64,000 nt of DNA from an uncultured Bacteroidia bacterium (GTDB lineage Bacteria > Bacteroidota > Bacteroidia > Bacteroidales > UBA932): contig CACZKE010000011.1 in NCBI GenBank assembly GCA_902781705.1, positions 26,168 to 90,167 of the forward strand, read 5' to 3'. Position numbers and translations under genes: made by a program. Shown in pieces: positions 1-64,000 of the stretch. Position 1 is the stretch's first letter. Each line of letters opens with the position of its first letter. The notes under the pieces are model-generated. The model was not told the origin of the DNA. It saw nothing but the letters and a program-made list of their open reading frames with translations, and did not search any database.

Positions 1-2
1 CC

Positions 3-614
3 CGCGTGGGCGCCGAGAAGCGGGCCCAGAACCCGAACCACACCGGCAACGAGGAGTACAACTACTTCATGGCCGTGTGCTTCCCGGAGAGCGAACTCGC
101 CATCATCGACTACAACCGCGTCGTGAAGGACCTGAACGGATACACCCCGGAAGACTTCCTGAAGGCCCTGGAAGAGGATTTCGAGGTGAACGTCGCCACG
201 AAGCCCCGCTGCGGCCGCCCGGCGAAACCCTTCGCCCCGACCGCCCTCCACAACTTCTCCATGTACCTTGGCGACAAGTGGTACAGCCTCACCGCCAAGC
301 CCGGCCGCTATGACGACAACGATCCGATCGGCGTCCTGGACGTGACCATCCTGTCCAACCTCGTTCTGGACAAACTGCTGGGAATCAAGGATCTGCGGAC
401 CGACAAGCGCATCGACTTCGTGGGCGGTATCCGCGGCCTCGGCGAGCTCGCCCGCCGCGTGGATTCCGGCGAGATGAAGGTCGCCTTCGCCCTATATCCC
501 GTGTCCATGCAGCAGCTCATCAATATCGCCGACACGGGCAACATCATGCCCCCGAAGACCACCTGGTTCGAGCCCAAACTCCGCAGCGGCCTGGCGATCC
601 ACGAGTTGGTTTAG
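3..614 (+). CDS. DUF1015 family protein, C-terminal part
   Basis: The reading frame is already open at the window edge, so this is the last 204 or so codons of a gene starting upstream. The visible part begins with residues VGAEKR and continues through a compact alpha/beta region ending in WFEPKLRSGLAIHEL. This matches the C-terminal half of the DUF1015 family (about 400 residues in full), whose characteristic DGHHR motif would lie just before the window. The family function is not established; it is often found near serine or aldehyde metabolism genes. It converges on recQ, with a shared terminator between. The GTG at position 6 is an internal codon, not the true start. Confidence 0.75.
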   Translation, partial: RVGAEKRAQNPNHTGNEEYNYFMAVCFPESELAIIDYNRVVKDLNGYTPEDFLKALEEDFEVNVATKPRCGRPAKPFAPTALHNFSMYLGDKWYSLTAKPGRYDDNDPIGVLDVTILSNLVLDKLLGIKDLRTDKRIDFVGGIRGLGELARRVDSGEMKVAFALYPVSMQQLINIADTGNIMPPKTTWFEPKLRSGLAIHELV

Positions 615-628
615 TTGTCCGGGTGCCA

Positions 629-661
629 TCCCGCATCGCTTCCTTCGGGCGGCCTGCGGGA
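629..661. terminator. possible hairpin after the DUF1015 gene
   Basis: A short inverted repeat (arms CCCGCA and TGCGGG) lies just after the stop codon. It has no clear T tract, so it is a weaker candidate than the hairpin at 708-743. Confidence 0.3.
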
Positions 662-707
662 AGTGCTCTTGTAACAAACAAGAAATCAATCATATAGAAA
701 ATTGCAG

Positions 708-743
708 ACCGCAGGCCTACCGGAAATACTGGAGGCCTGCGGT
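708..743. terminator. bidirectional terminator between DUF1015 gene and recQ
   Basis: Perfect 11-bp arms (ACCGCAGGCCT at 708-718 and its complement at 733-743) are followed by TGCTCTTTT on the plus strand and flanked by an A-rich stretch at 697-701 that serves the minus strand. The position between two convergent genes fits a shared intrinsic terminator. Confidence 0.75.
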
Positions 744-817
744 TGCTCTTTTCGTATTGCGTTGAATATCGGGTAATTACGGGGAAGTCTCCCGCAACCC
801 CCTCGCAACCGACAGGA

Positions 818-3013
818 TTAATTCGCCACCTCGCAGAGGAACTTGATGCGCACGAGGCGGATTTCCAGGTCCTCGTAGTCGTCGCGGAGGGCGGCGAGGG
901 CGTCCTGGAGAGAGTCGGAGGCGGCTTCCTCCTTGAACCAGTCGTAGATTTCGTCCACGACGTCTTCGTCCAGTTTTTCCCGGATGTAATAGTCGATGTC
1001 CAGCCGGGTGCCGGTGGAAACGATGGCCTCGATCTCCGTCAGGAGGTCGTCCATGTCCAGCCCCTTCGCAGCGGCGATGTCCTCGAGGGCCATCTTGCGG
1101 TCGATGCTCTGGATGATATACACCTTGTTCCCGGAACGGGAGGCCACGGATTTCACCACGAAGTCGTCCGGGCGGAGGATATCGTTCTCCTCCACATAGC
1201 GGGCGATCAGCTCCAGGAACGGCTTTCCGTATTTGCGGGCCTTTCCTTCGCCCACGCCCTGGCAGCCGCGGAGTTCCTCGAAGGTGAGCGGATACAGGAT
1301 GGACATGTCCTCCAGGGACGGGTCCGTGAAGATGATCCAGGGCTGGAGGCCGCGGCGTCGGGCTTCGTCCTTGCGCAGGTCCTTGAGCATGGACAGGAGC
1401 GTCTGGTCACCGCCTCCGCCACCCCGCACGGCGGCCGGGTCGTCATCCTCGTCATCTCCCTCGCCGGTGAAGGTGCGGTCCTCCACCAGCATCAGTTCGT
1501 GCGGATGCAGGAAGAACTCCAGGCCCTCGTCCGTGGCGCGGATGAGTCCGTAGTTGTCGATGTCCTTGTCCAGGAAATGCAGGATGAGCCCCTGGTGGAT
1601 GACGGCGGACCAGAAGCGGACGTCGTGGTCCTTCCCGGCGCCGAAGAATTCCAGCCGGTCGTGGTGGTAGGACTTGATGAGCGCGTTCGGCACCCCCGCA
1701 AGGATGCTGGCGAGGTGCTCGAGCTTGAAGTGTTCCCGGAGCGTGTCGATGAGTTCGATCGCGAGGCACATTTCCTCCTGGCCGTTGAACCGGGCCTTGG
1801 GATGGAGGCAGTTGTCGCAACTGCCGCAGTTGTCCTGCGGGTAGTCTTCGCCGAAGTAATTGAGCAGCAGTTTCCTGCGGCACTGGCTGGATTCCGCGTA
1901 GGCGACCGTCTCCCCGAGAAGCTGCTTGCCGATCTCCTGTTCGGAGACGGGCTTCCCCTGCATGAACTTCTCCAGTTTCTGGATGTCCTTGTAACTGTAA
2001 TAGGTGATGCACTGGCCTTCCTGCCCGTCGCGGCCCGCCCGGCCGGTTTCCTGGTAGTAGCCCTCGATGCTCTTGGGAATGTCGTAGTGGATGACGAACC
2101 GCACGTCCGGCTTGTCGATGCCCATGCCGAAGGCGATCGTGGCCACGATCACCCGCACGTCCTCCATCAGGAAGCGGTCCTGGTTCTCCGCCCGCGTCTT
2201 CGCGTCCAGGCCGGCGTGGTAGGGGAGCGCCTCGATGCCGTTGATGGTCAGAAGTTGAGCCAGTTCCTCCACTTTCTTCCGGCTCAGGCAGTAGATGATG
2301 CCCGACTTCCCGGGGTTCTGGCGGATGAAACGGATGATGTCCTTCTCCGGCTCCACCTTGTCCCGGATCTCGTAATACAGGTTCGGGCGGTTGAAAGAGG
2401 ACTTGAACACCGTGGCGTCCGTGATGCGGAGGTTCTTGAGGATGTCGCTCTGGACCTTGGGCGTCGCCGTGGCGGTGAGGGCGATGACCGGGGCCGGCTG
2501 GATCTCCTCGATGATGGAACGGATCTTCCGGTATTCCGGCCGGAAGTCATGGCCCCATTCGGAGATGCAGTGCGCCTCGTCCACGGCGTAGAAGGAGATG
2601 TGGATCTTCTTCAGCAGGTCGATGTTCTCCTCCTTCGTCAGGGACTCCGGTGCGACGTACAGGAGTTTCGTGACTCCGCTCAGCAGGTCCTCCTGCACCT
2701 CGGCGAGTTGGGTGCGGCTCAGGGAGGAATTGAGGAAATGGGCGATCCCGTCGTCCTTTTCCACGAAGCCCCGGATGGCGTCCACCTGGTTCTTCATCAG
2801 GGCGATGAGCGGGGAGATGACGATGGCCGTTCCTTCCATCACGAGGGCGGGAAGTTGGTAGCACAGGGATTTGCCGCCGCCCGTGGGCATCAGGACAAAC
2901 GCATTCCCTCCCTCGACAAGGTGACGGATGATCCGTTCCTGGTCGCCCTTGAAGGAGTCGAAGCCGAAAAACTGTTTCAACTTGGACTGGAGGATGGAGG
3001 GATCGAAGGACAT
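818..3013 (-). CDS. recQ: ATP-dependent DNA helicase RecQ
   Basis: A 731-residue superfamily 2 helicase that unwinds DNA 3'-5' in recombination and repair. Visible motifs: Walker A in PTGGGKSLCYQLPAL, the DEAH box in VDEAHCISEWGHDFRPEYR, the conserved arginine region QETGRAGRDG, the RQC zinc-binding cysteines (CGSCDNC and an upstream Cys), and an HRDC domain around TFEELRGCQGVGEGKARKYG. A roughly 100-residue acidic C-terminal extension is typical of Bacteroidetes RecQ. The start at MSFDPSILQ was chosen over an ATG ten codons upstream because family alignments begin near this motif. It is transcribed against the DUF1015 gene. Confidence 0.93.
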   Translation of the reverse strand: MSFDPSILQSKLKQFFGFDSFKGDQERIIRHLVEGGNAFVLMPTGGGKSLCYQLPALVMEGTAIVISPLIALMKNQVDAIRGFVEKDDGIAHFLNSSLSRTQLAEVQEDLLSGVTKLLYVAPESLTKEENIDLLKKIHISFYAVDEAHCISEWGHDFRPEYRKIRSIIEEIQPAPVIALTATATPKVQSDILKNLRITDATVFKSSFNRPNLYYEIRDKVEPEKDIIRFIRQNPGKSGIIYCLSRKKVEELAQLLTINGIEALPYHAGLDAKTRAENQDRFLMEDVRVIVATIAFGMGIDKPDVRFVIHYDIPKSIEGYYQETGRAGRDGQEGQCITYYSYKDIQKLEKFMQGKPVSEQEIGKQLLGETVAYAESSQCRRKLLLNYFGEDYPQDNCGSCDNCLHPKARFNGQEEMCLAIELIDTLREHFKLEHLASILAGVPNALIKSYHHDRLEFFGAGKDHDVRFWSAVIHQGLILHFLDKDIDNYGLIRATDEGLEFFLHPHELMLVEDRTFTGEGDDEDDDPAAVRGGGGGDQTLLSMLKDLRKDEARRRGLQPWIIFTDPSLEDMSILYPLTFEELRGCQGVGEGKARKYGKPFLELIARYVEENDILRPDDFVVKSVASRSGNKVYIIQSIDRKMALEDIAAAKGLDMDDLLTEIEAIVSTGTRLDIDYYIREKLDEDVVDEIYDWFKEEAASDSLQDALAALRDDYEDLEIRLVRIKFLCEVAN

Positions 3014-3140
3014 AGTCGGTTTCTTAGATGGACAATATAACAAAATTTTGGAGCAAATCCCAAAATTATTCCTCTTTATCCTTTAAAATATTCGTGAAAT
3101 GCGCGTCCGGCGCAACAAAATCATACACTTACTAAAAAAA

Positions 3141-3173
3141 TTGAGTCAATTCCGGAAAAAAGCACTAACTTTG
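3141..3173 (+). promoter_or_regulatory. Bacteroidetes-type promoter for the FKBP gene
   Basis: The -7 element TAACTTTG (3166-3173) matches TAnnTTTG, with TTG at 3141-3143, 22 nt upstream. It lies in an AT-rich spacer and leaves a 5' UTR of about 55 nt before the FKBP start. Confidence 0.65.
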
Positions 3174-3233
3174 CAGGATAGCGGCTCAAAGCGAGTCGCT
3201 ACCGGAAAAGACAACTTTTAAATGGTATAAAAA

Positions 3234-3992
3234 ATGAAGATTTCCCAGATTTTCGCCACTCTGTCGGCCGCCGTGCTGATGGTGGCTTGCGGCACCCCCG
3301 CCGCCGAAGGAAGCAAGGAAGTTCGCGACCTTCTTCCCAACAAGGCCCAGATCGACTCCACCTCCTACCTCGTGGGCGTGAACTTCGGTTCCTGGATCAA
3401 GGGCAACGATTTCGGTGACCTCAACTACGACCAGATGATCAAGGGTATCAAGGACTTCATGAAGGCCCAGGGTACCCCGCAGGACTCCACCTTCGGCAAG
3501 CAGTTCAAGATCGACCCCAACGAGATGAATACCGTCCTGGACGGCTTCATCCAGAAGCGCCGCGCCTACACCGGTGCCCTGAACAAGGAGAAGGGTGCCG
3601 ACTATATCGCCAACTTCCTCAAGGGAGAGGGCACCGCCCAGACCGAGAGCGGCCTCGCTTACAAGATCATCGAGCCCGGTAACGAGAACAAGCCCGTCGC
3701 CGACCAGGACACCGTGTGGGTGAACTACAAGGGCACCCTCATCGACGGTACCGTGTTCGACCAGAACGACAACATCAACTTCCAGCTCAACCGCGTGATC
3801 AAGGGCTGGGGCGAAGGCCTCAAGCTCGTCGGTGAAGGCGGCAAGATCCAGCTCGTCATCCCCGGTGACCTCGCTTACGGCGAGTACGGCACCCGCGGCA
3901 TCGCTCCGAACAGCACCCTCGTCTTCGACGTGGATCTGAACAAGGTCGGTCACTATGTGGCCCCGGCCGAAGAACCCGCCAAGAAGAAGTAA
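3234..3992 (+). CDS. FKBP-type peptidyl-prolyl cis-trans isomerase, lipoprotein
   Basis: A 252-residue protein with a lipoprotein signal peptide (MKISQIFATLSAAVLMVAC, acylated Cys at residue 19). An N-terminal FKBP dimerisation-type helical region (about 35-130) is followed by an FKBP catalytic domain with VWVNYKGTLIDGTVFDQN, LKLVGEGGKIQLVIPGDLAYG and a C-terminal strand TLVFDVDL. It should act as a periplasmic prolyl isomerase or chaperone. The C terminus is lysine-rich (AKKK). The stop codon is 2 nt from the start of the DUF3127 gene, so the two are probably cotranscribed. Confidence 0.9.
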   Translation: MKISQIFATLSAAVLMVACGTPAAEGSKEVRDLLPNKAQIDSTSYLVGVNFGSWIKGNDFGDLNYDQMIKGIKDFMKAQGTPQDSTFGKQFKIDPNEMNTVLDGFIQKRRAYTGALNKEKGADYIANFLKGEGTAQTESGLAYKIIEPGNENKPVADQDTVWVNYKGTLIDGTVFDQNDNINFQLNRVIKGWGEGLKLVGEGGKIQLVIPGDLAYGEYGTRGIAPNSTLVFDVDLNKVGHYVAPAEEPAKKK

Positions 3993-3994
3993 GC

Positions 3995-4429
3995 ATGGCA
4001 CTCGAAATCGAAGGAACCCTCTTCCAGAAGCTTCCCGTCCAGTCCGGGAACTCCGCGCGCGGCCCCTGGTCCAAGCAGGAGTTCGTCCTGGAATATCCGG
4101 ACGGCAACTACACCGCCAAGGCCTGTTTCATGGCCTGGGGCGTGGAAAAGGTCCAGGACCTGGCCAAGTACCAGGTCGGTGACAAGGTGAAGGTCTCCTT
4201 CAACCTCAAGAGCCGCGAGTACAACGGCCGCTGGTACAACGACCTCCGGATCTGGAAGATCGCTCCCGCCGGCGCCGCTCAGCCCGAAGCCCCCGCCGCC
4301 CCGGCCCGTCCGGCGCAGCAGGTGGCCCCGGCTTACCAGCAGCCCGCCCCGCAGGCCTGGCCCTCCGCTCCGGCTCCCACCCTCGAGGACATGCCCGCCG
4401 AGGACGGCGGGGAAGACCTCCCCTTCTAA
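3995..4429 (+). CDS. DUF3127 domain protein (OB-fold-like)
   Basis: A 144-residue protein. The first 92 residues (ALEIEGTLFQKLPVQSG to YNDLRIWKIAP) match DUF3127, a Bacteroidetes family with predicted OB-fold resemblance to single-strand binding proteins; no function is established. Residues 93-144 are a low-complexity Pro/Ala/Gln tail ending in the acidic GGEDLPF, which resembles the acidic DLPF-type tip of SSB proteins. That resemblance suggests, but does not prove, a role on single-stranded DNA. It is transcribed with the FKBP gene and followed by a hairpin. Confidence 0.8.
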   Translation: MALEIEGTLFQKLPVQSGNSARGPWSKQEFVLEYPDGNYTAKACFMAWGVEKVQDLAKYQVGDKVKVSFNLKSREYNGRWYNDLRIWKIAPAGAAQPEAPAAPARPAQQVAPAYQQPAPQAWPSAPAPTLEDMPAEDGGEDLPF

Positions 4430-4454
4430 GCCGTTCCCGACCGCATCGAAATGA

Positions 4455-4483
4455 AGCCCGACGCTCCCTCCGAGCGCCGGGCT
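4455..4483 (+). terminator. intrinsic terminator after the DUF3127 gene
   Basis: Stem AGCCCG/CGGGCT (4455-4460 with 4478-4483) extends inward through CGCTC/GAGCG with one mismatch and a 5-nt loop. The T tract is short (TTTC). Confidence 0.5.
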
Positions 4484-4505
4484 TTCGCATGTGGGGAAGA
4501 TTTCT

Positions 4506-4513
4506 TATATTTG
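4506..4513 (+). promoter_or_regulatory. promoter -7 element (TATATTTG)
   Basis: It matches TAnnTTTG and ends 25 nt before the ATG at 4539. Its position downstream of the terminator argues that transcription restarts here, and rules out the in-frame ATG at 4491 as the start. Confidence 0.6.
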
Positions 4514-4538
4514 CAGACTATACGAAATTCAGGCTGCA

Positions 4539-4844
4539 ATGACGCAATCAAACCATACGCTCATCACTTTGGCGAAGGACGCGCTGTTCGTCCTGCTGGG
4601 CTGTTTCCTCATCGTGCGGACACCGTTCCTCGGGAAGATTCTCGGGGCGCTGGCTGTCATCTGGTACGGCCGGGACCTGTGGTACCGGGGAAAGGCCTGG
4701 CTGGGGACGAAGGAGCCCAAGCGGGATACCGTGGAACGGCCGAATGAGGCCGCCCGCGACGCGGATGCCCCCATCATCGACGACGGCAAGATCCAGGTGA
4801 CGGACCTCTCCGGCGCCAAGGAAGTGGAGTTCGAGAAGGAATAG
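4539..4844 (+). CDS. small membrane protein of unknown function
   Basis: A 101-residue protein with one or two hydrophobic segments (about residues 10-45: TLAKDALFVLLGCFLIV and KILGALAVIWYG), followed by a charged cytoplasmic-type tail ending KEVEFEKE. I do not recognise the family. The ATG at 4539 was chosen because the promoter element lies between it and the next upstream ATG. It sits 4 nt before dnaG and is probably cotranscribed with it. Confidence 0.6.
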   Translation: MTQSNHTLITLAKDALFVLLGCFLIVRTPFLGKILGALAVIWYGRDLWYRGKAWLGTKEPKRDTVERPNEAARDADAPIIDDGKIQVTDLSGAKEVEFEKE

Positions 4845-4848
4845 GCCC

Positions 4849-6828
4849 ATGATCCCGCAGGAGACGGTACAGCTCATCCTGGACACCGCCCGTGTCGAGG
4901 ACGTCGTAGGCGATTTCGTGACGCTGAAGCGCCGCGGAAGCAGCCTGTGGGCGTGCTGTCCCTTCCACAATGAAAAGACGCCCTCCTTCCACGTGGAGCC
5001 CTCCCGGGGCATCTACAAGTGCTTCGGTTGCGGAAAGTCCGGCACCGCCGTGGGCTTCGTGATGGAGTATGAGAAACTCTCCTACACGGAAGCGCTCAAG
5101 TATCTGGCCCGCAAATACCACATCGAAGTCAAGGAAAAGGAGGAGACGGCCGAGGACATCGCCGCCCGCCAGCGGAACGAGAGCCTGATGGCCGTTTCGG
5201 AGTTCGCCTTCAACTTCTACAAGGACCAGCTGAAGACCGACGAAGGCCGTTCGGTCGCGGTCCAGTATTTCCATTCCCGCGGGCTCGAGGACGAGACCAT
5301 CGACAAGTACGGGCTGGGATGGGCCCCGAAGACCAAAAACGCCTTTACCGAGGCGGCGAAAGCGGCGGGCTACAAGGACGAGTACCTGACGGAGACCGGT
5401 CTTTGCGCCCAGTGGGACACGGACGGCTCCCTGCACGACCGCTTCTATGACCGGGTGATGTTCCCGATCCATTCGGTCAGCGGCCGCGTCATCGCCTTCG
5501 GCGGACGCACCCTCTTTACCGACAAGACCGTCGCCAAGTACGTGAACTCCAAGGAGTCGGAGATCTATGTCAAGTCCCGCTCCCTGTACGGCATCTACTT
5601 CGCCAAGGGCGCCATCTCCCGGGCCGACAAGTGCTACCTCGTGGAAGGCTACCTGGACGTCCTGTCCATGCACCAGCTGGGCATCGTCAATACCGTGGCC
5701 TCCAGCGGCACCTCCCTGACCGTGGAGCAGATCCGCCTCATCAAGCGCTTCACCGAGAACATCACCATCATGTACGACGGCGACTCGGCAGGGATTCACG
5801 CCGCGCTCCGCGGCATCGACATGGTCCTTCGCGAGGGAATGAACGTGAAAGTGGTCCTCATCCCGGACGGGGACGACCCGGACTCCTATGCCCGGAAACA
5901 CTCCCTGGAGGAGGTGGAGGCCTTCATCGCCGCGAACGAGCAGGACTTCATTGCCTTCAAGGCGGACCTCCTGCTGGGGGAGGCCGGCAACGACCCGCTC
6001 AAGCGCGCCAACCTGATCAACGATATCGCCGATTCCGTTGCTGGCATCCCCGATGCCGTCAAGCGTTCGGTCTATGTCGATACGGTCGCGGAGAAGTTCC
6101 ACATCGAGTCGGACATCCTCTTCGACCGGATCCGCCGCACCCGCGAGAAGACGGTGGACGAGGAGCGGGCGAGTGCGCGGCGCGAGGCCGCCCGCCGGGA
6201 ATACGGCCCCCAGCCCGCCACGGAGCAGGCCGCCACCTATACGCCGCCGGTGAACGAACTCCGCGCCTTGGAAAGCCAGAATTCCATCCTGGCCCCTTCG
6301 GAACGGGAACTGCTGGGTTTCATCCTCACGGACGGGCGCACGCCGCTCGTGTTCGAGTCGGATTCCGAGTTCTTCGACCCCGACGGGGCCCAGACCGTGG
6401 CCGAGTTCATCGACGCCGCCTTTGCCGCCGACGACATCGCTTTCGCCAACGACGCCTACCGTCTCACCTACGACGCCTATTTCACCCTCTACGACGAGGG
6501 GAAATCCCAGGACGAGATCATCCGGACCCTCCTGAACGGGGAGGACGACCAGGTCCGTTTCGTGACGAGCCAACTCTCGGACGACAAGTACGAGTTGTCC
6601 GTGAAGAAGTTCCAGGCGGCCCTCACCACCCGCGAGTCCTGGCTCACGAACTACGTCCCCAAGGCGATCCTTGCCTATCACGACAAGCGCCTCGCATCGG
6701 AACAGCAGTCGCTCCTGCGGGAGCTCGCCACGGCCGGCCCCGACCGCCAGCGGGAGATCCTCACCACCCTGGAGCGCATCAATACCCTGAAGAAAAAGAT
6801 CAACATCAAATTAGGAAGACTCAAATGA
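4849..6828 (+). CDS. dnaG: DNA primase DnaG
   Basis: A 659-residue replication primase that makes RNA primers at the fork. The N-terminal CHC2 zinc finger is visible (C37, H40, C58, C61 in [12 protein letters not shown] and [10 protein letters not shown]). The TOPRIM catalytic core follows, with [16 protein letters not shown] and the metal-binding [18 protein letters not shown]. The C-terminal region (about 430-659) would be the DnaB-interacting helical domain. The stop overlaps the metG start (ATGA), indicating translational coupling. Confidence 0.95.
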
Positions 6829-9089
6829 CCCACAAGAGAACCCTCGTGACCTGCGCGCTTCCGTACGCCAACGGTCCCGTCCATATCGGCCACCTGGCCG
6901 GTGCCTACATCCCCGGTGACATCTACGTCCGCTACCTCCGGATGCGGGGCGAGGACGTCGTCTTCGTCTGCGGCTCCGACGAGCACGGCGTGCCCATCAC
7001 CATCAAGGCCCGCGCCCAGGGCGTCACCCCGCAGGACATCGTGGACAAGTACCACAGCGTGATGAAGGACGCCTTCACGGGCCTCGGCATCAACTTTGAC
7101 ATCTACTCCCGGACGACGTCGAAGGTCCATGACGAGAATGCGTCGGAGTTCTTCCGCAAACTCTACGACGACGACAAGTTCATCACCAAGGAGACCGAGC
7201 AGTATTACGACGAGGAGGCGAAGACCTTCCTCGCGGACCGTTACATCGTGGGCACCTGCCCCAAGTGCGGCAATCCCGGCGCCTACGGGGACCAGTGCGA
7301 GAAGTGCGGATCCACGCTGAGCCCGGAAGAGCTCATCGACCCCAAGTCCGCCCTGTCCGGCTCCACGCCCAAGAAGGTGAAGACCAAGCACTGGTACCTT
7401 CCGCTGGACCAGTACGAGCCCTGGCTCCGCGACTGGATCCTGGAGCAGCACAAGGAGTGGAAGACCAACGTCTATGGCCAGTGCAAGAGCTGGCTGGACG
7501 GCGGCCTGCAGCCCCGCGCCGTCTCCCGCGACCTGGACTGGGGCGTCCCCGTCCCTGTCGACGGTGCCGAGGGCAAGGTCCTCTACGTCTGGTTCGACGC
7601 CCCCATCGGCTACATCTCCAACACCAAGGAACTCCTCCCTCAGAGTTGGGAGAAGTGGTGGAAGGACCCGGAAACCCGGCTGGTGCATTTCATCGGCAAG
7701 GACAACATCGTCTTCCACTGCATCGTGTTCCCGTCCATGCTCAAGGCCTACGGCGACTACATCCTCCCGGAGAACGTTCCGGCCAACGAGTTCCTGAACC
7801 TCGAGGGCGACAAGATCTCCACCTCCCGCAACTGGGCCGTCTGGGTCCACGAGTACGAGGAGCAGTTCCCGGGCCAGGAGGACGTCCTGCGCTACGTCCT
7901 GACGGCGAACGCCCCGGAGACCAAGGACAACGACTTCACCTGGAAGGACTTCCAGCAGCGCAACAACTCCGAGCTCGTGGCCGTGTTCGGCAACTTCGTG
8001 AACCGCGCCGTCGTCCTCACGCACAAGTACTTCGGCGGTCTCGTCCCGGAGAACCGGAAACCCGAAGCCATTGACGCCGAGACCCTTGCCTCCATCGTCC
8101 CCTGCAAGGAGGCCCTGGAGAAATACGTGGAGACCTTCCACTTCCGCGAGGCCCTGAAGGAGGCGATGAACATCGCCCGCATCGGCAACAAGTACATCTC
8201 CGACATGGAGCCCTGGAAGGTGGCGAAGACCGACATGGACCGCACCGCCTCCATCCTCTACACCTGCCTCCAGATCTGCGCCGACCTCGCCATCGCCTTC
8301 GAGCCCTTCACCCCCTTCAGCGCCGAGAAACTCCGCACGATCCTCCGCGTGGGCCTCGACGCCGGCACCGACCACCGCGCCGGCGAAGGCACCCCGACGG
8401 AGAACTTCTACAAGCCGGGCGAGGGCAAGGCCCTGCATACGCGAGATTTCTCCGCGCGGCCTGACGGCCTTGGTCGAAATGACAATGGTCTTGTCATTTC
8501 GAGCGAAGCCTCCTCTGTCATTTCGAGCGGAGCCGAAGGCGGAGTCGAGAAATCTATCGTCCTCCGCTGGGACATGCTCGGCACCCCCGAACTCCTGCCC
8601 GCCGGGCACGCCCTGGGCGAGTCCGTCCTCCTGTTCCAGAAGATCGAGGACGCCGTCGTGGATGCCCAGATCGCCCGCCTCCAGGCCATCAAGGCCGAGC
8701 GCGAAGCCGCCGAGGCCGCCAAGGCCGCTGCGGAAGCCGCGAAGAAGGTAGAGCCGCAGAAGGAGGAAGTGTCCTTCGACGATTTCGGCCGCATGGACAT
8801 CCGCACCGCCACCGTCCTGGAGGCCGAGCGCGTCCCCAAGACGGACAAACTCCTGAAACTCACCATCGACACGGGCATCGACACCCGGACCATCGTCTCC
8901 GGCATCGCGGAGTACTACAGCCCCGAGGACATGCTGGGCAAGCAGATCTGCATCCTGGCGAACCTCGCCCCGCGCAAGATCCGCGGCATCGAGTCCAAGG
9001 GCATGATCCTCATGGCCAAGCAGGGCGACGGCAAGATGCGCTTCATCACCCCGCAGGAAGCCGTCACCAACGGCGCCGTCATCGGCTGA
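6825..9089 (+). CDS. metG: methionyl-tRNA synthetase with an in-frame palindromic insert
   Basis: A 754-residue class I synthetase charging tRNA-Met. The HIGH motif is in [10 protein letters not shown], zinc-binding cysteines are in [18 protein letters not shown], and the KMSKS equivalent is [11 protein letters not shown]-terminal EMAP-II-like tRNA-binding domain starts at [19 protein letters not shown]. Residues about 540-577 come from an inserted palindromic repeat (8444-8555) near the junction of the anticodon-binding and C-terminal regions. The start at [17 protein letters not shown] overlaps the dnaG stop; the same frame is open far upstream, but that is only a GC-rich shadow. Confidence 0.95.
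8444..8555 (+). repeat. palindromic insert in metG (family A)
   Basis: A 112-nt segment bounded by AGATTTCTC (8444-8452) and its complement GAGAAATCT (8547-8555). It holds an inverted left unit (to about 8484), a partial copy (from 8491) and a complete 40-nt unit (8516-8555) that begins TGTCATTTCGAG and ends GTCGAGAAATCT. It is translated in frame as [13 protein letters not shown] at its right end. The same 40-nt unit occurs in dnaX, lptB and ileS. Confidence 0.9.
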
Positions 9090-9130
9090 CCGTCCCGGCT
9101 AACTGCTTGATACATAGTGTGCTAATAACT

Positions 9131-9158
9131 ATTCCCTGGTGCAGATGTACCAGGGAAT
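9131..9158. terminator. bidirectional terminator between metG and the SPFH gene
   Basis: Arms ATTCCCTGGT (9131-9140) and ACCAGGGAAT (9149-9158) are perfect, extended by two inner pairs. ATTGTTT follows on the plus strand. The loop-proximal core (CCCTGGT..TGTACCAGGG) is nearly the same as in the terminator at 18020-18053. Confidence 0.75.
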
Positions 9159-9199
9159 ATTGTTTAACCCGTTGGGATAGAAATACTTAGGCGAGACGC

Positions 9200-10072
9200 C
9201 TATTTGCTCAAGTTGATGAACGGAAGGGCGTTGGAGCCGTTGTAGGTCGGAAGTTCGCCGTTCCACTTCTCGATGGCGTACTGCTGGACGATGAGCCCGT
9301 TCAGGGAGGCCGCGACCACGCGGTTGTAGTAGGCCTCGCCGTCACCCTGGATCTTCAGGGCTTCGGCCTCACCCTGGGCCTTGGCGATGGCGATCTTCGC
9401 CTCGGCCTCGGCTTCCTTCACCTTGTTTTCCGCCTTGAGGGCGTTCTGGACCGCTTCGTTCTTCGCATTGATGGCCTCGGTCAGGGAAGCCGGCGGATCG
9501 ATCTTCGTCGTGAACTCGCGGACGATGAACCCTTCGCGGTTCATGGATTCGTCCAGACGGGCGCGGACCTCGGTCTCGAACTTGGCGCGGTTGGCCATGA
9601 GTTCGTCGGACGTGTAGTTGTTCGCGCAGGTACGGTAGGCCTCGAAGATGCAGGTGTTGATATAGCCCATTTCCAGTTCCCGGACCGGTTTGCGGTATTT
9701 CACGAAGATGTCGACGGCCTTGTTCTCGTCGATCTGGTAGGCCAGGGTCGGGGTCATGGAGAAGATGGCCGCATCCTTCGGGTTCACCGTGAACGGATCA
9801 TAGGTGACTCGCTGGATATAAGTAGGATACTCGAAGATACTTTCCGTGATGGGGTTGTACCACACCCAGCCGCGGCAGGTGCCTTCCACGCCGCCCTTGA
9901 GTTCGGAGTTGGACGACCATTTCTTGAAACGGATACCCACCGACGCGGAGTCGATGGTCGTGCAGCAGGATGCCATCAGGATGATGGCGAGGACAGTGAC
10001 GCCCAGGGAAATCCAGGTGGCCTTCCCCAGTTTGCTTCCCCTGCGGGGATTGACGGTTTTGGTGGCTTGCAT
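9200..10072 (-). CDS. SPFH/band 7 domain membrane protein
   Basis: A 290-residue protein with an N-terminal transmembrane segment (SLGVTVLAIILMASCC), a prohibitin/SPFH domain (about 45-210), then a charged coiled-coil rich in Ala, Glu and Lys (KAENKVKEAEAEAKIAIAKA) typical of band 7 proteins. It probably forms membrane-associated oligomers that organise proteases or membrane microdomains. The double Cys after the hydrophobic segment could be a lipobox. The ATG at 10072 was chosen because the family alignment starts here. It lies 11 nt downstream of the M16 peptidase gene on the same strand. Confidence 0.85.
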   Translation of the reverse strand: MQATKTVNPRRGSKLGKATWISLGVTVLAIILMASCCTTIDSASVGIRFKKWSSNSELKGGVEGTCRGWVWYNPITESIFEYPTYIQRVTYDPFTVNPKDAAIFSMTPTLAYQIDENKAVDIFVKYRKPVRELEMGYINTCIFEAYRTCANNYTSDELMANRAKFETEVRARLDESMNREGFIVREFTTKIDPPASLTEAINAKNEAVQNALKAENKVKEAEAEAKIAIAKAQGEAEALKIQGDGEAYYNRVVAASLNGLIVQQYAIEKWNGELPTYNGSNALPFINLSK

Positions 10073-10083
10073 ATGGATAGCGT

Positions 10084-11361
10084 TTACAGGTAGATCAAGC
10101 GTGAAAGGCTTGCCGGATCGAAGAGCCGGCGGGCCATGGCCTGCAGGGCCTCGGGCGTCACGGCTTCGATGCGGGCGCGGGTCTCGGCGGAGGAGTCGAT
10201 GCGGCCCCACGAGAGGAGGGACTTGCCCATGGACAGGCACTGCGCCTCCCCGCTGGCGGAAGAAATGGCGAGTTGGCCGAGGAGTTGCCGTTTCGCGGCC
10301 TTCAGGAACCGTTCCGACAGCGGCACTTCCCGCAGGCGCTCCAGGATCTTGTCCAGCGCCTTGAGGCAGCGCTCCAGGTTGGGCTTGTCGCAGCCGAAAC
10401 TGATGGCGGCGATGCCCGTATCGGCGTACTGCGTATAGGAACACTCCACCCCGTACACCCAACCGTTCTTCTCGCGCAACTCTTTATTGAGCAGGGAGTT
10501 CGATGCCGGCCCGCCCAGGATGTTGCATAGCACGGCCGCGGTGATCCGGTCCTCCTCCTCATACAGCGACGGCGCCCGGTTGCCGATCACGGCGTTCACC
10601 TCGTGGTTGCGTTTGTCCACGGTTTTGTCGAATGGGGGAAAAGAAGGCGCGGCGGGTGCGGCAGGGCATACCCTTTCCGGAGCATATGCCCGTATTGGGT
10701 CGCGAAGCGACGCGGAGGAAAGGGTATGTCCTGCCGCACCGAAAACGCGTTCAGACAGGTGAATGATCCGCTTCTCCAGCACTTTCTCATCGATATCCGC
10801 GACGACCGTGAAAGCCATGCGGTCCGGGGTGAAGAAGGTGCGGACGAAACGGCGGAGGTCCTCCGGCGTGATGCGTCTGACGGAGGCGGTGGTGCCCAGG
10901 ATGGGATTGCCCAGCGGATGGCCTTCGAAGAGCATGCCCTCGAACCGGTCATAGACGTCTTCCACCGGGTTGTCCTTGTAGGAGATGATTTCGTCCAGGA
11001 CTACGCCCCGTTCGGTTTCGATCTCGTCGTCCGGGAAAGTGGGTTCCGTCGCCAGTTCAAAGAGGAGCCGGGCGGCCTTGCCGAGGTCCTCCTTCAGGAC
11101 GGTGGCATGCAGAACGATTTCCTCCTTGGTCGTGTAGGCATTGAGCTCTCCGCCCAGACGGTCCAGGTAACTGCCGATCACCGAGGCACTTTTGCGCTTC
11201 GTACCCCGGAAGATCGTGTGTTCGGTGAAATGGGCGATACCGCCCCGGAAACCGGCTTCGTCCCGGGTCCCGCAGCGGATGCTCAGGGCGCACCAGCCCA
11301 CGGAAGATGCGCTTCTCCGGACGGCGTAGCGCAGTCCGGAAGGTGCCGTGCCGCTCCGCAT
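10084..11361 (-). CDS. M16 family zinc peptidase with a palindromic insert
   Basis: A 425-residue pitrilysin-family protease. The inverted zinc-binding motif HxxEH is intact (HFTEHTIFRG), with the distal glutamate in ETERGVVLDEIISYKDNP, so this is a catalytically competent M16 subunit rather than the inactive partner. Residues about 208-236 derive from a large palindromic insert (10656-10739) giving GHTLSSASLRDPIRAYAPER, placed in the linker between the two halves. The start ATG overlaps the stop of the upstream gene by one base (TAATG), so translation is probably coupled. Confidence 0.88.
   Translation of the reverse strand: MRSGTAPSGLRYAVRRSASSVGWCALSIRCGTRDEAGFRGGIAHFTEHTIFRGTKRKSASVIGSYLDRLGGELNAYTTKEEIVLHATVLKEDLGKAARLLFELATEPTFPDDEIETERGVVLDEIISYKDNPVEDVYDRFEGMLFEGHPLGNPILGTTASVRRITPEDLRRFVRTFFTPDRMAFTVVADIDEKVLEKRIIHLSERVFGAAGHTLSSASLRDPIRAYAPERVCPAAPAAPSFPPFDKTVDKRNHEVNAVIGNRAPSLYEEEDRITAAVLCNILGGPASNSLLNKELREKNGWVYGVECSYTQYADTGIAAISFGCDKPNLERCLKALDKILERLREVPLSERFLKAAKRQLLGQLAISSASGEAQCLSMGKSLLSWGRIDSSAETRARIEAVTPEALQAMARRLFDPASLSRLIYL
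10656..10739. repeat. large palindromic insert in the M16 peptidase gene (family B)
   Basis: Two 23-nt arms (10656-10678 and 10717-10739) are inverted repeats with one mismatch. The 38-nt interior contains smaller palindromes: GCATATGC, CCCGTATTGGG and GTCGCGAAGCGAC. The segment is read in frame and interrupts an otherwise normal M16 protein. Confidence 0.85.
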
Positions 11362-12197
11362 TACCGCTTCTTGGACATGCGCCGCAGGTCCTCGGTGAGG
11401 AAGCCCGCGGGAGCGCGGTCCGTCATCTTGTGCTTGCGGATGTAATAGACGGTATCCGTATCTGCCTCGATGAGGAGTTTGTAGCACCAGGTGCCGGCGG
11501 CAACGGTGTAACTCACGAGGGTGTTGTAGGTCTTGTCGGTATAGACCTTGTCGGCCTCGTCGGCCTCGCAGAGGATGATGTCCTCGTCGAGATACTTCGC
11601 CTTGTCTTTTTCCGAGACGGCGGTGGAAAGGTCCTCCTGGGCCAGATAGATCCGCTTGATGCCGCCCTTCCTGTCGTATTTCTCGTTGAACCAGTTCATT
11701 CCGGAATACGCGGTGCGCTCGGATTCCATGGCGGCGAGGGCGAATTCCTGGATGCCCTTGACATAGGCGGAAAGGAATACGACCTCCCGGCCGATGCTGC
11801 CGTCCGCCGGGCAGAGCGGCAGGGAGATGACCTCGGTGCGGAGCGGGATGTTGTCGCCCGATTCGGCACCGCCTTTTTCCAGGGTCAGGAAGCGTACCAT
11901 GGGCTCCTCTTCGCCCTTGGCCTGTCCCTCGGTCACGAGGAGGAAATAGTAGGCGTCGGAACCTTTGAGGGAATTGTATTCCGCGGCGGAGCAGAACTCG
12001 AAGGGGGAGGCGGTCCATAGTTGGACCACTTCCTGCCGCAGGGCACCGTCCAGGACATCCCCACCGGCCATCACGACCTTCGTAATCTTATCGGTAAAAT
12101 CGGAAAACAGGTGTTTCCGGGTGGTCACCTTTCCCTGTTGGGCAAAGAGACCCGCGCTCACGAGAAGGAGCGCCAGTGCTGTCATCAATCGCTTCAT
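11361..12197 (-). CDS. secreted protein of unknown function
   Basis: A 278-residue protein with a signal peptide (MKRLMTALALLLVSAGLFA, cleavage near AQQ). No catalytic motif is recognised. The mature part has many aromatic and acidic residues and ends in a basic tail RRMSKKR. It begins a three-gene minus-strand unit with the M16 peptidase and SPFH genes, which suggests an envelope role. Confidence 0.75.
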   Translation of the reverse strand: MKRLMTALALLLVSAGLFAQQGKVTTRKHLFSDFTDKITKVVMAGGDVLDGALRQEVVQLWTASPFEFCSAAEYNSLKGSDAYYFLLVTEGQAKGEEEPMVRFLTLEKGGAESGDNIPLRTEVISLPLCPADGSIGREVVFLSAYVKGIQEFALAAMESERTAYSGMNWFNEKYDRKGGIKRIYLAQEDLSTAVSEKDKAKYLDEDIILCEADEADKVYTDKTYNTLVSYTVAAGTWCYKLLIEADTDTVYYIRKHKMTDRAPAGFLTEDLRRMSKKR

Positions 12198-12213
12198 AGT
12201 CGAACTCTTTCTG

Positions 12214-12243
12214 CAAAGATAGTGCTACGGCCCGGTTTTTCAA
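12214..12243 (-). promoter_or_regulatory. promoter for the secreted protein-M16-SPFH unit
   Basis: On the minus strand, TATCTTTG (12214-12221) has TTG (12241-12243) 19 nt upstream, a good Bacteroidetes sigma-factor match. It is divergent from the dnaX promoter. Confidence 0.75.
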
Positions 12244-12253
12244 AATAACTTCT

Positions 12254-12261
12254 TATCTTTG
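12254..12261 (+). promoter_or_regulatory. dnaX promoter -7 element, start codon almost adjacent
   Basis: TATCTTTG ends only 6 nt before the dnaX ATG at 12268. Transcripts from this element should have essentially no leader. Confidence 0.7.
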
Positions 12262-12267
12262 TAGATT

Positions 12268-14061
12268 ATGAGTGAGTACATCGTATCGGCACGGAAATAC
12301 AGGCCGGACTCCTTTGAGACCCTGCTGGGGCAGGATACCATCGCCCGGACCCTCTCGAACTCCATCAAGCGGGGACAGCTGGCCCACGCCTACCTGTTCT
12401 GCGGCCCGCGCGGGGTGGGGAAGACCACGACGGCGCGCATCTTCGCGAAGATGATCAACTGCGCGCATCCGGGGCCCGACATGGAGCCCTGCGGGGAGTG
12501 CGAGTCCTGCATCTCCTTCCAGGAAGGGCGCTCCTACTGCATCCACGAGCTGGACGCCGCGTCCAACAACTCCGTGGACGACATCAAGTCCCTGATGGAG
12601 AAAGTGCAGGTGCCGCCGCAGGTGGGAAAGTACAGCGTGTACATCATCGACGAGGTCCACATGCTGTCCCAGGCCGCCTTCAACGCCTTCCTCAAGACGC
12701 TGGAGGAGCCCCCGGCGCACGCCATCTTCATCCTGGCGACGACCGAAAAGCACAAGATCCTCCCGACCATCCTTTCCCGCTGCCAGACCTACGATTTCAA
12801 CCGCATCGGCATTCCCGACATGGTGAAGAACCTCCGCGGCATCGCGGCGAAGGAAGGGATCACCATCGACGACGAATCCCTCCATGTCATCGCCTCCAAG
12901 GCCGACGGCGCCATGCGCGACGCCCTCACCATCTTCGACCAGACCGTCGCCTTCTGCGGCACCGACGTCAAGTATGCCGATGTCATCCGGAACCTCAACG
13001 TCCTGGACCACGAATACAGCTTCTCCCTGGTCGATAACTTCCTCGCCGGCAACTACGGGGCCGCCCTCACCACCTTCGACGAGGTGCTCCGGAAGGGTTT
13101 CAACGCCTTGCATTTCGTCGCGGCGCTGAGTGCGCACCTGCGGGATCTCATCGTCGCCCGGACCGCCGGGCTGGAGGCCCTGCTGGAGCTTCCGGATTCC
13201 CTGAAACAGCGCTACCGCGAACAGGCCGGCCGCTGCCCGCTCCGCTTCCTGTACGACGCCCTCGGCGTCACCACCGCCTGCGAGACCGGCTACAAGGCCG
13301 CCGTGAATCCCCGGCTCCATATCGAGTTCGCCCTCATGAAACTCAGTTTCCTGATCCAGGCGCCGGAGCCTGTTGCGGGGGCTAAACCGGTTGCTACACA
13401 ACCTGTTGCACCTCAGCAGCCCGCTGACAAGACAGCCGTCGCTCCCAAGCCGGCTCCTGAGATTCCTTCACCTGCTCCGCAGGTTCGGAATGACAAACCG
13501 GAAGCCCCTGTCATTTCGAGCGGAGGCGAAGCCGGAGTCGAGAAATCTGCCGCCACCCCGGTGCAACCGACTCCTGAACGTCGCAAACGGACGCCGAAAA
13601 CCGGTTCCGCCCTGTCCATGAACGCCATCATGGACGAGAAGGAGGAGAAGCCCCAGGAGGAAGAGACCGTCGCCGTGGAGGAGACGTTGCCGGACAGAGC
13701 CGCCGTCCAGGAAGCCTGGAAGGCCCTCGTGGGCAAGTTCTCCGACCGGCCGCGCCTCGCGAACGCCCTCGCACAGGCGAAACTCCGCGAGGAGGAGGGC
13801 GAAGGCGTCAAGTCCGTGCACTTCTCCGTCTCCAATGCCGCGCAGAAGCAGTGGATCGAGGAAAAGATGCTCCGCGACCTGGAACGCCAGTTCCGGGAAC
13901 TGCTCTCCTGCCACAAGGTGAACCTCCATGTGGACGACATTCCCGAGGAGGATACCGGCGAGCGGGTCCCCTATATGCCCGAAGAGAAGGCGAAGGTCCT
14001 GATGGACACCAATCCCGAAGTCAGAGAACTCGTGGCCGCCCTCGGCCTCGATACCAAATAA
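12268..14061 (+). CDS. dnaX: DNA polymerase III subunit gamma/tau, with repeat insert
   Basis: A 597-residue clamp-loader ATPase. Walker A is in CGPRGVGKTTTARIFAKM, followed by zinc-binding cysteines (CAHPGPDMEPCGECESC), the Walker B region IIDEVHMLSQAAFNAFLK, and sensor ATTEKHKILPTILSRCQ. Domain III ends near residue 360. A Pro/Ala-rich linker carries the family A insert (residues about 398-427, VISSGGEAGVEKS). The C-terminal tau-like region (about 480-597) follows. The start at MSEYIVSARKYRPDSF is canonical and seems nearly leaderless. Confidence 0.95.
   Translation: MSEYIVSARKYRPDSFETLLGQDTIARTLSNSIKRGQLAHAYLFCGPRGVGKTTTARIFAKMINCAHPGPDMEPCGECESCISFQEGRSYCIHELDAASNNSVDDIKSLMEKVQVPPQVGKYSVYIIDEVHMLSQAAFNAFLKTLEEPPAHAIFILATTEKHKILPTILSRCQTYDFNRIGIPDMVKNLRGIAAKEGITIDDESLHVIASKADGAMRDALTIFDQTVAFCGTDVKYADVIRNLNVLDHEYSFSLVDNFLAGNYGAALTTFDEVLRKGFNALHFVAALSAHLRDLIVARTAGLEALLELPDSLKQRYREQAGRCPLRFLYDALGVTTACETGYKAAVNPRLHIEFALMKLSFLIQAPEPVAGAKPVATQPVAPQQPADKTAVAPKPAPEIPSPAPQVRNDKPEAPVISSGGEAGVEKSAATPVQPTPERRKRTPKTGSALSMNAIMDEKEEKPQEEETVAVEETLPDRAAVQEAWKALVGKFSDRPRLANALAQAKLREEEGEGVKSVHFSVSNAAQKQWIEEKMLRDLERQFRELLSCHKVNLHVDDIPEEDTGERVPYMPEEKAKVLMDTNPEVRELVAALGLDTK
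13461..13548 (+). repeat. palindromic insert in dnaX (family A)
   Basis: An inverted, diverged unit (13461-13495, beginning GATTCCTTC and ending GGAATGACA) faces a complete 40-nt unit (13509-13548, TGTCATTTCGAG to GTCGAGAAATCT) across a 13-nt gap. It is read in frame within the proline-rich linker of the tau subunit. Confidence 0.85.
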
Positions 14062-14070
14062 GTGTAAACC

Positions 14071-14937
14071 ATGAAGTTACGTGCTGAGAACCTGGTCAAG
14101 AAATACGGCGTCCGGACAGTCGTGAAGGGCGTCTCGATGGAAGTGAACCAGGGCGAGATCGTGGGCTTCCTGGGCCCCAACGGCGCCGGCAAGACCACCA
14201 GTTTCTATATGATCACCGGCCAGATCGTCCCGAATGAAGGGCGCATCTTCATCGACGATGACGAGCTTACCGGCCTTCCCATGTACAAGCGCTCCCAGAA
14301 GGGCGTGGGCTACCTGCCGCAGGAAGCGTCCGTCTTCCGCCAGATGTCCGTGGAGGACAACATCATGTCCGTCATGGAAATGACCCGGATGACGAAGGCC
14401 GAGCGGGAAGCCCGCCTGGAGCAGCTCATCGACGAGTTCAACCTTTCCAAGGTCCGCAAGTCCAAGGGCATCCAGCTCTCCGGCGGCGAGCGCCGCCGCT
14501 GCGAAATCGCACGCGCCCTCGCCGTGGACCCGAAGTTCATCCTCCTGGACGAACCCTTCGCGGGCGTGGACCCCATCGCCGTGGAGGATATCCAGTACAT
14601 CATCGCGAAACTCAAGTACCGCAACATCGGCGTCATCATCACCGACCACAACGTGGGCGAGACCCTCGCCATCACGGACCGCGCCTACCTCCTCTACGAG
14701 GGCACCATCCTCCAGGAAGGCACCCCGGAAGAACTCGCTGCCGATGAGGACGTCCGCACCAAGTACCTCGGCTCCGGCTTCGTCCTCAAGCGCTCCAAGA
14801 GCGTCGAGCGCGCCCGTCGCGAAGCCGAGGCCGCCCGCGCCGCAGAAGCCGAATCCGCCCGTGCCGCCGAGGTCCCCCCTGTCATTCCGAGCGAAGCCGA
14901 AGGCGGAGTCGAGAAATCTTCTGCCCCCTCCGACTAG
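14071..14937 (+). CDS. lptB: LPS export ABC transporter ATPase LptB
   Basis: A 288-residue ABC ATPase powering lipopolysaccharide transport to the outer membrane. Walker A ([16 protein letters not shown]), Q-loop region ([14 protein letters not shown]), signature ([15 protein letters not shown]), Walker B ([14 protein letters not shown]) and the H-loop ([11 protein letters not shown]) are all visible, and the DHNV context is typical of LptB. The core ends near residue 240. The rest is an Arg/Glu/Ala-rich helix followed by a repeat-derived tail ([13 protein letters not shown]) before the stop. It starts 10 nt after dnaX. Confidence 0.93.
14880..14919 (+). repeat. family A repeat unit at the 3' end of lptB
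   Basis: A single 40-nt unit with the same ends as the metG, dnaX and ileS copies (TGTCATTCCGAG to GTCGAGAAATCT). It is read in the same frame and lengthens the LptB C terminus. Confidence 0.88.
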
Positions 14938-15001
14938 TTTGGCACGCACCTTGCAATTAGCTAAGCCGGTTAGTTATTATAGTTGGTTTAGTTGATAAGG
15001 T

Positions 15002-15039
15002 ACAATAAAGGCGAGCCGCTTCCGGCCCGCCCTTATTGT
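15002..15039. terminator. bidirectional terminator between lptB and ispH
   Basis: Outer arms ACAATAA and TTATTGT enclose GGCG/CGCC and GCC/GGC pairs with small bulges and a short loop. It lies between convergent genes. The rest of the 185-nt spacer holds no other clear feature except a lone half-site of the second RAYT repeat at 15097-15106. Confidence 0.7.
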
Positions 15040-15122
15040 ATTATGGCTGGCCGGTTTCCGATCATCATATCTTGGGATTCAATTATATAGCTTTTCAGAG
15101 GTGCACAGGTTGAGAGAGACGC

Positions 15123-15989
15123 TTAGATCAACTTGACCGCCGCGGCGACGGCTTCCAAGAGCCATTTCGGGGTGGAGGTGGCGCCGCAGACGCCTACGCG
15201 GTCGACGGAGCGGAACCAGGCCGGGGCGATGTCGCCGGGGCCGCCGATGCGCCAGGTGCGGGGATTTACGCTGCGGCACAGGTCGAAGAGGACCTTGCCG
15301 TTGGAACTGGCCTCGCCGGCGACGAAGAGAAGGATGTCGTGCGAAAGGGCGAAGTCGACCAGATGCTCATGCCGGTTCGCGACCTGGGCGCAGATGGTGT
15401 CGTGGACCGTCACCCGGGAACCGAGGGAACGGACGCGGTCGCAGATTTCCGCGTATTCGGAGGGACTTTTGGTGGTCTGGGAGAAAATTTCCACGGGCTG
15501 GGAGAAGTCGATGCGGGGAAGGGCCGCTTCCAGCATGGCCCGGTTCTCCACGACGATGGCGTCCCCGTCCACCTGACCCAACAGGCCGAGGACCTCGGCA
15601 TGGCCGATCTTCCCGAAGATGAGGAGGGTTCCCTGGAGGCCGCCTTCGTGCAGGCGGGCGTAGGCCTCCCGGATATGCTGCTGGAGTTTGAGTACGACGG
15701 GGCAGGTGCAGTCGATGAGCGTGAGCCCGCGTTCCCGCGCCCCGGCATAGGTCGAGGGCGGTTCCCCATGGGCCCGGATCAAGACGGTTTCGCCTTCAGG
15801 GACTTCCGACAGGGACGCGACCGTACGGAGCCCCTTCGCCCCGAGACGGTCGAGTTCGGCTTCGTTGTGGACGATGGCGCCCAGGGAGTAGAGATGGTCC
15901 TCCCCGCCCAGGAAACTTTCCGCGCGGGAAATGGCCCGGATGACCCCGCCGCAGAAACCGGAACCGGGGTCGATGTCCACCGTCACCAT
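15123..15989 (-). CDS. ispH: 4-hydroxy-3-methylbut-2-enyl diphosphate reductase IspH
   Basis: A 288-residue iron-sulfur enzyme for the last step of the MEP isoprenoid pathway, yielding IPP and DMAPP. The three cluster cysteines sit in GFCGGVIRAI, DCTCPVV and GVCGATSTPKWLLEAV. The conserved histidines and glutamate are also visible (IVHNEAE, RAHGEPPS, KIGHAEVLG). The start MVTVDIDPGSGFCGG overlaps the end of cmk by 7 nt. Longer upstream frame belongs to cmk. Confidence 0.93.
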   Translation of the reverse strand: MVTVDIDPGSGFCGGVIRAISRAESFLGGEDHLYSLGAIVHNEAELDRLGAKGLRTVASLSEVPEGETVLIRAHGEPPSTYAGARERGLTLIDCTCPVVLKLQQHIREAYARLHEGGLQGTLLIFGKIGHAEVLGLLGQVDGDAIVVENRAMLEAALPRIDFSQPVEIFSQTTKSPSEYAEICDRVRSLGSRVTVHDTICAQVANRHEHLVDFALSHDILLFVAGEASSNGKVLFDLCRSVNPRTWRIGGPGDIAPAWFRSVDRVGVCGATSTPKWLLEAVAAAVKLI

Positions 15990-16699
15990 TTCAGGGACGG
16001 GGCCTCGTAGAGCAGGAACTTGCCCTGGATGACCCCAAGGCACCAGACCAGTTCCTCATGCAGGGTCATGTGGGTGTTGTCCATCACATAGGCGTCCTCC
16101 GGCTGACGGAGGGGAGAAGTCTCGCGGTGGGAGTCGATGTAGTCGCGCTCCGCCAGGTTCTTGACGATGTCCTCGAAGACCGGCGTGTCACCTTTGGCAA
16201 CCATCTCGTCGTAGCGCCGCTGGGCACGGACATTCTCGTCGGCAATCATGAACACCTTCAGCTCCGCGTTCGGGAACACGGTGGTGCCGATGTCGCGGCC
16301 GTCCATGATGACGCGGCCGCCCTCGGAGAAGGCGCGGAGCTTCGCGTCCACATAGGCCCGCACAAAGGCGATGGCCGACACGGGACTCACGTACGAGGAC
16401 ACGGCGAGGGTGCGGATCTCCGTCTCGATGCAGCGCTCGCCGAGATACAGGAGCGTCTTCCCTTCCTCGTTCCGGAAATGCAGGTCCAGCGTGTCGATGA
16501 CCGCTTTCAGGGCCGCCTCGTCGATGGTGCCGTCCTCCGCAATCAAACCGTTCTCCATCGCAAAGAGGGTGACGCCGCGATACATGGCGCCGCTGTCCAG
16601 GTACAGGAAGTCGAATTCCTTCGCCACCATCTTGGCGAAGGTGCTCTTGCCGGTGGCTGAAAAGCCGTCCACGGCGATGATGATATCAGGAACGTTCAT
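15983..16699 (-). CDS. cmk: cytidylate kinase
   Basis: A 238-residue nucleotide kinase phosphorylating CMP and dCMP. The P-loop is in VDGFSATGKSTFAKMVA, followed by YLDSGAMYRGVT, the catalytic GRDIGTTVFPNA and the lid RRYDEM. It starts at MNVPDIIIAVDG; an upstream extension of the same frame lies antisense to the response regulator and is not credible. It is coupled to ispH by overlap. Confidence 0.93.
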   Translation of the reverse strand: MNVPDIIIAVDGFSATGKSTFAKMVAKEFDFLYLDSGAMYRGVTLFAMENGLIAEDGTIDEAALKAVIDTLDLHFRNEEGKTLLYLGERCIETEIRTLAVSSYVSPVSAIAFVRAYVDAKLRAFSEGGRVIMDGRDIGTTVFPNAELKVFMIADENVRAQRRYDEMVAKGDTPVFEDIVKNLAERDYIDSHRETSPLRQPEDAYVMDNTHMTLHEELVWCLGVIQGKFLLYEAPSLKW

Positions 16700-16722
16700 A
16701 ATCTTTCTCTCACTCAAGATTA

Positions 16723-16730
16723 CAAATGTA
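16723..16730 (-). promoter_or_regulatory. promoter -7 element for cmk-ispH
   Basis: The minus strand reads TACATTTG, matching TAnnTTTG, 23 nt before the cmk start. It is divergent from the response regulator gene, whose own best element is the imperfect GATATTTG at 16743-16750. Confidence 0.6.
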
Positions 16731-16769
16731 GAAAAAAGTTCCGATATTTGCATAAATGATTGTCTGTCT

Positions 16770-17918
<1,149 letters not shown>

Positions 17919-18019
17919 TCCCGGCCCTGTTTAATCCTGGATCAACGGCAGCAGAAAGCCGCGGCGGTCAGGATGATATAGGCGTCTTTCTTAACCGGTT
18001 GAATATCAGCACAATAACG

Positions 18020-18053
18020 AAAACTCCCTGGTACATTTGTACCAGGGAGTTTT
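18020..18053. terminator. strong bidirectional terminator between response regulator and efp
   Basis: Fifteen perfect base pairs (18020-18034 with 18039-18053) with loop ATTT, starting AAAACTCCCTGG and ending in TTTT. It suits both converging genes and shares its core with the metG terminator. Confidence 0.85.
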
Positions 18054-18092
18054 GCGTAACTATTTGAGCGTAAGTCTATTGACTGCGACGCT

Positions 18093-18662
18093 TTATTTCA
18101 CGCGCTGGCCGTAGGAACGGTCGGTGGTGTTCACGGTGATGATTTCGCCGGTCTCGATGAAGAGCGGAACCATGATCTTGGCGCCGGTCTCGAGGGTGAC
18201 CTCCTTGAGGGCGGAGGTGGAGGCGGTGTTGCCCTTCACGGCAGGCTCGCTGTAGGTGACCTCGAGGGTGACGTAGGTCGGGAGTTCGCAGGTGAGGCAG
18301 CGCTCTTCGGGCTCGGTGAGGAACATCATCTCCACGCGCTGGCCTTCTTTCATGAGGTCGGCGTTCTCCACGACGTCGTGGGGAAGGGTGATCTGCTCGT
18401 AGGTCTCCTCGTGCATGAAGTTGAAGGCCTCGCCGTCATCATAGAGATACTGGTAGGGGCGGCGTTCCACGGTGATGGTGTCGAGCTTGACACCGGCGGT
18501 GAAGGTGTTCTCGAGGATACGGCCGTTTTCGAGGTTGCGGAGTTTCGTCTTGACAAAGGCGGGACCCTTGCCGGGTTTCACGTGCTGGAAATACACCACG
18601 ACGCAAGGTTTGCCGTTGTACATGATGTACATTCCGTTCTTGAGATCAGCTGTTGTTGCCAT
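18093..18662 (-). CDS. efp: translation elongation factor P
   Basis: A 189-residue factor that relieves ribosome stalling at polyproline. It has the three expected beta domains. The modified-lysine loop reads VKPGKGPAF, with the lysine between two glycines. The C terminus TTDRSYGQRVK is typical. It stands alone on the minus strand with its own promoter. Confidence 0.95.
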   Translation of the reverse strand: MATTADLKNGMYIMYNGKPCVVVYFQHVKPGKGPAFVKTKLRNLENGRILENTFTAGVKLDTITVERRPYQYLYDDGEAFNFMHEETYEQITLPHDVVENADLMKEGQRVEMMFLTEPEERCLTCELPTYVTLEVTYSEPAVKGNTASTSALKEVTLETGAKIMVPLFIETGEIITVNTTDRSYGQRVK

Positions 18663-18703
18663 AAAAAATATAAAAGTTAATCGTTAATTCACGAATAGTT
18701 TCG

Positions 18704-18734
18704 CAAAATTAACGATTTACGCGTTTTTATCCAA
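18704..18734 (-). promoter_or_regulatory. efp promoter
   Basis: The minus strand reads TAATTTTG (18704-18711) with TTG (18732-18734) exactly 20 nt upstream, a full match to the Bacteroidetes housekeeping promoter. Confidence 0.75.
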
Positions 18735-18740
18735 ATTTTG

Positions 18741-19154
18741 TTAATACACTTCCGTTTGCCGGTCGATTTTCAACTGCTGGATCTGGAAGGTTCCGTCGGC
18801 CTTGGCGGAGACGAAGATGGTCACCAGGAAGACCTCGCCGCCGGCGGAAAGTTGTCCGAGGGCGTATTTCATGTTGGACCGGGAGGCCTTGTGGGAAATG
18901 TCGAAGGAACGGGGGGTGTAGGCCTCGAAGAAGGTCTTCACGATCTGGCGGGCCTGCGTCTTGGAGCAGTTGCGCGTGGAGGAGATGATGGAGACTTCGA
19001 GGTTGTCCGCGAACCAGGCGGAGAGGGAACCGGCGTCGCCCTGGGCGATGTATTTGCCGATGGGGACGAAGACGTCATAGCCTTTGTCCTGGGCGGAAAG
19101 TCCCGCGAGCGAGAGCAGCAGCGAGGCTGCAAGCAGTGTGATGAGCCGTTTCAC
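18741..19154 (-). CDS. DUF4783 family secreted protein
   Basis: A 137-residue protein with signal peptide VKRLITLLAASLLLSLAGLSAQ and a small SnoaL-like alpha/beta fold pattern (FVPIGKYIAQGDAGSLSAWF, FFEAYTPRSFDISH). This matches DUF4783 of Bacteroidetes, whose function is unknown. No ATG fits the signal peptide, so a GTG start at 19154 is proposed. It is divergent from rlmH. Confidence 0.75.
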   Translation of the reverse strand: MKRLITLLAASLLLSLAGLSAQDKGYDVFVPIGKYIAQGDAGSLSAWFADNLEVSIISSTRNCSKTQARQIVKTFFEAYTPRSFDISHKASRSNMKYALGQLSAGGEVFLVTIFVSAKADGTFQIQQLKIDRQTEVY

Positions 19155-19166
19155 GGGATGTCTTTC

Positions 19167-19197
19167 TTGCAAATACCGAGCCGAAAGACTATCTTTG
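19167..19197 (+). promoter_or_regulatory. rlmH promoter with very short leader
   Basis: TTG (19167-19169), a 20-nt spacer and TATCTTTG (19190-19197) form a full consensus. Only 8 nt separate it from the ATG at 19206. Confidence 0.75.
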
Positions 19198-19205
19198 TGA
19201 CCAAG

Positions 19206-19679
19206 ATGGAGGTGAAACTCGTCACGGTCGGCAAGACCGATGTCGCCTGGGTGAAGGCGGGCCTGGACCTGTATGTGTCCCGGCTCCGGCACTATGTGCC
19301 TTTCTCGCTCGTGGAAATCCCCCAACTCAAGAACGTATCGGCCTTTACGGAGGAGCAGATCAAGGAAAAGGAAGGCGAACTCATCCTCAGGCAACTTGCT
19401 CCCGGGGATGCCGTTTACCTGCTGGACGAGCATGGGAAGGAATACCGGTCCGTCGAGTGGGCGGACTGGATTTCGCAGCGCCTCGCCCGGGGCGGGAAGG
19501 CCCTTGTCTTCGTCATCGGCGGCGCCTACGGCTTCTCCCGGAAGGTCTATGAACGGGCGGAGGGAAAGGTCTCCCTGTCCAAGATGACCTTCTCGCACCA
19601 GATGGTGAGAACGATTTTTGCAGAGCAACTCTACCGTGCGTTCACGATTATCCGGGGAGAGCCCTATCACCATGAGTAA
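19206..19679 (+). CDS. rlmH: 23S rRNA pseudouridine-1915 N3-methyltransferase RlmH
   Basis: A 157-residue SPOUT-class methyltransferase acting on helix 69 of assembled 70S ribosomes. The SAM-binding knot is visible (FVIGGAYGFSRKVYERA and the C-terminal HQMVRTIFAEQLYRAFTIIRGEPYHHE). The length is standard. Its end overlaps the histidine kinase start by 8 nt. Confidence 0.94.
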   Translation: MEVKLVTVGKTDVAWVKAGLDLYVSRLRHYVPFSLVEIPQLKNVSAFTEEQIKEKEGELILRQLAPGDAVYLLDEHGKEYRSVEWADWISQRLARGGKALVFVIGGAYGFSRKVYERAEGKVSLSKMTFSHQMVRTIFAEQLYRAFTIIRGEPYHHE

Positions 19680-22600
19680 GCAGGCCCGCATACGGCTCTG
19701 GGCCGGGGTGGCGGTCATCGCCGTCGCCCTGGTGCTGCTGGCGGCGTCCCTGCTGTCGGGGCAGTCGCATCCCGACACCGCCTCCGCCGCCAAGGAACTC
19801 GGGGCGCGGGTGGAAAAGCGGGTGAATCTCCTGGAAGAGTATGTCAATCAGGCCCTTACTTCGTCACCGGATGCTCCCTTCCGTCTGGAGAACCTTCCGG
19901 AAGACATGGTCCTGTACCGCTACCGCGAGGACACGCTCCAGTCCTGGAACCACCAGTTCCCCATCCGGAACGACGACATCCGCAGCCGGACCGTCGTGCA
20001 GCGCCTCGGGGATGCGCGGGGAAACACCGTCTCGCCCCTGTCGGCCCTCACTTCCACCCTGAATTATGTCAATTACGGCCCCAAGTGGTTCCTGGCCAAG
20101 TCCGTCCGCGAAGGGGAAATTACCGTCATCGCCGGTTTGGAGGTGGTCAACGAACTGAACGCCGGCTCCTTCAACGGGGTGAATCCCCGTTTCCGCCTGG
20201 GCGACCGGTATTCGGTATATCCGCTCACCGGCAGCATCGGCGTGCCGGTGGTGGTGAACGGGGCGCCGGTGTTCAAGGTCACGGCCGAAGCGGCCCAGAA
20301 TCCGGAACGGCACGACCCGCTCCTGTTCTGGATCTCGGTCCTGCTCCTGCTGGGCGGTACGCTGCTCCTGCTGTCGGTCCGTCCCACGATTCCGCTGGGT
20401 GGGGTCGTCATGGCGGTCCAGACGGCCTTTATCGCCGGCCTGTACCTGTACGGGCAGAAACTCGGACAGGCCTCGCAGTTGTTCTCGCCCCTGCTGTACG
20501 CCGACGGCGCCTTTTTCTATTCGCTCGGGGCCGTGGTCCTGCTGAATCTCCTCATCGTATCGGCCGTCCTGAGCCTGTACCTCGTACGGAAGCGCCTGCT
20601 GGAGTGGTTCCGCCGGAAGGACTCCCGCTGGGCGGAGGCGGTCGCCGTCGTGCTGATCCTCGGCGTCCTTGCCGCCATCGGCACCTATATCCACGTGACT
20701 TTCAAGAGCATCGTCTTCAATTCCGGCATCTGCCTGGAACTGTACAAGGTGAATCTCCTGGACCGGTACACGGCGGTGGTGTATGTCTCCTTCCTTTCCG
20801 TCACGCTCACGCTTCCGCTGCTCATGCAACTGATTTCGCCGCTGCTGCGGAGCCTGCTGGGCCTTCGGTACGACATCTTTTCCCGGGCCGGACGGCTGGT
20901 GCTTTCCGTGGTGACGGCCGCCTATTTCGTCATCGCATCCTCCTACCTGGGATTCCAGAAGGAACAGAACCGCGTGGAGGTGTGGGCGAACCGGCTGGCG
21001 ATGGACCGGGACATTGCGCTGGAAATCCAACTCCGGGCTGCGGAAGGGGCCATTGCGGCGGACGGGGTGATCGGCACCCTGTCGGTCCTGGAGAACAGTT
21101 ACGACCTCATCCGGGGACGCATCGCGAACTCCTACCTGACCCGCGTTTCGCAGGACTATGACATCTCCGCCCTGGTCGCGACGCCTTCGCCCGCGACGGA
21201 CGCCCTGTTCAACGAACGGATCCGCGGCGGGGTGCGCCTGTCGGACAACTCGCATTTCTTCTACAGCACCGGGGCCAACGGGCGGGCGCGCTATTCGGGT
21301 CTTTTTACCTATTACACTCCAGGCTACGGCTCCTCCTCGGTCCTCGTCCTGGTGGAATCCAAGTCCAACCGCGAGAACCGGGGCTACCTGAGCCTGCTGG
21401 GCCTGTCGGAACCCGGCCGCGTGTCGCTTCCGCCGGTGTATTCCTATGCCCGCTACGTCTCGGGCCACCTGGTCCTGTACAAGGGCGATTATGCCTATCC
21501 CACGCTGTTCACCGAGTCCTTCCGGGATGTGCTGGGGGACCTTCCCAAGGGACATGTCACCCAGGAAGGGTATCTGCACTTCATCCAGGCGGTATCCGAG
21601 GACGAGCAGGTCGTCATTTCCCGCGAGAAGACGGAGGTGCTGAACTACATCGTGGAAGGCGTCCTGTTCGCCATCGTCGCCTACCTGCTCCTGAGCCTGA
21701 TGGCCTTCCGGGTGCGCCGAAGGGGCGGCGAACGGCATTATTTCCGGACCCGTATCAGCGTAGTGCTGTACGTGTCCCTCATCCTGACGCTCGTGGCGAT
21801 GGCCGCTTTCAGCGTGTACTTCGTGTACCGCCGCAACAACGCGGACATGCAGAACATCATGACCTCGCGGATCACCACGCTCCAGTCCATGCTCCAGGGC
21901 AGTTTCCGGGGGGTGACGGAGGAATCGGACCTCCGCAGCACGGCGGCGCGCACGGCCATCGAGCAGGTCGGGAACGACCTCAAGTGCGACATCACCCTGT
22001 TCACCCCGGACGGGCGCATGGTCCTGTCCACGACCCCGGAGGTCTATGACCGGATGATCGCCGGCTGCCGTCTGTCCGAGAACGCCTATTACAGCATCGT
22101 CCGGGAGCACCGCCGGTACAGCATCCAGCCCGAGCGGATGGGCAACCGGCGCTACTATGCCCTTTATGCGCCGGTCATGAATGCCGACGGGAACATGGCA
22201 GCCATCGTCTCCACCCCCTATACCGAGCAGAGTTACGACTTCGAGAACGAGGCCCTCGTCCATATCCTTTCGATCATCACGGTCTTCCTCCTCCTCCTGC
22301 TGCTGGCGCGGGTCGTGGCCGGGGAGGTCATCGACCGCATGTTCCGTCCGCTCAGCGAGATGGGCCGGAAGATGAACGTCTCCGACGTGGACCACCTCGA
22401 ATACATCGTCTATGACCAGGAGGACGAGATCACGTCCCTCGTCAGGGCCTACAACCTGATGGTCCACGACTTGTCGGATTCCACCCGGCAGCTGGCCCAG
22501 GCCGAACGCGACAAGGCCTGGAGCGCGATGGCTCGCCAGGTGGCCCACGAGATCAAGAACCCCCTCACCCCGATCAAACTCAAACTCCAGATGCTCATCC

Positions 22601-23184
22601 GGATGAAGCAGACGGGGAACCCCGCCTGGGAGGAAAAGTTCGACGAGGTCTCCGCCTCCGTCCTGGAGCACATCGACATCCTGGCCGATACCGCCAACGA
22701 ATTCTCCACCTTCGCGAAACTCTATTCCGAGGAGCCCGTCCGGATCGACCTCGACGCGCTGGTCCGGGAGGAAGTGTCCATGTTCGACGCCCGCGAGGAC
22801 ATCACCTTCGAGTACTTCGGCCTGGAAGGGGCCGAGGTCATGGGCCCGAAACCGCAACTCACCCGCGTCCTGGTGAACCTCGTGACCAATGCGGTGCAGG
22901 CCCTGGAAGGCCGGGAGGACGGCCGTATCCGGGTTTCCCTCCGGAACTCCTCAAAGGAAGGTTTCTACGACATCGTCGTGGAGGACAGCGGCCCCGGCGT
23001 GAAGGAAGAGAACCGCGTGAAACTGTTCACGCCGGACTTTACCACCAAGTCCCACGGAACGGGCCTCGGCCTCGCCATCTGCCGCAATATCGTGGACCGC
23101 TGCGGCGGGGAAATCTCCTATTCCAAATCTTTCGCCCTCGGGGGCGCCTGTTTCACCGTCCGGTATCCGAAATTGTCGAAATAA
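19672..23184 (+). CDS. very large NtrY-like sensor histidine kinase
   Basis: A 1170-residue membrane kinase. The N-terminal half contains a transmembrane helix, an extracytoplasmic domain, then a block of hydrophobic helices (about 220-430, for example LLFWISVLLLLGGTLLLLSV). A second extracytoplasmic region and further helices lead to HAMP (MFRPLSEMGRKMNV). The H box has His959 (ARQVAHEIKNPLTPIKLKLQ); the N box (LVNLVTNAVQAL) and G boxes (VEDSGPGV, GTGLGLAICRNIV) are intact. NtrY-class kinases pair with NtrC-class regulators. The start was chosen at MSKQARIRLW, overlapping rlmH. Confidence 0.88.
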   Translation: MSKQARIRLWAGVAVIAVALVLLAASLLSGQSHPDTASAAKELGARVEKRVNLLEEYVNQALTSSPDAPFRLENLPEDMVLYRYREDTLQSWNHQFPIRNDDIRSRTVVQRLGDARGNTVSPLSALTSTLNYVNYGPKWFLAKSVREGEITVIAGLEVVNELNAGSFNGVNPRFRLGDRYSVYPLTGSIGVPVVVNGAPVFKVTAEAAQNPERHDPLLFWISVLLLLGGTLLLLSVRPTIPLGGVVMAVQTAFIAGLYLYGQKLGQASQLFSPLLYADGAFFYSLGAVVLLNLLIVSAVLSLYLVRKRLLEWFRRKDSRWAEAVAVVLILGVLAAIGTYIHVTFKSIVFNSGICLELYKVNLLDRYTAVVYVSFLSVTLTLPLLMQLISPLLRSLLGLRYDIFSRAGRLVLSVVTAAYFVIASSYLGFQKEQNRVEVWANRLAMDRDIALEIQLRAAEGAIAADGVIGTLSVLENSYDLIRGRIANSYLTRVSQDYDISALVATPSPATDALFNERIRGGVRLSDNSHFFYSTGANGRARYSGLFTYYTPGYGSSSVLVLVESKSNRENRGYLSLLGLSEPGRVSLPPVYSYARYVSGHLVLYKGDYAYPTLFTESFRDVLGDLPKGHVTQEGYLHFIQAVSEDEQVVISREKTEVLNYIVEGVLFAIVAYLLLSLMAFRVRRRGGERHYFRTRISVVLYVSLILTLVAMAAFSVYFVYRRNNADMQNIMTSRITTLQSMLQGSFRGVTEESDLRSTAARTAIEQVGNDLKCDITLFTPDGRMVLSTTPEVYDRMIAGCRLSENAYYSIVREHRRYSIQPERMGNRRYYALYAPVMNADGNMAAIVSTPYTEQSYDFENEALVHILSIITVFLLLLLLARVVAGEVIDRMFRPLSEMGRKMNVSDVDHLEYIVYDQEDEITSLVRAYNLMVHDLSDSTRQLAQAERDKAWSAMARQVAHEIKNPLTPIKLKLQMLIRMKQTGNPAWEEKFDEVSASVLEHIDILADTANEFSTFAKLYSEEPVRIDLDALVREEVSMFDAREDITFEYFGLEGAEVMGPKPQLTRVLVNLVTNAVQALEGREDGRIRVSLRNSSKEGFYDIVVEDSGPGVKEENRVKLFTPDFTTKSHGTGLGLAICRNIVDRCGGEISYSKSFALGGACFTVRYPKLSK

Positions 23185-23189
23185 TTTCG

Positions 23190-23197
23190 TATCTTTG
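23190..23197 (+). promoter_or_regulatory. promoter -7 element for engB-prs
   Basis: TATCTTTG lies just after the kinase stop, 22 nt upstream of engB. No TTG is at the ideal distance. Confidence 0.6.
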
Positions 23198-23219
23198 TGC
23201 CCGTCAAACGGAGGGGACC

Positions 23220-23816
23220 ATGAAGATCAAGACCGCCATATTTTCCGGCAGCAGCACGCGGGTGGAGCAGAAACCCGCACGCAAGCTGCCCGAATTCGCG
23301 TTCATCGGCCGGTCCAACGTGGGAAAATCCTCCCTGATCAACGCCCTTACCGGCAACGCCAAACTGGCCAAGACCTCCCAGACCCCGGGCAAGACCCAGC
23401 TCGTGAACCATTTCCTGATCAACGACAACTGGTACCTCGTGGACCTTCCCGGCTACGGCTACGCCCGCCTTCCGGACAAGGAGCGGGCGAAACTCCGCCA
23501 CATCATCTGGGACTACATCAACCGCAGCGAGGAACTCGTCATGCTTTTCGTCCTCCTGGATTCGCGGCATGACATGCAGGAAGTGGACCTGCGCTTCATC
23601 GCGGAACTGGGGGAGAAGGGGATTCCCTTCGGACTGGTTTTCACCAAGGCGGACAAGCAGGGCTCCACGGTCACGGCCGCCCAGGTGGAGAAGAACAAGG
23701 CGCGCCTTCTCGAGGAGTGGGAGGACCTTCCGCCCGTCTTCGTGACCTCCTCGGTGAACGGCCAGGGGAAGGAAGGGCTTTTGGATTATATCGGAACCGT
23801 ACTTCAGACCTTATGA
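23220..23816 (+). CDS. engB: ribosome biogenesis GTPase YsxC/EngB
   Basis: A 198-residue GTPase for large-subunit assembly. G1 is GRSNVGKSSL, G2 lies around SQTPGKTQ, G3 is VDLPGYGYA, G4 is TKAD and G5 is TSSVNGQG. The length and domain content are standard. Its TGA overlaps the prs ATG. Confidence 0.95.
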   Translation: MKIKTAIFSGSSTRVEQKPARKLPEFAFIGRSNVGKSSLINALTGNAKLAKTSQTPGKTQLVNHFLINDNWYLVDLPGYGYARLPDKERAKLRHIIWDYINRSEELVMLFVLLDSRHDMQEVDLRFIAELGEKGIPFGLVFTKADKQGSTVTAAQVEKNKARLLEEWEDLPPVFVTSSVNGQGKEGLLDYIGTVLQTL

Positions 23817-24808
23817 TAAACGATGTTCACAAGCACAGGATGGCCATTTTCTCCTGTGAAGCCACCCGGTATTTCGCCGAGAAGGTGGTTGCGGCCATGA
23901 ACCGGCTCAAAGGGCCGGAGGAACCCGAAGTGGTCCTCGGACCGCTGGAAGTTACCCACTTCAGTGACGGTGAGTTCGTCCCGTTCTTCGCGGAAAGCGT
24001 GCGGGGCGCCACCTGTTTCATCATCCAGTCCACGTTCCCGCCCACCGACAACCTGATGGAACTCCTCCTCTCGATCGATGCGGCGAAGCGCGCCTCTGCG
24101 AACAAAGTTATCGCCGTGCTCCCGTATTTCGGATGGGCCCGCCAGGACCGCAAGGACAAGCCGCGCGTGTCCATCGGCGCGAAACTCGTCGCGAACATGC
24201 TCAAGGCGGCCGGTACGGACGCCATCATGACCTGCGACCTGCATGCCGACCAGATCCAGGGCTTCTTCGACCTCCCGGTGAACCATCTCTACGCGAGCTA
24301 TGACTTCCTGGACCTGCTGAAGAAGATGCAGAAGCAGGATCCGGACCGTTTCACCATCGCCGCGCCCGACATGGGCGGCGCCAAGCGGGCCAACGCCTAT
24401 GCGAAGCACCTACACTGCCCGGTGGTCATCTGCCACAAGACCCGCGCCCGGGCCAACGTGGTGGAACGCATCGTTCCGATCGGTGAGGTCGAGGGCCGCG
24501 ACATCGTGATCATCGACGACATCATCGACACGGCCGGCACCCTGACCGCGGCGGCCAACGAACTCGTGAAGCGGGGCGCCCGCAGCGTCCGCGCCTTCGC
24601 CACGCACGCCGTCCTCTCCGGCCCAGCGTACGAGCGCATCGACGCCTCCGCCCTCTCCGAGGTGTACGTGACCGACACCATTCCCCTGAATCCCGAGAAG
24701 CGCGCCCTCCAGGGCAAGATCCGCGTGGTCTCCCTGGCCGAGACCTTCGCCCGGATGATCCTCAGGGTCTATAACTACGAACCGATTTCCTCCGAATTCC
24801 CGCTGTAA
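23813..24808 (+). CDS. prs: ribose-phosphate pyrophosphokinase
   Basis: A 331-residue PRPP synthetase supplying nucleotide, His and Trp synthesis. The flexible ATP loop and Mg-binding DLHADQIQGFF are present, with the PRPP-binding loop VIIDDIIDTAGTLTAAA and the YFGWARQDRKDKPR segment. The start at MINDVHKHRMAIFSCEATRYFAEKV is coupled to engB; the internal ATG ten codons later is an alternative. Confidence 0.93.
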   Translation: MINDVHKHRMAIFSCEATRYFAEKVVAAMNRLKGPEEPEVVLGPLEVTHFSDGEFVPFFAESVRGATCFIIQSTFPPTDNLMELLLSIDAAKRASANKVIAVLPYFGWARQDRKDKPRVSIGAKLVANMLKAAGTDAIMTCDLHADQIQGFFDLPVNHLYASYDFLDLLKKMQKQDPDRFTIAAPDMGGAKRANAYAKHLHCPVVICHKTRARANVVERIVPIGEVEGRDIVIIDDIIDTAGTLTAAANELVKRGARSVRAFATHAVLSGPAYERIDASALSEVYVTDTIPLNPEKRALQGKIRVVSLAETFARMILRVYNYEPISSEFPL

Positions 24809-24814
24809 AGTCCC

Positions 24815-25063
24815 ATGAAAGTATTTCTGGCCGCCATCGTCTTCGTAGGCCTCGCCGTGCTGCTGCTCGGGGTCAATATCTTCTTTTTCAACCGTCCCTT
24901 CCCGGACGGGGAGATATCGACCAATCCCGAGATGCGCAAGCGCGGCATCAAGTGCGCGAAGCAGGAAGAGTTGGAAATGCTGGCCGCACAGAAGAGGAAG
25001 AAGGTGTGCAGCGGGAACTATTCCGATGCCTGCACTTCCTGCTCTCTATTCGGGAAGGAATAA
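24815..25063 (+). CDS. small Cys-rich membrane-anchored protein
   Basis: An 82-residue protein with an N-terminal transmembrane anchor (VFLAAIVFVGLAVLLLGVNIFFF), then a short soluble part with cysteines in IKCAKQ and KKVCSGNYSDACTSCSLFG. The last cluster could bind a metal or iron-sulfur cluster. Similar small Bacteroidetes proteins exist, but I know no established function. It starts 7 nt after prs. Confidence 0.7.
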   Translation: MKVFLAAIVFVGLAVLLLGVNIFFFNRPFPDGEISTNPEMRKRGIKCAKQEELEMLAAQKRKKVCSGNYSDACTSCSLFGKE

Positions 25064-25073
25064 CGTAACTACT

Positions 25074-26306
25074 ATGAAATCAACCTCTTCCAGAGATGTG
25101 AAACCATTGGGCAGGCTCCTTCGGGGCCTGCTCAAGGTTCTCGTCAGTATCCTGTTCCTGCTGTTCCTCGCCATCCTGGTGACAGGCGTCAGCCCCATCT
25201 ATGATTTCCGGGCTCCGGCGCCGTTTGCCGGCGATGATATCTACAACCCTTACCGGGACTTGGACACGGCATACTGCTGGAAGCGGGCGAGTCTCCACAC
25301 CCACACGCGGGTCAAGGGCCCCTTCCCGCCCAACGAGAGCGAGGCCTGGCCGCAGGAGGTGTACGACGCCTACCGGAAACTGGGCTACGACATCGTCACC
25401 TTCTCCAATCACAACGAGATCACGGCCCATCCGTTCGACTCCACGCTCCAGGTCAATGTCTATGAACAGGGCTACAGCCCTTTCAAGTTCCACAAACTGG
25501 TGTTCGGAAGCGACCGGGTGAAGCACTGGGATCCGCTGCTCCCGCTGCTCGCGAGCCAGAAGCAGTTCGAACTGGACCGTCTGGCCGAGGGAGCGGACAT
25601 CATCCAGATCAACCACCCCTACCGGACCGTGGGCATGTCGGAGGACCACATGGCGAAACTCTCCGGGTACGAACTCACCGAGTTGGATACCCACATCGGC
25701 ACGGAGAACGAGTACTGGGACTGGGCGCTCAGCGCCGGGCATTACAGTTACGGCGTGGCGAACGACGACCTCCATCACCCGCAGAACCATTGGCAGATCG
25801 GCATCCGCTGCAATTTCCTGTGCACCCCTTCGGGCCGGTATGAGGACATCCTGGCGAACCTTCGCAACGGGTGCTTCTACTCCATGCGCGTCCCCAACTA
25901 CGGCGACGGCGACTGGGAAGTCAAGTATGCGAAAAACAGGGAGTTGCCCTTTATCGAGGACATCGGCCTGAACCGGGATACGGTGTATATGAAACTTTCG
26001 GCCCCGGCCGACAGCATCCGCGTGAACGGGCAGGACCACCGGACGCTCGCCCTCGTGGAAAAGACGGACAGCATCGGCTATGTCTTCCGGGGGGAGGACC
26101 ATTTCGCGCGCCTGACCGCCTTCTTCCCGGACGGCGCGGTGATTTACACGAATCCCTTCGCCCGGTATGACGCATCGGTGCAGGCGAGTCCCTTCAGCGA
26201 TGAGCCGCAGCACATCAACTGGCTCCTGACCGTCCTTTATAACCTCCTGGTCCTGGGCCTTGTCATCGCCACCCTGGGCCTTTGGTGGAAATACCTGAAG
26301 AAATGA
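25074..26306 (+). CDS. PHP-domain phosphoesterase-like membrane protein
   Basis: A 410-residue protein with transmembrane segments at both ends (VLVSILFLLFLAILVTGV and LLTVLYNLLVLGLVIATLGL) around an extracytoplasmic PHP-like metal-dependent domain. Its histidines appear in SLHTHTRVKG, FSNHNEITAH, INHPYRTV and ANDDLHHPQNH. The natural substrate is unknown. It overlaps the following transferase gene by ATGA, so the two may work together on envelope phospho-substrates. Confidence 0.75.
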   Translation: MKSTSSRDVKPLGRLLRGLLKVLVSILFLLFLAILVTGVSPIYDFRAPAPFAGDDIYNPYRDLDTAYCWKRASLHTHTRVKGPFPPNESEAWPQEVYDAYRKLGYDIVTFSNHNEITAHPFDSTLQVNVYEQGYSPFKFHKLVFGSDRVKHWDPLLPLLASQKQFELDRLAEGADIIQINHPYRTVGMSEDHMAKLSGYELTELDTHIGTENEYWDWALSAGHYSYGVANDDLHHPQNHWQIGIRCNFLCTPSGRYEDILANLRNGCFYSMRVPNYGDGDWEVKYAKNRELPFIEDIGLNRDTVYMKLSAPADSIRVNGQDHRTLALVEKTDSIGYVFRGEDHFARLTAFFPDGAVIYTNPFARYDASVQASPFSDEPQHINWLLTVLYNLLVLGLVIATLGLWWKYLKK

Positions 26307-27829
26307 GACCGTTCCGGGAAAAGATCAGTCTCGCCATCTGGAGCCTGACGCTGAGCGTCTTTACGGTGGCGGTTTTCCACGGACCCTTCTTCCGGCAGTT
26401 GCGGCAGAGCCTGGAGGGAGGCGCGAACGGTGTCATCCTCACCGTCAGCGCGGCCGTGCTGCTGCTGGTCCTGGACTTCCTGCTGTATTATCTGCTGGTG
26501 TACCTGTTCCGGTTCGTGGGCAAGTGCATCGTGGCGTTCACCCTGTTCGGGGATGCCGTGATGCTCTATTTCGTGAATACGTATGACGTACTCGTGACCG
26601 ACGAGATGATGGGCAATGTCATCCATACGCAGTACTCCGAGGCATCGGGCTTCTTCTCCTGGACTTTCATCCTGTACGTGCTGCTCGGATGCGTCATTCC
26701 CTGCATTTACGTCTTCGGCCGCAAGATCCGGTACGGCTCCTGGAAGCGTTTCCTGGGCACCGTGGGCACCTCGGTCGTCCTCCTTCTCGCCGTCGCCTTC
26801 GGCAACATGAAGAACTGGCCCTGGATCGACCGGAATGCCCCGGTGCTGGGAAGTCTCCTCGCCCCCTGGTCCTATACGGTCAATACCTTCCGCTACCTCG
26901 GGGCCGAAAAGCGCAAGGCCGTGGAGGAGATCCCGCTTCCGGACGTGACGGCCGTCTCGGACACCCGCGACGTGTGCGTCCTGGTCATCGGCGAATCGGC
27001 CCGGCAGGACCATTTCTCCCTGTACGGATATCCGAAGGAGACGAATCCCTACACCTCCCGGGACTCCGTCGTGGCCCTGAAGGCCGATGCTTCCGCCACT
27101 TACACCATGGCGGGGGTGAAAGCCATCCTTGAACCCTACGACAAGGACGAACTCTACGAGATCCTGCCGAACTACCTCCAGCGCGCCGGGGCCGATGTCT
27201 CCTGGCGGACGAGCAACTGGGGCGAACCGCCGGTGCACACGGAAAAGTATTATCACAAGAGCGACCTGAAGGACCGTTTCCCGGAAGAGGACGACCGGTA
27301 CGACGGCATCCTCCTCGCCGGCCTCCGCGAGGACATCCTCGCGAGCGAAGCGGACAAAGTGTTTATTGTCATCCATGGCTACACGAACCACGGACCGGCG
27401 TACAACACGAACTATCCGCCCGAATTCGAGGTGTTTACCCCTGTCAGCAACACCGTGGAGATGTCCAAGGTGAGTCAGGAGGAACTTTTCAACGCCTACG
27501 ACAACAGCATCGTTTATCAGGACTGGATCGTCCATTCGGTCATCGGGACGCTGCGGAGCATTCCGGACCGCCGCGGCTGTGTCCTCTTCGTTTCCGACCA
27601 CGGCGAGTCCCTGGGCGAGAACAACCTCTACATGCACGGGGTGCCCTTCGCCATGGCCCCCCGGGAGCAGATCGAAATCCCCTTCGTGGTCTGGACCTCC
27701 GACCCCTCCCTCCGCGTGAAACCGCTGGAAAAGGTGGGCCAGCATCACGTCTTTCACTCGGTACTGGATTTCTTCGGGATAGAAAGTCCGGTTTTTGACG
27801 AAACAATGTGTATCTTTGCGGAAAATTAA
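26303..27829 (+). CDS. phosphoethanolamine transferase-like membrane enzyme (EptA/MCR family fold)
   Basis: A 508-residue protein with about five N-terminal transmembrane helices (1-190) and a C-terminal alkaline-phosphatase/sulfatase-fold domain. Conserved elements: VLVIGESARQDHFSLYGYP with TNPY, the nucleophile region ATYTMAGV, FVSDHGESLGENNLYMHGVPFAMAP, and GQHHVFHSVLDFFGI. This arrangement matches enzymes that transfer phosphoethanolamine to lipid A or glycans, although the exact acceptor cannot be told. A promoter for der lies within its last codons. Confidence 0.82.
   Translation: MRPFREKISLAIWSLTLSVFTVAVFHGPFFRQLRQSLEGGANGVILTVSAAVLLLVLDFLLYYLLVYLFRFVGKCIVAFTLFGDAVMLYFVNTYDVLVTDEMMGNVIHTQYSEASGFFSWTFILYVLLGCVIPCIYVFGRKIRYGSWKRFLGTVGTSVVLLLAVAFGNMKNWPWIDRNAPVLGSLLAPWSYTVNTFRYLGAEKRKAVEEIPLPDVTAVSDTRDVCVLVIGESARQDHFSLYGYPKETNPYTSRDSVVALKADASATYTMAGVKAILEPYDKDELYEILPNYLQRAGADVSWRTSNWGEPPVHTEKYYHKSDLKDRFPEEDDRYDGILLAGLREDILASEADKVFIVIHGYTNHGPAYNTNYPPEFEVFTPVSNTVEMSKVSQEELFNAYDNSIVYQDWIVHSVIGTLRSIPDRRGCVLFVSDHGESLGENNLYMHGVPFAMAPREQIEIPFVVWTSDPSLRVKPLEKVGQHHVFHSVLDFFGIESPVFDETMCIFAEN
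27811..27818 (+). promoter_or_regulatory. der promoter -7 element inside the upstream gene
   Basis: TATCTTTG overlaps the last codons of the transferase gene and ends 17 nt before the der ATG. No TTG is at ideal spacing. Confidence 0.6.
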
Positions 27830-27835
27830 CGGATT

Positions 27836-29143
27836 ATGGCATTAGTAGCGATCGTGGGAAGGCCGAACGTCGGCAAATCCACCCTTTTCAACCGTCTCGT
27901 GGGCATGCGTCAGGCGATTGTCGATGAGACCGCGGGCGTGACCCGTGACCGCCATTACGGCAAGTGCGAATGGTGCGGCACCGAGTTCTCGGTGGTCGAT
28001 ACCGGCGGTTATACCTCCAACTCCGACGACGTCTTCGAGGACGCCATCCGCCGCCAGGTGGTCATCGCCGTGGAGGAGGCCGACGTGATCCTGTTCATGT
28101 GCGAGGCCGCCACCGGCATCACCGACTACGATTCGGAAATCGCGGACCTGCTGCGCCGCAGCAAGAAGCCCGTCGTCCTTTGCGTGAACAAGGTGGATTC
28201 GGGCGAGAAGATGTACGACGCCTTCGACTTCTACGGCCTGGGCCTCGGCGAGGTGTGGAGCATCTCCGCCGCCAACGGCTCGGGCACCGGCGACCTCCTG
28301 GACGAGATCGTCCGTGTACTGCCCGAGGATGCGACGGCCGAGGACGACCATTCCGACCTCCCGCACATCGCCATCGTGGGCCGGCCGAACGTGGGCAAGT
28401 CCTCCATGACCAACGCCCTCCTGGGCGAGGAACGCAACATCGTCACCCCCGTCGCCGGGACCACCCGCGACTCCATCTCCACGTATTACAACAAGTTCGG
28501 CCACGAGTTCGTCCTGGTGGACACCGCCGGCATGCGCCGCAAGGCCAAGGTCACAGAGGACCTGGAGTTCTACTCCGTCCTCCGAGCGATGCGCACCATC
28601 GAGCATTCCGACGTGTGCATCCTCATGATCGACGCCACCCTCGGGATGGAGGCGCAGGACATGAACATCTTCAACATCATCCAGAAGAACCGCAAGGGCT
28701 GCGTTATCGTGGTGAACAAGTGGGACCTCTTCGAGAAGGAGTCCAACACAATGCGCGACTACACCGAGGCCCTGAAGGCCCGCCTGGCCCCGTTCAACGA
28801 CATTCCGATCGTGTTCACCTCCGTGATCAACAAACAGCGCATCCTGGAGGTCCTGAACGCCGCCGCCCATGTGGCGGAGAACATGAAGCGCCGCATCCCC
28901 ACCTCGGAACTCAACGACGCGATGCTTCCGGAAATCGAGAACTATCCGCCGCCGGCCTGGAAGGGCAAGTACATCAAGATCAAGTACGTCACCCAACTTC
29001 CGACCCGTACGCCGCAGTTCGCCTTCTTCTGTAACCTTCCCCAGTGGGTGAAGGACCCTTACAAGCGTTTCCTCGAGAACAAACTCCGGCAGCACTTTGA
29101 CTTCACTGGCTGTCCGATCCAGGTCTATACCCGGGCGAAATAA
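27836..29143 (+). CDS. der: ribosome biogenesis GTPase Der (EngA)
   Basis: A 435-residue protein with two tandem GTPase domains and a C-terminal KH-like domain, required for 50S assembly. Both P-loops read GRPNVGKS (residues near 8 and 183). G3 motifs are DTGGY and DTAGM, and G4 motifs are NKVD and NKWD. The KH-like domain is in the last 80 residues. It is monocistronic or led by its own promoter. Confidence 0.96.
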
Positions 29144-29150
29144 TCAATGG

Positions 29151-29174
29151 TTCCGCGGAAAACTTTCCGCGGAA
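29151..29174 (+). terminator. terminator after der
   Basis: Arms TTCCGCGG (29151-29158) and CCGCGGAA (29167-29174) are perfect and followed by TTTCATT. The xseA -7 element begins just 6 nt later. Confidence 0.65.
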
Positions 29175-29180
29175 TTTCAT

Positions 29181-29188
29181 TATATTTG
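29181..29188 (+). promoter_or_regulatory. promoter -7 element for xseA
   Basis: TATATTTG, 21 nt before the xseA ATG. The hairpin upstream occupies the place where a -33 box would be. Confidence 0.55.
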
Positions 29189-29209
29189 TGGGGTAGGAAA
29201 ATACGGGCT

Positions 29210-30541
29210 ATGCGGAAGGATTACCTGGAGTTGTCAGAATTGTTGTCCATGGTGAAGGAAGGGGTCGCGGACGCCTTTCCGGACAAGTATTGGGTGAAGG
29301 GGGAGATCAGTTCCTGGAGTCCCCGGGCCAACGGCCACTGTTACCTGAACCTCAGCGAGACGGTGCGGGGGAAGCAGGTGGCCGACATCCGCGCCATGAT
29401 CTGGAAATGGCATTTTCCGCAACTCAAGGCCTTTTTCGAGAAGGAGACCGGCCAGACGCTCCAGGCGGGGATCACGGTCCTCGTGCGGGTACAGGTGAAT
29501 TTCAGTGAACTGTACGGCATCTCCCTGTTTGTCGATGAAATCGACCCGGCCTTCACGGTCGGGGCCCAGGCCTTGGAGAAGAAGAAGGCCATCGAACGGC
29601 TTACCGCCGGGGGATACATGGACATGCAGAAGGAACTGGAACTCCCGCGGCTTCCGTACCGGCTGGCCGTGATTACGTCCAAGACCGCGGCGGGGTATGG
29701 CGACTTCCGCCGCCATCTGCTTGAGAATGAGGCGGGTTACGCGTTCCGGCTGGACCTGTACGAAGCCCTGATGCAGGGTGAGCAGGCGCCGGCCTCGATC
29801 ATCGCGGCCCTCCTGGAGGCGCAGGAGGAGGCGTACGACGCCATCCTCATCCTCCGCGGCGGCGGTTCGGAAATGGACCTTGCCTGTTTCGACGATTACG
29901 ACCTCGCCGTCGCGATTGCGACCTGTCCGGTGCCGGTGGTGACCGCCATCGGCCACGACCGGGATTTCCACATCGCCGACATGGTGGCCGGCCGCTATGT
30001 CAAGACCCCTACGGCCCTCGCGGACCTCTTCCTGGACATCTATGCCGATGAGGACGCCCTCCTGGACGCCCTGGAAAAGCGTGTGGGCGGCGCGGTGGCG
30101 GAACGTCTGTCGGCCATGGCCCGGCGTGTGGATGCGCTCTCGGCCCGGATCCGGGTGGGCCTCGTCGGAAAGGTCCATGCCGGGGAACAGGCGGTGGCTT
30201 CCCGCATCGCCCGCGTGCGGCTGGGGCTCACGCAGAAATTCGCCGCCCTTCAGCGGCTCTCCGACGCTGCGGCGCACCGGCTCCGGTTCGCCGCGACCGC
30301 CCGCATCGGCACGGAAATATCGAACCTCGCCCTGAAGGAAGCCCTCATCAAGGCCTCCGACCCCCGGAAGATCCTGGGACTGGGGTATGTCCTCGTGACC
30401 GGCTCCGACAACAAGGTCCTCAAGACCGTGGACCGGGTGGCGGTCGGAGACCGGATCGGCGTACGGTTCAGCGACGGCTCGCTTACGGCAAAGGTGGACG
30501 AGGTGTATGCGGAGGGCAGGGACAAGGCCGAGACGGCATAG
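29210..30541 (+). CDS. xseA: exodeoxyribonuclease VII large subunit
   Basis: A 443-residue nuclease subunit that with XseB degrades single-stranded DNA. The N-terminal OB-fold (WVKGEISSWSPRANGHCYLNL) is followed by the catalytic domain with ILRGGGSEMDLACFDDYDLA and TAIGHDRDFHIADMVAGRYVKTPTA, then a coiled-coil region and a C-terminal GYVLVTG segment. The start at MRKDYLELSELL was chosen because the promoter lies upstream of it and earlier codons are non-conserved. Confidence 0.93.
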   Translation: MRKDYLELSELLSMVKEGVADAFPDKYWVKGEISSWSPRANGHCYLNLSETVRGKQVADIRAMIWKWHFPQLKAFFEKETGQTLQAGITVLVRVQVNFSELYGISLFVDEIDPAFTVGAQALEKKKAIERLTAGGYMDMQKELELPRLPYRLAVITSKTAAGYGDFRRHLLENEAGYAFRLDLYEALMQGEQAPASIIAALLEAQEEAYDAILILRGGGSEMDLACFDDYDLAVAIATCPVPVVTAIGHDRDFHIADMVAGRYVKTPTALADLFLDIYADEDALLDALEKRVGGAVAERLSAMARRVDALSARIRVGLVGKVHAGEQAVASRIARVRLGLTQKFAALQRLSDAAAHRLRFAATARIGTEISNLALKEALIKASDPRKILGLGYVLVTGSDNKVLKTVDRVAVGDRIGVRFSDGSLTAKVDEVYAEGRDKAETA

Positions 30542-30590
30542 ATTTCTCGACAAGCTCGAAATGACAGAAGGGGACAAGCTCGAAATGACA
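30540..30590 (-). repeat. family A repeat remnants between xseA and xseB
   Basis: A shortened inverted copy (30540-30566: AGATTTCTCGAC then GCTCGAAATGACA) is followed by a second partial copy ending CTCGAAATGACA near 30589. They fill almost the whole xseA-xseB spacer and abut the xseB start. Confidence 0.75.
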
Positions 30591-30596
30591 AAAGAT

Positions 30597-30785
30597 ATGG
30601 AAGAAAAGTTCGATTACGCGAAGGCGGTGGCGCAACTCGAGGAGATTGCCGCCAAGGTGGAGGATCCTGCGACGAAACTGGACGACATCGACGCGCTGGT
30701 GAGCCGCAGCAATGCGCTGCTCAAACAGTGCCGGGATTATCTGCGGACGGTGAAGGAAAAGATTGATAAACTGGATAAGGAATGA
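30597..30785 (+). CDS. xseB: exodeoxyribonuclease VII small subunit
   Basis: A 62-residue helical protein (FDYAKAVAQLEEIAAKVEDP, then LDDIDALVSRSNALLKQC) matching XseB. The ATG at 30597 is preferred; an ATG at 30585 is inside repeat sequence. The stop overlaps the glgB start (ATGA), placing exonuclease VII and glycogen genes on one transcript. Confidence 0.88.
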   Translation: MEEKFDYAKAVAQLEEIAAKVEDPATKLDDIDALVSRSNALLKQCRDYLRTVKEKIDKLDKE

Positions 30786-32779
30786 AGAAGATATACGAAA
30801 CGGACCCGTACCTCGCGCCGTACAAGGAGGCGATCGAGGCACGCCATGCCCGCATCGAGGGGATGCGGCGGCATATCGCCGGGGACGGCCTCCTGAAGGA
30901 TGCCGTGAACAACCACATGTACTACGGCCTGCACAGGTGTGACGACGGCTCGTGGGTGTTCCGCGAGTGGGCCCCGAACGCGACGAAGATCTATCTCGTC
31001 GGCGATTTCAACAACTGGAAGCGCACGGACGCCTATGCGCTGAAGCCCATGGGCGGCGGCAACTGGGAACTCACCCTCCCGGCCTTCTTCCTGCAGCACG
31101 GCGAACTGTACAAACTGTACATCGAGTGGCCCGGCGGGGCGGGGGAGCGCCTGCCTTCCTATACCACCCGCGCCGTCCAGGACGAGAACACGAAGGCCTT
31201 CGCCGCGCAGGTCTGGGACCCGGCCGAAAAGTATGTCTGGAAGCATGGGCACGCCGGGAAGCGCCCCCATCCGATGATCTACGAATGCCACATCGGCATG
31301 TCCTCCGAGAAGGAGAAGGTCGCGAGTTTCGAGGAGTTCCGCACGACGGCCCTTCCCAAGGTGAAGGAACTCGGGTACGACACCCTCCAGATCATGGCCC
31401 TGCAGGAGCATCCGTACTACGGCTCCTTCGGTTACCAGGTGTCCAATTTCTACGCCCTGAGTTCCCGTTTCGGCACGCCCGAGGAGTTCAAGCACCTGGT
31501 CGATGACGCTCACGGAAAGGGCATTGCGGTGGTGATGGATATCGTCCACAGCCATAGCGTGGACAACGAGGCGGAGGGCCTTTCGCTCTTCGACGGCACG
31601 GACCACCTCTACTTCTATTCCGGCCCGCAGGGACGCCATCCCGCCTGGGGCTCCCGCTGCTTCGACTACGGCAAGGACGAGACGAAGTACTACCTCCTGT
31701 CCAACGTGAAATACTGGATCGAGGAATACCATATCGACGGATTCCGTTTCGACGGGGTGACCTCCATGCTCTACTGGGACCATGGGCTCGGGAAGGACTT
31801 CATCGGCTATGACAACTACTTCAACCAGGGGGTAGACGAGAACGCCGTCACTTACCTGGCCCTCGCGAATATCCTGGTGCGGGAGATGAACCCGAACGGC
31901 TTCACCATCGCGGAGGACGTTTCCGGCATGGCCGGGCTCGCCGCCCCGTTGGAGGCCGGCGGCGTGGGCTTCGACTTCCGTATGTCCATGGGTGTCGCCG
32001 ATTACTGGATCAAGATCGTCAAGGAGCGCAGCGACGAGCAGTGGAGCGTAGGCGACATCTGGTGGAACCTCACCAACAAGCGCGCCGACGAGAAGACCAT
32101 CTCCTACGCCGAGTGCCACGACCAGGCGCTGGTGGGGGACAAGACACTGATATTCAGACTCATGGACAAGGAGATGTACTTCTCCATGAATACGGATTCC
32201 CAGAATCCCGTCGTGGACCGCGGCATCGCCCTCCACAAGATGATCCGCCTGGTGACGGCGGCGACGGCCGGGGACGGATACCTGAATTTCATGGGCAACG
32301 AGTTCGGCCATCCCGAATGGATCGACTTCCCCCGCGAAGGGAACGGCTGGTCCTACAAGCACGCCCGCCGGCAGTGGTCGCTGGCGGACCCGGATTACCT
32401 GCGGTACAAGTACCTCCGGAATTTCGACGAGGCGATGGTCCATCTCATCCGGGACGAAAAGGTCCTTTTCGACACTCCGGAACTCCTGGTGCAGGACGAG
32501 GAGAAGAAAATCTTGATTTTCAGACGCAAAAACTGTATCTTTGCGCTGAATTTCTCGGCGGCCGGATCGTACCCCGATTACGGGTTCTCGGCACCGGCCG
32601 GAGAGTGGGTGAACATCCTCGACACCGACGAACCCGAATTCAACGGGTTCGGTCGGATTGTGTCCGGGGAGCATCACCTTGCCGTGTCCGGGAAATCACC
32701 CAACGGCAACCCGCGCTACGGGGATACGCTGTATCTGTACCTCCCAGCCCGCAGTGCCTTGGTACTGAAGAAATTGTAA
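30782..32779 (+). CDS. glgB: 1,4-alpha-glucan branching enzyme, eukaryotic-like type
   Basis: A 665-residue GH13 enzyme introducing alpha-1,6 branches into glycogen. The N-terminal CBM48 (FREWAPNATKIYLVGDFNNW) is followed by the catalytic barrel with the nucleophile region IDGFRFDGVTSMLYWDHG, the acid TIAEDVSGMAGLAAP and AECHDQALVGDKT. These motifs resemble the eukaryotic GBE1 branch more than classic bacterial GlgB. Near the 3' end an AT-rich stretch contains a consensus promoter. Confidence 0.92.
   Translation: MKKIYETDPYLAPYKEAIEARHARIEGMRRHIAGDGLLKDAVNNHMYYGLHRCDDGSWVFREWAPNATKIYLVGDFNNWKRTDAYALKPMGGGNWELTLPAFFLQHGELYKLYIEWPGGAGERLPSYTTRAVQDENTKAFAAQVWDPAEKYVWKHGHAGKRPHPMIYECHIGMSSEKEKVASFEEFRTTALPKVKELGYDTLQIMALQEHPYYGSFGYQVSNFYALSSRFGTPEEFKHLVDDAHGKGIAVVMDIVHSHSVDNEAEGLSLFDGTDHLYFYSGPQGRHPAWGSRCFDYGKDETKYYLLSNVKYWIEEYHIDGFRFDGVTSMLYWDHGLGKDFIGYDNYFNQGVDENAVTYLALANILVREMNPNGFTIAEDVSGMAGLAAPLEAGGVGFDFRMSMGVADYWIKIVKERSDEQWSVGDIWWNLTNKRADEKTISYAECHDQALVGDKTLIFRLMDKEMYFSMNTDSQNPVVDRGIALHKMIRLVTAATAGDGYLNFMGNEFGHPEWIDFPREGNGWSYKHARRQWSLADPDYLRYKYLRNFDEAMVHLIRDEKVLFDTPELLVQDEEKKILIFRRKNCIFALNFSAAGSYPDYGFSAPAGEWVNILDTDEPEFNGFGRIVSGEHHLAVSGKSPNGNPRYGDTLYLYLPARSALVLKKL
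32513..32543 (+). promoter_or_regulatory. internal promoter inside glgB
   Basis: TTG (32513-32515), a 20-nt spacer and TATCTTTG (32536-32543) form a complete consensus within the glgB coding sequence. The local codons are unusually AT-rich for this gene (the frame reads ILIFRRKNCIFALN). It could drive the four downstream glycogen genes independently. Confidence 0.6.
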
Positions 32780-32791
32780 AGAAAGACGCAT

Positions 32792-34729
32792 ATGGCTTTT
32801 TTGAAATTCAACAAGTCTGAACTCGTCAACCTGTCCTACTCGCTCAAGCGGGAGATCCTCCTCGCGAGCAAGACCGGCGCCTACTGCAACACGTCCATCG
32901 TGACGTGCAACACGCGCCGCTACCACGGCCTCCTGGCCGTTCCGGTGGACAAGTTCGGAGGCTACCGCTACATGCTGCTGTCCTCCCTTGACGAAAGCCT
33001 TACCCTCCGGGGCAAGCGGTTCAACCTGGGCATCCACTGCTACGGGGACATCTACGAGCCGCGCGGGCACAAGTACATCGTGGACTTCGACGCCGATCCG
33101 GTCCCGGTGGTTACCTACAAGATCGGCGAAATCGTCTTCCGCAAGAGTCTGGCCCTCACTCCGGACAAGAATCAACTCCTGATCAAATACGAGTTGGTGA
33201 ACGCTCCGGCGAAGGTGAAACTCGAACTCAAGCCGTTCCTTTCCTACCGCCGGGTCCACGACCTGACGCAGCAGAACGGGGTCGCCCGCACCGAGGCCGA
33301 TGCCATCGAGGGCGGCGTGGCCTTCAACCTCTATGAAGGCTTCCCGGACCTGAACCTGCAGGTCAGCGGCCCTTCCACCTTCAAGGAGGCCCCCTGCTGG
33401 TACAACGGCGTGACCTATTCCGACGAGATGCGCCGCGGTTTCGACTGCCGCGAGGACCTCTTCGTCCCGGGCGCCTTCGAACTGGAACTCAAGCCCGGCG
33501 AGAGCGTCGTCTTCTCCGCCAGCGCCGACGGTCCCGTCGCCACGGCCGGCCTGAAGCGCCGCTTCACCTCCGTGGTCGGCAAGATCGGCCCCATCACCTC
33601 GTTCCACGACCAGCTCGTGCGGGATGCGGACCTGCTGATCCGCGACAACGGCGGCAAGAAGCAGGTCGTCGCGGGCTATTCCTGGCTGTACACCGGCCTG
33701 CTCCGCGAGACCCTCTATTCCCTCGCCGGCCTGACCCTGTACGGCAAGGACGACCCGAAGGAGTTCGAGGAAATCCTGGACAACCTCATCGCCGACGAGC
33801 CCGAGCGCCTGTTCCACCGCACCACGCAGGTGGAGGCCCCGCTCTTCATGACCGTGACCCTGCAGCAATATATCGCCTACACCGGCCGTGAGAAACACGT
33901 CTGGGAAAAGTACGGCGCCACGCTCAAGGGCATCCTCGAGAGTTACCTCCCCGGTCACCGCGCCGAGGTTGCGATGCACCCCAACGGCCTCCTGTGGGCC
34001 CAGGTGGACGGCGTCGCCCTTTCGTGGATGAACGCCTATATCAACGGACGCGCCGTCACGGAGCGCCCCGGCTACCAGGTGGAGACCAACGCCATGTGGT
34101 ACAACGCCCTCTGCTTCGCCCTGGACATGGAAGCGAAGTACGGTGAGAAGGACGGTGCCTTCGTGCGCACCTTCGCCCCGATCCGCGACCTGGTGAAACA
34201 GAACTACCAGCCCACCTTCTGGAACGCCGACTTCGGCTTCCTGGCGGACTATGTGGACGGCTACGGCCAGAACCTGGACCTGCGTCCGAACCAGTTGTGG
34301 CCCGTGTCCCTGGACTACAAGCCCGTGGACGACGAGGTCGTTGGCGCCGTCATGCGCGTGGTGAACAACGAACTGGTCACCCGCCGCGGCATCCGCAGCC
34401 TGTCGCCCCGCGACAACAAGTACAAGGGCGTCTATGAGGGCAACCAGATCGAGCGCGACCTCGCCTACAACAACGGCTGCGCCTGGACTTTCCTGCTCGC
34501 ACAGTACTGCTACGCCAGTTTCAACATGATGGGCAAGAACTTCGTCAAGCGTGCCGAGTGGCTTACCGAGGGCTTCTACGAGGACCTCTCCAAGCACGGC
34601 GTGGGCCACTTCTCCGAACTTTACGACGGAGACCCGCCCCACGAGCCGCACGGAGCCATCTCCTCGGCCACGGCGACATCGGCCCTTCTGAATATCAATT
34701 GGTTGATCGGTAAATACAAGGAGGAATAA
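32792..34729 (+). CDS. glycogen debranching enzyme (amylo-alpha-1,6-glucosidase)
   Basis: A 645-residue protein. The N-terminal substrate-binding domain (YSLKREILLASKTGAYCNTS, NTRRYHGLLAVPVD) is followed by a C-terminal (alpha/alpha)6 glucosidase domain with HPNGLLWAQVDGVALSWMNA, RPGYQVETNAMWYNALCFAL, PNQLWPVSLDY and YNNGCAWTFLLAQ. It hydrolyses alpha-1,6 branch points. It sits 12 nt after glgB in the glycogen cluster. Confidence 0.9.
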   Translation: MAFLKFNKSELVNLSYSLKREILLASKTGAYCNTSIVTCNTRRYHGLLAVPVDKFGGYRYMLLSSLDESLTLRGKRFNLGIHCYGDIYEPRGHKYIVDFDADPVPVVTYKIGEIVFRKSLALTPDKNQLLIKYELVNAPAKVKLELKPFLSYRRVHDLTQQNGVARTEADAIEGGVAFNLYEGFPDLNLQVSGPSTFKEAPCWYNGVTYSDEMRRGFDCREDLFVPGAFELELKPGESVVFSASADGPVATAGLKRRFTSVVGKIGPITSFHDQLVRDADLLIRDNGGKKQVVAGYSWLYTGLLRETLYSLAGLTLYGKDDPKEFEEILDNLIADEPERLFHRTTQVEAPLFMTVTLQQYIAYTGREKHVWEKYGATLKGILESYLPGHRAEVAMHPNGLLWAQVDGVALSWMNAYINGRAVTERPGYQVETNAMWYNALCFALDMEAKYGEKDGAFVRTFAPIRDLVKQNYQPTFWNADFGFLADYVDGYGQNLDLRPNQLWPVSLDYKPVDDEVVGAVMRVVNNELVTRRGIRSLSPRDNKYKGVYEGNQIERDLAYNNGCAWTFLLAQYCYASFNMMGKNFVKRAEWLTEGFYEDLSKHGVGHFSELYDGDPPHEPHGAISSATATSALLNINWLIGKYKEE

Positions 34730-34732
34730 GCC

Positions 34733-36022
34733 ATGAGAGTCCTTATGTTCGGCTGGGAGTTCCCTCCCCATATCGCAGGCGGTCTGGGTACGGCCTGCGA
34801 AGGTATCGTCAAGGGCCTGGCGTACAACGGCGTCGAGACCCTCTTCGTGATGCCGTCCGCTTCCGGTGACGAAGACCAGAGCGCGACGACCATCATCAAC
34901 GCCAGCGACGTGGCCGTGGACACCGTTTCCGAGACCGTCGAGGAATACCTGGACAAGGTCAAGTTCATCCACATCGGCACCAACATGGTCCCCTATGCCA
35001 CCCCGGAGGAGTTCTCCCGGCTGGTGGAGGAGGACAAGCGCCGCCAGGTCAAGGATTTCTCCGTGAGCTACGGCCAGAAATACAAGTTCTCCGGCAAGTA
35101 CGGCGCGAACCTCATGGAAGAGGTCGCCCGCTACGCCATGGTGGGCGGCACCATCGCCCTGCAGCGCAAGGACGAGTTCGACGTCATCCACGCCCATGAC
35201 TGGCTTACCTACTACGCCGGCATCGCCGCGAAGGAACTCACCGGAAAGCCCCTGGTGATCCATGTCCATGCCACCTCGTTCGACCGCGGCAGCGTGGACA
35301 ACATCGACACCCGCGTCTTCGCCATCGAGAAGAAGGGTATGGAGGTCGCCGACCGCGTCGTGACCGTGTCCAACCTCACCCGCAACATCGTCATCAACCG
35401 GTACGGGATCGACCCGGCGAAGGTCGTGACGGTCCATAACGCCGTGGATTTCAGCGGCCGCGAGAACCTCGTGGTCGAGCGCGGCGTGAAGGAGAAGGTC
35501 GTCACTTTCCTCGGCCGCATCACCTACCAGAAGGGTCCCGAGTACTTCATCGAGGCCGCCGCGAAGGTCCTCAAGCGCACCAAGAACGTGCGTTTCGTGA
35601 TGGCCGGCAGCGGTGACATGATGAACCGGTGCATCCGCCATGCGGCGCGCCTGGGCATCTCCGACCGCTTCCATTTCACCGGTTTCCTCCGCGGAGCCGA
35701 CGTGCAGAAGATGTTCGCCCTCTCGGACGTGTACATCATGCCGTCGATCTCCGAGCCGTTCGGCATCTCGCCCCTGGAGGCGATGCGCACGGGTGTCCCG
35801 TCCATCATCTCCAAGCAGTCCGGCGCCGCCGAGGTCCTCAAGTACGCCTTCAAGGTGGACTTCTGGGACGTCGATGCGATGGCCGACGAGATCTACGCCC
35901 TGCTGAACTATCCCGCCCTCGCGCATTTCTCCGCCCGGGCCGGCTATGACGAGGTGAACACCCTCAAATGGAACGGCGCCACCGCCAAACTCAAGAAAGT
36001 GTACGAATCAGTGGTCAAATAA
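34733..36022 (+). CDS. GT4-type glycosyltransferase, probable glycogen synthase-like
   Basis: A 429-residue GT-B fold protein. The N terminus MRVLMFGWEFPPHIAGGLGTA has the GGLG loop of glucan synthases. The C-terminal sugar-nucleotide-binding half has FLGRITYQKGPEYFIEAA and SEPFGISPLEAMRTGVPSI. Its place in the glycogen cluster suggests alpha-glucan chain synthesis or priming, but the donor is not proved. It starts 3 nt after the debranching gene. Confidence 0.85.
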   Translation: MRVLMFGWEFPPHIAGGLGTACEGIVKGLAYNGVETLFVMPSASGDEDQSATTIINASDVAVDTVSETVEEYLDKVKFIHIGTNMVPYATPEEFSRLVEEDKRRQVKDFSVSYGQKYKFSGKYGANLMEEVARYAMVGGTIALQRKDEFDVIHAHDWLTYYAGIAAKELTGKPLVIHVHATSFDRGSVDNIDTRVFAIEKKGMEVADRVVTVSNLTRNIVINRYGIDPAKVVTVHNAVDFSGRENLVVERGVKEKVVTFLGRITYQKGPEYFIEAAAKVLKRTKNVRFVMAGSGDMMNRCIRHAARLGISDRFHFTGFLRGADVQKMFALSDVYIMPSISEPFGISPLEAMRTGVPSIISKQSGAAEVLKYAFKVDFWDVDAMADEIYALLNYPALAHFSARAGYDEVNTLKWNGATAKLKKVYESVVK

Positions 36023-36034
36023 AAACAATACGCT

Positions 36035-37318
36035 ATGGCATCCAAGAGTATCTGCCTGTATTTCCAGGTCCATCAGCCCACCCGCCTGCGGCTTTACAGA
36101 TTCTTCGATATCGGCAAGGATTCCCACTACTATGACGATTTCGCCAACCGGACCATCCTCCGCCGCGTCGCGCAGAAGTGCTATCTGCCGATGAACGCCC
36201 AACTCCTCGAACAGATCAAGGCGGGGAAGGGCAAGTTCAAGGTGGCCTTCTCCATTTCCGGCTCCGCCCTGGAGCAGTTCCAGCGCTTCGCCCCCGAGGT
36301 GATCGACTCCTTCCGGGCCCTGGCCGCCACGGGCTGCGTGGAATTCCTCTGCGAAACCTATTACCATTCCCTGTCCTCCCTCGCTTCCGAGTCCGAGTTC
36401 ACCCACCAGGTACTCAAGCACAAGAAGGCCATCGAGGACCTGTTCGGCGTCACGCCCACCGCGTTCCGCAACACCGAACTCATCTACTCCAACGCCATCG
36501 GCGAGATGGTCTATGGCCTGGGGTTCAAGACGATGCTCACCGAGGGCGCCCGCCACATCATGGGCTGGCAGAGCCCGAACTTCGTCTATGGCTGCGACAC
36601 CCAGCCCAAACTGAAACTCCTGCTCCGCAACTACGGCCTCTCCGACGACATCGCCTTCCGCTTCTCCAACCGCAGCTGGGACATGTGGCCCCTCACGGCT
36701 GACAAGTTCCTCGCCTGGGTGAAGGAATCCGCCGCGAACGACGACATCGTGAACCTGTTCATGGACTATGAGACCTTCGGCGAGCACCAGAGTTCCGCGA
36801 GCGGCATCTTCGAGTTCATGAAGGCCCTCCCCGAGGCCGTCATCGCCGACGGCACCTTCTCCTTCGTCACCCCGACCGAGGCCACGAAGAAGCACAAGGC
36901 CGTTTCCGACATCGACGTCCCGGATCCCATCTCCTGGGCCGACGAGGAGCGCGACATCACCGCCTGGCTGGGCAACGAACTCCAGCAGGAGGCCTTCAAC
37001 AAGGTGTATGCGATGACCGAGAAACTCTCCATCGTGGGCGATCCCGAACTCTGGGAAGATTTCGGCCACCTGCAGGAAAGCGACCACTTCTACTACATGT
37101 GCACCAAGTTCTTCTCCGACGGAGAGGTGCACAAGTACTTCAATCCGTACGACACCCCGTATGAGGCGTTCATCAACTACATGAACGTCATCTCCGACTT
37201 CCAGATCCGCCTGGACGAGAAGCGGGCTGCCCTGGATGTGAAGGAGGCGGTGGCGCAGGAAGTGGCGGCTGCGCCCGTGAAAAAGAAAACTGTGAAAAAA
37301 ACTGTCAAGAAAAAATAG
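36035..37318 (+). CDS. GH57 family alpha-glucan hydrolase/transferase
   Basis: A 427-residue GH57 protein (ICLYFQVHQPTRLRLYRFF, GVTPTAFRNTELIYSN, LFMDYETFGEHQ). The catalytic glutamate is probably in RNTEL and the aspartate in FMDYETFG. It ends in a lysine-rich tail (KKKTVKKTVKKK). It probably acts as an intracellular amylase or glucan-modifying enzyme. Its stop abuts the next start codon. Confidence 0.87.
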   Translation: MASKSICLYFQVHQPTRLRLYRFFDIGKDSHYYDDFANRTILRRVAQKCYLPMNAQLLEQIKAGKGKFKVAFSISGSALEQFQRFAPEVIDSFRALAATGCVEFLCETYYHSLSSLASESEFTHQVLKHKKAIEDLFGVTPTAFRNTELIYSNAIGEMVYGLGFKTMLTEGARHIMGWQSPNFVYGCDTQPKLKLLLRNYGLSDDIAFRFSNRSWDMWPLTADKFLAWVKESAANDDIVNLFMDYETFGEHQSSASGIFEFMKALPEAVIADGTFSFVTPTEATKKHKAVSDIDVPDPISWADEERDITAWLGNELQQEAFNKVYAMTEKLSIVGDPELWEDFGHLQESDHFYYMCTKFFSDGEVHKYFNPYDTPYEAFINYMNVISDFQIRLDEKRAALDVKEAVAQEVAAAPVKKKTVKKTVKKK

Positions 37319-40300
37319 ATGGATAAACATACGAATGATCCGGACTACCTGTTCGAAGTAAGCTGGGAGGTTTGCAACAAGGTGGGCGGCATCTATACGG
37401 TTGTTGCGACCAAGGCCCTCCACCTGAAATCCCAACTGGGACGTCACCACATCCTGATCGGACCGGATGTCTGGATGCACCGGGCGAGCAATCCCGATTT
37501 CATCGAGGATCCGCTCCTGTTCCGGTCTTGGAAGCAGCAGGCGGCCGCCGAGGGTCTCCGGCTGCGCGTTGGAAAGTGGAACATACCCGGTACTCCCGTC
37601 GCCGTGCTGGTGGACTACAAGACCTTCCTCCCGCAGGCCGACGGAATCCTGACGGATTTCTGGAATGCCTTCGGGGTGGATTCCCTGACCGGCAACTGGG
37701 ATTACAAGGAAGCGGCCGTGTTCGGCTACGTTGCCGGGAAGGTGATCGAAAGTTTCTGGAACTACAACCTCTCGTCAGGCGACCGCGCCGTCGCGCAGTT
37801 CCACGAGTGGCAGACGGGCGCCGGCCTGTTGCAACTCAAGCGGGCGGGCATCCCGGTCGGCACCGTGTTCACCACCCATGCGACGGTGGTGGGACGCTGC
37901 CTGGCCGGCAACAACCTGCACCTGTACGACGACATGGCCTCCTTCGACGGGGACGAGATGGCGCGGCGTTTCAACGTCACCGCCCTCCATTCCCTGGAGA
38001 AGATGGCTGCGCGCGAGGCCGACGTATTCACGACCGTGAGCGAGATCACGGCCAGGGAGTGCGCCCAGTTCCTGGGCCGTCCCGTGGACATCGTGACCCC
38101 CAACGGCTTTGAAAACAGCTTCACGCCCGCTTCGGACGAAGAGTATCAGACCCTGCACGACGCTGCGCGCAAGCGCCTCGTCGAGGTCGCGACGGCGATG
38201 TCCGCGGAGGAGGTCCCCGACAATGCCGTCTTCATCTGCATCGGTGGCCGCTATGAGTTCCGCAACAAAGGAATCGACGTGTTCATCGACGCGCTGGACA
38301 AGCTTAACCGCAGCGGCTACCAGGGCCGCAGCATCCAGGCCTTCATCATGATCCCTTCGGGCCATCACGGTCCGGACCGCGCCCTGGTGGCGAAGCTCGC
38401 CGGGGAAGGGGAGCCGCGCTATCAGACGCAGGTCTCCCACTACCTGATGAATGCCGAATACGACGTCATCACCCGGCGTTTCCGGGAGACCGGCCTCGTG
38501 AATTCCCTCGGTGACAAGGTGAAGGTGTACTTCATCCCGTCGTACCTGAACGGCAACGACGGCGTGTTCAACATGCCGTACTACGACCTGCTGTGCGGGA
38601 TGGACCTCGCCCTGTTCCCGTCCTACTATGAGCCGTGGGGCTACACGCCGCTGGAAGCCCTGGCCTTCCGCGTGCCCACCCTCACCACCAGCCTGGCCGG
38701 CTTCGGCCTCTGGGTCCGGGACCACTACAAGGGTGCCCATCCGGGCATCACCGTCCTGGACCGCGACGATTCCAACTACCACGAAGTGGTGGACGGCGTC
38801 GCGGCGCGCGTGAAGGAGATTGCCGACCTCTCCCTGGAGGAGCGCAACGCCTGCCGCGAGAACGCCCGCGAAGTCGCGCAGATCGCCCTCTGGCAGAACC
38901 AGATCGTCTATTACCGGCAGGCCTACTCCGAGGCGCTCGAGAAAGTGCACAAGGCCCTTCCTACGTACAAAACCAAAGAAAAGACCATCCAATACATGAA
39001 ATCCGAACTCAACAACCCGAGCTGGCGGACCGTCTTGGTGACGCGCCACCTGCCCGCGAAACTCGCTCCCCTTGAAAGACTCGCCAAGAACCTCTGGTGG
39101 TGTTGGAACGAGAGCGCGAAGGACCTCTTCCGTTCCATCGACCCGGACGCCTGGCATGCCTCCGGCCACAACCCGCTGGCGGTGCTGGACACCGTGAGCA
39201 TCAAGCGCTTCAACCAGCTTTGCTCCGACGAGGCCTTCCTCGGCAAGATGGACGCCGTTCTCGCTGAATTCGACGCCTACATGGCCGCCAAGGCGGAGCG
39301 TACCGACCCTTCCATCGCCTACTTCTGCATGGAATACGGCCTGGATACTTCCCTGAAGATCTATTCCGGCGGCCTGGGCATCCTTGCCGGCGACTACCTG
39401 AAGGAAACCTCCGACATGAACGTGAACCTCGTCGCCGTGGGCTTCCTGTACCGTTTCGGCTACTTCACGCAGGTGATTTCCGGCCAGGGCTACCAGGTGG
39501 CGAACTACGACGCGCAGGACTTCCTCAAGGTCCCCGCGACGCCGGTCACCGACGCCGACGGCAACTGGGTCACCACGAGCGTGGCGTTCCCGGGCCGTAC
39601 CATCACCGCCCGTCTGTGGAAGGTGGAGGTGGGCCGTACGGACCTGTACCTGATGGACACCGACTATGAGGCCAATATCCCCGAGGACCGCGAGGTGACC
39701 TACCACCTGTACGGCGGCAACTGGGAGAACCGCCTCAAGCAGGAACTCCTGCTGGGCGTGGGCGGTATCCGCGCCCTCCGCAAACTGGGCATCGACACCC
39801 AGGTGTACCACTGCAACGAAGGCCACGCCGCCTTTACCGGCCTGGAGCGCCTCCGCGAGTACATCGAGAAGGACAACCTCGATTTCTCCGAGGCCTTGGA
39901 GGTCGTCCGCGCCAGCTCCCTCTTCACGACGCACACCCCGGTTCCCGCCGGTCACGACGCCTTTGACGAGGGCATGCTCCGCCAGTACATCGGCCATTAT
40001 CCCGAGCGCCTGAAGGTGGACTGGGAGACGCTGATGTCCCTCGGCAAGGACAACCCCCTGAACCCGGACGAGAAGTTCTCCATGTCCAACCTCGCCGCCA
40101 ACATCTCCCAGAACGTGAACGGCGTATCCATGCTCCATGGCAAGGTGAGCCAGGAAATCTTCTCCCACATGTATCCCGGCTACCTGCCTGAGGAACTGTT
40201 CGTGAGCTATGTCACCAACGGTGTCCACTATCCCACCTGGTGCGCCCCCGAATGGAAGCCCGTCCACGCCCGCGTGTTCGGCGAGGCCTTCCAGACGCAC

Positions 40301-41551
40301 CACTACGACAAGAAATGCTTCGAAGGCATCTACGAGGTCTCCGACGCCGAGGTCTGGGACACCAAGCGCACCCTCAAGCGCAAACTCATCGCCTTCGTCC
40401 GCGAGCGCCTGCAGGACAAGAGCATCTCCAACCATTATTCGCCGGCCGAACTGGTCACCATCCTGGACAACCTCCGGGACGATGTCCTCACCATCGGCTT
40501 CGCGCGCCGCTTTGCGACCTACAAGCGGGCGACGCTCCTGTTCCGTGACCTGGACCGCCTGGACGCCATCGTGAACAACCCGCACCGTCCGGTGCAGTTC
40601 TTCTTCGCCGGCAAGGCCCATCCGGCCGACAAGGCGGGTCAGGACCTGATCAAGCACATCGTGGACATCTCCAAGGATCCCCGCTTCATCGGCAAGATCG
40701 TCTTCGTCCCGGGCTACGACATCACCCTCGCGAAACGGATGGTCCAGGGCGTGGACGTGTGGATGAACAACCCCACGCGCCCGCAGGAAGCCTCCGGCAC
40801 CTCCGGCGAGAAGGCCGCGATGAACGGTACCATGCATTTCTCCGTCCTGGACGGCTGGTGGGTGGAAGGCTACAAGGAAGGCGCCGGCTGGGCCCTCCCG
40901 ATGGAGCGCACCTACGACGACCAGGGCTTCCAGAACGAGCTGGACGCCGCCACGATCTACCAGATCCTCGAGAACGACATCGCACCGGCCTACTACAACG
41001 TGGACCGCACCACCGGCCGCTCGCACGAGTGGATCGGCTATATCAAGAACACCATCGCCAAGGTGGCCTGCAACTTCACGACCAACCGGATGCTCACCGA
41101 CTACATGGACCAGTACTACGCCCCGCAGGCGAAGCGCGCCACCCTCGTGAAAGCCGACGACTTCAAGGTCGCCCGCGAGATCGCGGCCTGGAAGAAGCAC
41201 GTGCGCCGCAGCTGGAACGACGTCCAGGTCATCTCCCGCACCGAGCCGCAGGCATCCTACGACATCTCCGAGAAGAACCCGCTCCACAGCGAGATCGTCC
41301 TGAACCTCGGCGACCTGGATCCTGAGAACGTGGGCGTGGAACTCGTGTTCGCCCAGACGGACATCCACGGCCAGCTCCACATCGACCAGGTCAACGAGCT
41401 CCAGGTGGTGGAGGCCCAGGACGGCACGGCCCGCTACGCCGTGGACGTCATGCCGGCTACGACCGGTGCCTACCAGGTGGGCCTGCGCATCTTCGCGAAG
41501 CACCCGCTGCTCCCGCACCGCCAGGACTTCGAGTGCGTGAAGTGGATCTAA
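37319..41551 (+). CDS. glycogen synthase (GT3) - alpha-glucan phosphorylase (GT35) fusion
   Basis: A 1410-residue single open frame. Residues 1-555 are a eukaryotic-type GT3 synthase (FEVSWEVCNKVGGIYTVVAT, FTTHATVVGRCLAG, FPSYYEPWGYTPLEALAF). After a short linker, a phosphorylase begins at about 560 with the N-terminal DUF3417 module (LVTRHLPAKLAPLERLAKNL), then SIAYFCMEYGLDTSLKIYSGGLG and the PLP lysine K1165 in EASGTSGEKAAMNG. Synthesis and breakdown of glycogen are thus joined in one polypeptide. No frameshift or internal stop is present. It is the last gene of the cluster. Confidence 0.92.
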   Translation: MDKHTNDPDYLFEVSWEVCNKVGGIYTVVATKALHLKSQLGRHHILIGPDVWMHRASNPDFIEDPLLFRSWKQQAAAEGLRLRVGKWNIPGTPVAVLVDYKTFLPQADGILTDFWNAFGVDSLTGNWDYKEAAVFGYVAGKVIESFWNYNLSSGDRAVAQFHEWQTGAGLLQLKRAGIPVGTVFTTHATVVGRCLAGNNLHLYDDMASFDGDEMARRFNVTALHSLEKMAAREADVFTTVSEITARECAQFLGRPVDIVTPNGFENSFTPASDEEYQTLHDAARKRLVEVATAMSAEEVPDNAVFICIGGRYEFRNKGIDVFIDALDKLNRSGYQGRSIQAFIMIPSGHHGPDRALVAKLAGEGEPRYQTQVSHYLMNAEYDVITRRFRETGLVNSLGDKVKVYFIPSYLNGNDGVFNMPYYDLLCGMDLALFPSYYEPWGYTPLEALAFRVPTLTTSLAGFGLWVRDHYKGAHPGITVLDRDDSNYHEVVDGVAARVKEIADLSLEERNACRENAREVAQIALWQNQIVYYRQAYSEALEKVHKALPTYKTKEKTIQYMKSELNNPSWRTVLVTRHLPAKLAPLERLAKNLWWCWNESAKDLFRSIDPDAWHASGHNPLAVLDTVSIKRFNQLCSDEAFLGKMDAVLAEFDAYMAAKAERTDPSIAYFCMEYGLDTSLKIYSGGLGILAGDYLKETSDMNVNLVAVGFLYRFGYFTQVISGQGYQVANYDAQDFLKVPATPVTDADGNWVTTSVAFPGRTITARLWKVEVGRTDLYLMDTDYEANIPEDREVTYHLYGGNWENRLKQELLLGVGGIRALRKLGIDTQVYHCNEGHAAFTGLERLREYIEKDNLDFSEALEVVRASSLFTTHTPVPAGHDAFDEGMLRQYIGHYPERLKVDWETLMSLGKDNPLNPDEKFSMSNLAANISQNVNGVSMLHGKVSQEIFSHMYPGYLPEELFVSYVTNGVHYPTWCAPEWKPVHARVFGEAFQTHHYDKKCFEGIYEVSDAEVWDTKRTLKRKLIAFVRERLQDKSISNHYSPAELVTILDNLRDDVLTIGFARRFATYKRATLLFRDLDRLDAIVNNPHRPVQFFFAGKAHPADKAGQDLIKHIVDISKDPRFIGKIVFVPGYDITLAKRMVQGVDVWMNNPTRPQEASGTSGEKAAMNGTMHFSVLDGWWVEGYKEGAGWALPMERTYDDQGFQNELDAATIYQILENDIAPAYYNVDRTTGRSHEWIGYIKNTIAKVACNFTTNRMLTDYMDQYYAPQAKRATLVKADDFKVAREIAAWKKHVRRSWNDVQVISRTEPQASYDISEKNPLHSEIVLNLGDLDPENVGVELVFAQTDIHGQLHIDQVNELQVVEAQDGTARYAVDVMPATTGAYQVGLRIFAKHPLLPHRQDFECVKWI

Positions 41552-41565
41552 TGCCCGAAGTAACC

Positions 41566-41593
41566 TTGTCATCCTGAACGAAGTGAAGGATCT
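41566..41593 (+). repeat. family A-like repeat variant abutting the ribF start codon
   Basis: A 28-nt element (TTGTCATCCTGAACG, then AAGTGAAGGATCT) ends at the base before the ribF ATG and takes up the place of its ribosome binding region. It is a diverged form of the repeat in metG, dnaX, lptB and ileS. Confidence 0.7.
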
Positions 41594-42571
41594 ATGATTG
41601 CGACGACAGGATTCTTTGACGGTGTCCACTGCGGGCACCGTCTTGTGATTGACCGGCTTGTCTCCCTGGCCCATGCGCGGGGAGACGAGTCCCTTGTCGT
41701 CACCTTCTGGCCCCACCCGCGGGCCGTCCTCCAGGACGGTGCCCGGGAACTGCGCCTCCTCTCCACCCTGGAAGAGAAGAAATCCCTGCTGCATGGCCTG
41801 GGCGTGGACCGCGTGGAAGTCCTCGACTTCACCCGCCGCTTCGCCTCCCTGACCGCCGGGCAGTACCTCCGGGACATCCTCCAGGCCCGCTTCGGCGTCA
41901 CCACCCTCCTCATGGGCTACGACAACCGCCTCGGCTCCGACCGCCTCACGGCCGCCGACCTGGAAACCGTGGCTCAAGGGCTTGGTATGGAACTTATTGT
42001 TGCCGGAATGCGGCCTTTGGGTACAGACATCCCAGAACCGTCGTCTCCGACGACCCCTCCCATCGCAAGCGATGGGCCCCTCCCTCTTATGTGGCCGAGG
42101 GTGGCCACAGGTTCTGGGATGTCTGTACCCAAAGGCCTTCCCGTATCATCGACCAGGATTCGCAATGCCCTGGAAATCGGCGATATAGCAGCCGCCAATG
42201 GGATGCTGGGGTACGGGTATGCGCTGGAAGGCGTGGTCGTGGCGGGGAACCGGCTGGGGCGGACCATCGGGTTTCCGACGGCGAACATGAAACTGTACGA
42301 ACCGCTCAAACTCATTCCCGCCCGCGGCGTGTATGCGGTGCAGGTCGATGTCCTCGGGGAGACCTACCGCGGCATGACCAACATCGGCGTGCGTCCCACC
42401 GTGGGTGGCACCGTCCCCACCATCGAAACCCACATCCTGGACTTCAGCGAAGACATCTACGGCCTTCCCCTGCGGATCACCTTCCTCCGCCGCATCCGCA
42501 ACGAGGTCCGCTTCCCCTCCCTGGACGCCCTGAAGGCCCAGCTGGAAAATGACCGCGAGGCTTGCCGTTAA
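41594..42571 (+). CDS. ribF: bifunctional riboflavin kinase/FAD synthetase with palindromic insert
   Basis: A 325-residue enzyme converting riboflavin to FMN and FAD. The adenylyltransferase domain shows TGFFDGVHCGHR and VSSTRIRNAL; the flavokinase domain shows GNRLGRTIGFPTANMKL and YRGMTNIGVRPTVGG. Residues about 140-182 are a palindrome-derived insert (42012-42137), replacing the short loop that normally precedes the SSTRIR motif. The start abuts a repeat rather than a recognisable leader. Confidence 0.92.
   Translation: MIATTGFFDGVHCGHRLVIDRLVSLAHARGDESLVVTFWPHPRAVLQDGARELRLLSTLEEKKSLLHGLGVDRVEVLDFTRRFASLTAGQYLRDILQARFGVTTLLMGYDNRLGSDRLTAADLETVAQGLGMELIVAGMRPLGTDIPEPSSPTTPPIASDGPLPLMWPRVATGSGMSVPKGLPVSSTRIRNALEIGDIAAANGMLGYGYALEGVVVAGNRLGRTIGFPTANMKLYEPLKLIPARGVYAVQVDVLGETYRGMTNIGVRPTVGGTVPTIETHILDFSEDIYGLPLRITFLRRIRNEVRFPSLDALKAQLENDREACR
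42012..42137. repeat. cloverleaf-like palindromic insert in ribF (family C)
   Basis: Perfect 28-bp inverted arms (42012-42039 and 42110-42137) enclose 70 nt with three hairpins: GTCGTC-TCC-GACGAC (42040-42054), CCCATCGC-AA-GCGATGGG (42059-42076) and GTGGCC/GGCCAC (42091-42108). All 126 nt are translated in frame (126 is divisible by 3), adding 42 residues. Confidence 0.9.
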
Positions 42572-42592
42572 TCAAAAAAATCGCTATCTTTG
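42562..42592 (+). promoter_or_regulatory. greA promoter
   Basis: TTG (42562-42564), a 20-nt spacer and TATCTTTG (42585-42592), overlapping the ribF 3' end. It leaves a leader of about 95 nt before greA. Confidence 0.75.
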
Positions 42593-42605
42593 CAAACACT
42601 ACAGG

Positions 42606-42639
42606 CGGCGACCGGGTTCACGGTCGTCGGCTGCTTTTT
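42606..42639 (+). terminator. terminator-like hairpin in the greA leader
   Basis: A 9-bp stem with one G-U pair (42606-42614 with 42621-42629), loop GGTTCA, then GCTGCTTTTT. It lies between the greA promoter and the gene, so it would attenuate greA rather than end ribF only. A second small GC hairpin (CCCC..GGGG near 42647-42656) follows. Confidence 0.55.
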
Positions 42640-42693
42640 AGTTGCGCCCCCGAGGGGCCGGTAATGGATATAAACATACAAAAACGATAAACT

Positions 42694-43161
42694 ATGGCAA
42701 TCGAGTACATGACCCAGGCGGGTCTGGACAAGCTGAAGAAGGACCTGGCCGACGCATTGGCCCAGCGTCCGGTGATCTCCGCGGCCATCGCGGAGGCGCG
42801 GGAGAAGGGCGACCTCTCCGAGAATGCGGAATATGATGCTGCGCGCGATGCGCAGGGCCTCCTGGAGGTCAAGATCGCCCGCTTGAAGGAGAAAGTGGCG
42901 AACGCCCGCGTAATCGACGAGTCCAAACTCTCCGCCGACACCGTGCAGCTCCTCTCGAAGGTGCAGGTGGAGAACCTCGCCAACAAGATGAAGATGCAGT
43001 TCCAGATCGTGGGCGAGACCGAGGCGGACTTCTCCAAGGGCCTGCTGTCTGCATCCACCCCCATCGGCAAGGCCCTCATCGGCCACGCCAAGGGCGAGAC
43101 CGTGGAAGCGAAGGTCCCGAGCGGCATCATGAAATTCAAGATCCTGGACATTTCCCTGTAA
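42694..43161 (+). CDS. greA: transcription elongation factor GreA
   Basis: A 155-residue factor that rescues backtracked RNA polymerase. The N-terminal coiled coil carries the acidic tip (AREKGDLSENAEYDAARDAQ). The C-terminal FKBP-like domain ends with LIGHAKGETVEAKVPSG. It starts 5 nt before the HIT gene region and is expressed from a promoter with a structured leader. Confidence 0.95.
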   Translation: MAIEYMTQAGLDKLKKDLADALAQRPVISAAIAEAREKGDLSENAEYDAARDAQGLLEVKIARLKEKVANARVIDESKLSADTVQLLSKVQVENLANKMKMQFQIVGETEADFSKGLLSASTPIGKALIGHAKGETVEAKVPSGIMKFKILDISL

Positions 43162-43166
43162 AAGGT

Positions 43167-43571
43167 ATGGCTACCATTTTCACCCGTATCGCGAAGGGCG
43201 AGATCCCTTCCTACAAGTGCGCGGAGAACGAAGACTTCTACGCATTCCTGGACATCGCCCCGATGGCCAAGGGACACACCCTCGTCATCCCCAAGCATGT
43301 GGAGGACGACTATCTGTTCCACCTGGACGAGAAAACCTACGAAGGGCTGATGAAGTTCGCCCGTGAGGTCGCCATTGCCATCGGCAAGGCCGTTCCGTGC
43401 CAGCGCGTGGGTGTCGCCGTCCTCGGGATGGAAGTCCCGCACACGCACATCCACCTGGTGCCCCTCCAGAGCGAGGCGGACATGGACTTCCGCAAGCCCA
43501 AACTCCAGGTCGCCCCGGAGGAAATGAAAGCCATCGCCGACGCCATCCTTGCCGCGTATGAAAATCGTTAG
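43167..43571 (+). CDS. HIT family nucleotide hydrolase
   Basis: A 134-residue Hint-branch protein with the histidine triad HTHIHLVPL and the N-terminal FTRIAKGEIPSYK. It probably hydrolyses AMP-linked phosphoramidates. It lies 5 nt after greA and overlaps the next gene by 14 nt. Confidence 0.92.
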   Translation: MATIFTRIAKGEIPSYKCAENEDFYAFLDIAPMAKGHTLVIPKHVEDDYLFHLDEKTYEGLMKFAREVAIAIGKAVPCQRVGVAVLGMEVPHTHIHLVPLQSEADMDFRKPKLQVAPEEMKAIADAILAAYENR

Positions 43572-44670
43572 AATCCTCACTGCCGCCGCTGCGGCCCTTC
43601 TTCTCGCCGCCTGCGGCCCCAAGACCGTCATCGACGGCACCCTGAAGGACAAGGCCGATGCGCCTGTCATCGTCAAACTCCTGGATGTCAGCAAGTACCA
43701 GGTCCTGGATACCGTGAAAACGAACGCTTCCGGCGCCTTCTCCTACAACGTGGAACTCCCGTCCGAGAACCCGGAATTCATCTATCTGTTCTACGGTGAC
43801 CGGAAGGTGGCGTCGCTCCTGCTGAAGCCCGGCGACCGCGTGAAAGTGACGGCCGACACCCTGGGCAACTACTCCGTGGAAGGCTCCGACGAGTCCGTCC
43901 TCCTGCAGAATGTGGAGAACGAGTATGCGCAGTTCCTCGTGGACATGAACCGCTTCGCTTCCAGCGAGGCCCCGGATGCCAATGCCGAACTCTCCCGCCG
44001 CTATGTGGACTACTACCGCCGCAGTACCCGCTACGTCCTGGAGCACCCGAAGTCCCTGACCGCCGTGCCGGTCCTCTTCCAGCGGGTCAACGAGAACCTC
44101 GCCGTGTTCGACCAGCCCACCGACGGCATCCTCTTCCAGAGCATCAGCGACTCCCTGAAGACCGTCTATCCCGACTCCCGCTACGTGAAGGCCCTCGCCA
44201 AGGAGGCCTCCCGCCGCAACAACGCCTTGGAGATCGGCCACGCCCTGGAGACGGCCGGCGAGATCGGTTACTTCGACATCGACCTCCCGACGACCGACGG
44301 CTCCCGGAAGAAACTCTCCGAGGTGGACGCCAAGGTCGTGATGCTCTACTTCTGGGCGACGACCGCCGAGCAGAAGATGTTCAACATGGACGCCCTCATC
44401 CCGCTGTACGACGAATTCCACGGCCGTGGCTTCGAAATCTACGCCGTGTCCCTGGACGTGGACAAGACCGCCTGGGGCTCCGCCGTCCGGAATCAGCAAC
44501 TCCCTTGGGTCAATGTCTGCGACACCCGCGGGAACACCTCGCCTTACATCGGCATGTACGGCCTCACCAGCCTGCCTACGGCCTACTTCCTCGTGAACGG
44601 CGAACTGGACGGCACCGCGAACGTCACCGACGCCGCGTCCATCCGGAAGTACCTGAATTCCAGACTTTAA
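43558..44670 (+). CDS. thioredoxin-fold lipoprotein lacking the CxxC motif
   Basis: A 370-residue lipoprotein (MKIVRILTAAAAALLLAAC, acylated Cys19). It has an N-terminal DUF4369-like domain (about 25-130), a helical middle, and a C-terminal TlpA/AhpC-like thioredoxin fold. The redox site where WCxxC is expected reads YFWATTAEQKMFNMD, with no cysteines. The cis-proline segment SLPTAYFLVNG is kept. It is therefore probably not a disulfide oxidoreductase and may bind partners instead. It overlaps tsaB tail-to-tail by 4 bp. Confidence 0.8.
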   Translation: MKIVRILTAAAAALLLAACGPKTVIDGTLKDKADAPVIVKLLDVSKYQVLDTVKTNASGAFSYNVELPSENPEFIYLFYGDRKVASLLLKPGDRVKVTADTLGNYSVEGSDESVLLQNVENEYAQFLVDMNRFASSEAPDANAELSRRYVDYYRRSTRYVLEHPKSLTAVPVLFQRVNENLAVFDQPTDGILFQSISDSLKTVYPDSRYVKALAKEASRRNNALEIGHALETAGEIGYFDIDLPTTDGSRKKLSEVDAKVVMLYFWATTAEQKMFNMDALIPLYDEFHGRGFEIYAVSLDVDKTAWGSAVRNQQLPWVNVCDTRGNTSPYIGMYGLTSLPTAYFLVNGELDGTANVTDAASIRKYLNSRL

Positions 44671-45359
44671 AACAATTTCTTGCGACTGACCGTCGCGACG
44701 AAGTCCTTGAGATAGAACGGTTCGAAGTACGCTACGTCTTCGAACCGTTTTTCGTTATAGGCGACCTCGGCGAGGGGCGCCATGGCGCGTGCGTCGGGGT
44801 AGGCCTCGGCGAAGAAAGCGTTGCCGGAGGTGAGGACCTCGCGGCACTTGAGGGCGCCGTCGCCGATGAAAAGGACAGGTCCCTCGGCAAGCTGCGCCTC
44901 GAAACCGGAAGCGTCCACGACGACCGGCTCCGTCTCCGTGAGTTGCTGCCCGTCGGGGGTGAAAACGGCGGTGTACACTTCCATACGGCGGGCGTCGACC
45001 ATGGGCACGATGTAACGGCAACCTTCCGGGACCACGCCCAGCCGGTGCGCTTCGCTCACGAGCGTGTCCAGCGTGCCGACGGACAACAGGGGAATCCCGC
45101 CGCCGAAGCAGAGTCCCTTCGCCGTGGACACACCCACCCGCAGGCCGGTGTAGGAACCGGGGCCACGGCCCACGCAGACGGCATCCAAGTCCTTGACGGA
45201 CAGTCCTTTTTCCTGCAGGACTTCCTGCACGTAAGGGGCGGTGAGAGAGGCTTGCATACGGGGTTCGTCACACACGCGGAAAGCGGTGACGGTGCCGTCC
45301 TCCGAAAGGGCGGTGGAGAGCCGGGCGGTAGCGGTTTCGATGAGAAGGATCCTGGCCAT
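44667..45359 (-). CDS. tsaB: tRNA threonylcarbamoyladenosine biosynthesis protein TsaB
   Basis: A 230-residue ASKHA-fold protein (LLIETATARLSTALSEDG, VGRGPGSYTGLRVGVSTAKGL) that partners TsaD in t6A synthesis on tRNAs reading ANN codons. The length is standard. It is transcribed after cvpA (6 nt gap). Confidence 0.92.
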   Translation of the reverse strand: MARILLIETATARLSTALSEDGTVTAFRVCDEPRMQASLTAPYVQEVLQEKGLSVKDLDAVCVGRGPGSYTGLRVGVSTAKGLCFGGGIPLLSVGTLDTLVSEAHRLGVVPEGCRYIVPMVDARRMEVYTAVFTPDGQQLTETEPVVVDASGFEAQLAEGPVLFIGDGALKCREVLTSGNAFFAEAYPDARAMAPLAEVAYNEKRFEDVAYFEPFYLKDFVATVSRKKLF

Positions 45360-45365
45360 GGGCGA

Positions 45366-45860
45366 TCAGGCTTTGAAGAAGAGCCCCTTGAGGTAGGGGA
45401 ATACCAGATAAGACAGGTCCCGCAGGGAGGAATAGACGATGGATCCGTCCAGTACCTCGGGCTTCACGAGGCCGAACTTGAGGTTCACCGTGTCGAACAG
45501 GATGATGAAGACGCCGATGACGAGGGCGTTCACCGCCAGGGCGAACACCAGGCCCAGCGTCTTGTCCAGCCAGCCCAGCATGGCGATCTCGAATACTTTG
45601 GTGAGGAGTTTCGCCACCAGGACCACGGCCAGGCTGATCACGATGAGGATCGCCACGAAGGCAATGATGCTGAGCATCCGTTCGGAGACGTCCAGGTAGG
45701 GTTTGAGCCAGGTGCAGACGAGCGAAGAGAAGCGGAAGGCCGCCCAGACGCTCAGGACGACGCCCGCGAGGGCCAGGGCCTGCTCCAGGAAACCCTTTGA
45801 TAAACCGCGGATTATTCCGGGTACGAAGCAGACGAGGAGGATGATGTCGAGTGTTGCCAT
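45366..45860 (-). CDS. CvpA family membrane protein
   Basis: A 164-residue protein with four predicted transmembrane helices (LDIILLVCFVPGIIRGLSKG, ALALAGVVLSVWAAF, LSIIAFVAILIVISLAVVLV, FALAVNALVIGVFIILF). This matches the CvpA/colicin V production family, linked to envelope homeostasis. It starts the cvpA-tsaB unit. Confidence 0.88.
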   Translation of the reverse strand: MATLDIILLVCFVPGIIRGLSKGFLEQALALAGVVLSVWAAFRFSSLVCTWLKPYLDVSERMLSIIAFVAILIVISLAVVLVAKLLTKVFEIAMLGWLDKTLGLVFALAVNALVIGVFIILFDTVNLKFGLVKPEVLDGSIVYSSLRDLSYLVFPYLKGLFFKA

Positions 45861-45884
45861 TGTTGCGGAAAATGCTTATCTTTG
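45854..45884 (+). promoter_or_regulatory. ileS promoter
   Basis: TTG (45854-45856), 20 nt, TATCTTTG (45877-45884), a full consensus. The -33 box lies within the start of cvpA on the other strand. Confidence 0.75.
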
Positions 45885-45902
45885 CATCCTAAATTGCGCA
45901 TA

Positions 45903-45931
45903 CAAAATTAGACAAAAAATATGACATTCAA
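45903..45931 (-). promoter_or_regulatory. cvpA-tsaB promoter
   Basis: The minus strand reads TAATTTTG (45903-45910) with TTG (45929-45931) 18 nt upstream, inside the first codons of ileS. The two divergent promoters overlap so that their transcripts start across each other. Confidence 0.6.
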
Positions 45932-48900
45932 AGAATACAAGGGCCTTGATTTGGTCTCGACCGGAAACGCGATCCTTGAGAGATGGCTCGCCAACCGGGC
46001 TTTCGAGAAGTCCCTGGAGCTCCGTGAGGGCGCTCCGGAGTTCATCTTCTTCGAGGGTCCGCCGTCGGCCAACGGCATGCCCGGCATCCACCACGTGATG
46101 GCGCGTTCCATCAAGGATGCCGTGTGCCGCTACAAGACCCAGACCGGTTTCCAGGTCCACCGGCGCGCCGGCTGGGACACCCACGGTCTCCCGGTGGAAC
46201 TGGGCGTGGAGAAGAAACTGGGCATCACCAAGGCGGACATCGGCACGAAGATCTCCATCGGCGAGTACAATGCCACCTGCCGCAAGGAGGTGATGAAATA
46301 TACGAAGGAATGGGAAACGCTCACCCAGCGCATCGGCTACTGGGTGGACATGAACGATCCCTACATCACCTACGACAACCGCTACATCGAGACCCTGTGG
46401 TACCTCCTGAAGGACATCTACGACAAGGGGCTCCTGTACAAGGGCTACACCATCCAGCCCTATTCCCCGACCGACGGCACCGGCCTGAGTTCCCACGAAC
46501 TCAACCAGCCCGGCTGCTACAAGGACGTCACCGACACCACCGCCACCGTCCAGTTCCGGGTGATCCGGAACGAGGCCTCCGAAAAGGTCTTTGCGGATGG
46601 CGGCACGCCCGTGTACATCCTGGCCTGGACCACCACCCCGTGGACCCTGCCGTCCAATACGGCCCTCTGCGTGGGCCCCGGCATCGACTATGTCCTGGTG
46701 CGCTCCTTCAACCCTTACACCGGCGAACCCGCCGTGTACCTCCTGGCGGAGGCGCTCGTGGGCGCCTGGTTCAACCCCAAGGGTGCCGAGGCGCCGATGG
46801 AGGCCTATCAGAAGGGTGACAAGGTGGTCCCGTACCGGATCCTTCCTGAGAGATTCAAGGGCAGCGACCTCCTGGGCATCCGCTACGAGCAACTCATCCC
46901 GTGGTTCAAGCCCGACGGGGACGCCTTCCGCGTCATCCCCGGTGACTACGTGACCACCGAGGACGGTACCGGCATCGTCCACATCGCCCCCACCTTCGGT
47001 GCCGACGACAAGCGCGTCGCCGCCGCTTCCGGCATCGCCGCGATCATGCCCGTGGACAAGGACGGCAACCCGCAGGCGCAGGTGGACCGCCAGGGCCGCT
47101 TCTGCCGCCTGGAAGACCTGGATCCGGCCTATGCCGCCACGGTCGATCCATCCTATGCCCCCTATGCCGGCCGCTACACGAAGTCCGGCTTCAAGGAATA
47201 CTTCGAGCACGAGACGGAGGAAACCACCCTGGACGTGGACCTCTGCCTCATGATGAAGGCCGACGGCCGCCTGTTCCGCATGCAGAAGCATGTGCACAGT
47301 TATCCGCACAGTTGGCGGACGGACCGTCCGGTGCTCTACTACCCGCTGGATTCCTGGTTCATCAAGGCCTCGGCCGTGAAGGAGCAGATGGTCGCGCTGA
47401 ACAAGACCATCACCTGGAAGCCCGAATCCACCGGCACCGGCCGATTCGGCCAGTGGCTGGAGAACATCCAGGACTGGAACCTCTCCCGCAGCCGCTTCTG
47501 GGGCACCCCGCTCCCGATCTGGCGCACCGAGGACGGCAAGGAGGAAAAGTGCATCGGCACGGCCGCTGAGTTGTACAATGAACTCGAGAAAGCCGTCGCC
47601 GCCGGTATCATGAAGTCCAATCCGCTGAAGGACAAGGGCTTTGACCCGGCCGACATGAGCCTTGAAAATTACGACCGGATCGACCTGCACCGTCCCTTCG
47701 TGGACGAGATGTACCTCGTGTCCGATTCCGGCAAGAAGATGGTCCGCGAGAGCGACCTGATCGACGTCTGGTTCGATTCCGGTGCCATGCCGTATGCGCA
47801 GGAAGGCCTCCGCGGCCTCCACAGCGGCAAGTTCGGCGCCACGGCGGATTTCATCGCCGAAGGCGTGGACCAGACCCGCGGCTGGTTCTATACCCTCCAT
47901 GCCATCCACACGATGGTGAGCGGTACGCCGGCCTTCAAGCGCGTGATTTCCAACGGCCTCGTCCTGGACAAGAACGGCAACAAGATGAGCAAGCGCCTCG
48001 GCAACGCCGTGGATCCGTTCTACGCCCTGGACAAGTACGGGGCCGACGCCCTCCGCTGGTACATGCTCACCAACGCCGAGCCCTGGGACAACCTCAAATT
48101 CGACGAAAACGGGGTGGACGAAGTGCGCCGCAAGTTCTTCGGCACCCTCTACAATACCTACTCCTTCTTCGCCCTCTACGCGAACATCGAGGGCTGGACG
48201 CCCGCTGCCGAGACTTCTCCACGCGCTTCGCTTGGTCGAAGTGACAATGGCCCTGTCATTTCGAGCGGAGCCGAAGGCGGAGTCGAGAAATCTCTCCCCG
48301 AGATCGACCGCTGGATCCTCTCCCGCCTGAACACCCTTATCCGGGAAGTCCGCGCCGCCTACGAGGACTATGACATCAAGACCGCCGGCCGCCTCATCGA
48401 AACCTTCGTGTGCGACCATGTGTCCAACTGGTATGTCCGCCTGAACCGTTCCCGTTTCTGGAACGGTGATCCGCAGGCCTTCCAGACGCTGTATGATGTT
48501 CTCCTCGACGTCTCCATCCTCGCCGCCCCCATCGCGCCGTTCTTCATGGACCAACTCTATCTGGACCTCGGTGGCTCCTGCGAATCTGTCCATTACGTCC
48601 TCATGCCCGAGTCCGACCCTTCCGTCATCGACCCGGAACTGGAAGAGCGGATGGAACTCGCGCAGCAGGCCACGTCCATGGTGCTGGCCCTTCGCAAGAA
48701 GGTGGGCATTCCGGTGCGTCAGCCGCTCGGTAAGATGCTCGTCCCGGTCATCTCCGATGCCGTCCGCGCCCGGCTGGACGCGGTCAAGAACCTGATCCTC
48801 ACCGAGGTGAACGTGAAGGAGATGGAGTTCGTGGAGGACACCACCGGCATCATCACCAAGAAGATCAAGCCCAACTTCAAGACCCTGGGCAAGGTATATG

Positions 48901-49397
48901 GTCCGCGGATGAAGGAGATCGCCGCCGCATTTGGAACCCTGGACCAGGCCACCATCACGGCCATCCAGAACGCCGAGACCGCCGGTACCGCCTACACGCT
49001 TGCCCTCCCGGGCGGCGATGTGGTCCTGAATCCCGGCGACTGCCAGATTTCCTCCGAGGACATGCCCGGCTGGCTCGTCGCCTCCGAAGGTGCCCTCACC
49101 GTGGCCCTGGACGTGGAAATCACCCCGGAACTTCGCCAGGAGGGCGTCGCCCGCGAGCTGGTGAACCGCATCCAGAACCTCCGCAAGACCGCCGGGTTCG
49201 AGGTCACCGACCGCATCGACACCGTGGTCTATGCCGATGCGCCCGAAATCTCCGCCGCCCTCGCTTCCTACGGCGAGTGGATCGGCGGCCAGACGCTTTC
49301 CCGCACAGTCACCCTGCAGCCCGCCGCCTCGGCTCCGGCCGACGCCCGCGAAGTGGAGTGGACCGAGGGAACGATCAAAATCGATGTAAAACGCTAA
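45921..49397 (+). CDS. ileS: isoleucyl-tRNA synthetase with in-frame repeat insert
   Basis: A 1158-residue class I synthetase of the long eukaryotic-like type. The HIGH equivalent is in PPSANGMPGIHHVMARSIKD, the editing domain lies around WTTTPWTLPSNTALCVG, and KMSKR is in KNGNKMSKRLGNAVDP. Residues about 764-791 (ETSPRASLGRSDNG then [13 protein letters not shown]) come from the family A repeat at the junction between catalytic core and anticodon-binding domain. Confidence 0.95.
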   Translation: MTFKEYKGLDLVSTGNAILERWLANRAFEKSLELREGAPEFIFFEGPPSANGMPGIHHVMARSIKDAVCRYKTQTGFQVHRRAGWDTHGLPVELGVEKKLGITKADIGTKISIGEYNATCRKEVMKYTKEWETLTQRIGYWVDMNDPYITYDNRYIETLWYLLKDIYDKGLLYKGYTIQPYSPTDGTGLSSHELNQPGCYKDVTDTTATVQFRVIRNEASEKVFADGGTPVYILAWTTTPWTLPSNTALCVGPGIDYVLVRSFNPYTGEPAVYLLAEALVGAWFNPKGAEAPMEAYQKGDKVVPYRILPERFKGSDLLGIRYEQLIPWFKPDGDAFRVIPGDYVTTEDGTGIVHIAPTFGADDKRVAAASGIAAIMPVDKDGNPQAQVDRQGRFCRLEDLDPAYAATVDPSYAPYAGRYTKSGFKEYFEHETEETTLDVDLCLMMKADGRLFRMQKHVHSYPHSWRTDRPVLYYPLDSWFIKASAVKEQMVALNKTITWKPESTGTGRFGQWLENIQDWNLSRSRFWGTPLPIWRTEDGKEEKCIGTAAELYNELEKAVAAGIMKSNPLKDKGFDPADMSLENYDRIDLHRPFVDEMYLVSDSGKKMVRESDLIDVWFDSGAMPYAQEGLRGLHSGKFGATADFIAEGVDQTRGWFYTLHAIHTMVSGTPAFKRVISNGLVLDKNGNKMSKRLGNAVDPFYALDKYGADALRWYMLTNAEPWDNLKFDENGVDEVRRKFFGTLYNTYSFFALYANIEGWTPAAETSPRASLGRSDNGPVISSGAEGGVEKSLPEIDRWILSRLNTLIREVRAAYEDYDIKTAGRLIETFVCDHVSNWYVRLNRSRFWNGDPQAFQTLYDVLLDVSILAAPIAPFFMDQLYLDLGGSCESVHYVLMPESDPSVIDPELEERMELAQQATSMVLALRKKVGIPVRQPLGKMLVPVISDAVRARLDAVKNLILTEVNVKEMEFVEDTTGIITKKIKPNFKTLGKVYGPRMKEIAAAFGTLDQATITAIQNAETAGTAYTLALPGGDVVLNPGDCQISSEDMPGWLVASEGALTVALDVEITPELRQEGVARELVNRIQNLRKTAGFEVTDRIDTVVYADAPEISAALASYGEWIGGQTLSRTVTLQPAASAPADAREVEWTEGTIKIDVKR
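48211..48293 (+). repeat. palindromic insert in ileS (family A)
   Basis: An inverted left unit beginning AGACTTCTC (48211) meets a complete 40-nt unit (48254-48293). The central part (CGAAGTGACAATGG, then TGTCATTTCGAGC) is nearly identical to the metG copy. Confidence 0.9.
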
Positions 49398-49409
49398 CCA
49401 TTCTTTACG

Positions 49410-49811
49410 ATGGAAGAGAATACCAAAACCCGATATTCCGACGAAGAACTCGAGGAGTTCCGCGGAATCATCAATGAGATGCTGGACAAGGCCCGCGCAG
49501 AGTACGCCACCCTCCGCCAGGTGATCATGCATGCCGGCGGGAATGACATCCTGGACACCGCCCCCACCTTCAAGACGGTGGAGGACGACGGTGCTTTCCA
49601 GCTCTCCAAGGAAGAGGCCAGCGCCCTGGCCCAGCGTCAGTACAAGTTCATCCAGAACCTCGAGGCCGCCCTCGTGCGCATCGAGAACAAGAGCTACGGC
49701 ATCTGCCGCGTGACCGGCAAGCTCATCCCCAAGGAGCGCCTCCGCCTGGTCCCGCATGCCACCACCACTGTGGAAGGCAAGGCCATCCTGGAGAAGACCG
49801 GACGGAAGTAA
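49410..49811 (+). CDS. TraR/DksA-like protein with degenerate zinc finger
   Basis: A 133-residue protein: helical coiled-coil N-terminal part, then YGICRVTGKLIPKERLRLVPHATTT. Only the first of the expected zinc-binding cysteines remains. This form is typical of Bacteroidetes DksA-family proteins that may bind the RNA polymerase secondary channel without zinc. It sits 12 nt after ileS and overlaps lspA by one base. Confidence 0.85.
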   Translation: MEENTKTRYSDEELEEFRGIINEMLDKARAEYATLRQVIMHAGGNDILDTAPTFKTVEDDGAFQLSKEEASALAQRQYKFIQNLEAALVRIENKSYGICRVTGKLIPKERLRLVPHATTTVEGKAILEKTGRK

Positions 49812-50422
49812 TGAAGCGGGGCCGTCTCCTCCTCATCCTGGGCATCGTGCTCGTGGTCATCGACCAGGTCATCAAGATCCTGGTCAAGACCAACATGTCC
49901 ATCGGAGAGCACTTCAATGTCCTGGGCGAGTGGTTCCAGATCCTGTTTATCGAGAACAAAGGCATGGCCTTCGGGATGTCCTTCGGCGGGGTCGTCGGCA
50001 AATATGCCCTGAGCGCCTTCCGGATCGTCCTGTTCGGGGTCCTGACCTGGTGGATCAGCCGGCTTTTGAAGCGGGGGACTGCGGGAGACACGCGTGACCG
50101 CGTACCCACAGGCGTCCTCGTGGGGCTCACCCTCATCACTGCCGGCGCCCTCGGGAACATCATCGACTGCCTTTTTTACGGCCTCATTTTCACCGAGTCC
50201 GCCCCCGGCCTCGTCGCCACCTGGGGGCACTACGCGCCCTTCATGCAGGGCAAGGTCGTGGACATGTTCTACTTCCCCCTGTGGACCTGGCCTGACTGGG
50301 TTCCTCTCGTGGGCGGAGACATCTTCTTCGAACCGGTGTTCAACTTTGCGGACAGTTGCGTCACGGTAGGGGCCATCTACCTGATCCTGTTCCAGTGGAA
50401 ATTCTTCTCGAAAGAAGAATAG
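49811..50422 (+). CDS. lspA: lipoprotein signal peptidase II
   Basis: A 203-residue aspartyl protease of the inner membrane cleaving prolipoproteins. Four transmembrane helices are visible. The catalytic aspartates are in GNIIDCLFYG and FNFADSCVTVG. It is longer than the common 160 residues because of an insertion between the two motifs, usual in Bacteroidetes. Confidence 0.92.
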   Translation: MKRGRLLLILGIVLVVIDQVIKILVKTNMSIGEHFNVLGEWFQILFIENKGMAFGMSFGGVVGKYALSAFRIVLFGVLTWWISRLLKRGTAGDTRDRVPTGVLVGLTLITAGALGNIIDCLFYGLIFTESAPGLVATWGHYAPFMQGKVVDMFYFPLWTWPDWVPLVGGDIFFEPVFNFADSCVTVGAIYLILFQWKFFSKEE

Positions 50423-50434
50423 CGTGGCAATCTT

Positions 50435-50464
50435 TTGCCGTTAGGGGCAAAATTCCTACCTTTG
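50435..50464 (+). promoter_or_regulatory. tRNA-Ser(TGA) promoter
   Basis: TTG (50435-50437), 19 nt, TACCTTTG (50457-50464), ending 11 nt before the tRNA. Confidence 0.7.
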
Positions 50465-50475
50465 CCCGACATATT

Positions 50476-50560
50476 GGAGGTGTGGCCGAGTGGTCGATGG
50501 CGGCAGTCTTGAAAACTGTTGAACGGCAACGTTCCGGGGGTTCGAATCCCTCCGCCTCCG
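50476..50560 (+). tRNA. tRNA-Ser (anticodon TGA)
   Basis: An 85-nt class II tRNA. The acceptor stem pairs GGAGGTG with CGCCTCC (one wobble), the anticodon loop reads CTTGAAA, there is a long variable arm, and the T loop is TTCGAAT. CCA is not encoded. Confidence 0.93.
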
Positions 50561-50564
50561 CTTT

Positions 50565-50589
50565 AAAGCGTCTGCTTCGCAGGCGCTTT
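50565..50589 (+). terminator. terminator after tRNA-Ser
   Basis: Arms AAAGCGTCTGC (50565-50575) and GCAGGCGCTTT (50579-50589, one G-U) with loop TTC, followed by TCGCG. Confidence 0.7.
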
Positions 50590-50651
50590 TCGCGTAGGCA
50601 AAGGGATATACCCACTCCACGTCATCGCTCCGGAAAAATTTTTCGAAAAAA

Positions 50652-50682
50652 TTGGTTTATAACGTAAACTTGTTTATATTTG
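50652..50682 (+). promoter_or_regulatory. promoter for the membrane protein-regulator pair
   Basis: TTG (50652-50654), exactly 20 nt, TATATTTG (50675-50682), a full consensus in AT-rich DNA, about 53 nt before the first start codon. Confidence 0.75.
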
Positions 50683-50735
50683 CAGTGCGGTTGGGGAAGA
50701 CTGCGCAGCTTCGTCCGGTCGCAAAAACGAATTAA

Positions 50736-51323
50736 ATGATTGATACAATGGAACAAAACAAAGAAATGACGGCTCAGGAGAGCCTTCAGCTCATCACCGA
50801 ATCCTTCAATAAAAGCAGGAAGGATATCCTTCGCAACAGCGCCAAGTTTTTCATGCTTTGGGGCATTTTGCTCACCGTAATCTCCGTTGCCATATACCTT
50901 TTATGGCATTCTACGGGTAAACCGCAGTGGAATTTCCTATGGTTCGCCATGCCGGTCATCGGCTATCCTTTCGCAGCCCTGATCCGGAAGAACACTGTTG
51001 CCATCCCGCAGAACGAGGTGAGCAAGATGCTCGGTGGCGTGTGGTCCGTCTTCGGCGCTTTCTCCATCACGCTCAGCGCCATTGCGGTCTTCCTGGTGCC
51101 GATGCACATCACGCTCATCATTGTCATCATCCTGGGACTGGCCGAATGCATTTCCGGTGTCCTGCTCAAGAACTGGCCCATCATCATTGCCGGTTTTTTC
51201 CTGGGCATCGGCGGAGCCGTGTTTGCGATGCTGGTCAAGAGCGAGGCGCAACTTCTCATCTTCACGCTGGGCGGTGTCCTGCTGCTCGTGACCGGCATGA
51301 TTATGAAACTCCAGTACAAGTAG
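50736..51323 (+). CDS. multi-pass membrane protein of unknown function
   Basis: A 195-residue protein with a charged N terminus and about six hydrophobic segments (FFMLWGILLTVISVAIYLLW, FLWFAMPVIGYPFAALI, FGAFSITLSAIAVFLV and others). The family has no known activity. It is followed after 3 nt by a winged-helix regulator, a pairing common in Bacteroidetes. The start could also be the ATG at 50748. Confidence 0.75.
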   Translation: MIDTMEQNKEMTAQESLQLITESFNKSRKDILRNSAKFFMLWGILLTVISVAIYLLWHSTGKPQWNFLWFAMPVIGYPFAALIRKNTVAIPQNEVSKMLGGVWSVFGAFSITLSAIAVFLVPMHITLIIVIILGLAECISGVLLKNWPIIIAGFFLGIGGAVFAMLVKSEAQLLIFTLGGVLLLVTGMIMKLQYK

Positions 51324-51326
51324 CCC

Positions 51327-51617
51327 ATGTTCCCCAAGTTAGACCCCATCCTTCATTCGGAACTCCGGCTGGCGGTGATGTCCATCCTGGCCGGAGCCGA
51401 TGAAGCCGATTTCACCTACCTGAAGAACCAGACGGGTGCCACATCCGGGAACCTGAGCGTGCAGATCGACAAAATCACCACGGCCGGCTACATCACTGTG
51501 GAGAAAGGTTTCAAGGGCAAGATGCCCCGCACCACCTGCAAAATCACCCCGGCCGGCCAGGAAGCCTTCAGCAACTACGTGGATGCGCTGAAAGAATACC
51601 TTTCGGCAGGTCAATAA
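51327..51617 (+). CDS. winged-helix transcriptional regulator
   Basis: A 96-residue single-domain winged helix-turn-helix protein (SELRLAVMSILAGADEADFT, TGATSGNLSVQIDKITTAGY, then the wing KGKMPRTTCKITPAGQEAF), related to the MarR/PadR-like HTH_34 group. It probably controls its own operon with the upstream membrane protein. Confidence 0.85.
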   Translation: MFPKLDPILHSELRLAVMSILAGADEADFTYLKNQTGATSGNLSVQIDKITTAGYITVEKGFKGKMPRTTCKITPAGQEAFSNYVDALKEYLSAGQ

Positions 51618-51625
51618 CCGCCGCT

Positions 51626-51757
51626 CATCCTCAAAACTGGCCTCCCTTGAGGATGGGCCGGCACATTCCCGCCGCTCGTCCTCAAAACTGGCCTCCAATG
51701 AGGATGAACCGGTGCATCCTCACCGATCATCCTCAGGAGGACGCTATTTTGAGGATG
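51626..51757. repeat. three REP-like hairpins downstream of RAYT 1
   Basis: Hairpins at 51626-51655, 51677-51706 and 51728-51757 each pair CATCCTCA (or CGTCCTCA) with TGAGGATG around 12-14 nt loops. Their starts are exactly 51 nt apart. The third contains the stop codon of the RAYT gene. Matching hairpins lie on the other side of the gene. Confidence 0.85.
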
Positions 51758-52757
51758 GGGGTTTCGCCGAGAGGGGGAAGAGGGCGTTCACGGTGGTGAG
51801 GGGGAGACCGGTGAAGCGCGCGAGCTGGCCGTTGGAGGCGAAGTAGTCGTATTTGAGTTGTTTGGCCAGCTCGTGCTTCTGCTGTTCGGTGAGTCTGGAC
51901 GGGCCCTTTTGGCCGAACCGCTGTTTGCAGAGCCGAAGCGATACGGAGAGCATTTCGTCATCCGTGAGGGAAGGGTTTTCGCCCAGGCGGAGGGCCGTTT
52001 CCACCTGGGCCTCCACGTTCTTGAATACCCAGAACTGGAATTGCCGGCAATCCGGAAACAGCGACTCTACCAGCCTGTAATTCACGAAGCTGCCCGGGAA
52101 GACCATGCCGTCGGCCAGGAATGGCGGGGTCGTCGGCATCGCGTCCCAGGATTGACCCGGCACGGTCACTACGGTCAGCCCTTTTGGCAAAGGCAGGTCC
52201 CTGGAACGGGTCAATGCCCGTTTTTCCCGCAAGGTCAATGTCTCCGCGGGCCGCTGCGGGATCATGGACAGGAACGGATTGAAATACAGGAAGCCGGAAC
52301 ACCAGGGGTAGGCGAAGGCATGGACATCGGTCCTGGCGACAAAGGGATTCCGGATGACATAGGCCACCTCGTCCCGGAGCTGCTTGAGGGTCGTGATGGG
52401 CGTCGGATCCGGTTCCTCGACGGCATCCAGCACGCCTGGCCGTCCGTGGCGCGAGAAATACAGGGAAAGCATCCCCGAAAAACGGCCGTAGAAGTTCCGG
52501 CAAGCCATTTCCCCTCCACGCAGGATGAAATGGAAGTGATTGCTCATCAAGGCATAGGCCAATACCTCCACGCCGCATAGCGCGGCAGCGATGGCCACAT
52601 AGACCAGGGCGACGGCCCGCTCCGCGTCACTTTTGAAAATCACATCCGTCTCCACAGGCTTCGTATGCAGGTGGAAGAACGGCCCGCTTTCCCGGAACAA
52701 CTGTTCCAGATCCCACTCGTCATACCGCTCCTGCGGTCTTGCTGCCCATCGTTTCAT
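51744..52757 (-). CDS. REP-associated tyrosine transposase (RAYT) 1
   Basis: A 337-residue IS200/IS605-like Y1 transposase of the REP-associated class. The HUH motif is in LMSNHFHFILRGG. The likely catalytic tyrosine is in EVAYVIRNPFVARTD. A C-terminal helical part ends in PPSSK, encoded by repeat sequence. RAYTs cut and rejoin REP hairpins and normally do not move themselves. The start at MKRWAARPQERYDEW was chosen; an in-frame extension upstream lacks conserved features. Both flanks carry cognate hairpins. Confidence 0.87.
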   Translation of the reverse strand: MKRWAARPQERYDEWDLEQLFRESGPFFHLHTKPVETDVIFKSDAERAVALVYVAIAAALCGVEVLAYALMSNHFHFILRGGEMACRNFYGRFSGMLSLYFSRHGRPGVLDAVEEPDPTPITTLKQLRDEVAYVIRNPFVARTDVHAFAYPWCSGFLYFNPFLSMIPQRPAETLTLREKRALTRSRDLPLPKGLTVVTVPGQSWDAMPTTPPFLADGMVFPGSFVNYRLVESLFPDCRQFQFWVFKNVEAQVETALRLGENPSLTDDEMLSVSLRLCKQRFGQKGPSRLTEQQKHELAKQLKYDYFASNGQLARFTGLPLTTVNALFPLSAKPPSSK

Positions 52758-52911
52758 GCCGCAAACATACATCGGCGTCCCCGCCCATGCAAGACCCGTC
52801 CTGCAATTTATTATGTTTCCGGTCCATTTTATCGGTTTTCGATGCTCTCCAGGGCGCAATAACCTGAAACAACCGCGGGAATCAAAATAATTCTTATCGT
52901 CGTGCAGCCCT

Positions 52912-52996
52912 GTTCATCCTCAAAAATGGCCGTATTTGAGGATGAACCCCGGAAATCTCGCCGTTCGTCCTCAAAAAACGCCCGAAATGAGGATGA
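52912..52996. repeat. two REP-like hairpins upstream of RAYT 1
   Basis: The first (52912-52947) has perfect 13-bp arms, GTTCATCCTCAAA with its complement, and a 10-nt loop. The second (52965-52996) pairs TCGTCCTCA with TGAGGATGA. The shared core starts (52915 and 52966) are again 51 nt apart, as on the other side of the gene. The rest of the 52758-53096 spacer shows only a weak -7 element (TATATTTA at 53065). Confidence 0.85.
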
Positions 52997-53096
52997 GGGA
53001 TACCGGGGAGCAACGGAAGGGGAAGCCCTGGAATGCCCGGCAGGGATATTTCATGAAAAATGCGTATATTTACGAAAACTTATCAAGGACAAACCC

Positions 53097-55172
<2,076 letters not shown>

Positions 55173-55194
55173 TGGCTGCCGATAGCGACCGCCC

Positions 55195-56133
55195 ATGAAC
55201 CGTCTTACGACCTTCCTCCTCGCCTTTGCGCTCCCGTTCCTCGCGGGTGCGCAGGAACATTTCGTCTTCTCTCCCCAGTCCAACGCGCAGGCCCAGTTCG
55301 CGGGCTACTACGCGGCCCTGGAGAAAGGATTCTATGCCGAGGAAGGCCTGGACGTGGAAATCCTCCATCCCTTCGCCACCTCTTATGCCCTGGACAATAT
55401 CCGCGAAGGGAACTGTCAGGCAATCACGTTGCCGCTTACCCTGGCGATGCGTACGATCGCGACCGACATCCCTCTCGTGAACATCCTCCAGACCTCCATG
55501 AACAGCGCCACCGTCATCATTTCCCGATGGGGAGATGATCCGCTGACGCTGCACGGAGCGAAAGTGACCGCTTTCCGCGCCGGTTTCGGCCAGTCCGCCC
55601 GGAGTTTCGCGGAAATGTTGGGACTGGATTACGAGTGGATCACGTCGGCCTCCGAGGTGAACCTCTTTATCGCCGGGGCGGTCGATGCCACCCTGGGGCG
55701 CAGTTTCGACGAGTATTACCGCATCCTGCAGACGGGCATCGATATCCCCGAAAAGGCCATTTACCGCTTTGAGAAGGGTGAGTTCAACATACAGCAGGAA
55801 GGCGTGTACGTGACAAGGGAGTACTACGAAACGCATAAGGAGCAGGCCGAGGCATTCGCCCGCGCCAGCCGCCGCGGCTGGGAATGGGTGGCGGAGAACC
55901 GGGAGGCAGCGCTGGACATCGTCATGCGCTACACGAAGGAACTGCATGTCGCGACGAACCGGACCCTGCAGCAGTTGATGTTGGAAGAGGTCCTGCGGCT
56001 TCAACTGGATCCTGATTCCGGGCAGCGGTCATTCCAGATCCGCCCTGACATGGTTGAGAAGGCCAACCAAATTCTTTTGCAGGCCGGCGTCCTGACCAAA
56101 GACCCTGTCAAAATGGAGGATATCCGGCCATGA
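55195..56133 (+). CDS. NMT1/THI5-like periplasmic binding protein
   Basis: A 312-residue protein with signal peptide (NRLTTFLLAFALPFLAGA). Its substrate-binding fold has QAQFAGYYAALEKGFYAEEGLDVEI, typical of the NMT1/THI5 family that binds thiamine-pyrimidine precursors, nitrate analogues or sulfonates. No ABC permease or ATPase accompanies it. Instead its stop overlaps the start of a Cache-HAMP-PP2C gene (ATGA), pointing to a sensing role. Confidence 0.87.
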   Translation: MNRLTTFLLAFALPFLAGAQEHFVFSPQSNAQAQFAGYYAALEKGFYAEEGLDVEILHPFATSYALDNIREGNCQAITLPLTLAMRTIATDIPLVNILQTSMNSATVIISRWGDDPLTLHGAKVTAFRAGFGQSARSFAEMLGLDYEWITSASEVNLFIAGAVDATLGRSFDEYYRILQTGIDIPEKAIYRFEKGEFNIQQEGVYVTREYYETHKEQAEAFARASRRGWEWVAENREAALDIVMRYTKELHVATNRTLQQLMLEEVLRLQLDPDSGQRSFQIRPDMVEKANQILLQAGVLTKDPVKMEDIRP

Positions 56134-58064
56134 GACGCATCCTGGACAAGATACGGCGTTCCCTGTCGGCCCGGCTGAGTATCTGGGTGGTCCTGTTCTC
56201 CGCCATCATCCTGCTGGGCACACTGGGCTATTCAGCCCACGTTTCCCGTAACTATGTCCGGATGGAAGCCATCAAGCGGGCCAGTCAGGTGCTGGACAAT
56301 TCGGTCCTGCGGCTGGCCAATATCCTGGAGGACGTGGAACTGGCCGCCAACAACCTGGAATGGCTGGTATACCGTAACCTGGAAACGCCGGAGCGGATGG
56401 CGGACTACACCCGCAGCATCGTCGAAGGGACCCCGAGCCTGAGCGGCTGTTCCATCTCCTTCGAACCCGACTACTACCCGGGCCAGCGCTACTACTCCAT
56501 CTATTCCGGCCGCGTGGAGGATGATTCCATCACGACCATCCAGGAAGGGAACGACAACTACCAGTACTGGTACCTGGGCTGGTACCAGCTGCCCAAGCTC
56601 CTTCGGCAGCCCTGCTGGACCGAGCCCTACAGCGACTGGGAACAGGACGACGCCGCCGACCTGCAGACCCAGATGCTCGTCTCCTACTGCAAACCCCTGA
56701 CGGCCGGGGACGGTTCCTACATCGGCACCATTTCCCTGGACATTTCCCTCAAATGGCTGTCGGAGACGCTCGCCTCCGTCCAGCCCTATCCGCATTCCTA
56801 CGTCGTCCTCGTGAGCCGGGGCGGCACCTACCTCGTGCACCCCGACCCCGACAAACTCTTCTACGAGACCGTCTTCACCCCGACCTTGACCGGCCAGGAA
56901 CCGGCCCTGGAGGCCCTGGGAAGGTCCATGGTGGGCCTGGAGGAGGGAATCCGGACCCTCGAAATCGACGGACAGAAGAGCTACGTCTTCTACACCCCGC
57001 TCAAGTCCACGGGCTGGAGCATGGGCATCGTGTGCCCGGAGCGGGATATCTTCGGCGGGTTCAAGCGGCTCCGGCGGCTGGTCATCGGCCTGGGCCTCCT
57101 GGGCCTCCTCCTGATGTTTCTCGTGTGCTTCCGGGTCATCCGGAAGACCCTCCGACCGCTGAGCAACCTGGCGGTCCAGGCGGGGAACATTGCCGACGGC
57201 CACTTCGACACCGCCCTTCCCGAGACGCCCCGCGAGGACGAGATCGGCACCCTCACGCGCTCGTTCTCCCACATGCAGTCGTCCCTGGTTTCGTACATCG
57301 ACGAACTCCAGCGCACTACGGCCAAGCGTGAGCGTATCGAGGGTGAACTGCAGGTGGCCCGTAATATCCAGCAGGGATTGATTCCCAGGACCTTCCCGAC
57401 CCGGGCGGACATTGACCTGTACGGGGAGATGATTCCGGCGAAGGAGGTGGGCGGCGACCTGTATGACTTCTTCCTCCAGAACGGCCGGCTATACTTCTGC
57501 ATCGGCGACGTAAGCGGAAAGGGTGTGCCTGCGAGTCTTCTGATGGCCATGACGCGGACCGTTTTCCGCGTGGCCGTCCAGAAGGCCCCCGCCGTCACGG
57601 ACATCGCCCGGGAACTGAACGAGGCCCTTTCTGCGGACAACGAACAACTCATGTTCGTGACGATGTTCCTCGGGGTCATCGACCTGAAGACAGGCGAGAT
57701 GAACTATTGCAACTGCGGCCACAATCCGCCAGCCGTCCTCCATGCCGACGGAAAGGCTTCTTTCGTCGAAGGTGAACCCAACGTCCCGCTGGGCGTCGAA
57801 CCGGCCTATGTGTTCAGGGGCGGGGTCGTGCATGACGTCCGCGGCATTCCCTTCCTGATTTACACCGACGGCCTGAACGAGGCTGAGAACGCCGACCATG
57901 AACCCTTTGGCAACGACCGTCTCCTGGAGGTCATGGGCAGTGCCCCTTACCAGGACGCAGCGGAAATGATCGTCCGCCTGAATGAGGCGGTCAAGGCCCA
58001 TGTCGCCGGAGCGGAAGCCAGCGACGACCTTACGATGATGTGTATCCGGATTCGGAAACCGTGA
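56130..58064 (+). CDS. Cache-HAMP-PP2C (RsbU/SpoIIE-type) membrane phosphatase
   Basis: A 644-residue receptor. One transmembrane helix (SIWVVLFSAIILLGTLGYSA), an extracytoplasmic double-Cache-like domain (about 40-300), a second helix (LVIGLGLLGLLLMFLVCFRV), HAMP (RPLSNLAVQAGNIADGHFD), a short coiled coil (LQVARNIQQGLIP) and a PPM phosphatase with AKEVGGDLYDFF, IGDVSGKGVPASLLM, GHNPP, YTDGLNEAEN and ASDDLTMM. It probably dephosphorylates an anti-anti-sigma partner; none is encoded nearby. Confidence 0.9.
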   Translation: MRRILDKIRRSLSARLSIWVVLFSAIILLGTLGYSAHVSRNYVRMEAIKRASQVLDNSVLRLANILEDVELAANNLEWLVYRNLETPERMADYTRSIVEGTPSLSGCSISFEPDYYPGQRYYSIYSGRVEDDSITTIQEGNDNYQYWYLGWYQLPKLLRQPCWTEPYSDWEQDDAADLQTQMLVSYCKPLTAGDGSYIGTISLDISLKWLSETLASVQPYPHSYVVLVSRGGTYLVHPDPDKLFYETVFTPTLTGQEPALEALGRSMVGLEEGIRTLEIDGQKSYVFYTPLKSTGWSMGIVCPERDIFGGFKRLRRLVIGLGLLGLLLMFLVCFRVIRKTLRPLSNLAVQAGNIADGHFDTALPETPREDEIGTLTRSFSHMQSSLVSYIDELQRTTAKRERIEGELQVARNIQQGLIPRTFPTRADIDLYGEMIPAKEVGGDLYDFFLQNGRLYFCIGDVSGKGVPASLLMAMTRTVFRVAVQKAPAVTDIARELNEALSADNEQLMFVTMFLGVIDLKTGEMNYCNCGHNPPAVLHADGKASFVEGEPNVPLGVEPAYVFRGGVVHDVRGIPFLIYTDGLNEAENADHEPFGNDRLLEVMGSAPYQDAAEMIVRLNEAVKAHVAGAEASDDLTMMCIRIRKP

Positions 58065-58131
58065 ATCCCTTGAAAACGGGCTCAGGCCTTCCTCACCGGG
58101 ATTTCGTCGGGCTGCGCCCGCCGACATCCCT

Positions 58132-58153
58132 GCCCCGCTGCGCGGGGCTTTGC
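58132..58153 (+). terminator. terminator after the phosphatase gene
   Basis: A short GC hairpin (CCCCGC..GCGGGG near 58134-58147) is followed by CTTTGC. Two weaker inverted repeats (around 58105-58127) precede it. Confidence 0.5.
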
Positions 58154-58164
58154 AAAACAAAAAA

Positions 58165-58199
58165 AGAATCAGCGCTCAAGTAAACTTGGCGCTGATTCT
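58165..58199 (-). terminator. terminator of tRNA-Ser(CGA)
   Basis: Arms AGAATCAGCGC (58165-58175) and their complement (58189-58199) are perfect. The minus strand continues into seven T residues. Confidence 0.85.
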
Positions 58200-58211
58200 C
58201 TTTTCGTTTTG

Positions 58212-58298
58212 CGGTGAGGAAGGGATTCGAACCCCCGGTACGCGCAAACGTACACCTGTTTTCGAGGCAGGCTCCTTCAACCACTCGGACACCTCACC
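58212..58298 (-). tRNA. tRNA-Ser (anticodon CGA)
   Basis: An 87-nt class II tRNA on the minus strand. The acceptor pairs GGTGAGG with CCTCACC, the anticodon loop is CTCGAAA, there is a long variable arm, and the T loop is TTCGAAT. No CCA is encoded. Confidence 0.93.
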
Positions 58299-58310
58299 GG
58301 ATTGGGGCAG

Positions 58311-58341
58311 CAAAGTTACGATTTAATTCACAAAATCGCAA
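58311..58341 (-). promoter_or_regulatory. tRNA-Ser(CGA) promoter
   Basis: The minus strand reads TAACTTTG (58311-58318) with TTG (58339-58341) 20 nt upstream. Confidence 0.72.
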
Positions 58342-58381
58342 ACTACGGAGCGGGAAGCGCTCCGTGAGGCCCCGGGGAGCG

Positions 58382-58567
58382 CTACTTGAACCACTCGGTG
58401 AGGTGGTCTTTCGCGTAGAGGTAATACACGGCGAGGCCGATCCAACTGGTGCAGAGCACGAGGACGGCGGTGATGACCTTTCCGATGACGGAGATCGGTT
58501 TCTTGAGGATGTCGATGACGGCGAGAACGGAGAGGACGACACCGGCGATGTAGATGATAGTACCCAT
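58382..58567 (-). CDS. small two-helix membrane protein
   Basis: A 61-residue protein of two hydrophobic helices (TIIYIAGVVLSVLAVIDIL and VITAVLVLCTSWIGLAVYYL) with a short polar end. It resembles small PLDc_N-type membrane proteins, but the function is unknown. It has its own promoter. Confidence 0.7.
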   Translation of the reverse strand: MGTIIYIAGVVLSVLAVIDILKKPISVIGKVITAVLVLCTSWIGLAVYYLYAKDHLTEWFK

Positions 58568-58597
58568 TTTGTTAAGCGTTTAAAGGTTCACTGACCC

Positions 58598-58627
58598 CAA
58601 AATTACAAAAAAGCCGCGAAATACCAA
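58598..58627 (-). promoter_or_regulatory. promoter of the small membrane protein gene
   Basis: The minus strand reads TAATTTTG (58598-58605) with TTG (58625-58627) 19 nt upstream, lying between nhaC and this gene. Confidence 0.7.
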
Positions 58628-58644
58628 ACGCTTACCCCGGAAAA

Positions 58645-60087
58645 TCAACCACGGGCCTTCCGCACGATCTTCCACCCGATGGCGGCGATGGTGATGGACA
58701 TCAGGGGGCTGATGAGGTTGAACAGGCACCAGGGGGCATAGGTCCATGTGGGCACGGACAGGATGGTGGCCTGGGTCATGCCGCAACTGGACCAGGGATA
58801 GAGCGGGGAGGTGACGGTGGCGGAGTCTTCCACGGTGCGGCTGAGCAGGCGGTCTTCATACCCCTCTTGCTTGAATGTCTCCCTGAAGATGTTGGATGTC
58901 AACAGGATGGACAGGTACTGGTCCGAGACGATGCCGTTGAGGGCGGTGCCGGTGACGGCCGTGGAGGCGACGAGGCCGGTCCGGGTTCGGGTAAGGGGCT
59001 TGAGGAGGCCGGCGAGGTGGGCGATCATGCCGCTGGCCTGCATGCAGGCGCCGTAGCACATGGCGCAGAGGATGAGGAAGACAGTGTTGAGCATGCCCAA
59101 CATGCCGCGGGAGGATACGAGGCTGTCCACTTCGGGATGGCCGGTTTCCAGCGTAATGGTGTTGTAGATGCTTTCCACCGTGCCGGCGAGGAGGACGCGT
59201 GCGCGGGAGCCCTCGGTGACTTTACTGCCGATTCCGCTGATGATATCGGGCTGGAAGATGAGGGCGGCGACAGCGGCGGCGAGGACGGAGATGGCGAGGA
59301 CGGGCAGTGCCGGCATCCGTTTCAGGATCAGGACGACCGTCAGGACGGGGACCAGCATGAGCCAGGGCGTGATGTGGAATTTATCGGATAACACGCTGGT
59401 ATAGAGGTCGATCTGGGACGCATCGGCCCCGTCGTGGGAGAGTCCGAGGATGGTAAATACGATGAGGGTAATCACCATCGACGGGACCGTCGTATAGAAC
59501 ATGTACCGGATGTGGGTGAACAGCGGTACCTGATTGACCGAGGAGGCCATCACCGTCGTATCCGACAGGGGAGAGATCTTGTCGCCGAAGTAGGCGCCGG
59601 AGATGATGGCGCCGGCGATCATTCCGTCGGAGAATCCTTCGGCCTTGCCGATGCCCAGCAGGGCCACGCCGATGGTGGCGATGGTAGTCCACGAACTGCC
59701 GGTCATGACCGAGACGACGGCGCAGATGACGCAGGCCGTGAGGAGGAACACTTTGGGGTTGATGAGTTGCACGCCGTAATAGATGAAGGCGGGGACGATG
59801 CCGCTCATGGTCCAGGTGCCCGATACGCCGCCGATGAGGAAAAGGATGAGGGTCGCGCCGGCGATGTCGCTGAAATTCTGTTTGATAGCGGCCTCGAAGT
59901 CCTTCCAGGGCGTCTTGAATGCAAGGGTGGCGATGAGGACGGCCACGCCGGCCGAGGCGAGCAGGGCCACCTGACTGGCTCCGAGGATGGAGTCGGCGCC
60001 GAAGATGCCGATGTTCACGGCCAGCAGCGCCACGAGGACGAGGACCGGGATGAGGGAGAGGAGGGTCTTCGGAAGGGGATGCTTCAT
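58645..60087 (-). CDS. nhaC: NhaC family Na+/H+ antiporter
   Basis: A 480-residue inner-membrane antiporter with about twelve helices. Typical segments: TGSSWTTIATIGVALLGIG, GAIISGAYFGDKISPLSDTT, TGTALNGIVSDQYLSILL and TSPLYPWSSCGMTQA. The start at MKHPLPKTLLSLIP was chosen; upstream frame overlaps the divergent gene. It exchanges sodium for protons to control pH and salt. Confidence 0.92.
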   Translation of the reverse strand: MKHPLPKTLLSLIPVLVLVALLAVNIGIFGADSILGASQVALLASAGVAVLIATLAFKTPWKDFEAAIKQNFSDIAGATLILFLIGGVSGTWTMSGIVPAFIYYGVQLINPKVFLLTACVICAVVSVMTGSSWTTIATIGVALLGIGKAEGFSDGMIAGAIISGAYFGDKISPLSDTTVMASSVNQVPLFTHIRYMFYTTVPSMVITLIVFTILGLSHDGADASQIDLYTSVLSDKFHITPWLMLVPVLTVVLILKRMPALPVLAISVLAAAVAALIFQPDIISGIGSKVTEGSRARVLLAGTVESIYNTITLETGHPEVDSLVSSRGMLGMLNTVFLILCAMCYGACMQASGMIAHLAGLLKPLTRTRTGLVASTAVTGTALNGIVSDQYLSILLTSNIFRETFKQEGYEDRLLSRTVEDSATVTSPLYPWSSCGMTQATILSVPTWTYAPWCLFNLISPLMSITIAAIGWKIVRKARG

Positions 60088-60109
60088 CGTTGTCCGTTCT
60101 ATACGGGCG

Positions 60110-60137
60110 CAAAGATACGAAAATTTGCGTATCTTTG
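60110..60137. promoter_or_regulatory. divergent promoters formed by one palindrome
   Basis: The sequence CAAAGATACG, 8 nt, CGTATCTTTG is a perfect 10-bp inverted repeat. Each arm is the -7 element (TATCTTTG) of one divergent gene: nhaC on the minus strand and the NlpC/P60 gene on the plus strand. The plus element ends 5 nt before the ATG. Confidence 0.7.
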
Positions 60138-60142
60138 AGGAT

Positions 60143-61084
60143 ATGAAAAAAGGATTGACCGTTTTGTGTGCGCTCCTGGTGGGGATCGCTGCCCTGGCGC
60201 AGGAGTATGGCGTCGTGAACATCTCGGTGTGCAACGTACGGCTGACGCCGGACTATGACGCCGTGATGGACTCCCAGGCCCTCCTGGGGACGCCGGTGCA
60301 TATCCTCCAGCGCAGCGAGAAGAATGACTGGCCCGAGGTCCGCACCCCGGACGACTATACCGGCTGGGTCCATAAGGACGCCATCACCCCGCTCTCTTTC
60401 GAGCAGTACCATGCCTGGAACGCCGCACCCAAGATCATCGTCACGGCTCTCCACGGGGTGGTTTATGCCGATACCCGCTCCAAGGCCACGCTCTCCGATG
60501 TCGTCGCCGGAGACCGCCTCCTGGACCTGGGGCGTAAGGGCAGGTATTTCCGTGTCGGCTTCCCCGACGGACGCACCGGCTACCTGGAACGGGACTTCGC
60601 GCAGACGGAATCCGCCTGGCGCAAAGGCCTGCAGCAGACGCCGGAGGCCATCCTGACTACCGCGTTGACCATGAACGGTTTCCCGTATGTATGGGCAGGG
60701 ATGTCTCCGAACGGGATGGATTGCAGCGGTTTTGTCCGGACGGTCCTTTTCATGCACGACATCATCATCCCGCGGAACGCCTCGCAGCAGGCGAAGGTAG
60801 GGGAGCGGATCTTCGGTACGGAGGACCTGCTGCCGGGGGACCTCGTTTTCTTCGGCCGGAACGATACCGCCGCCCCCAAGGTGTCCCATGTGGGTATCTA
60901 CCTGGGCGAGGGGCGTTTCATCCATTCGCTGGGGCTGGTGAAAATCGGCAGTTTCCGCGCCGACGACCCTTTGTACGATGCCTATAATACCGGCCGGTAC
61001 CTTTTCGGCGGCCGGGTCCTTCCCTTTGTCGATAAGCAGGAGGGGGTGAATACGACTTTGACCAATCCTTTTTATCAGGAATAG
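60143..61084 (+). CDS. SH3-NlpC/P60 murein peptide hydrolase
   Basis: A 313-residue exported protein (signal KKGLTVLCALLVGIAALAQ). Two bacterial SH3-like regions (about 20-190) precede an NlpC/P60 domain with catalytic Cys in NGMDCSGFVRTVLF, His in KVSHVGIYLGEGRFIHS and a third polar residue downstream. This matches gamma-D-glutamyl-L-diamino acid endopeptidases of the YkfC type. Four nt separate it from the epimerase gene, whose substrate it would release. Confidence 0.9.
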   Translation: MKKGLTVLCALLVGIAALAQEYGVVNISVCNVRLTPDYDAVMDSQALLGTPVHILQRSEKNDWPEVRTPDDYTGWVHKDAITPLSFEQYHAWNAAPKIIVTALHGVVYADTRSKATLSDVVAGDRLLDLGRKGRYFRVGFPDGRTGYLERDFAQTESAWRKGLQQTPEAILTTALTMNGFPYVWAGMSPNGMDCSGFVRTVLFMHDIIIPRNASQQAKVGERIFGTEDLLPGDLVFFGRNDTAAPKVSHVGIYLGEGRFIHSLGLVKIGSFRADDPLYDAYNTGRYLFGGRVLPFVDKQEGVNTTLTNPFYQE

Positions 61085-61088
61085 CCCT

Positions 61089-62258
61089 ATGAAACAGAGC
61101 AGACGTGACTTTCTTCGGGTTGCGGGCCTCGCGGCCGTGGGCGCGGGCCTGGCCATCGGCTGCGGCCAGCGGAAGCGGGTAGAGGAGCCGGTGGGGGAAG
61201 AACCCCTGGGCGAGGAACCCGTAGTGGCCGGACCGAAGCGCATGAAACTGCGCTTCTATCCGTACGAACTGCAACTCCAGCACACGTTCACCGTCTCTTC
61301 CTATAGTCGGAATACGACGCCAGGCGTGCAGGTGGAAATTGACTATCAGGGATTTACCGGTTATGGCGAGGCCTCCATGCCGCCCTATCTGGGGCAGAGC
61401 GTGGAGTCGGTGACGGCCTTCCTCCAGCAGGTGGACCTGGAGCAGTTTGCCGATCCTTTCTGCCTGGAGGACATCCTCGAGTACGTGGACAGCCTGTCCC
61501 CTGGTGATACGGCAGCGAAGGCGGCCGTGGACATCGCCCTGCATGACCTCGTGGGCAAGATGCTGGGCGCTCCGTGGTACAGGATCTGGGGCTATGACGC
61601 GGCCAAGGCGCCGTCCACCACTTTCACCATCGGCATTGACACGCCAGAGGTGATGAAGGAGAAGACGCTGGAGTGCGCCGGACGGTTCAACATCCTGAAA
61701 GTCAAGTTGGGAACCGACCGCGACAAAGAAATCATCGAGACCATCCGCTCGGTCACCGACCTCCCGCTCGCCGTGGACGTGAACCAGGGTTGGGGCGAAC
61801 GCTTCCAGGCGCTGGACATGATCTACTGGCTCAAGGAACACGGTGTCGTGATGGTGGAGCAGCCCCTTGCCATCGGCCGCTACGACGACCAGGCCTGGCT
61901 CAACGAGCGCAGTCCGCTGCCCATCTTTGCCGACGAATCCGTCCAGCGCCTCCCCGACGTTCCGCGGATGCATGGGCTTTTCTCCGGTATCAACATCAAA
62001 CTCATGAAATGCACCGGCCTCCGTGAGGCGCACCGGATGGTGGAACTCGCCCGCGCCCTGGGCATGAAGGTCATGCTCGGCTGCATGACCGAAACCTCCT
62101 GCGCCGTCTCCGCCGCCGCCCAACTCTCCCCGGCCGCCGACTTCGCCGACCTGGACGGCAACCTCCTCATCTCCAACGACTTATTTTCCGGCGTCACCGT
62201 CGTAGACGGCAAACTCACCCTCCCCTCCGCCCCCGGTATCGGCGTCTTGAAGCTTTAG
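61089..62258 (+). CDS. L-Ala-D/L-Glu epimerase, exported lipoprotein form
   Basis: A 389-residue enolase-superfamily enzyme. The N terminus carries a twin-arginine signal (SRRDFLRVAGLAAVGAGLAIGC) that also fits a lipobox. The barrel shows the catalytic lysines ILKVKLG and INIKLMK and metal ligands DVNQGWGE, VEQPL and FADES. With the NlpC/P60 hydrolase it should recycle murein peptides by converting L-Ala-D-Glu to L-Ala-L-Glu. A periplasmic location is less common for this family. Confidence 0.88.
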   Translation: MKQSRRDFLRVAGLAAVGAGLAIGCGQRKRVEEPVGEEPLGEEPVVAGPKRMKLRFYPYELQLQHTFTVSSYSRNTTPGVQVEIDYQGFTGYGEASMPPYLGQSVESVTAFLQQVDLEQFADPFCLEDILEYVDSLSPGDTAAKAAVDIALHDLVGKMLGAPWYRIWGYDAAKAPSTTFTIGIDTPEVMKEKTLECAGRFNILKVKLGTDRDKEIIETIRSVTDLPLAVDVNQGWGERFQALDMIYWLKEHGVVMVEQPLAIGRYDDQAWLNERSPLPIFADESVQRLPDVPRMHGLFSGINIKLMKCTGLREAHRMVELARALGMKVMLGCMTETSCAVSAAAQLSPAADFADLDGNLLISNDLFSGVTVVDGKLTLPSAPGIGVLKL

Positions 62259-62280
62259 CGCTTCGTGCTCCTCCCTTCGG

Positions 62281-62434
62281 TGCACCTCCTTTCGGTGCAC
62301 CTCTTGAAACCTACTTCCCTCACTTACAGCGCTTTAGCTTACGAGAGGTGCACATCCCGGTGCACCTCTTGAATCCTACTCACCTCACTTACAGCGCTTT
62401 AGCATATGAGAGGTGCACATCCCGGTGCACCTCT
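62281..62434. repeat. left hairpin array of RAYT 2 (65-nt period)
   Basis: Complete hairpins at 62344-62369 and 62409-62434 have 10-bp arms AGAGGTGCAC and GTGCACCTCT with loop ATCCCG. A degenerate unit precedes them (right arms near 62280 and at 62295-62304). Right arms at 62295, 62360 and 62425 are spaced exactly 65 nt. The spacers (TTGAATCC to TTTAGCATATG) are conserved within this array but differ from those of the right array. Confidence 0.88.
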
Positions 62435-62442
62435 TAAGTTTG

Positions 62443-63360
62443 TCATTCCATATGCAGAAACCGCTTGATCTGCCCAATCGACGCACCGGTCAGCTTGCGA
62501 AGCCGGTCGGCAATCTGCCGTTTTTGTTCATCAGGCGCAAGGATGATGCTGCGGGGATCATCGGCAAAACTGGAGTGGGCCGTGACTTCCAGCATCTTGA
62601 CGAAACCTTGGTGCGATTCCGGATCGAAGAACTCATTGATGTCGTATTCGCTGCCGGTATTTGAGTTGATGGCGAGGACCATGTCATCGTAACTTCTATA
62701 GAATCTGAGGAGCGCTTCTTTGTCAATGGGCAGATACAGCGAGATGATGAAGTCCAGCAGTTGCTCCTGCTCATCGGCCTCCAGGCCTTGGAACAGTCTG
62801 CGGACGACCGGATAGTCAAGATATTCATTCCGTGCATGATACAGGAAAGCCGTGTCCATCGACCCGAGCAATTTCTTCGAAGCGGACTTTCTGTCAATCT
62901 CCTTGGAGAAGGGATGTGTGCTGTCGATGTAGGCCAGGAAGTTCCAACGGTCCTGTTCTGCCCTGGCGAAAAGCTTCTTTTCCGCGGAGTTGTTGTAGTT
63001 GTACGCGATGCTGCTCCGCACTTCTTTGTCCTTCCGTTTGCTCGCATTGCCGAAAGCTTTCCAGAAAAGCGGCCCTTTTCTCCCGCTGTCCCGGTTGTAC
63101 GCCATTGCGAAGGTCGATGTGGTCACACCGACGAATTTTCCCATGGTCTCCTTGTCCTTAACCTTGATGAGGTGGTGGATATGGTCGAACATCAGGGCCA
63201 ATGCCAGGACGGTGACCTGATATTTTCGCGCCATCACTGCAAAGATGGTATAGTAAACCAGCCGGTCTTCCATCGTATAGAAAATAACGAAGTATTGAAG
63301 TGCCCGCACATAAATGTGCTGGAATGCATCCGGGTAGAATTTTCTTTCATGTCCCCTCAT
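62443..63360 (-). CDS. REP-associated tyrosine transposase (RAYT) 2
   Basis: A 305-residue Y1 transposase-like protein. The N terminus RKFYPDAFQHIYVRAL is typical of RAYT proteins. The HUH motif is in LMFDHIHHLIKV and a candidate tyrosine lies in SSIAYNYNNSAEKK. The C-terminal half (about 190-305) is a separate helical domain ending RQIADRLRKLTGASIGQIKRF, possibly helix-turn-helix. Base composition is less GC-rich than neighbouring genes, suggesting acquisition. The stop lies 9 nt from the left array. Confidence 0.85.
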   Translation of the reverse strand: MRGHERKFYPDAFQHIYVRALQYFVIFYTMEDRLVYYTIFAVMARKYQVTVLALALMFDHIHHLIKVKDKETMGKFVGVTTSTFAMAYNRDSGRKGPLFWKAFGNASKRKDKEVRSSIAYNYNNSAEKKLFARAEQDRWNFLAYIDSTHPFSKEIDRKSASKKLLGSMDTAFLYHARNEYLDYPVVRRLFQGLEADEQEQLLDFIISLYLPIDKEALLRFYRSYDDMVLAINSNTGSEYDINEFFDPESHQGFVKMLEVTAHSSFADDPRSIILAPDEQKRQIADRLRKLTGASIGQIKRFLHME

Positions 63361-63510
63361 AGCCGTTCTATTTTGTCGGCAAGATAGGTTATACTTTGCG
63401 ATTTATCGTGTTGTTTTATCCATCTTGTGTTGTTTCAGTATGCAAATTAATGAATTCTTATCCTCCTTGTGCTTTTTATTGATTTGAGTAGGAGCGCTTC
63501 GCTGATTTCG
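63361..63510. other. AT-rich spacer upstream of RAYT 2
   Basis: About 150 nt of AT-rich DNA between the RAYT 2 start and the right array. Only a weak minus-strand element (TTAATTTG, one mismatch to TAnnTTTG, near 63443-63450) could serve as a promoter. I see nothing else. Confidence 0.5.
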
Positions 63511-63859
63511 GAGGTGCACATCTTGGTGCACCTCCGAAAAGGGAACGCGTTGTGTATCAGCCAGATGGGTTTCAAGAGGTGCACATCATGGTGCACCTCC
63601 GGAAAGTGAACGCGTTGTGTATCAGTCAGATGGGTTTCAAGAGGTGCACATCTTGGTGCACCTCCGGAAAGGGAACGCGTTGAGCATCAGCCAGATGGGT
63701 TTCAAGAGGTGCACATCTTGGTGCACCTCCGAAAAGTGAACGCGTTGTGTATCAGCCAGATGGGTTTCAAGAGGTGCACATCATGGTGCACCTCCGGAAA
63801 GTGAACGCGTTGTGTATCAGCCAGATGGGTTTCAAGAGGTGCACATCTTGGTGCACCTC
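63511..63859. repeat. right hairpin array of RAYT 2 (six units, 65-nt period)
   Basis: Six 24-nt hairpins start at 63511, 63576, 63641, 63706, 63771 and 63836, exactly 65 nt apart. Each reads GAGGTGCAC, ATCTTG or ATCATG, GTGCACCTC. The 41-nt spacers are nearly identical (containing GAACGCGTTGTGTATCAG and CCAGATGGGTTTCAA), so this is a tandem repeat rather than a CRISPR array. Confidence 0.93.
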
Positions 63860-63901
63860 TTGAAGGGGAAGCGGCGGGCAATAAAAAAAGACCACCCGGA
63901 A

Positions 63902-63947
63902 TGACATGAACCCCGAAAGTTAGACAAAAAACTTTCGGGGTTTTGTT
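63902..63947 (+). mobile_element. left end of an IS3/IS150-like insertion sequence
   Basis: TGACATGAACCCCGAAAG is followed by TTAGACAAAAAACTTTCGGGG. Ends of this form (hairpin with AGTTAGACAAAAAACTTT directly before the transposase start) are typical of IS150-group elements. The element continues past the window. Confidence 0.65.
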
Positions 63948-64000
63948 ATGCGCAAAAAGCACACTTTTGAAGATCGCCTTAAGTATATGGAGTTGCTTGA
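63948..64000 (+). CDS. IS3-family OrfA-like transposase, 5' fragment
   Basis: Only the first 17 codons are in the window: MRKKHTFEDRLKYMELL. This resembles the start of helix-turn-helix OrfA proteins of IS3 elements. It is cut by the window end. Confidence 0.55.
   Translation, partial: MRKKHTFEDRLKYMELL

What the first reader, a model, noticed from the sequence alone, without database searches (positions are those of the whole stretch)
8444..48293. In-frame palindromic repeat shared by metG, dnaX, lptB and ileS
The same 40-nt unit (TGTCATTTCGAG to GTCGAGAAATCT) is embedded in four protein genes: 8516-8555, 13509-13548, 14880-14919 and 48254-48293. In all four it has the same orientation and reading frame, adding V-I-S/P-S and E-x-G-V-E-K-S residues. 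All three forward frames of the unit are stop-free, so if frame were random four agreeing copies would have a chance of 1 in 27. In metG, dnaX and ileS it pairs with an inverted left unit, also in frame. The inserts sit in linkers or tails. This parallels Rickettsia palindromic elements, which spread through coding genes; I know of no described counterpart in Bacteroidales.
Basis: partly seen in the sequence, partly recalled or inferred. Interest (0 to 1): 0.85.

Follow-up and report, generated by a model that had tools for sequence, protein, structure and literature searches.

The report
In-frame palindromic repeats in essential genes
A short palindromic DNA repeat has multiplied in a rumen-type bacterium and often sits inside conserved genes, nearly always read in one of its three possible frames, while sister species carry different palindromes in the same protein linkers; repeats inside genes are already known, but this frame preference and the swapping of repeat families look new.

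Summary
In detail: the four units are at the stated places, plus one unlisted minus-strand copy. The genome has 83 exact right arms, against 0 to 20 in six congeners. Of 23 copies counted in sense inside genes or their tails, 20 use frame 0, V-I-S-S...V-E-K-S; with only stop-free frames allowed, 17 of 18 (P 4e-6). Dropping or adding the doubtful copies leaves P at 4e-5 or below. Among 13 hosts found in G201, 6 have no insert, 3 the same family, 4 another palindrome. Long units are genic in 23 of 39, short ones in 3 of 42. The same linkers (metG, murE, murB, aroA, dnaX, ileS) hold different palindromes in relatives. The element resembles the CGTC/TGTC superfamily, to which the literature assigns Rickettsia RPE-4 and RPE-6, but fails three of its described features (loop, tail, dimer type). 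No transposase is tied to it in the loci scanned. Intragenic repeats of this kind are in print, so this is a new variant of a known kind. Selection after insertion fits the frame preference; target-site bias or in-place family exchange is not excluded.

The parts
8444..8484 (-). inverted left unit of the metG insert
   Evidence: pair with the right unit folds as DNA with z -4.8
8492..8510 (+). tandem partial unit in metG, starting 24 nt before the full unit
8516..8555 (+). full unit in metG, frame 0, [13 protein letters not shown]
6825..9089 (+). metG; insert between the metG domain (aa 7-518) and metG_C_term (aa 620-752)
13487..13495 (-). remnant of an inverted left unit in dnaX
   Evidence: sequence; not in the G201 dnaX
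13509..13548 (+). unit in the dnaX linker, frame 0, VISSGGEAGVEKS
   Evidence: a diverged copy is in G201
12268..14061 (+). dnaX
14880..14919 (+). unit in the C-terminal tail of lptB, frame 0, [13 protein letters not shown]
   Evidence: a diverged copy is in the G201 lptB tail
14071..14937 (+). lptB; the LPS_export_lptB match ends at aa 238, unit at aa 270-283
48211..48246 (-). inverted left unit of the ileS insert
   Evidence: pair with the right unit folds as DNA with z -2.3
48254..48293 (+). unit in ileS, frame 0, [13 protein letters not shown]
   Evidence: pLDDT below 50 at aa 764-790 in a modest model
45921..49397 (+). ileS; insert between tRNA-synt_1 (aa 18-726) and Anticodon_1 (aa 796-936)
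30541..30591 (-). short-form copy (25 nt) with a tandem half; its outer end supplies the TAG stop of the + strand gene ending at 30541

Best explanation
The 40-nt unit is one half of a non-autonomous interspersed palindromic element that resembles the CGTC/TGTC superfamily, often present in genes as a tail-to-tail inverted pair of 84 to 165 nt. It has multiplied in this Bacteroidales species. Shown here: high copy number, pair form, sites without insert in relatives, in-frame carriage in conserved genes, and a strong preference for frame 0. Inferred: copies arise by insertion with an unknown mobiliser; insertions that break a gene are lost; those that add a multiple of 3 nt in a linker, loop or tail survive; among stop-free frames the one giving the small polar peptide [13 protein letters not shown] is tolerated best. 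The peptide is probably a passenger.
For: Right arms: 83 in G000; 13, 20, 2, 0, 1, 6 in G201, G203, G217, G200, G226, G118 (two of these genomes are under 90% complete). Sense copies: frame 0 in 16 of 19 internal and 4 of 4 tail copies (P 7e-6 for 16 of 19, 1.6e-7 for 20 of 23). Stop-free frames only: 17 of 18, P 4e-6. G203: frame 0 in 5 of 5 sense genic copies among its 20 right arms. Hosts over their curated cut-offs include metG, dnaX, lptB, ileS, metH, cysS, aroA, murE, truB, pbpC, rnfG. G201: 6 of 13 hosts without insert, 3 with the same family, 4 with another palindrome. Tandem arms in genes are spaced by multiples of 3 in 11 of 11 (from 7 loci), against 17 of 36 elsewhere. In the three units shared with G201 (dnaX, truB, lptB) the differences are amino-acid-changing and none is an indel (by eye).
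Against: No insertion event was seen; relatives are too diverged to show target duplications. Peptide selection is not separated from target bias: the seven ileS linkers with a recognised element end at one host codon. Frame 2 is used by 3 of 23. Doubtful copies: one in L091 has no gene call, and L109 (sense, frame 2, at the called start of a gene) was left out; with both mended the stop-free test gives 16 of 18 frame 0, P 3.7e-5 (where the label of that line misprints 17). In G118, G007 and G051 none of 40 copies has coding signal on both sides, so genic carriage is not general; the codon models there were trained by the method that failed for G201. Gene calls are home-made; L117 and L127 lie in gene calls but were classed 'other'.
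Confidence: 0.7

Rival explanations
1. Target-site bias, not selection, sets the frame: the element enters at a preferred short sequence that has a fixed frame in genes, or it replaces an older in-frame palindrome by recombination (in-place family exchange).
For: In ileS the right end falls on the same host codon in 7 of 7 linkers with a recognised element, of several families. In metG the right ends in G000, G201, G226 and G203 lie at the same place though the families differ (by eye).
Against: Two other long ileS linkers, L013 and L018, do not end there. In murE and murB the ends differ by one to a few bases between species (by eye). Six of 13 G201 hosts have no insert.
Confidence: 0.3
2. 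The inserted peptide is useful to the host, for example as a tuning or localisation tag.
For: Strong frame preference; many hosts are central genes.
Against: Relatives carry unrelated peptides in the same linkers or none; the shared units differ by amino-acid changes.
Confidence: 0.07
3. A classical REP moved by a RAYT (Y1 HuH transposase).
For: G000 has two Y1_Tnp genes, and a half unit follows the one on C16. In a congener, G022, a Y1_Tnp locus (L291) has three GTCATTTTGA repeats nearby, and L297 (G129) has one GTCATTCTGAGCG...GAAGAATCT copy.
Against: The two own genes are flanked by other palindromes. None of 21 scanned Y1_Tnp loci (of 40 matches) holds a full copy of this unit. PMC3733652 section 16 reports no transposase association for CGTC repeats.
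Confidence: 0.1
4. Annotation or assembly artefact.
Against: Eleven hosts pass curated model cut-offs, and other genomes show inserts at the same sites.
Confidence: 0.03

Closest known systems
CGTC-tagged palindromic repeats (PMC3733652)
   Same: [CT]GTC tag followed by AT; paired units; intragenic members known; described in Bacteroidetes; no transposase association
   Different: tag here nearly always TGTC; stem bulged and middle of the long form far beyond 4-5 nt; tail CTN, not CCA; pairs tail-to-tail, which that paper calls rare; a frame preference is not mentioned in the parts I read
Rickettsia palindromic elements RPE-4 and RPE-6
   Same: palindromic units inserted in frame in protein genes (PMC3733652)
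   Different: another phylum; sequences not compared here; Ogata 2002 was not held, so frame statistics there are unknown to me
GTAG REPs and REPtrons with RAYT (PMC3733652, PMC6006769)
   Same: interspersed, paired, sometimes inside genes; PMC6006769 reports REPs inside tnpA genes that keep the frame
   Different: no GT[AG]G tag and no flanking RAYT found here

Membership tests
CGTC repeat superfamily | terminal CGTC or a variant such as TGTC, then a stem starting AT | tested here: met
   base before GTCATTTCGA: T 150, C 4, G 1 of 155; the GTCAT itself was part of the search pattern
CGTC repeat superfamily | 8-9 bp stem with a 4-5 nt loop | tested here: not met
   three unit forms fold weakly as DNA, z +0.91, -0.89, +0.69, with at most a 4-bp stem in the short forms; the long form has a longer middle
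CGTC repeat superfamily | short unpaired tail, mostly CCA | tested here: not met
   after GTCGAGAAATC come TA 32, TG 20, TC 19, TT 11, CA 1 of 83
CGTC repeat superfamily | head-to-head pairs predominant | tested here: not met
   19 of 19 neighbouring opposite-orientation left arms within 120 nt are tail-to-tail
CGTC repeat superfamily | no association with transposase genes | tested here: inconclusive
   no full unit at 21 of 40 Y1_Tnp loci; other transposase types were not searched
CGTC repeat superfamily | intragenic units occur | tested here: met
RAYT-mobilised GTAG REP | GT[AG]G tag and a RAYT flanked by the repeat | tested here: not met
Rickettsia palindromic elements | in-frame insertion in protein genes | tested here: met
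Rickettsia palindromic elements | sequence relationship to RPE families | not tested
   no Rickettsia sequence was fetched

The most novel reading that the evidence does not exclude
Linkers of essential proteins in this genus act as exchangeable docking sites: the palindrome in a linker is replaced in place by whichever family is expanding in that species, with the host boundary kept, and the long unit is a protein-compatible form of the element that spreads through genes.
Probability: 0.25. Interest if true: 0.8.

Novelty: new variant of a known kind. Interest (0 to 1): 0.62.

Why it matters
How protein-coding palindromic elements spread, and whether their reading frame is chosen, is an open question. 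Here one genome offers 23 sense copies with a measurable frame preference, a congener repeats it, and others offer empty or differently filled versions of the same sites. Insertion, frame selection and family replacement become directly testable. It also explains odd insertions in universal proteins of these Bacteroidales.

Tried and rejected
RAYT as driver: two Y1_Tnp genes in the genome, both beside other palindromes. Y1_Tnp matches occur in 16 of 20 genomes and do not follow copy number by eye; G200 has neither. Replication outside the close relatives failed: none of 40 copies in G118, G007 and G051 is genic by the two-flank score. In G201 only truB (shared) is a sense internal copy and one is antisense, of 13. 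A codon model for G201 was mistrained on antisense ORFs and replaced by the G000 model. Palindromic structure as a general property of these linkers was not found: z of -2 or less in 5 of 19 metG and 8 of 45 ileS linkers. One search timed out and was rerun on 46 sequences. One search missed most metG linkers and was redone. One search failed for metG of G201, which was read by hand; citC had no G201 match.

Papers: PMC3733652, passages, section 4 part 1 of 4, sections 15 and 16, section 17 part 1 of 2. PMC6006769, passages only. All others as search listings. I saw no report of a frame preference or of family exchange at one linker in those six searches, which cover open-licence papers only.
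Full report
What is in the window. The hosts are metG, dnaX, lptB and ileS. All four are read V-I-S/P-S ... G-V-E-K-S. A fifth, short copy lies on the minus strand at 30541-30565 with a tandem half beside it.

Genome-wide. The window lies in a 3.07-Mb genome of 43 contigs. TGTCATTTCGAG occurs 107 times and GTCGAGAAATC 83 times; the reversed patterns do not occur. Named relatives by IleS are uncultured Bacteroidales, many from ruminants, and some Candidatus Cryptobacteroides (best 80 of 589). TGTCATTTCGAGCG is found in 13 of 199 genomes of the family, this one included: 68 here, 16 in G007, 10 in G118, 4 in G051, 1 in each of nine; the reversed control has one hit, in G059. Right arms number 13, 20, 2, 0, 1 and 6 in G201, G203, G217, G200, G226 and G118, with one reversed hit each in G203 and G118.

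Anatomy. Single units fold weakly as DNA; the two typed inverted pairs fold better than shuffles (ileS z -2.3, metG z -4.8). All 19 neighbouring opposite-orientation left arms within 120 nt have their TGTC ends facing inward. Full units are 25-26 nt (short) or 36-40 nt (long) between the arms' ends and differ in the middle. Of 83 right arms 39 belong to long units, 42 to short ones and 2 have no left arm. Long units are genic in 23 of 39, short ones in 3 of 42 (Fisher P 6e-7). 'Genic' there means coding signal on both flanks, or a C-terminal tail; three loci (one copy in L091, L084, L143) were set by hand, and L117 and L127, which lie in gene calls, were left as 'other'. The outer end TAGATTTCTCGAC occurs 32 times in the fetched own stretches and supplies the TAG stop of 14 called genes.

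Frame. Nineteen copies lie in sense inside ORFs: 16 in frame 0, 3 in frame 2, none in frame 1. Four more lie in C-terminal tails, all frame 0. Binomial P against 1/3 is 7e-6 for the 19 and 1.6e-7 for all 23. Since the inverted pairs usually leave two stop-free frames, the test was repeated with open frames only. Set aside: L124 (right arm only), L084 (gene ends in the unit), L129 (one open frame), L096 and L146 (frame 0 not open). Of the other 18, 17 are frame 0, P 4e-6 (open-frame numbers entered by hand; L143 stands under 'other' there). One L091 copy (3731-3768) has no gene call; without it 16 of 17, P 8e-6. L109, sense and frame 2 at the called start of a gene, was not counted; with L109 in and that L091 copy out, 16 of 18, P 3.7e-5. 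Five internal copies are antisense; by eye three of those inserts (dapF, murB, miaA) also end with a sense partner reading V-E-K-S. Tandem arms in genes are spaced by a multiple of 3 in 11 of 11 cases, from 7 loci, and in 17 of 36 elsewhere, P 0.0012 (counted by hand; P). In G203, 5 of 5 sense genic copies are frame 0, of 20 right arms; L255 and L259 would add two more by that genome's own model. Own and G203 copies together give 25 of 28, P 1e-9. In G201, truB, shared with the own genome, is the only sense internal copy of 13. In G118, G007 and G051 none of 40 copies has coding signal on both sides.

Sites in relatives. Fourteen hosts were compared, with metG of G201 read. In G201, 13 hosts were found: aroA, cysS, miaA, dapF, an msbA-like gene and dcp have no insert; dnaX, lptB and truB carry the same family; metG, metH, murE and murB carry another palindrome, judged by eye. 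Nucleotide alignments of nine hosts show well conserved flanks around the inserts. The metG linker holds different palindromes in G000, G201, G203, G217, G226, and G224 with G219; several other metG linkers hold none. Copy number was checked for three of these families. GTCATACCGAGC: 26 in G203, 1 in G217, 0 in five others, with places in the G203 metG and murE linkers. CAGGGTCGCGAAGCGACG: 12 in G217, 2 in G203, 0 in G000 and G201, with places in the G217 metG and dnaX linkers. CGTCATGCCCGGC: 30, 28, 11, 10, 8, 1 and 0 in G217, G226, G201, G203, G000, G118 and G200, with places in the G201 metG and murB and the G217 aroA linkers. In ileS, six of 80 named relatives carry a recognised element (chosen by eye); like the window's, each ends at the codon before CTN-NCN-GAR. 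L013 and L018, long linkers of other sequence, do not; L051 has a repeat-like remnant and was counted as plain.

Place in the protein. The ileS insert lies between the catalytic and anticodon domains. An AlphaFold2 model from 28 sequences (mean pLDDT 62, 374 residues below 50) has residues 764-790 as low-confidence coil between two helices. The metG insert lies between two domains and the lptB one in the tail; the dnaX one follows domain III.

How it works. Shown: copy number, pairing, in-frame carriage, frame preference, absence in relatives. Inferred: insertion by an unknown route and loss of harmful insertions. Both own Y1 transposase genes carry other palindromes. Of 21 Y1_Tnp loci scanned none holds a full unit, but L291 has three GTCATTTTGA repeats and L297 one related GTCATTCTGAGCG copy, so a link of related repeats to such enzymes is not excluded. 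The units shared with G201 differ by amino-acid changes without indels (by eye), which fits a tolerated passenger. The common boundaries in ileS and metG suggest a preferred target or in-place exchange; I cannot tell which.

What is known. PMC3733652 sorts such repeats into GTAG and CGTC superfamilies, notes TGTC variants, Bacteroidetes members and intragenic units, equates intragenic R. conorii CGTC repeats with RPE-4 and RPE-6, and finds no transposase association for CGTC repeats. PMC6006769 reports REPs inside tnpA genes that keep the frame. So the kind is known. The frame preference, the long genic form and the species-specific families at shared linkers are the new points, as far as the listed searches show.

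Noticed in passing
window 62443-63360 (-), flanks about 62266-62433 and 63511-63860: A Y1_Tnp (RAYT-like) gene flanked on both sides by several copies of another palindrome, GAGGTGCACC...GGTGCACCTC, a REPtron-like layout.
   Followed up: partly
L128:1511-2374 (contig C16): Second Y1_Tnp gene, flanked by GCTTTGCG/CGCAAAGC palindromes and followed by a half unit of the element.
   Followed up: partly
window 30539-30541 and 13 other genes: The outer end of antisense copies supplies the TAG stop of the neighbouring gene: 14 of 32 TAGATTTCTCGAC sites.
   Followed up: partly
L110:4304-6373: An msbA-like transporter gene with four units in tandem at exact 39-nt spacing, adding repeats like VISSGGEAKEVPS.
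   Followed up: no
L127:2906-4552 and L124:1561-3813: Apparent gene fusions (amgK-like with rapZ-like; aroD with aroA) that carry repeat inserts.
   Followed up: no
L210:1-1249 (G201 metG): Apparent frame break in metG shortly before the linker, possibly an assembly error.
   Followed up: no
L291 and L297: Y1_Tnp loci of two congeners with GTCATT-type repeats nearby, a possible lead to a mobiliser of related repeats.
   Followed up: no
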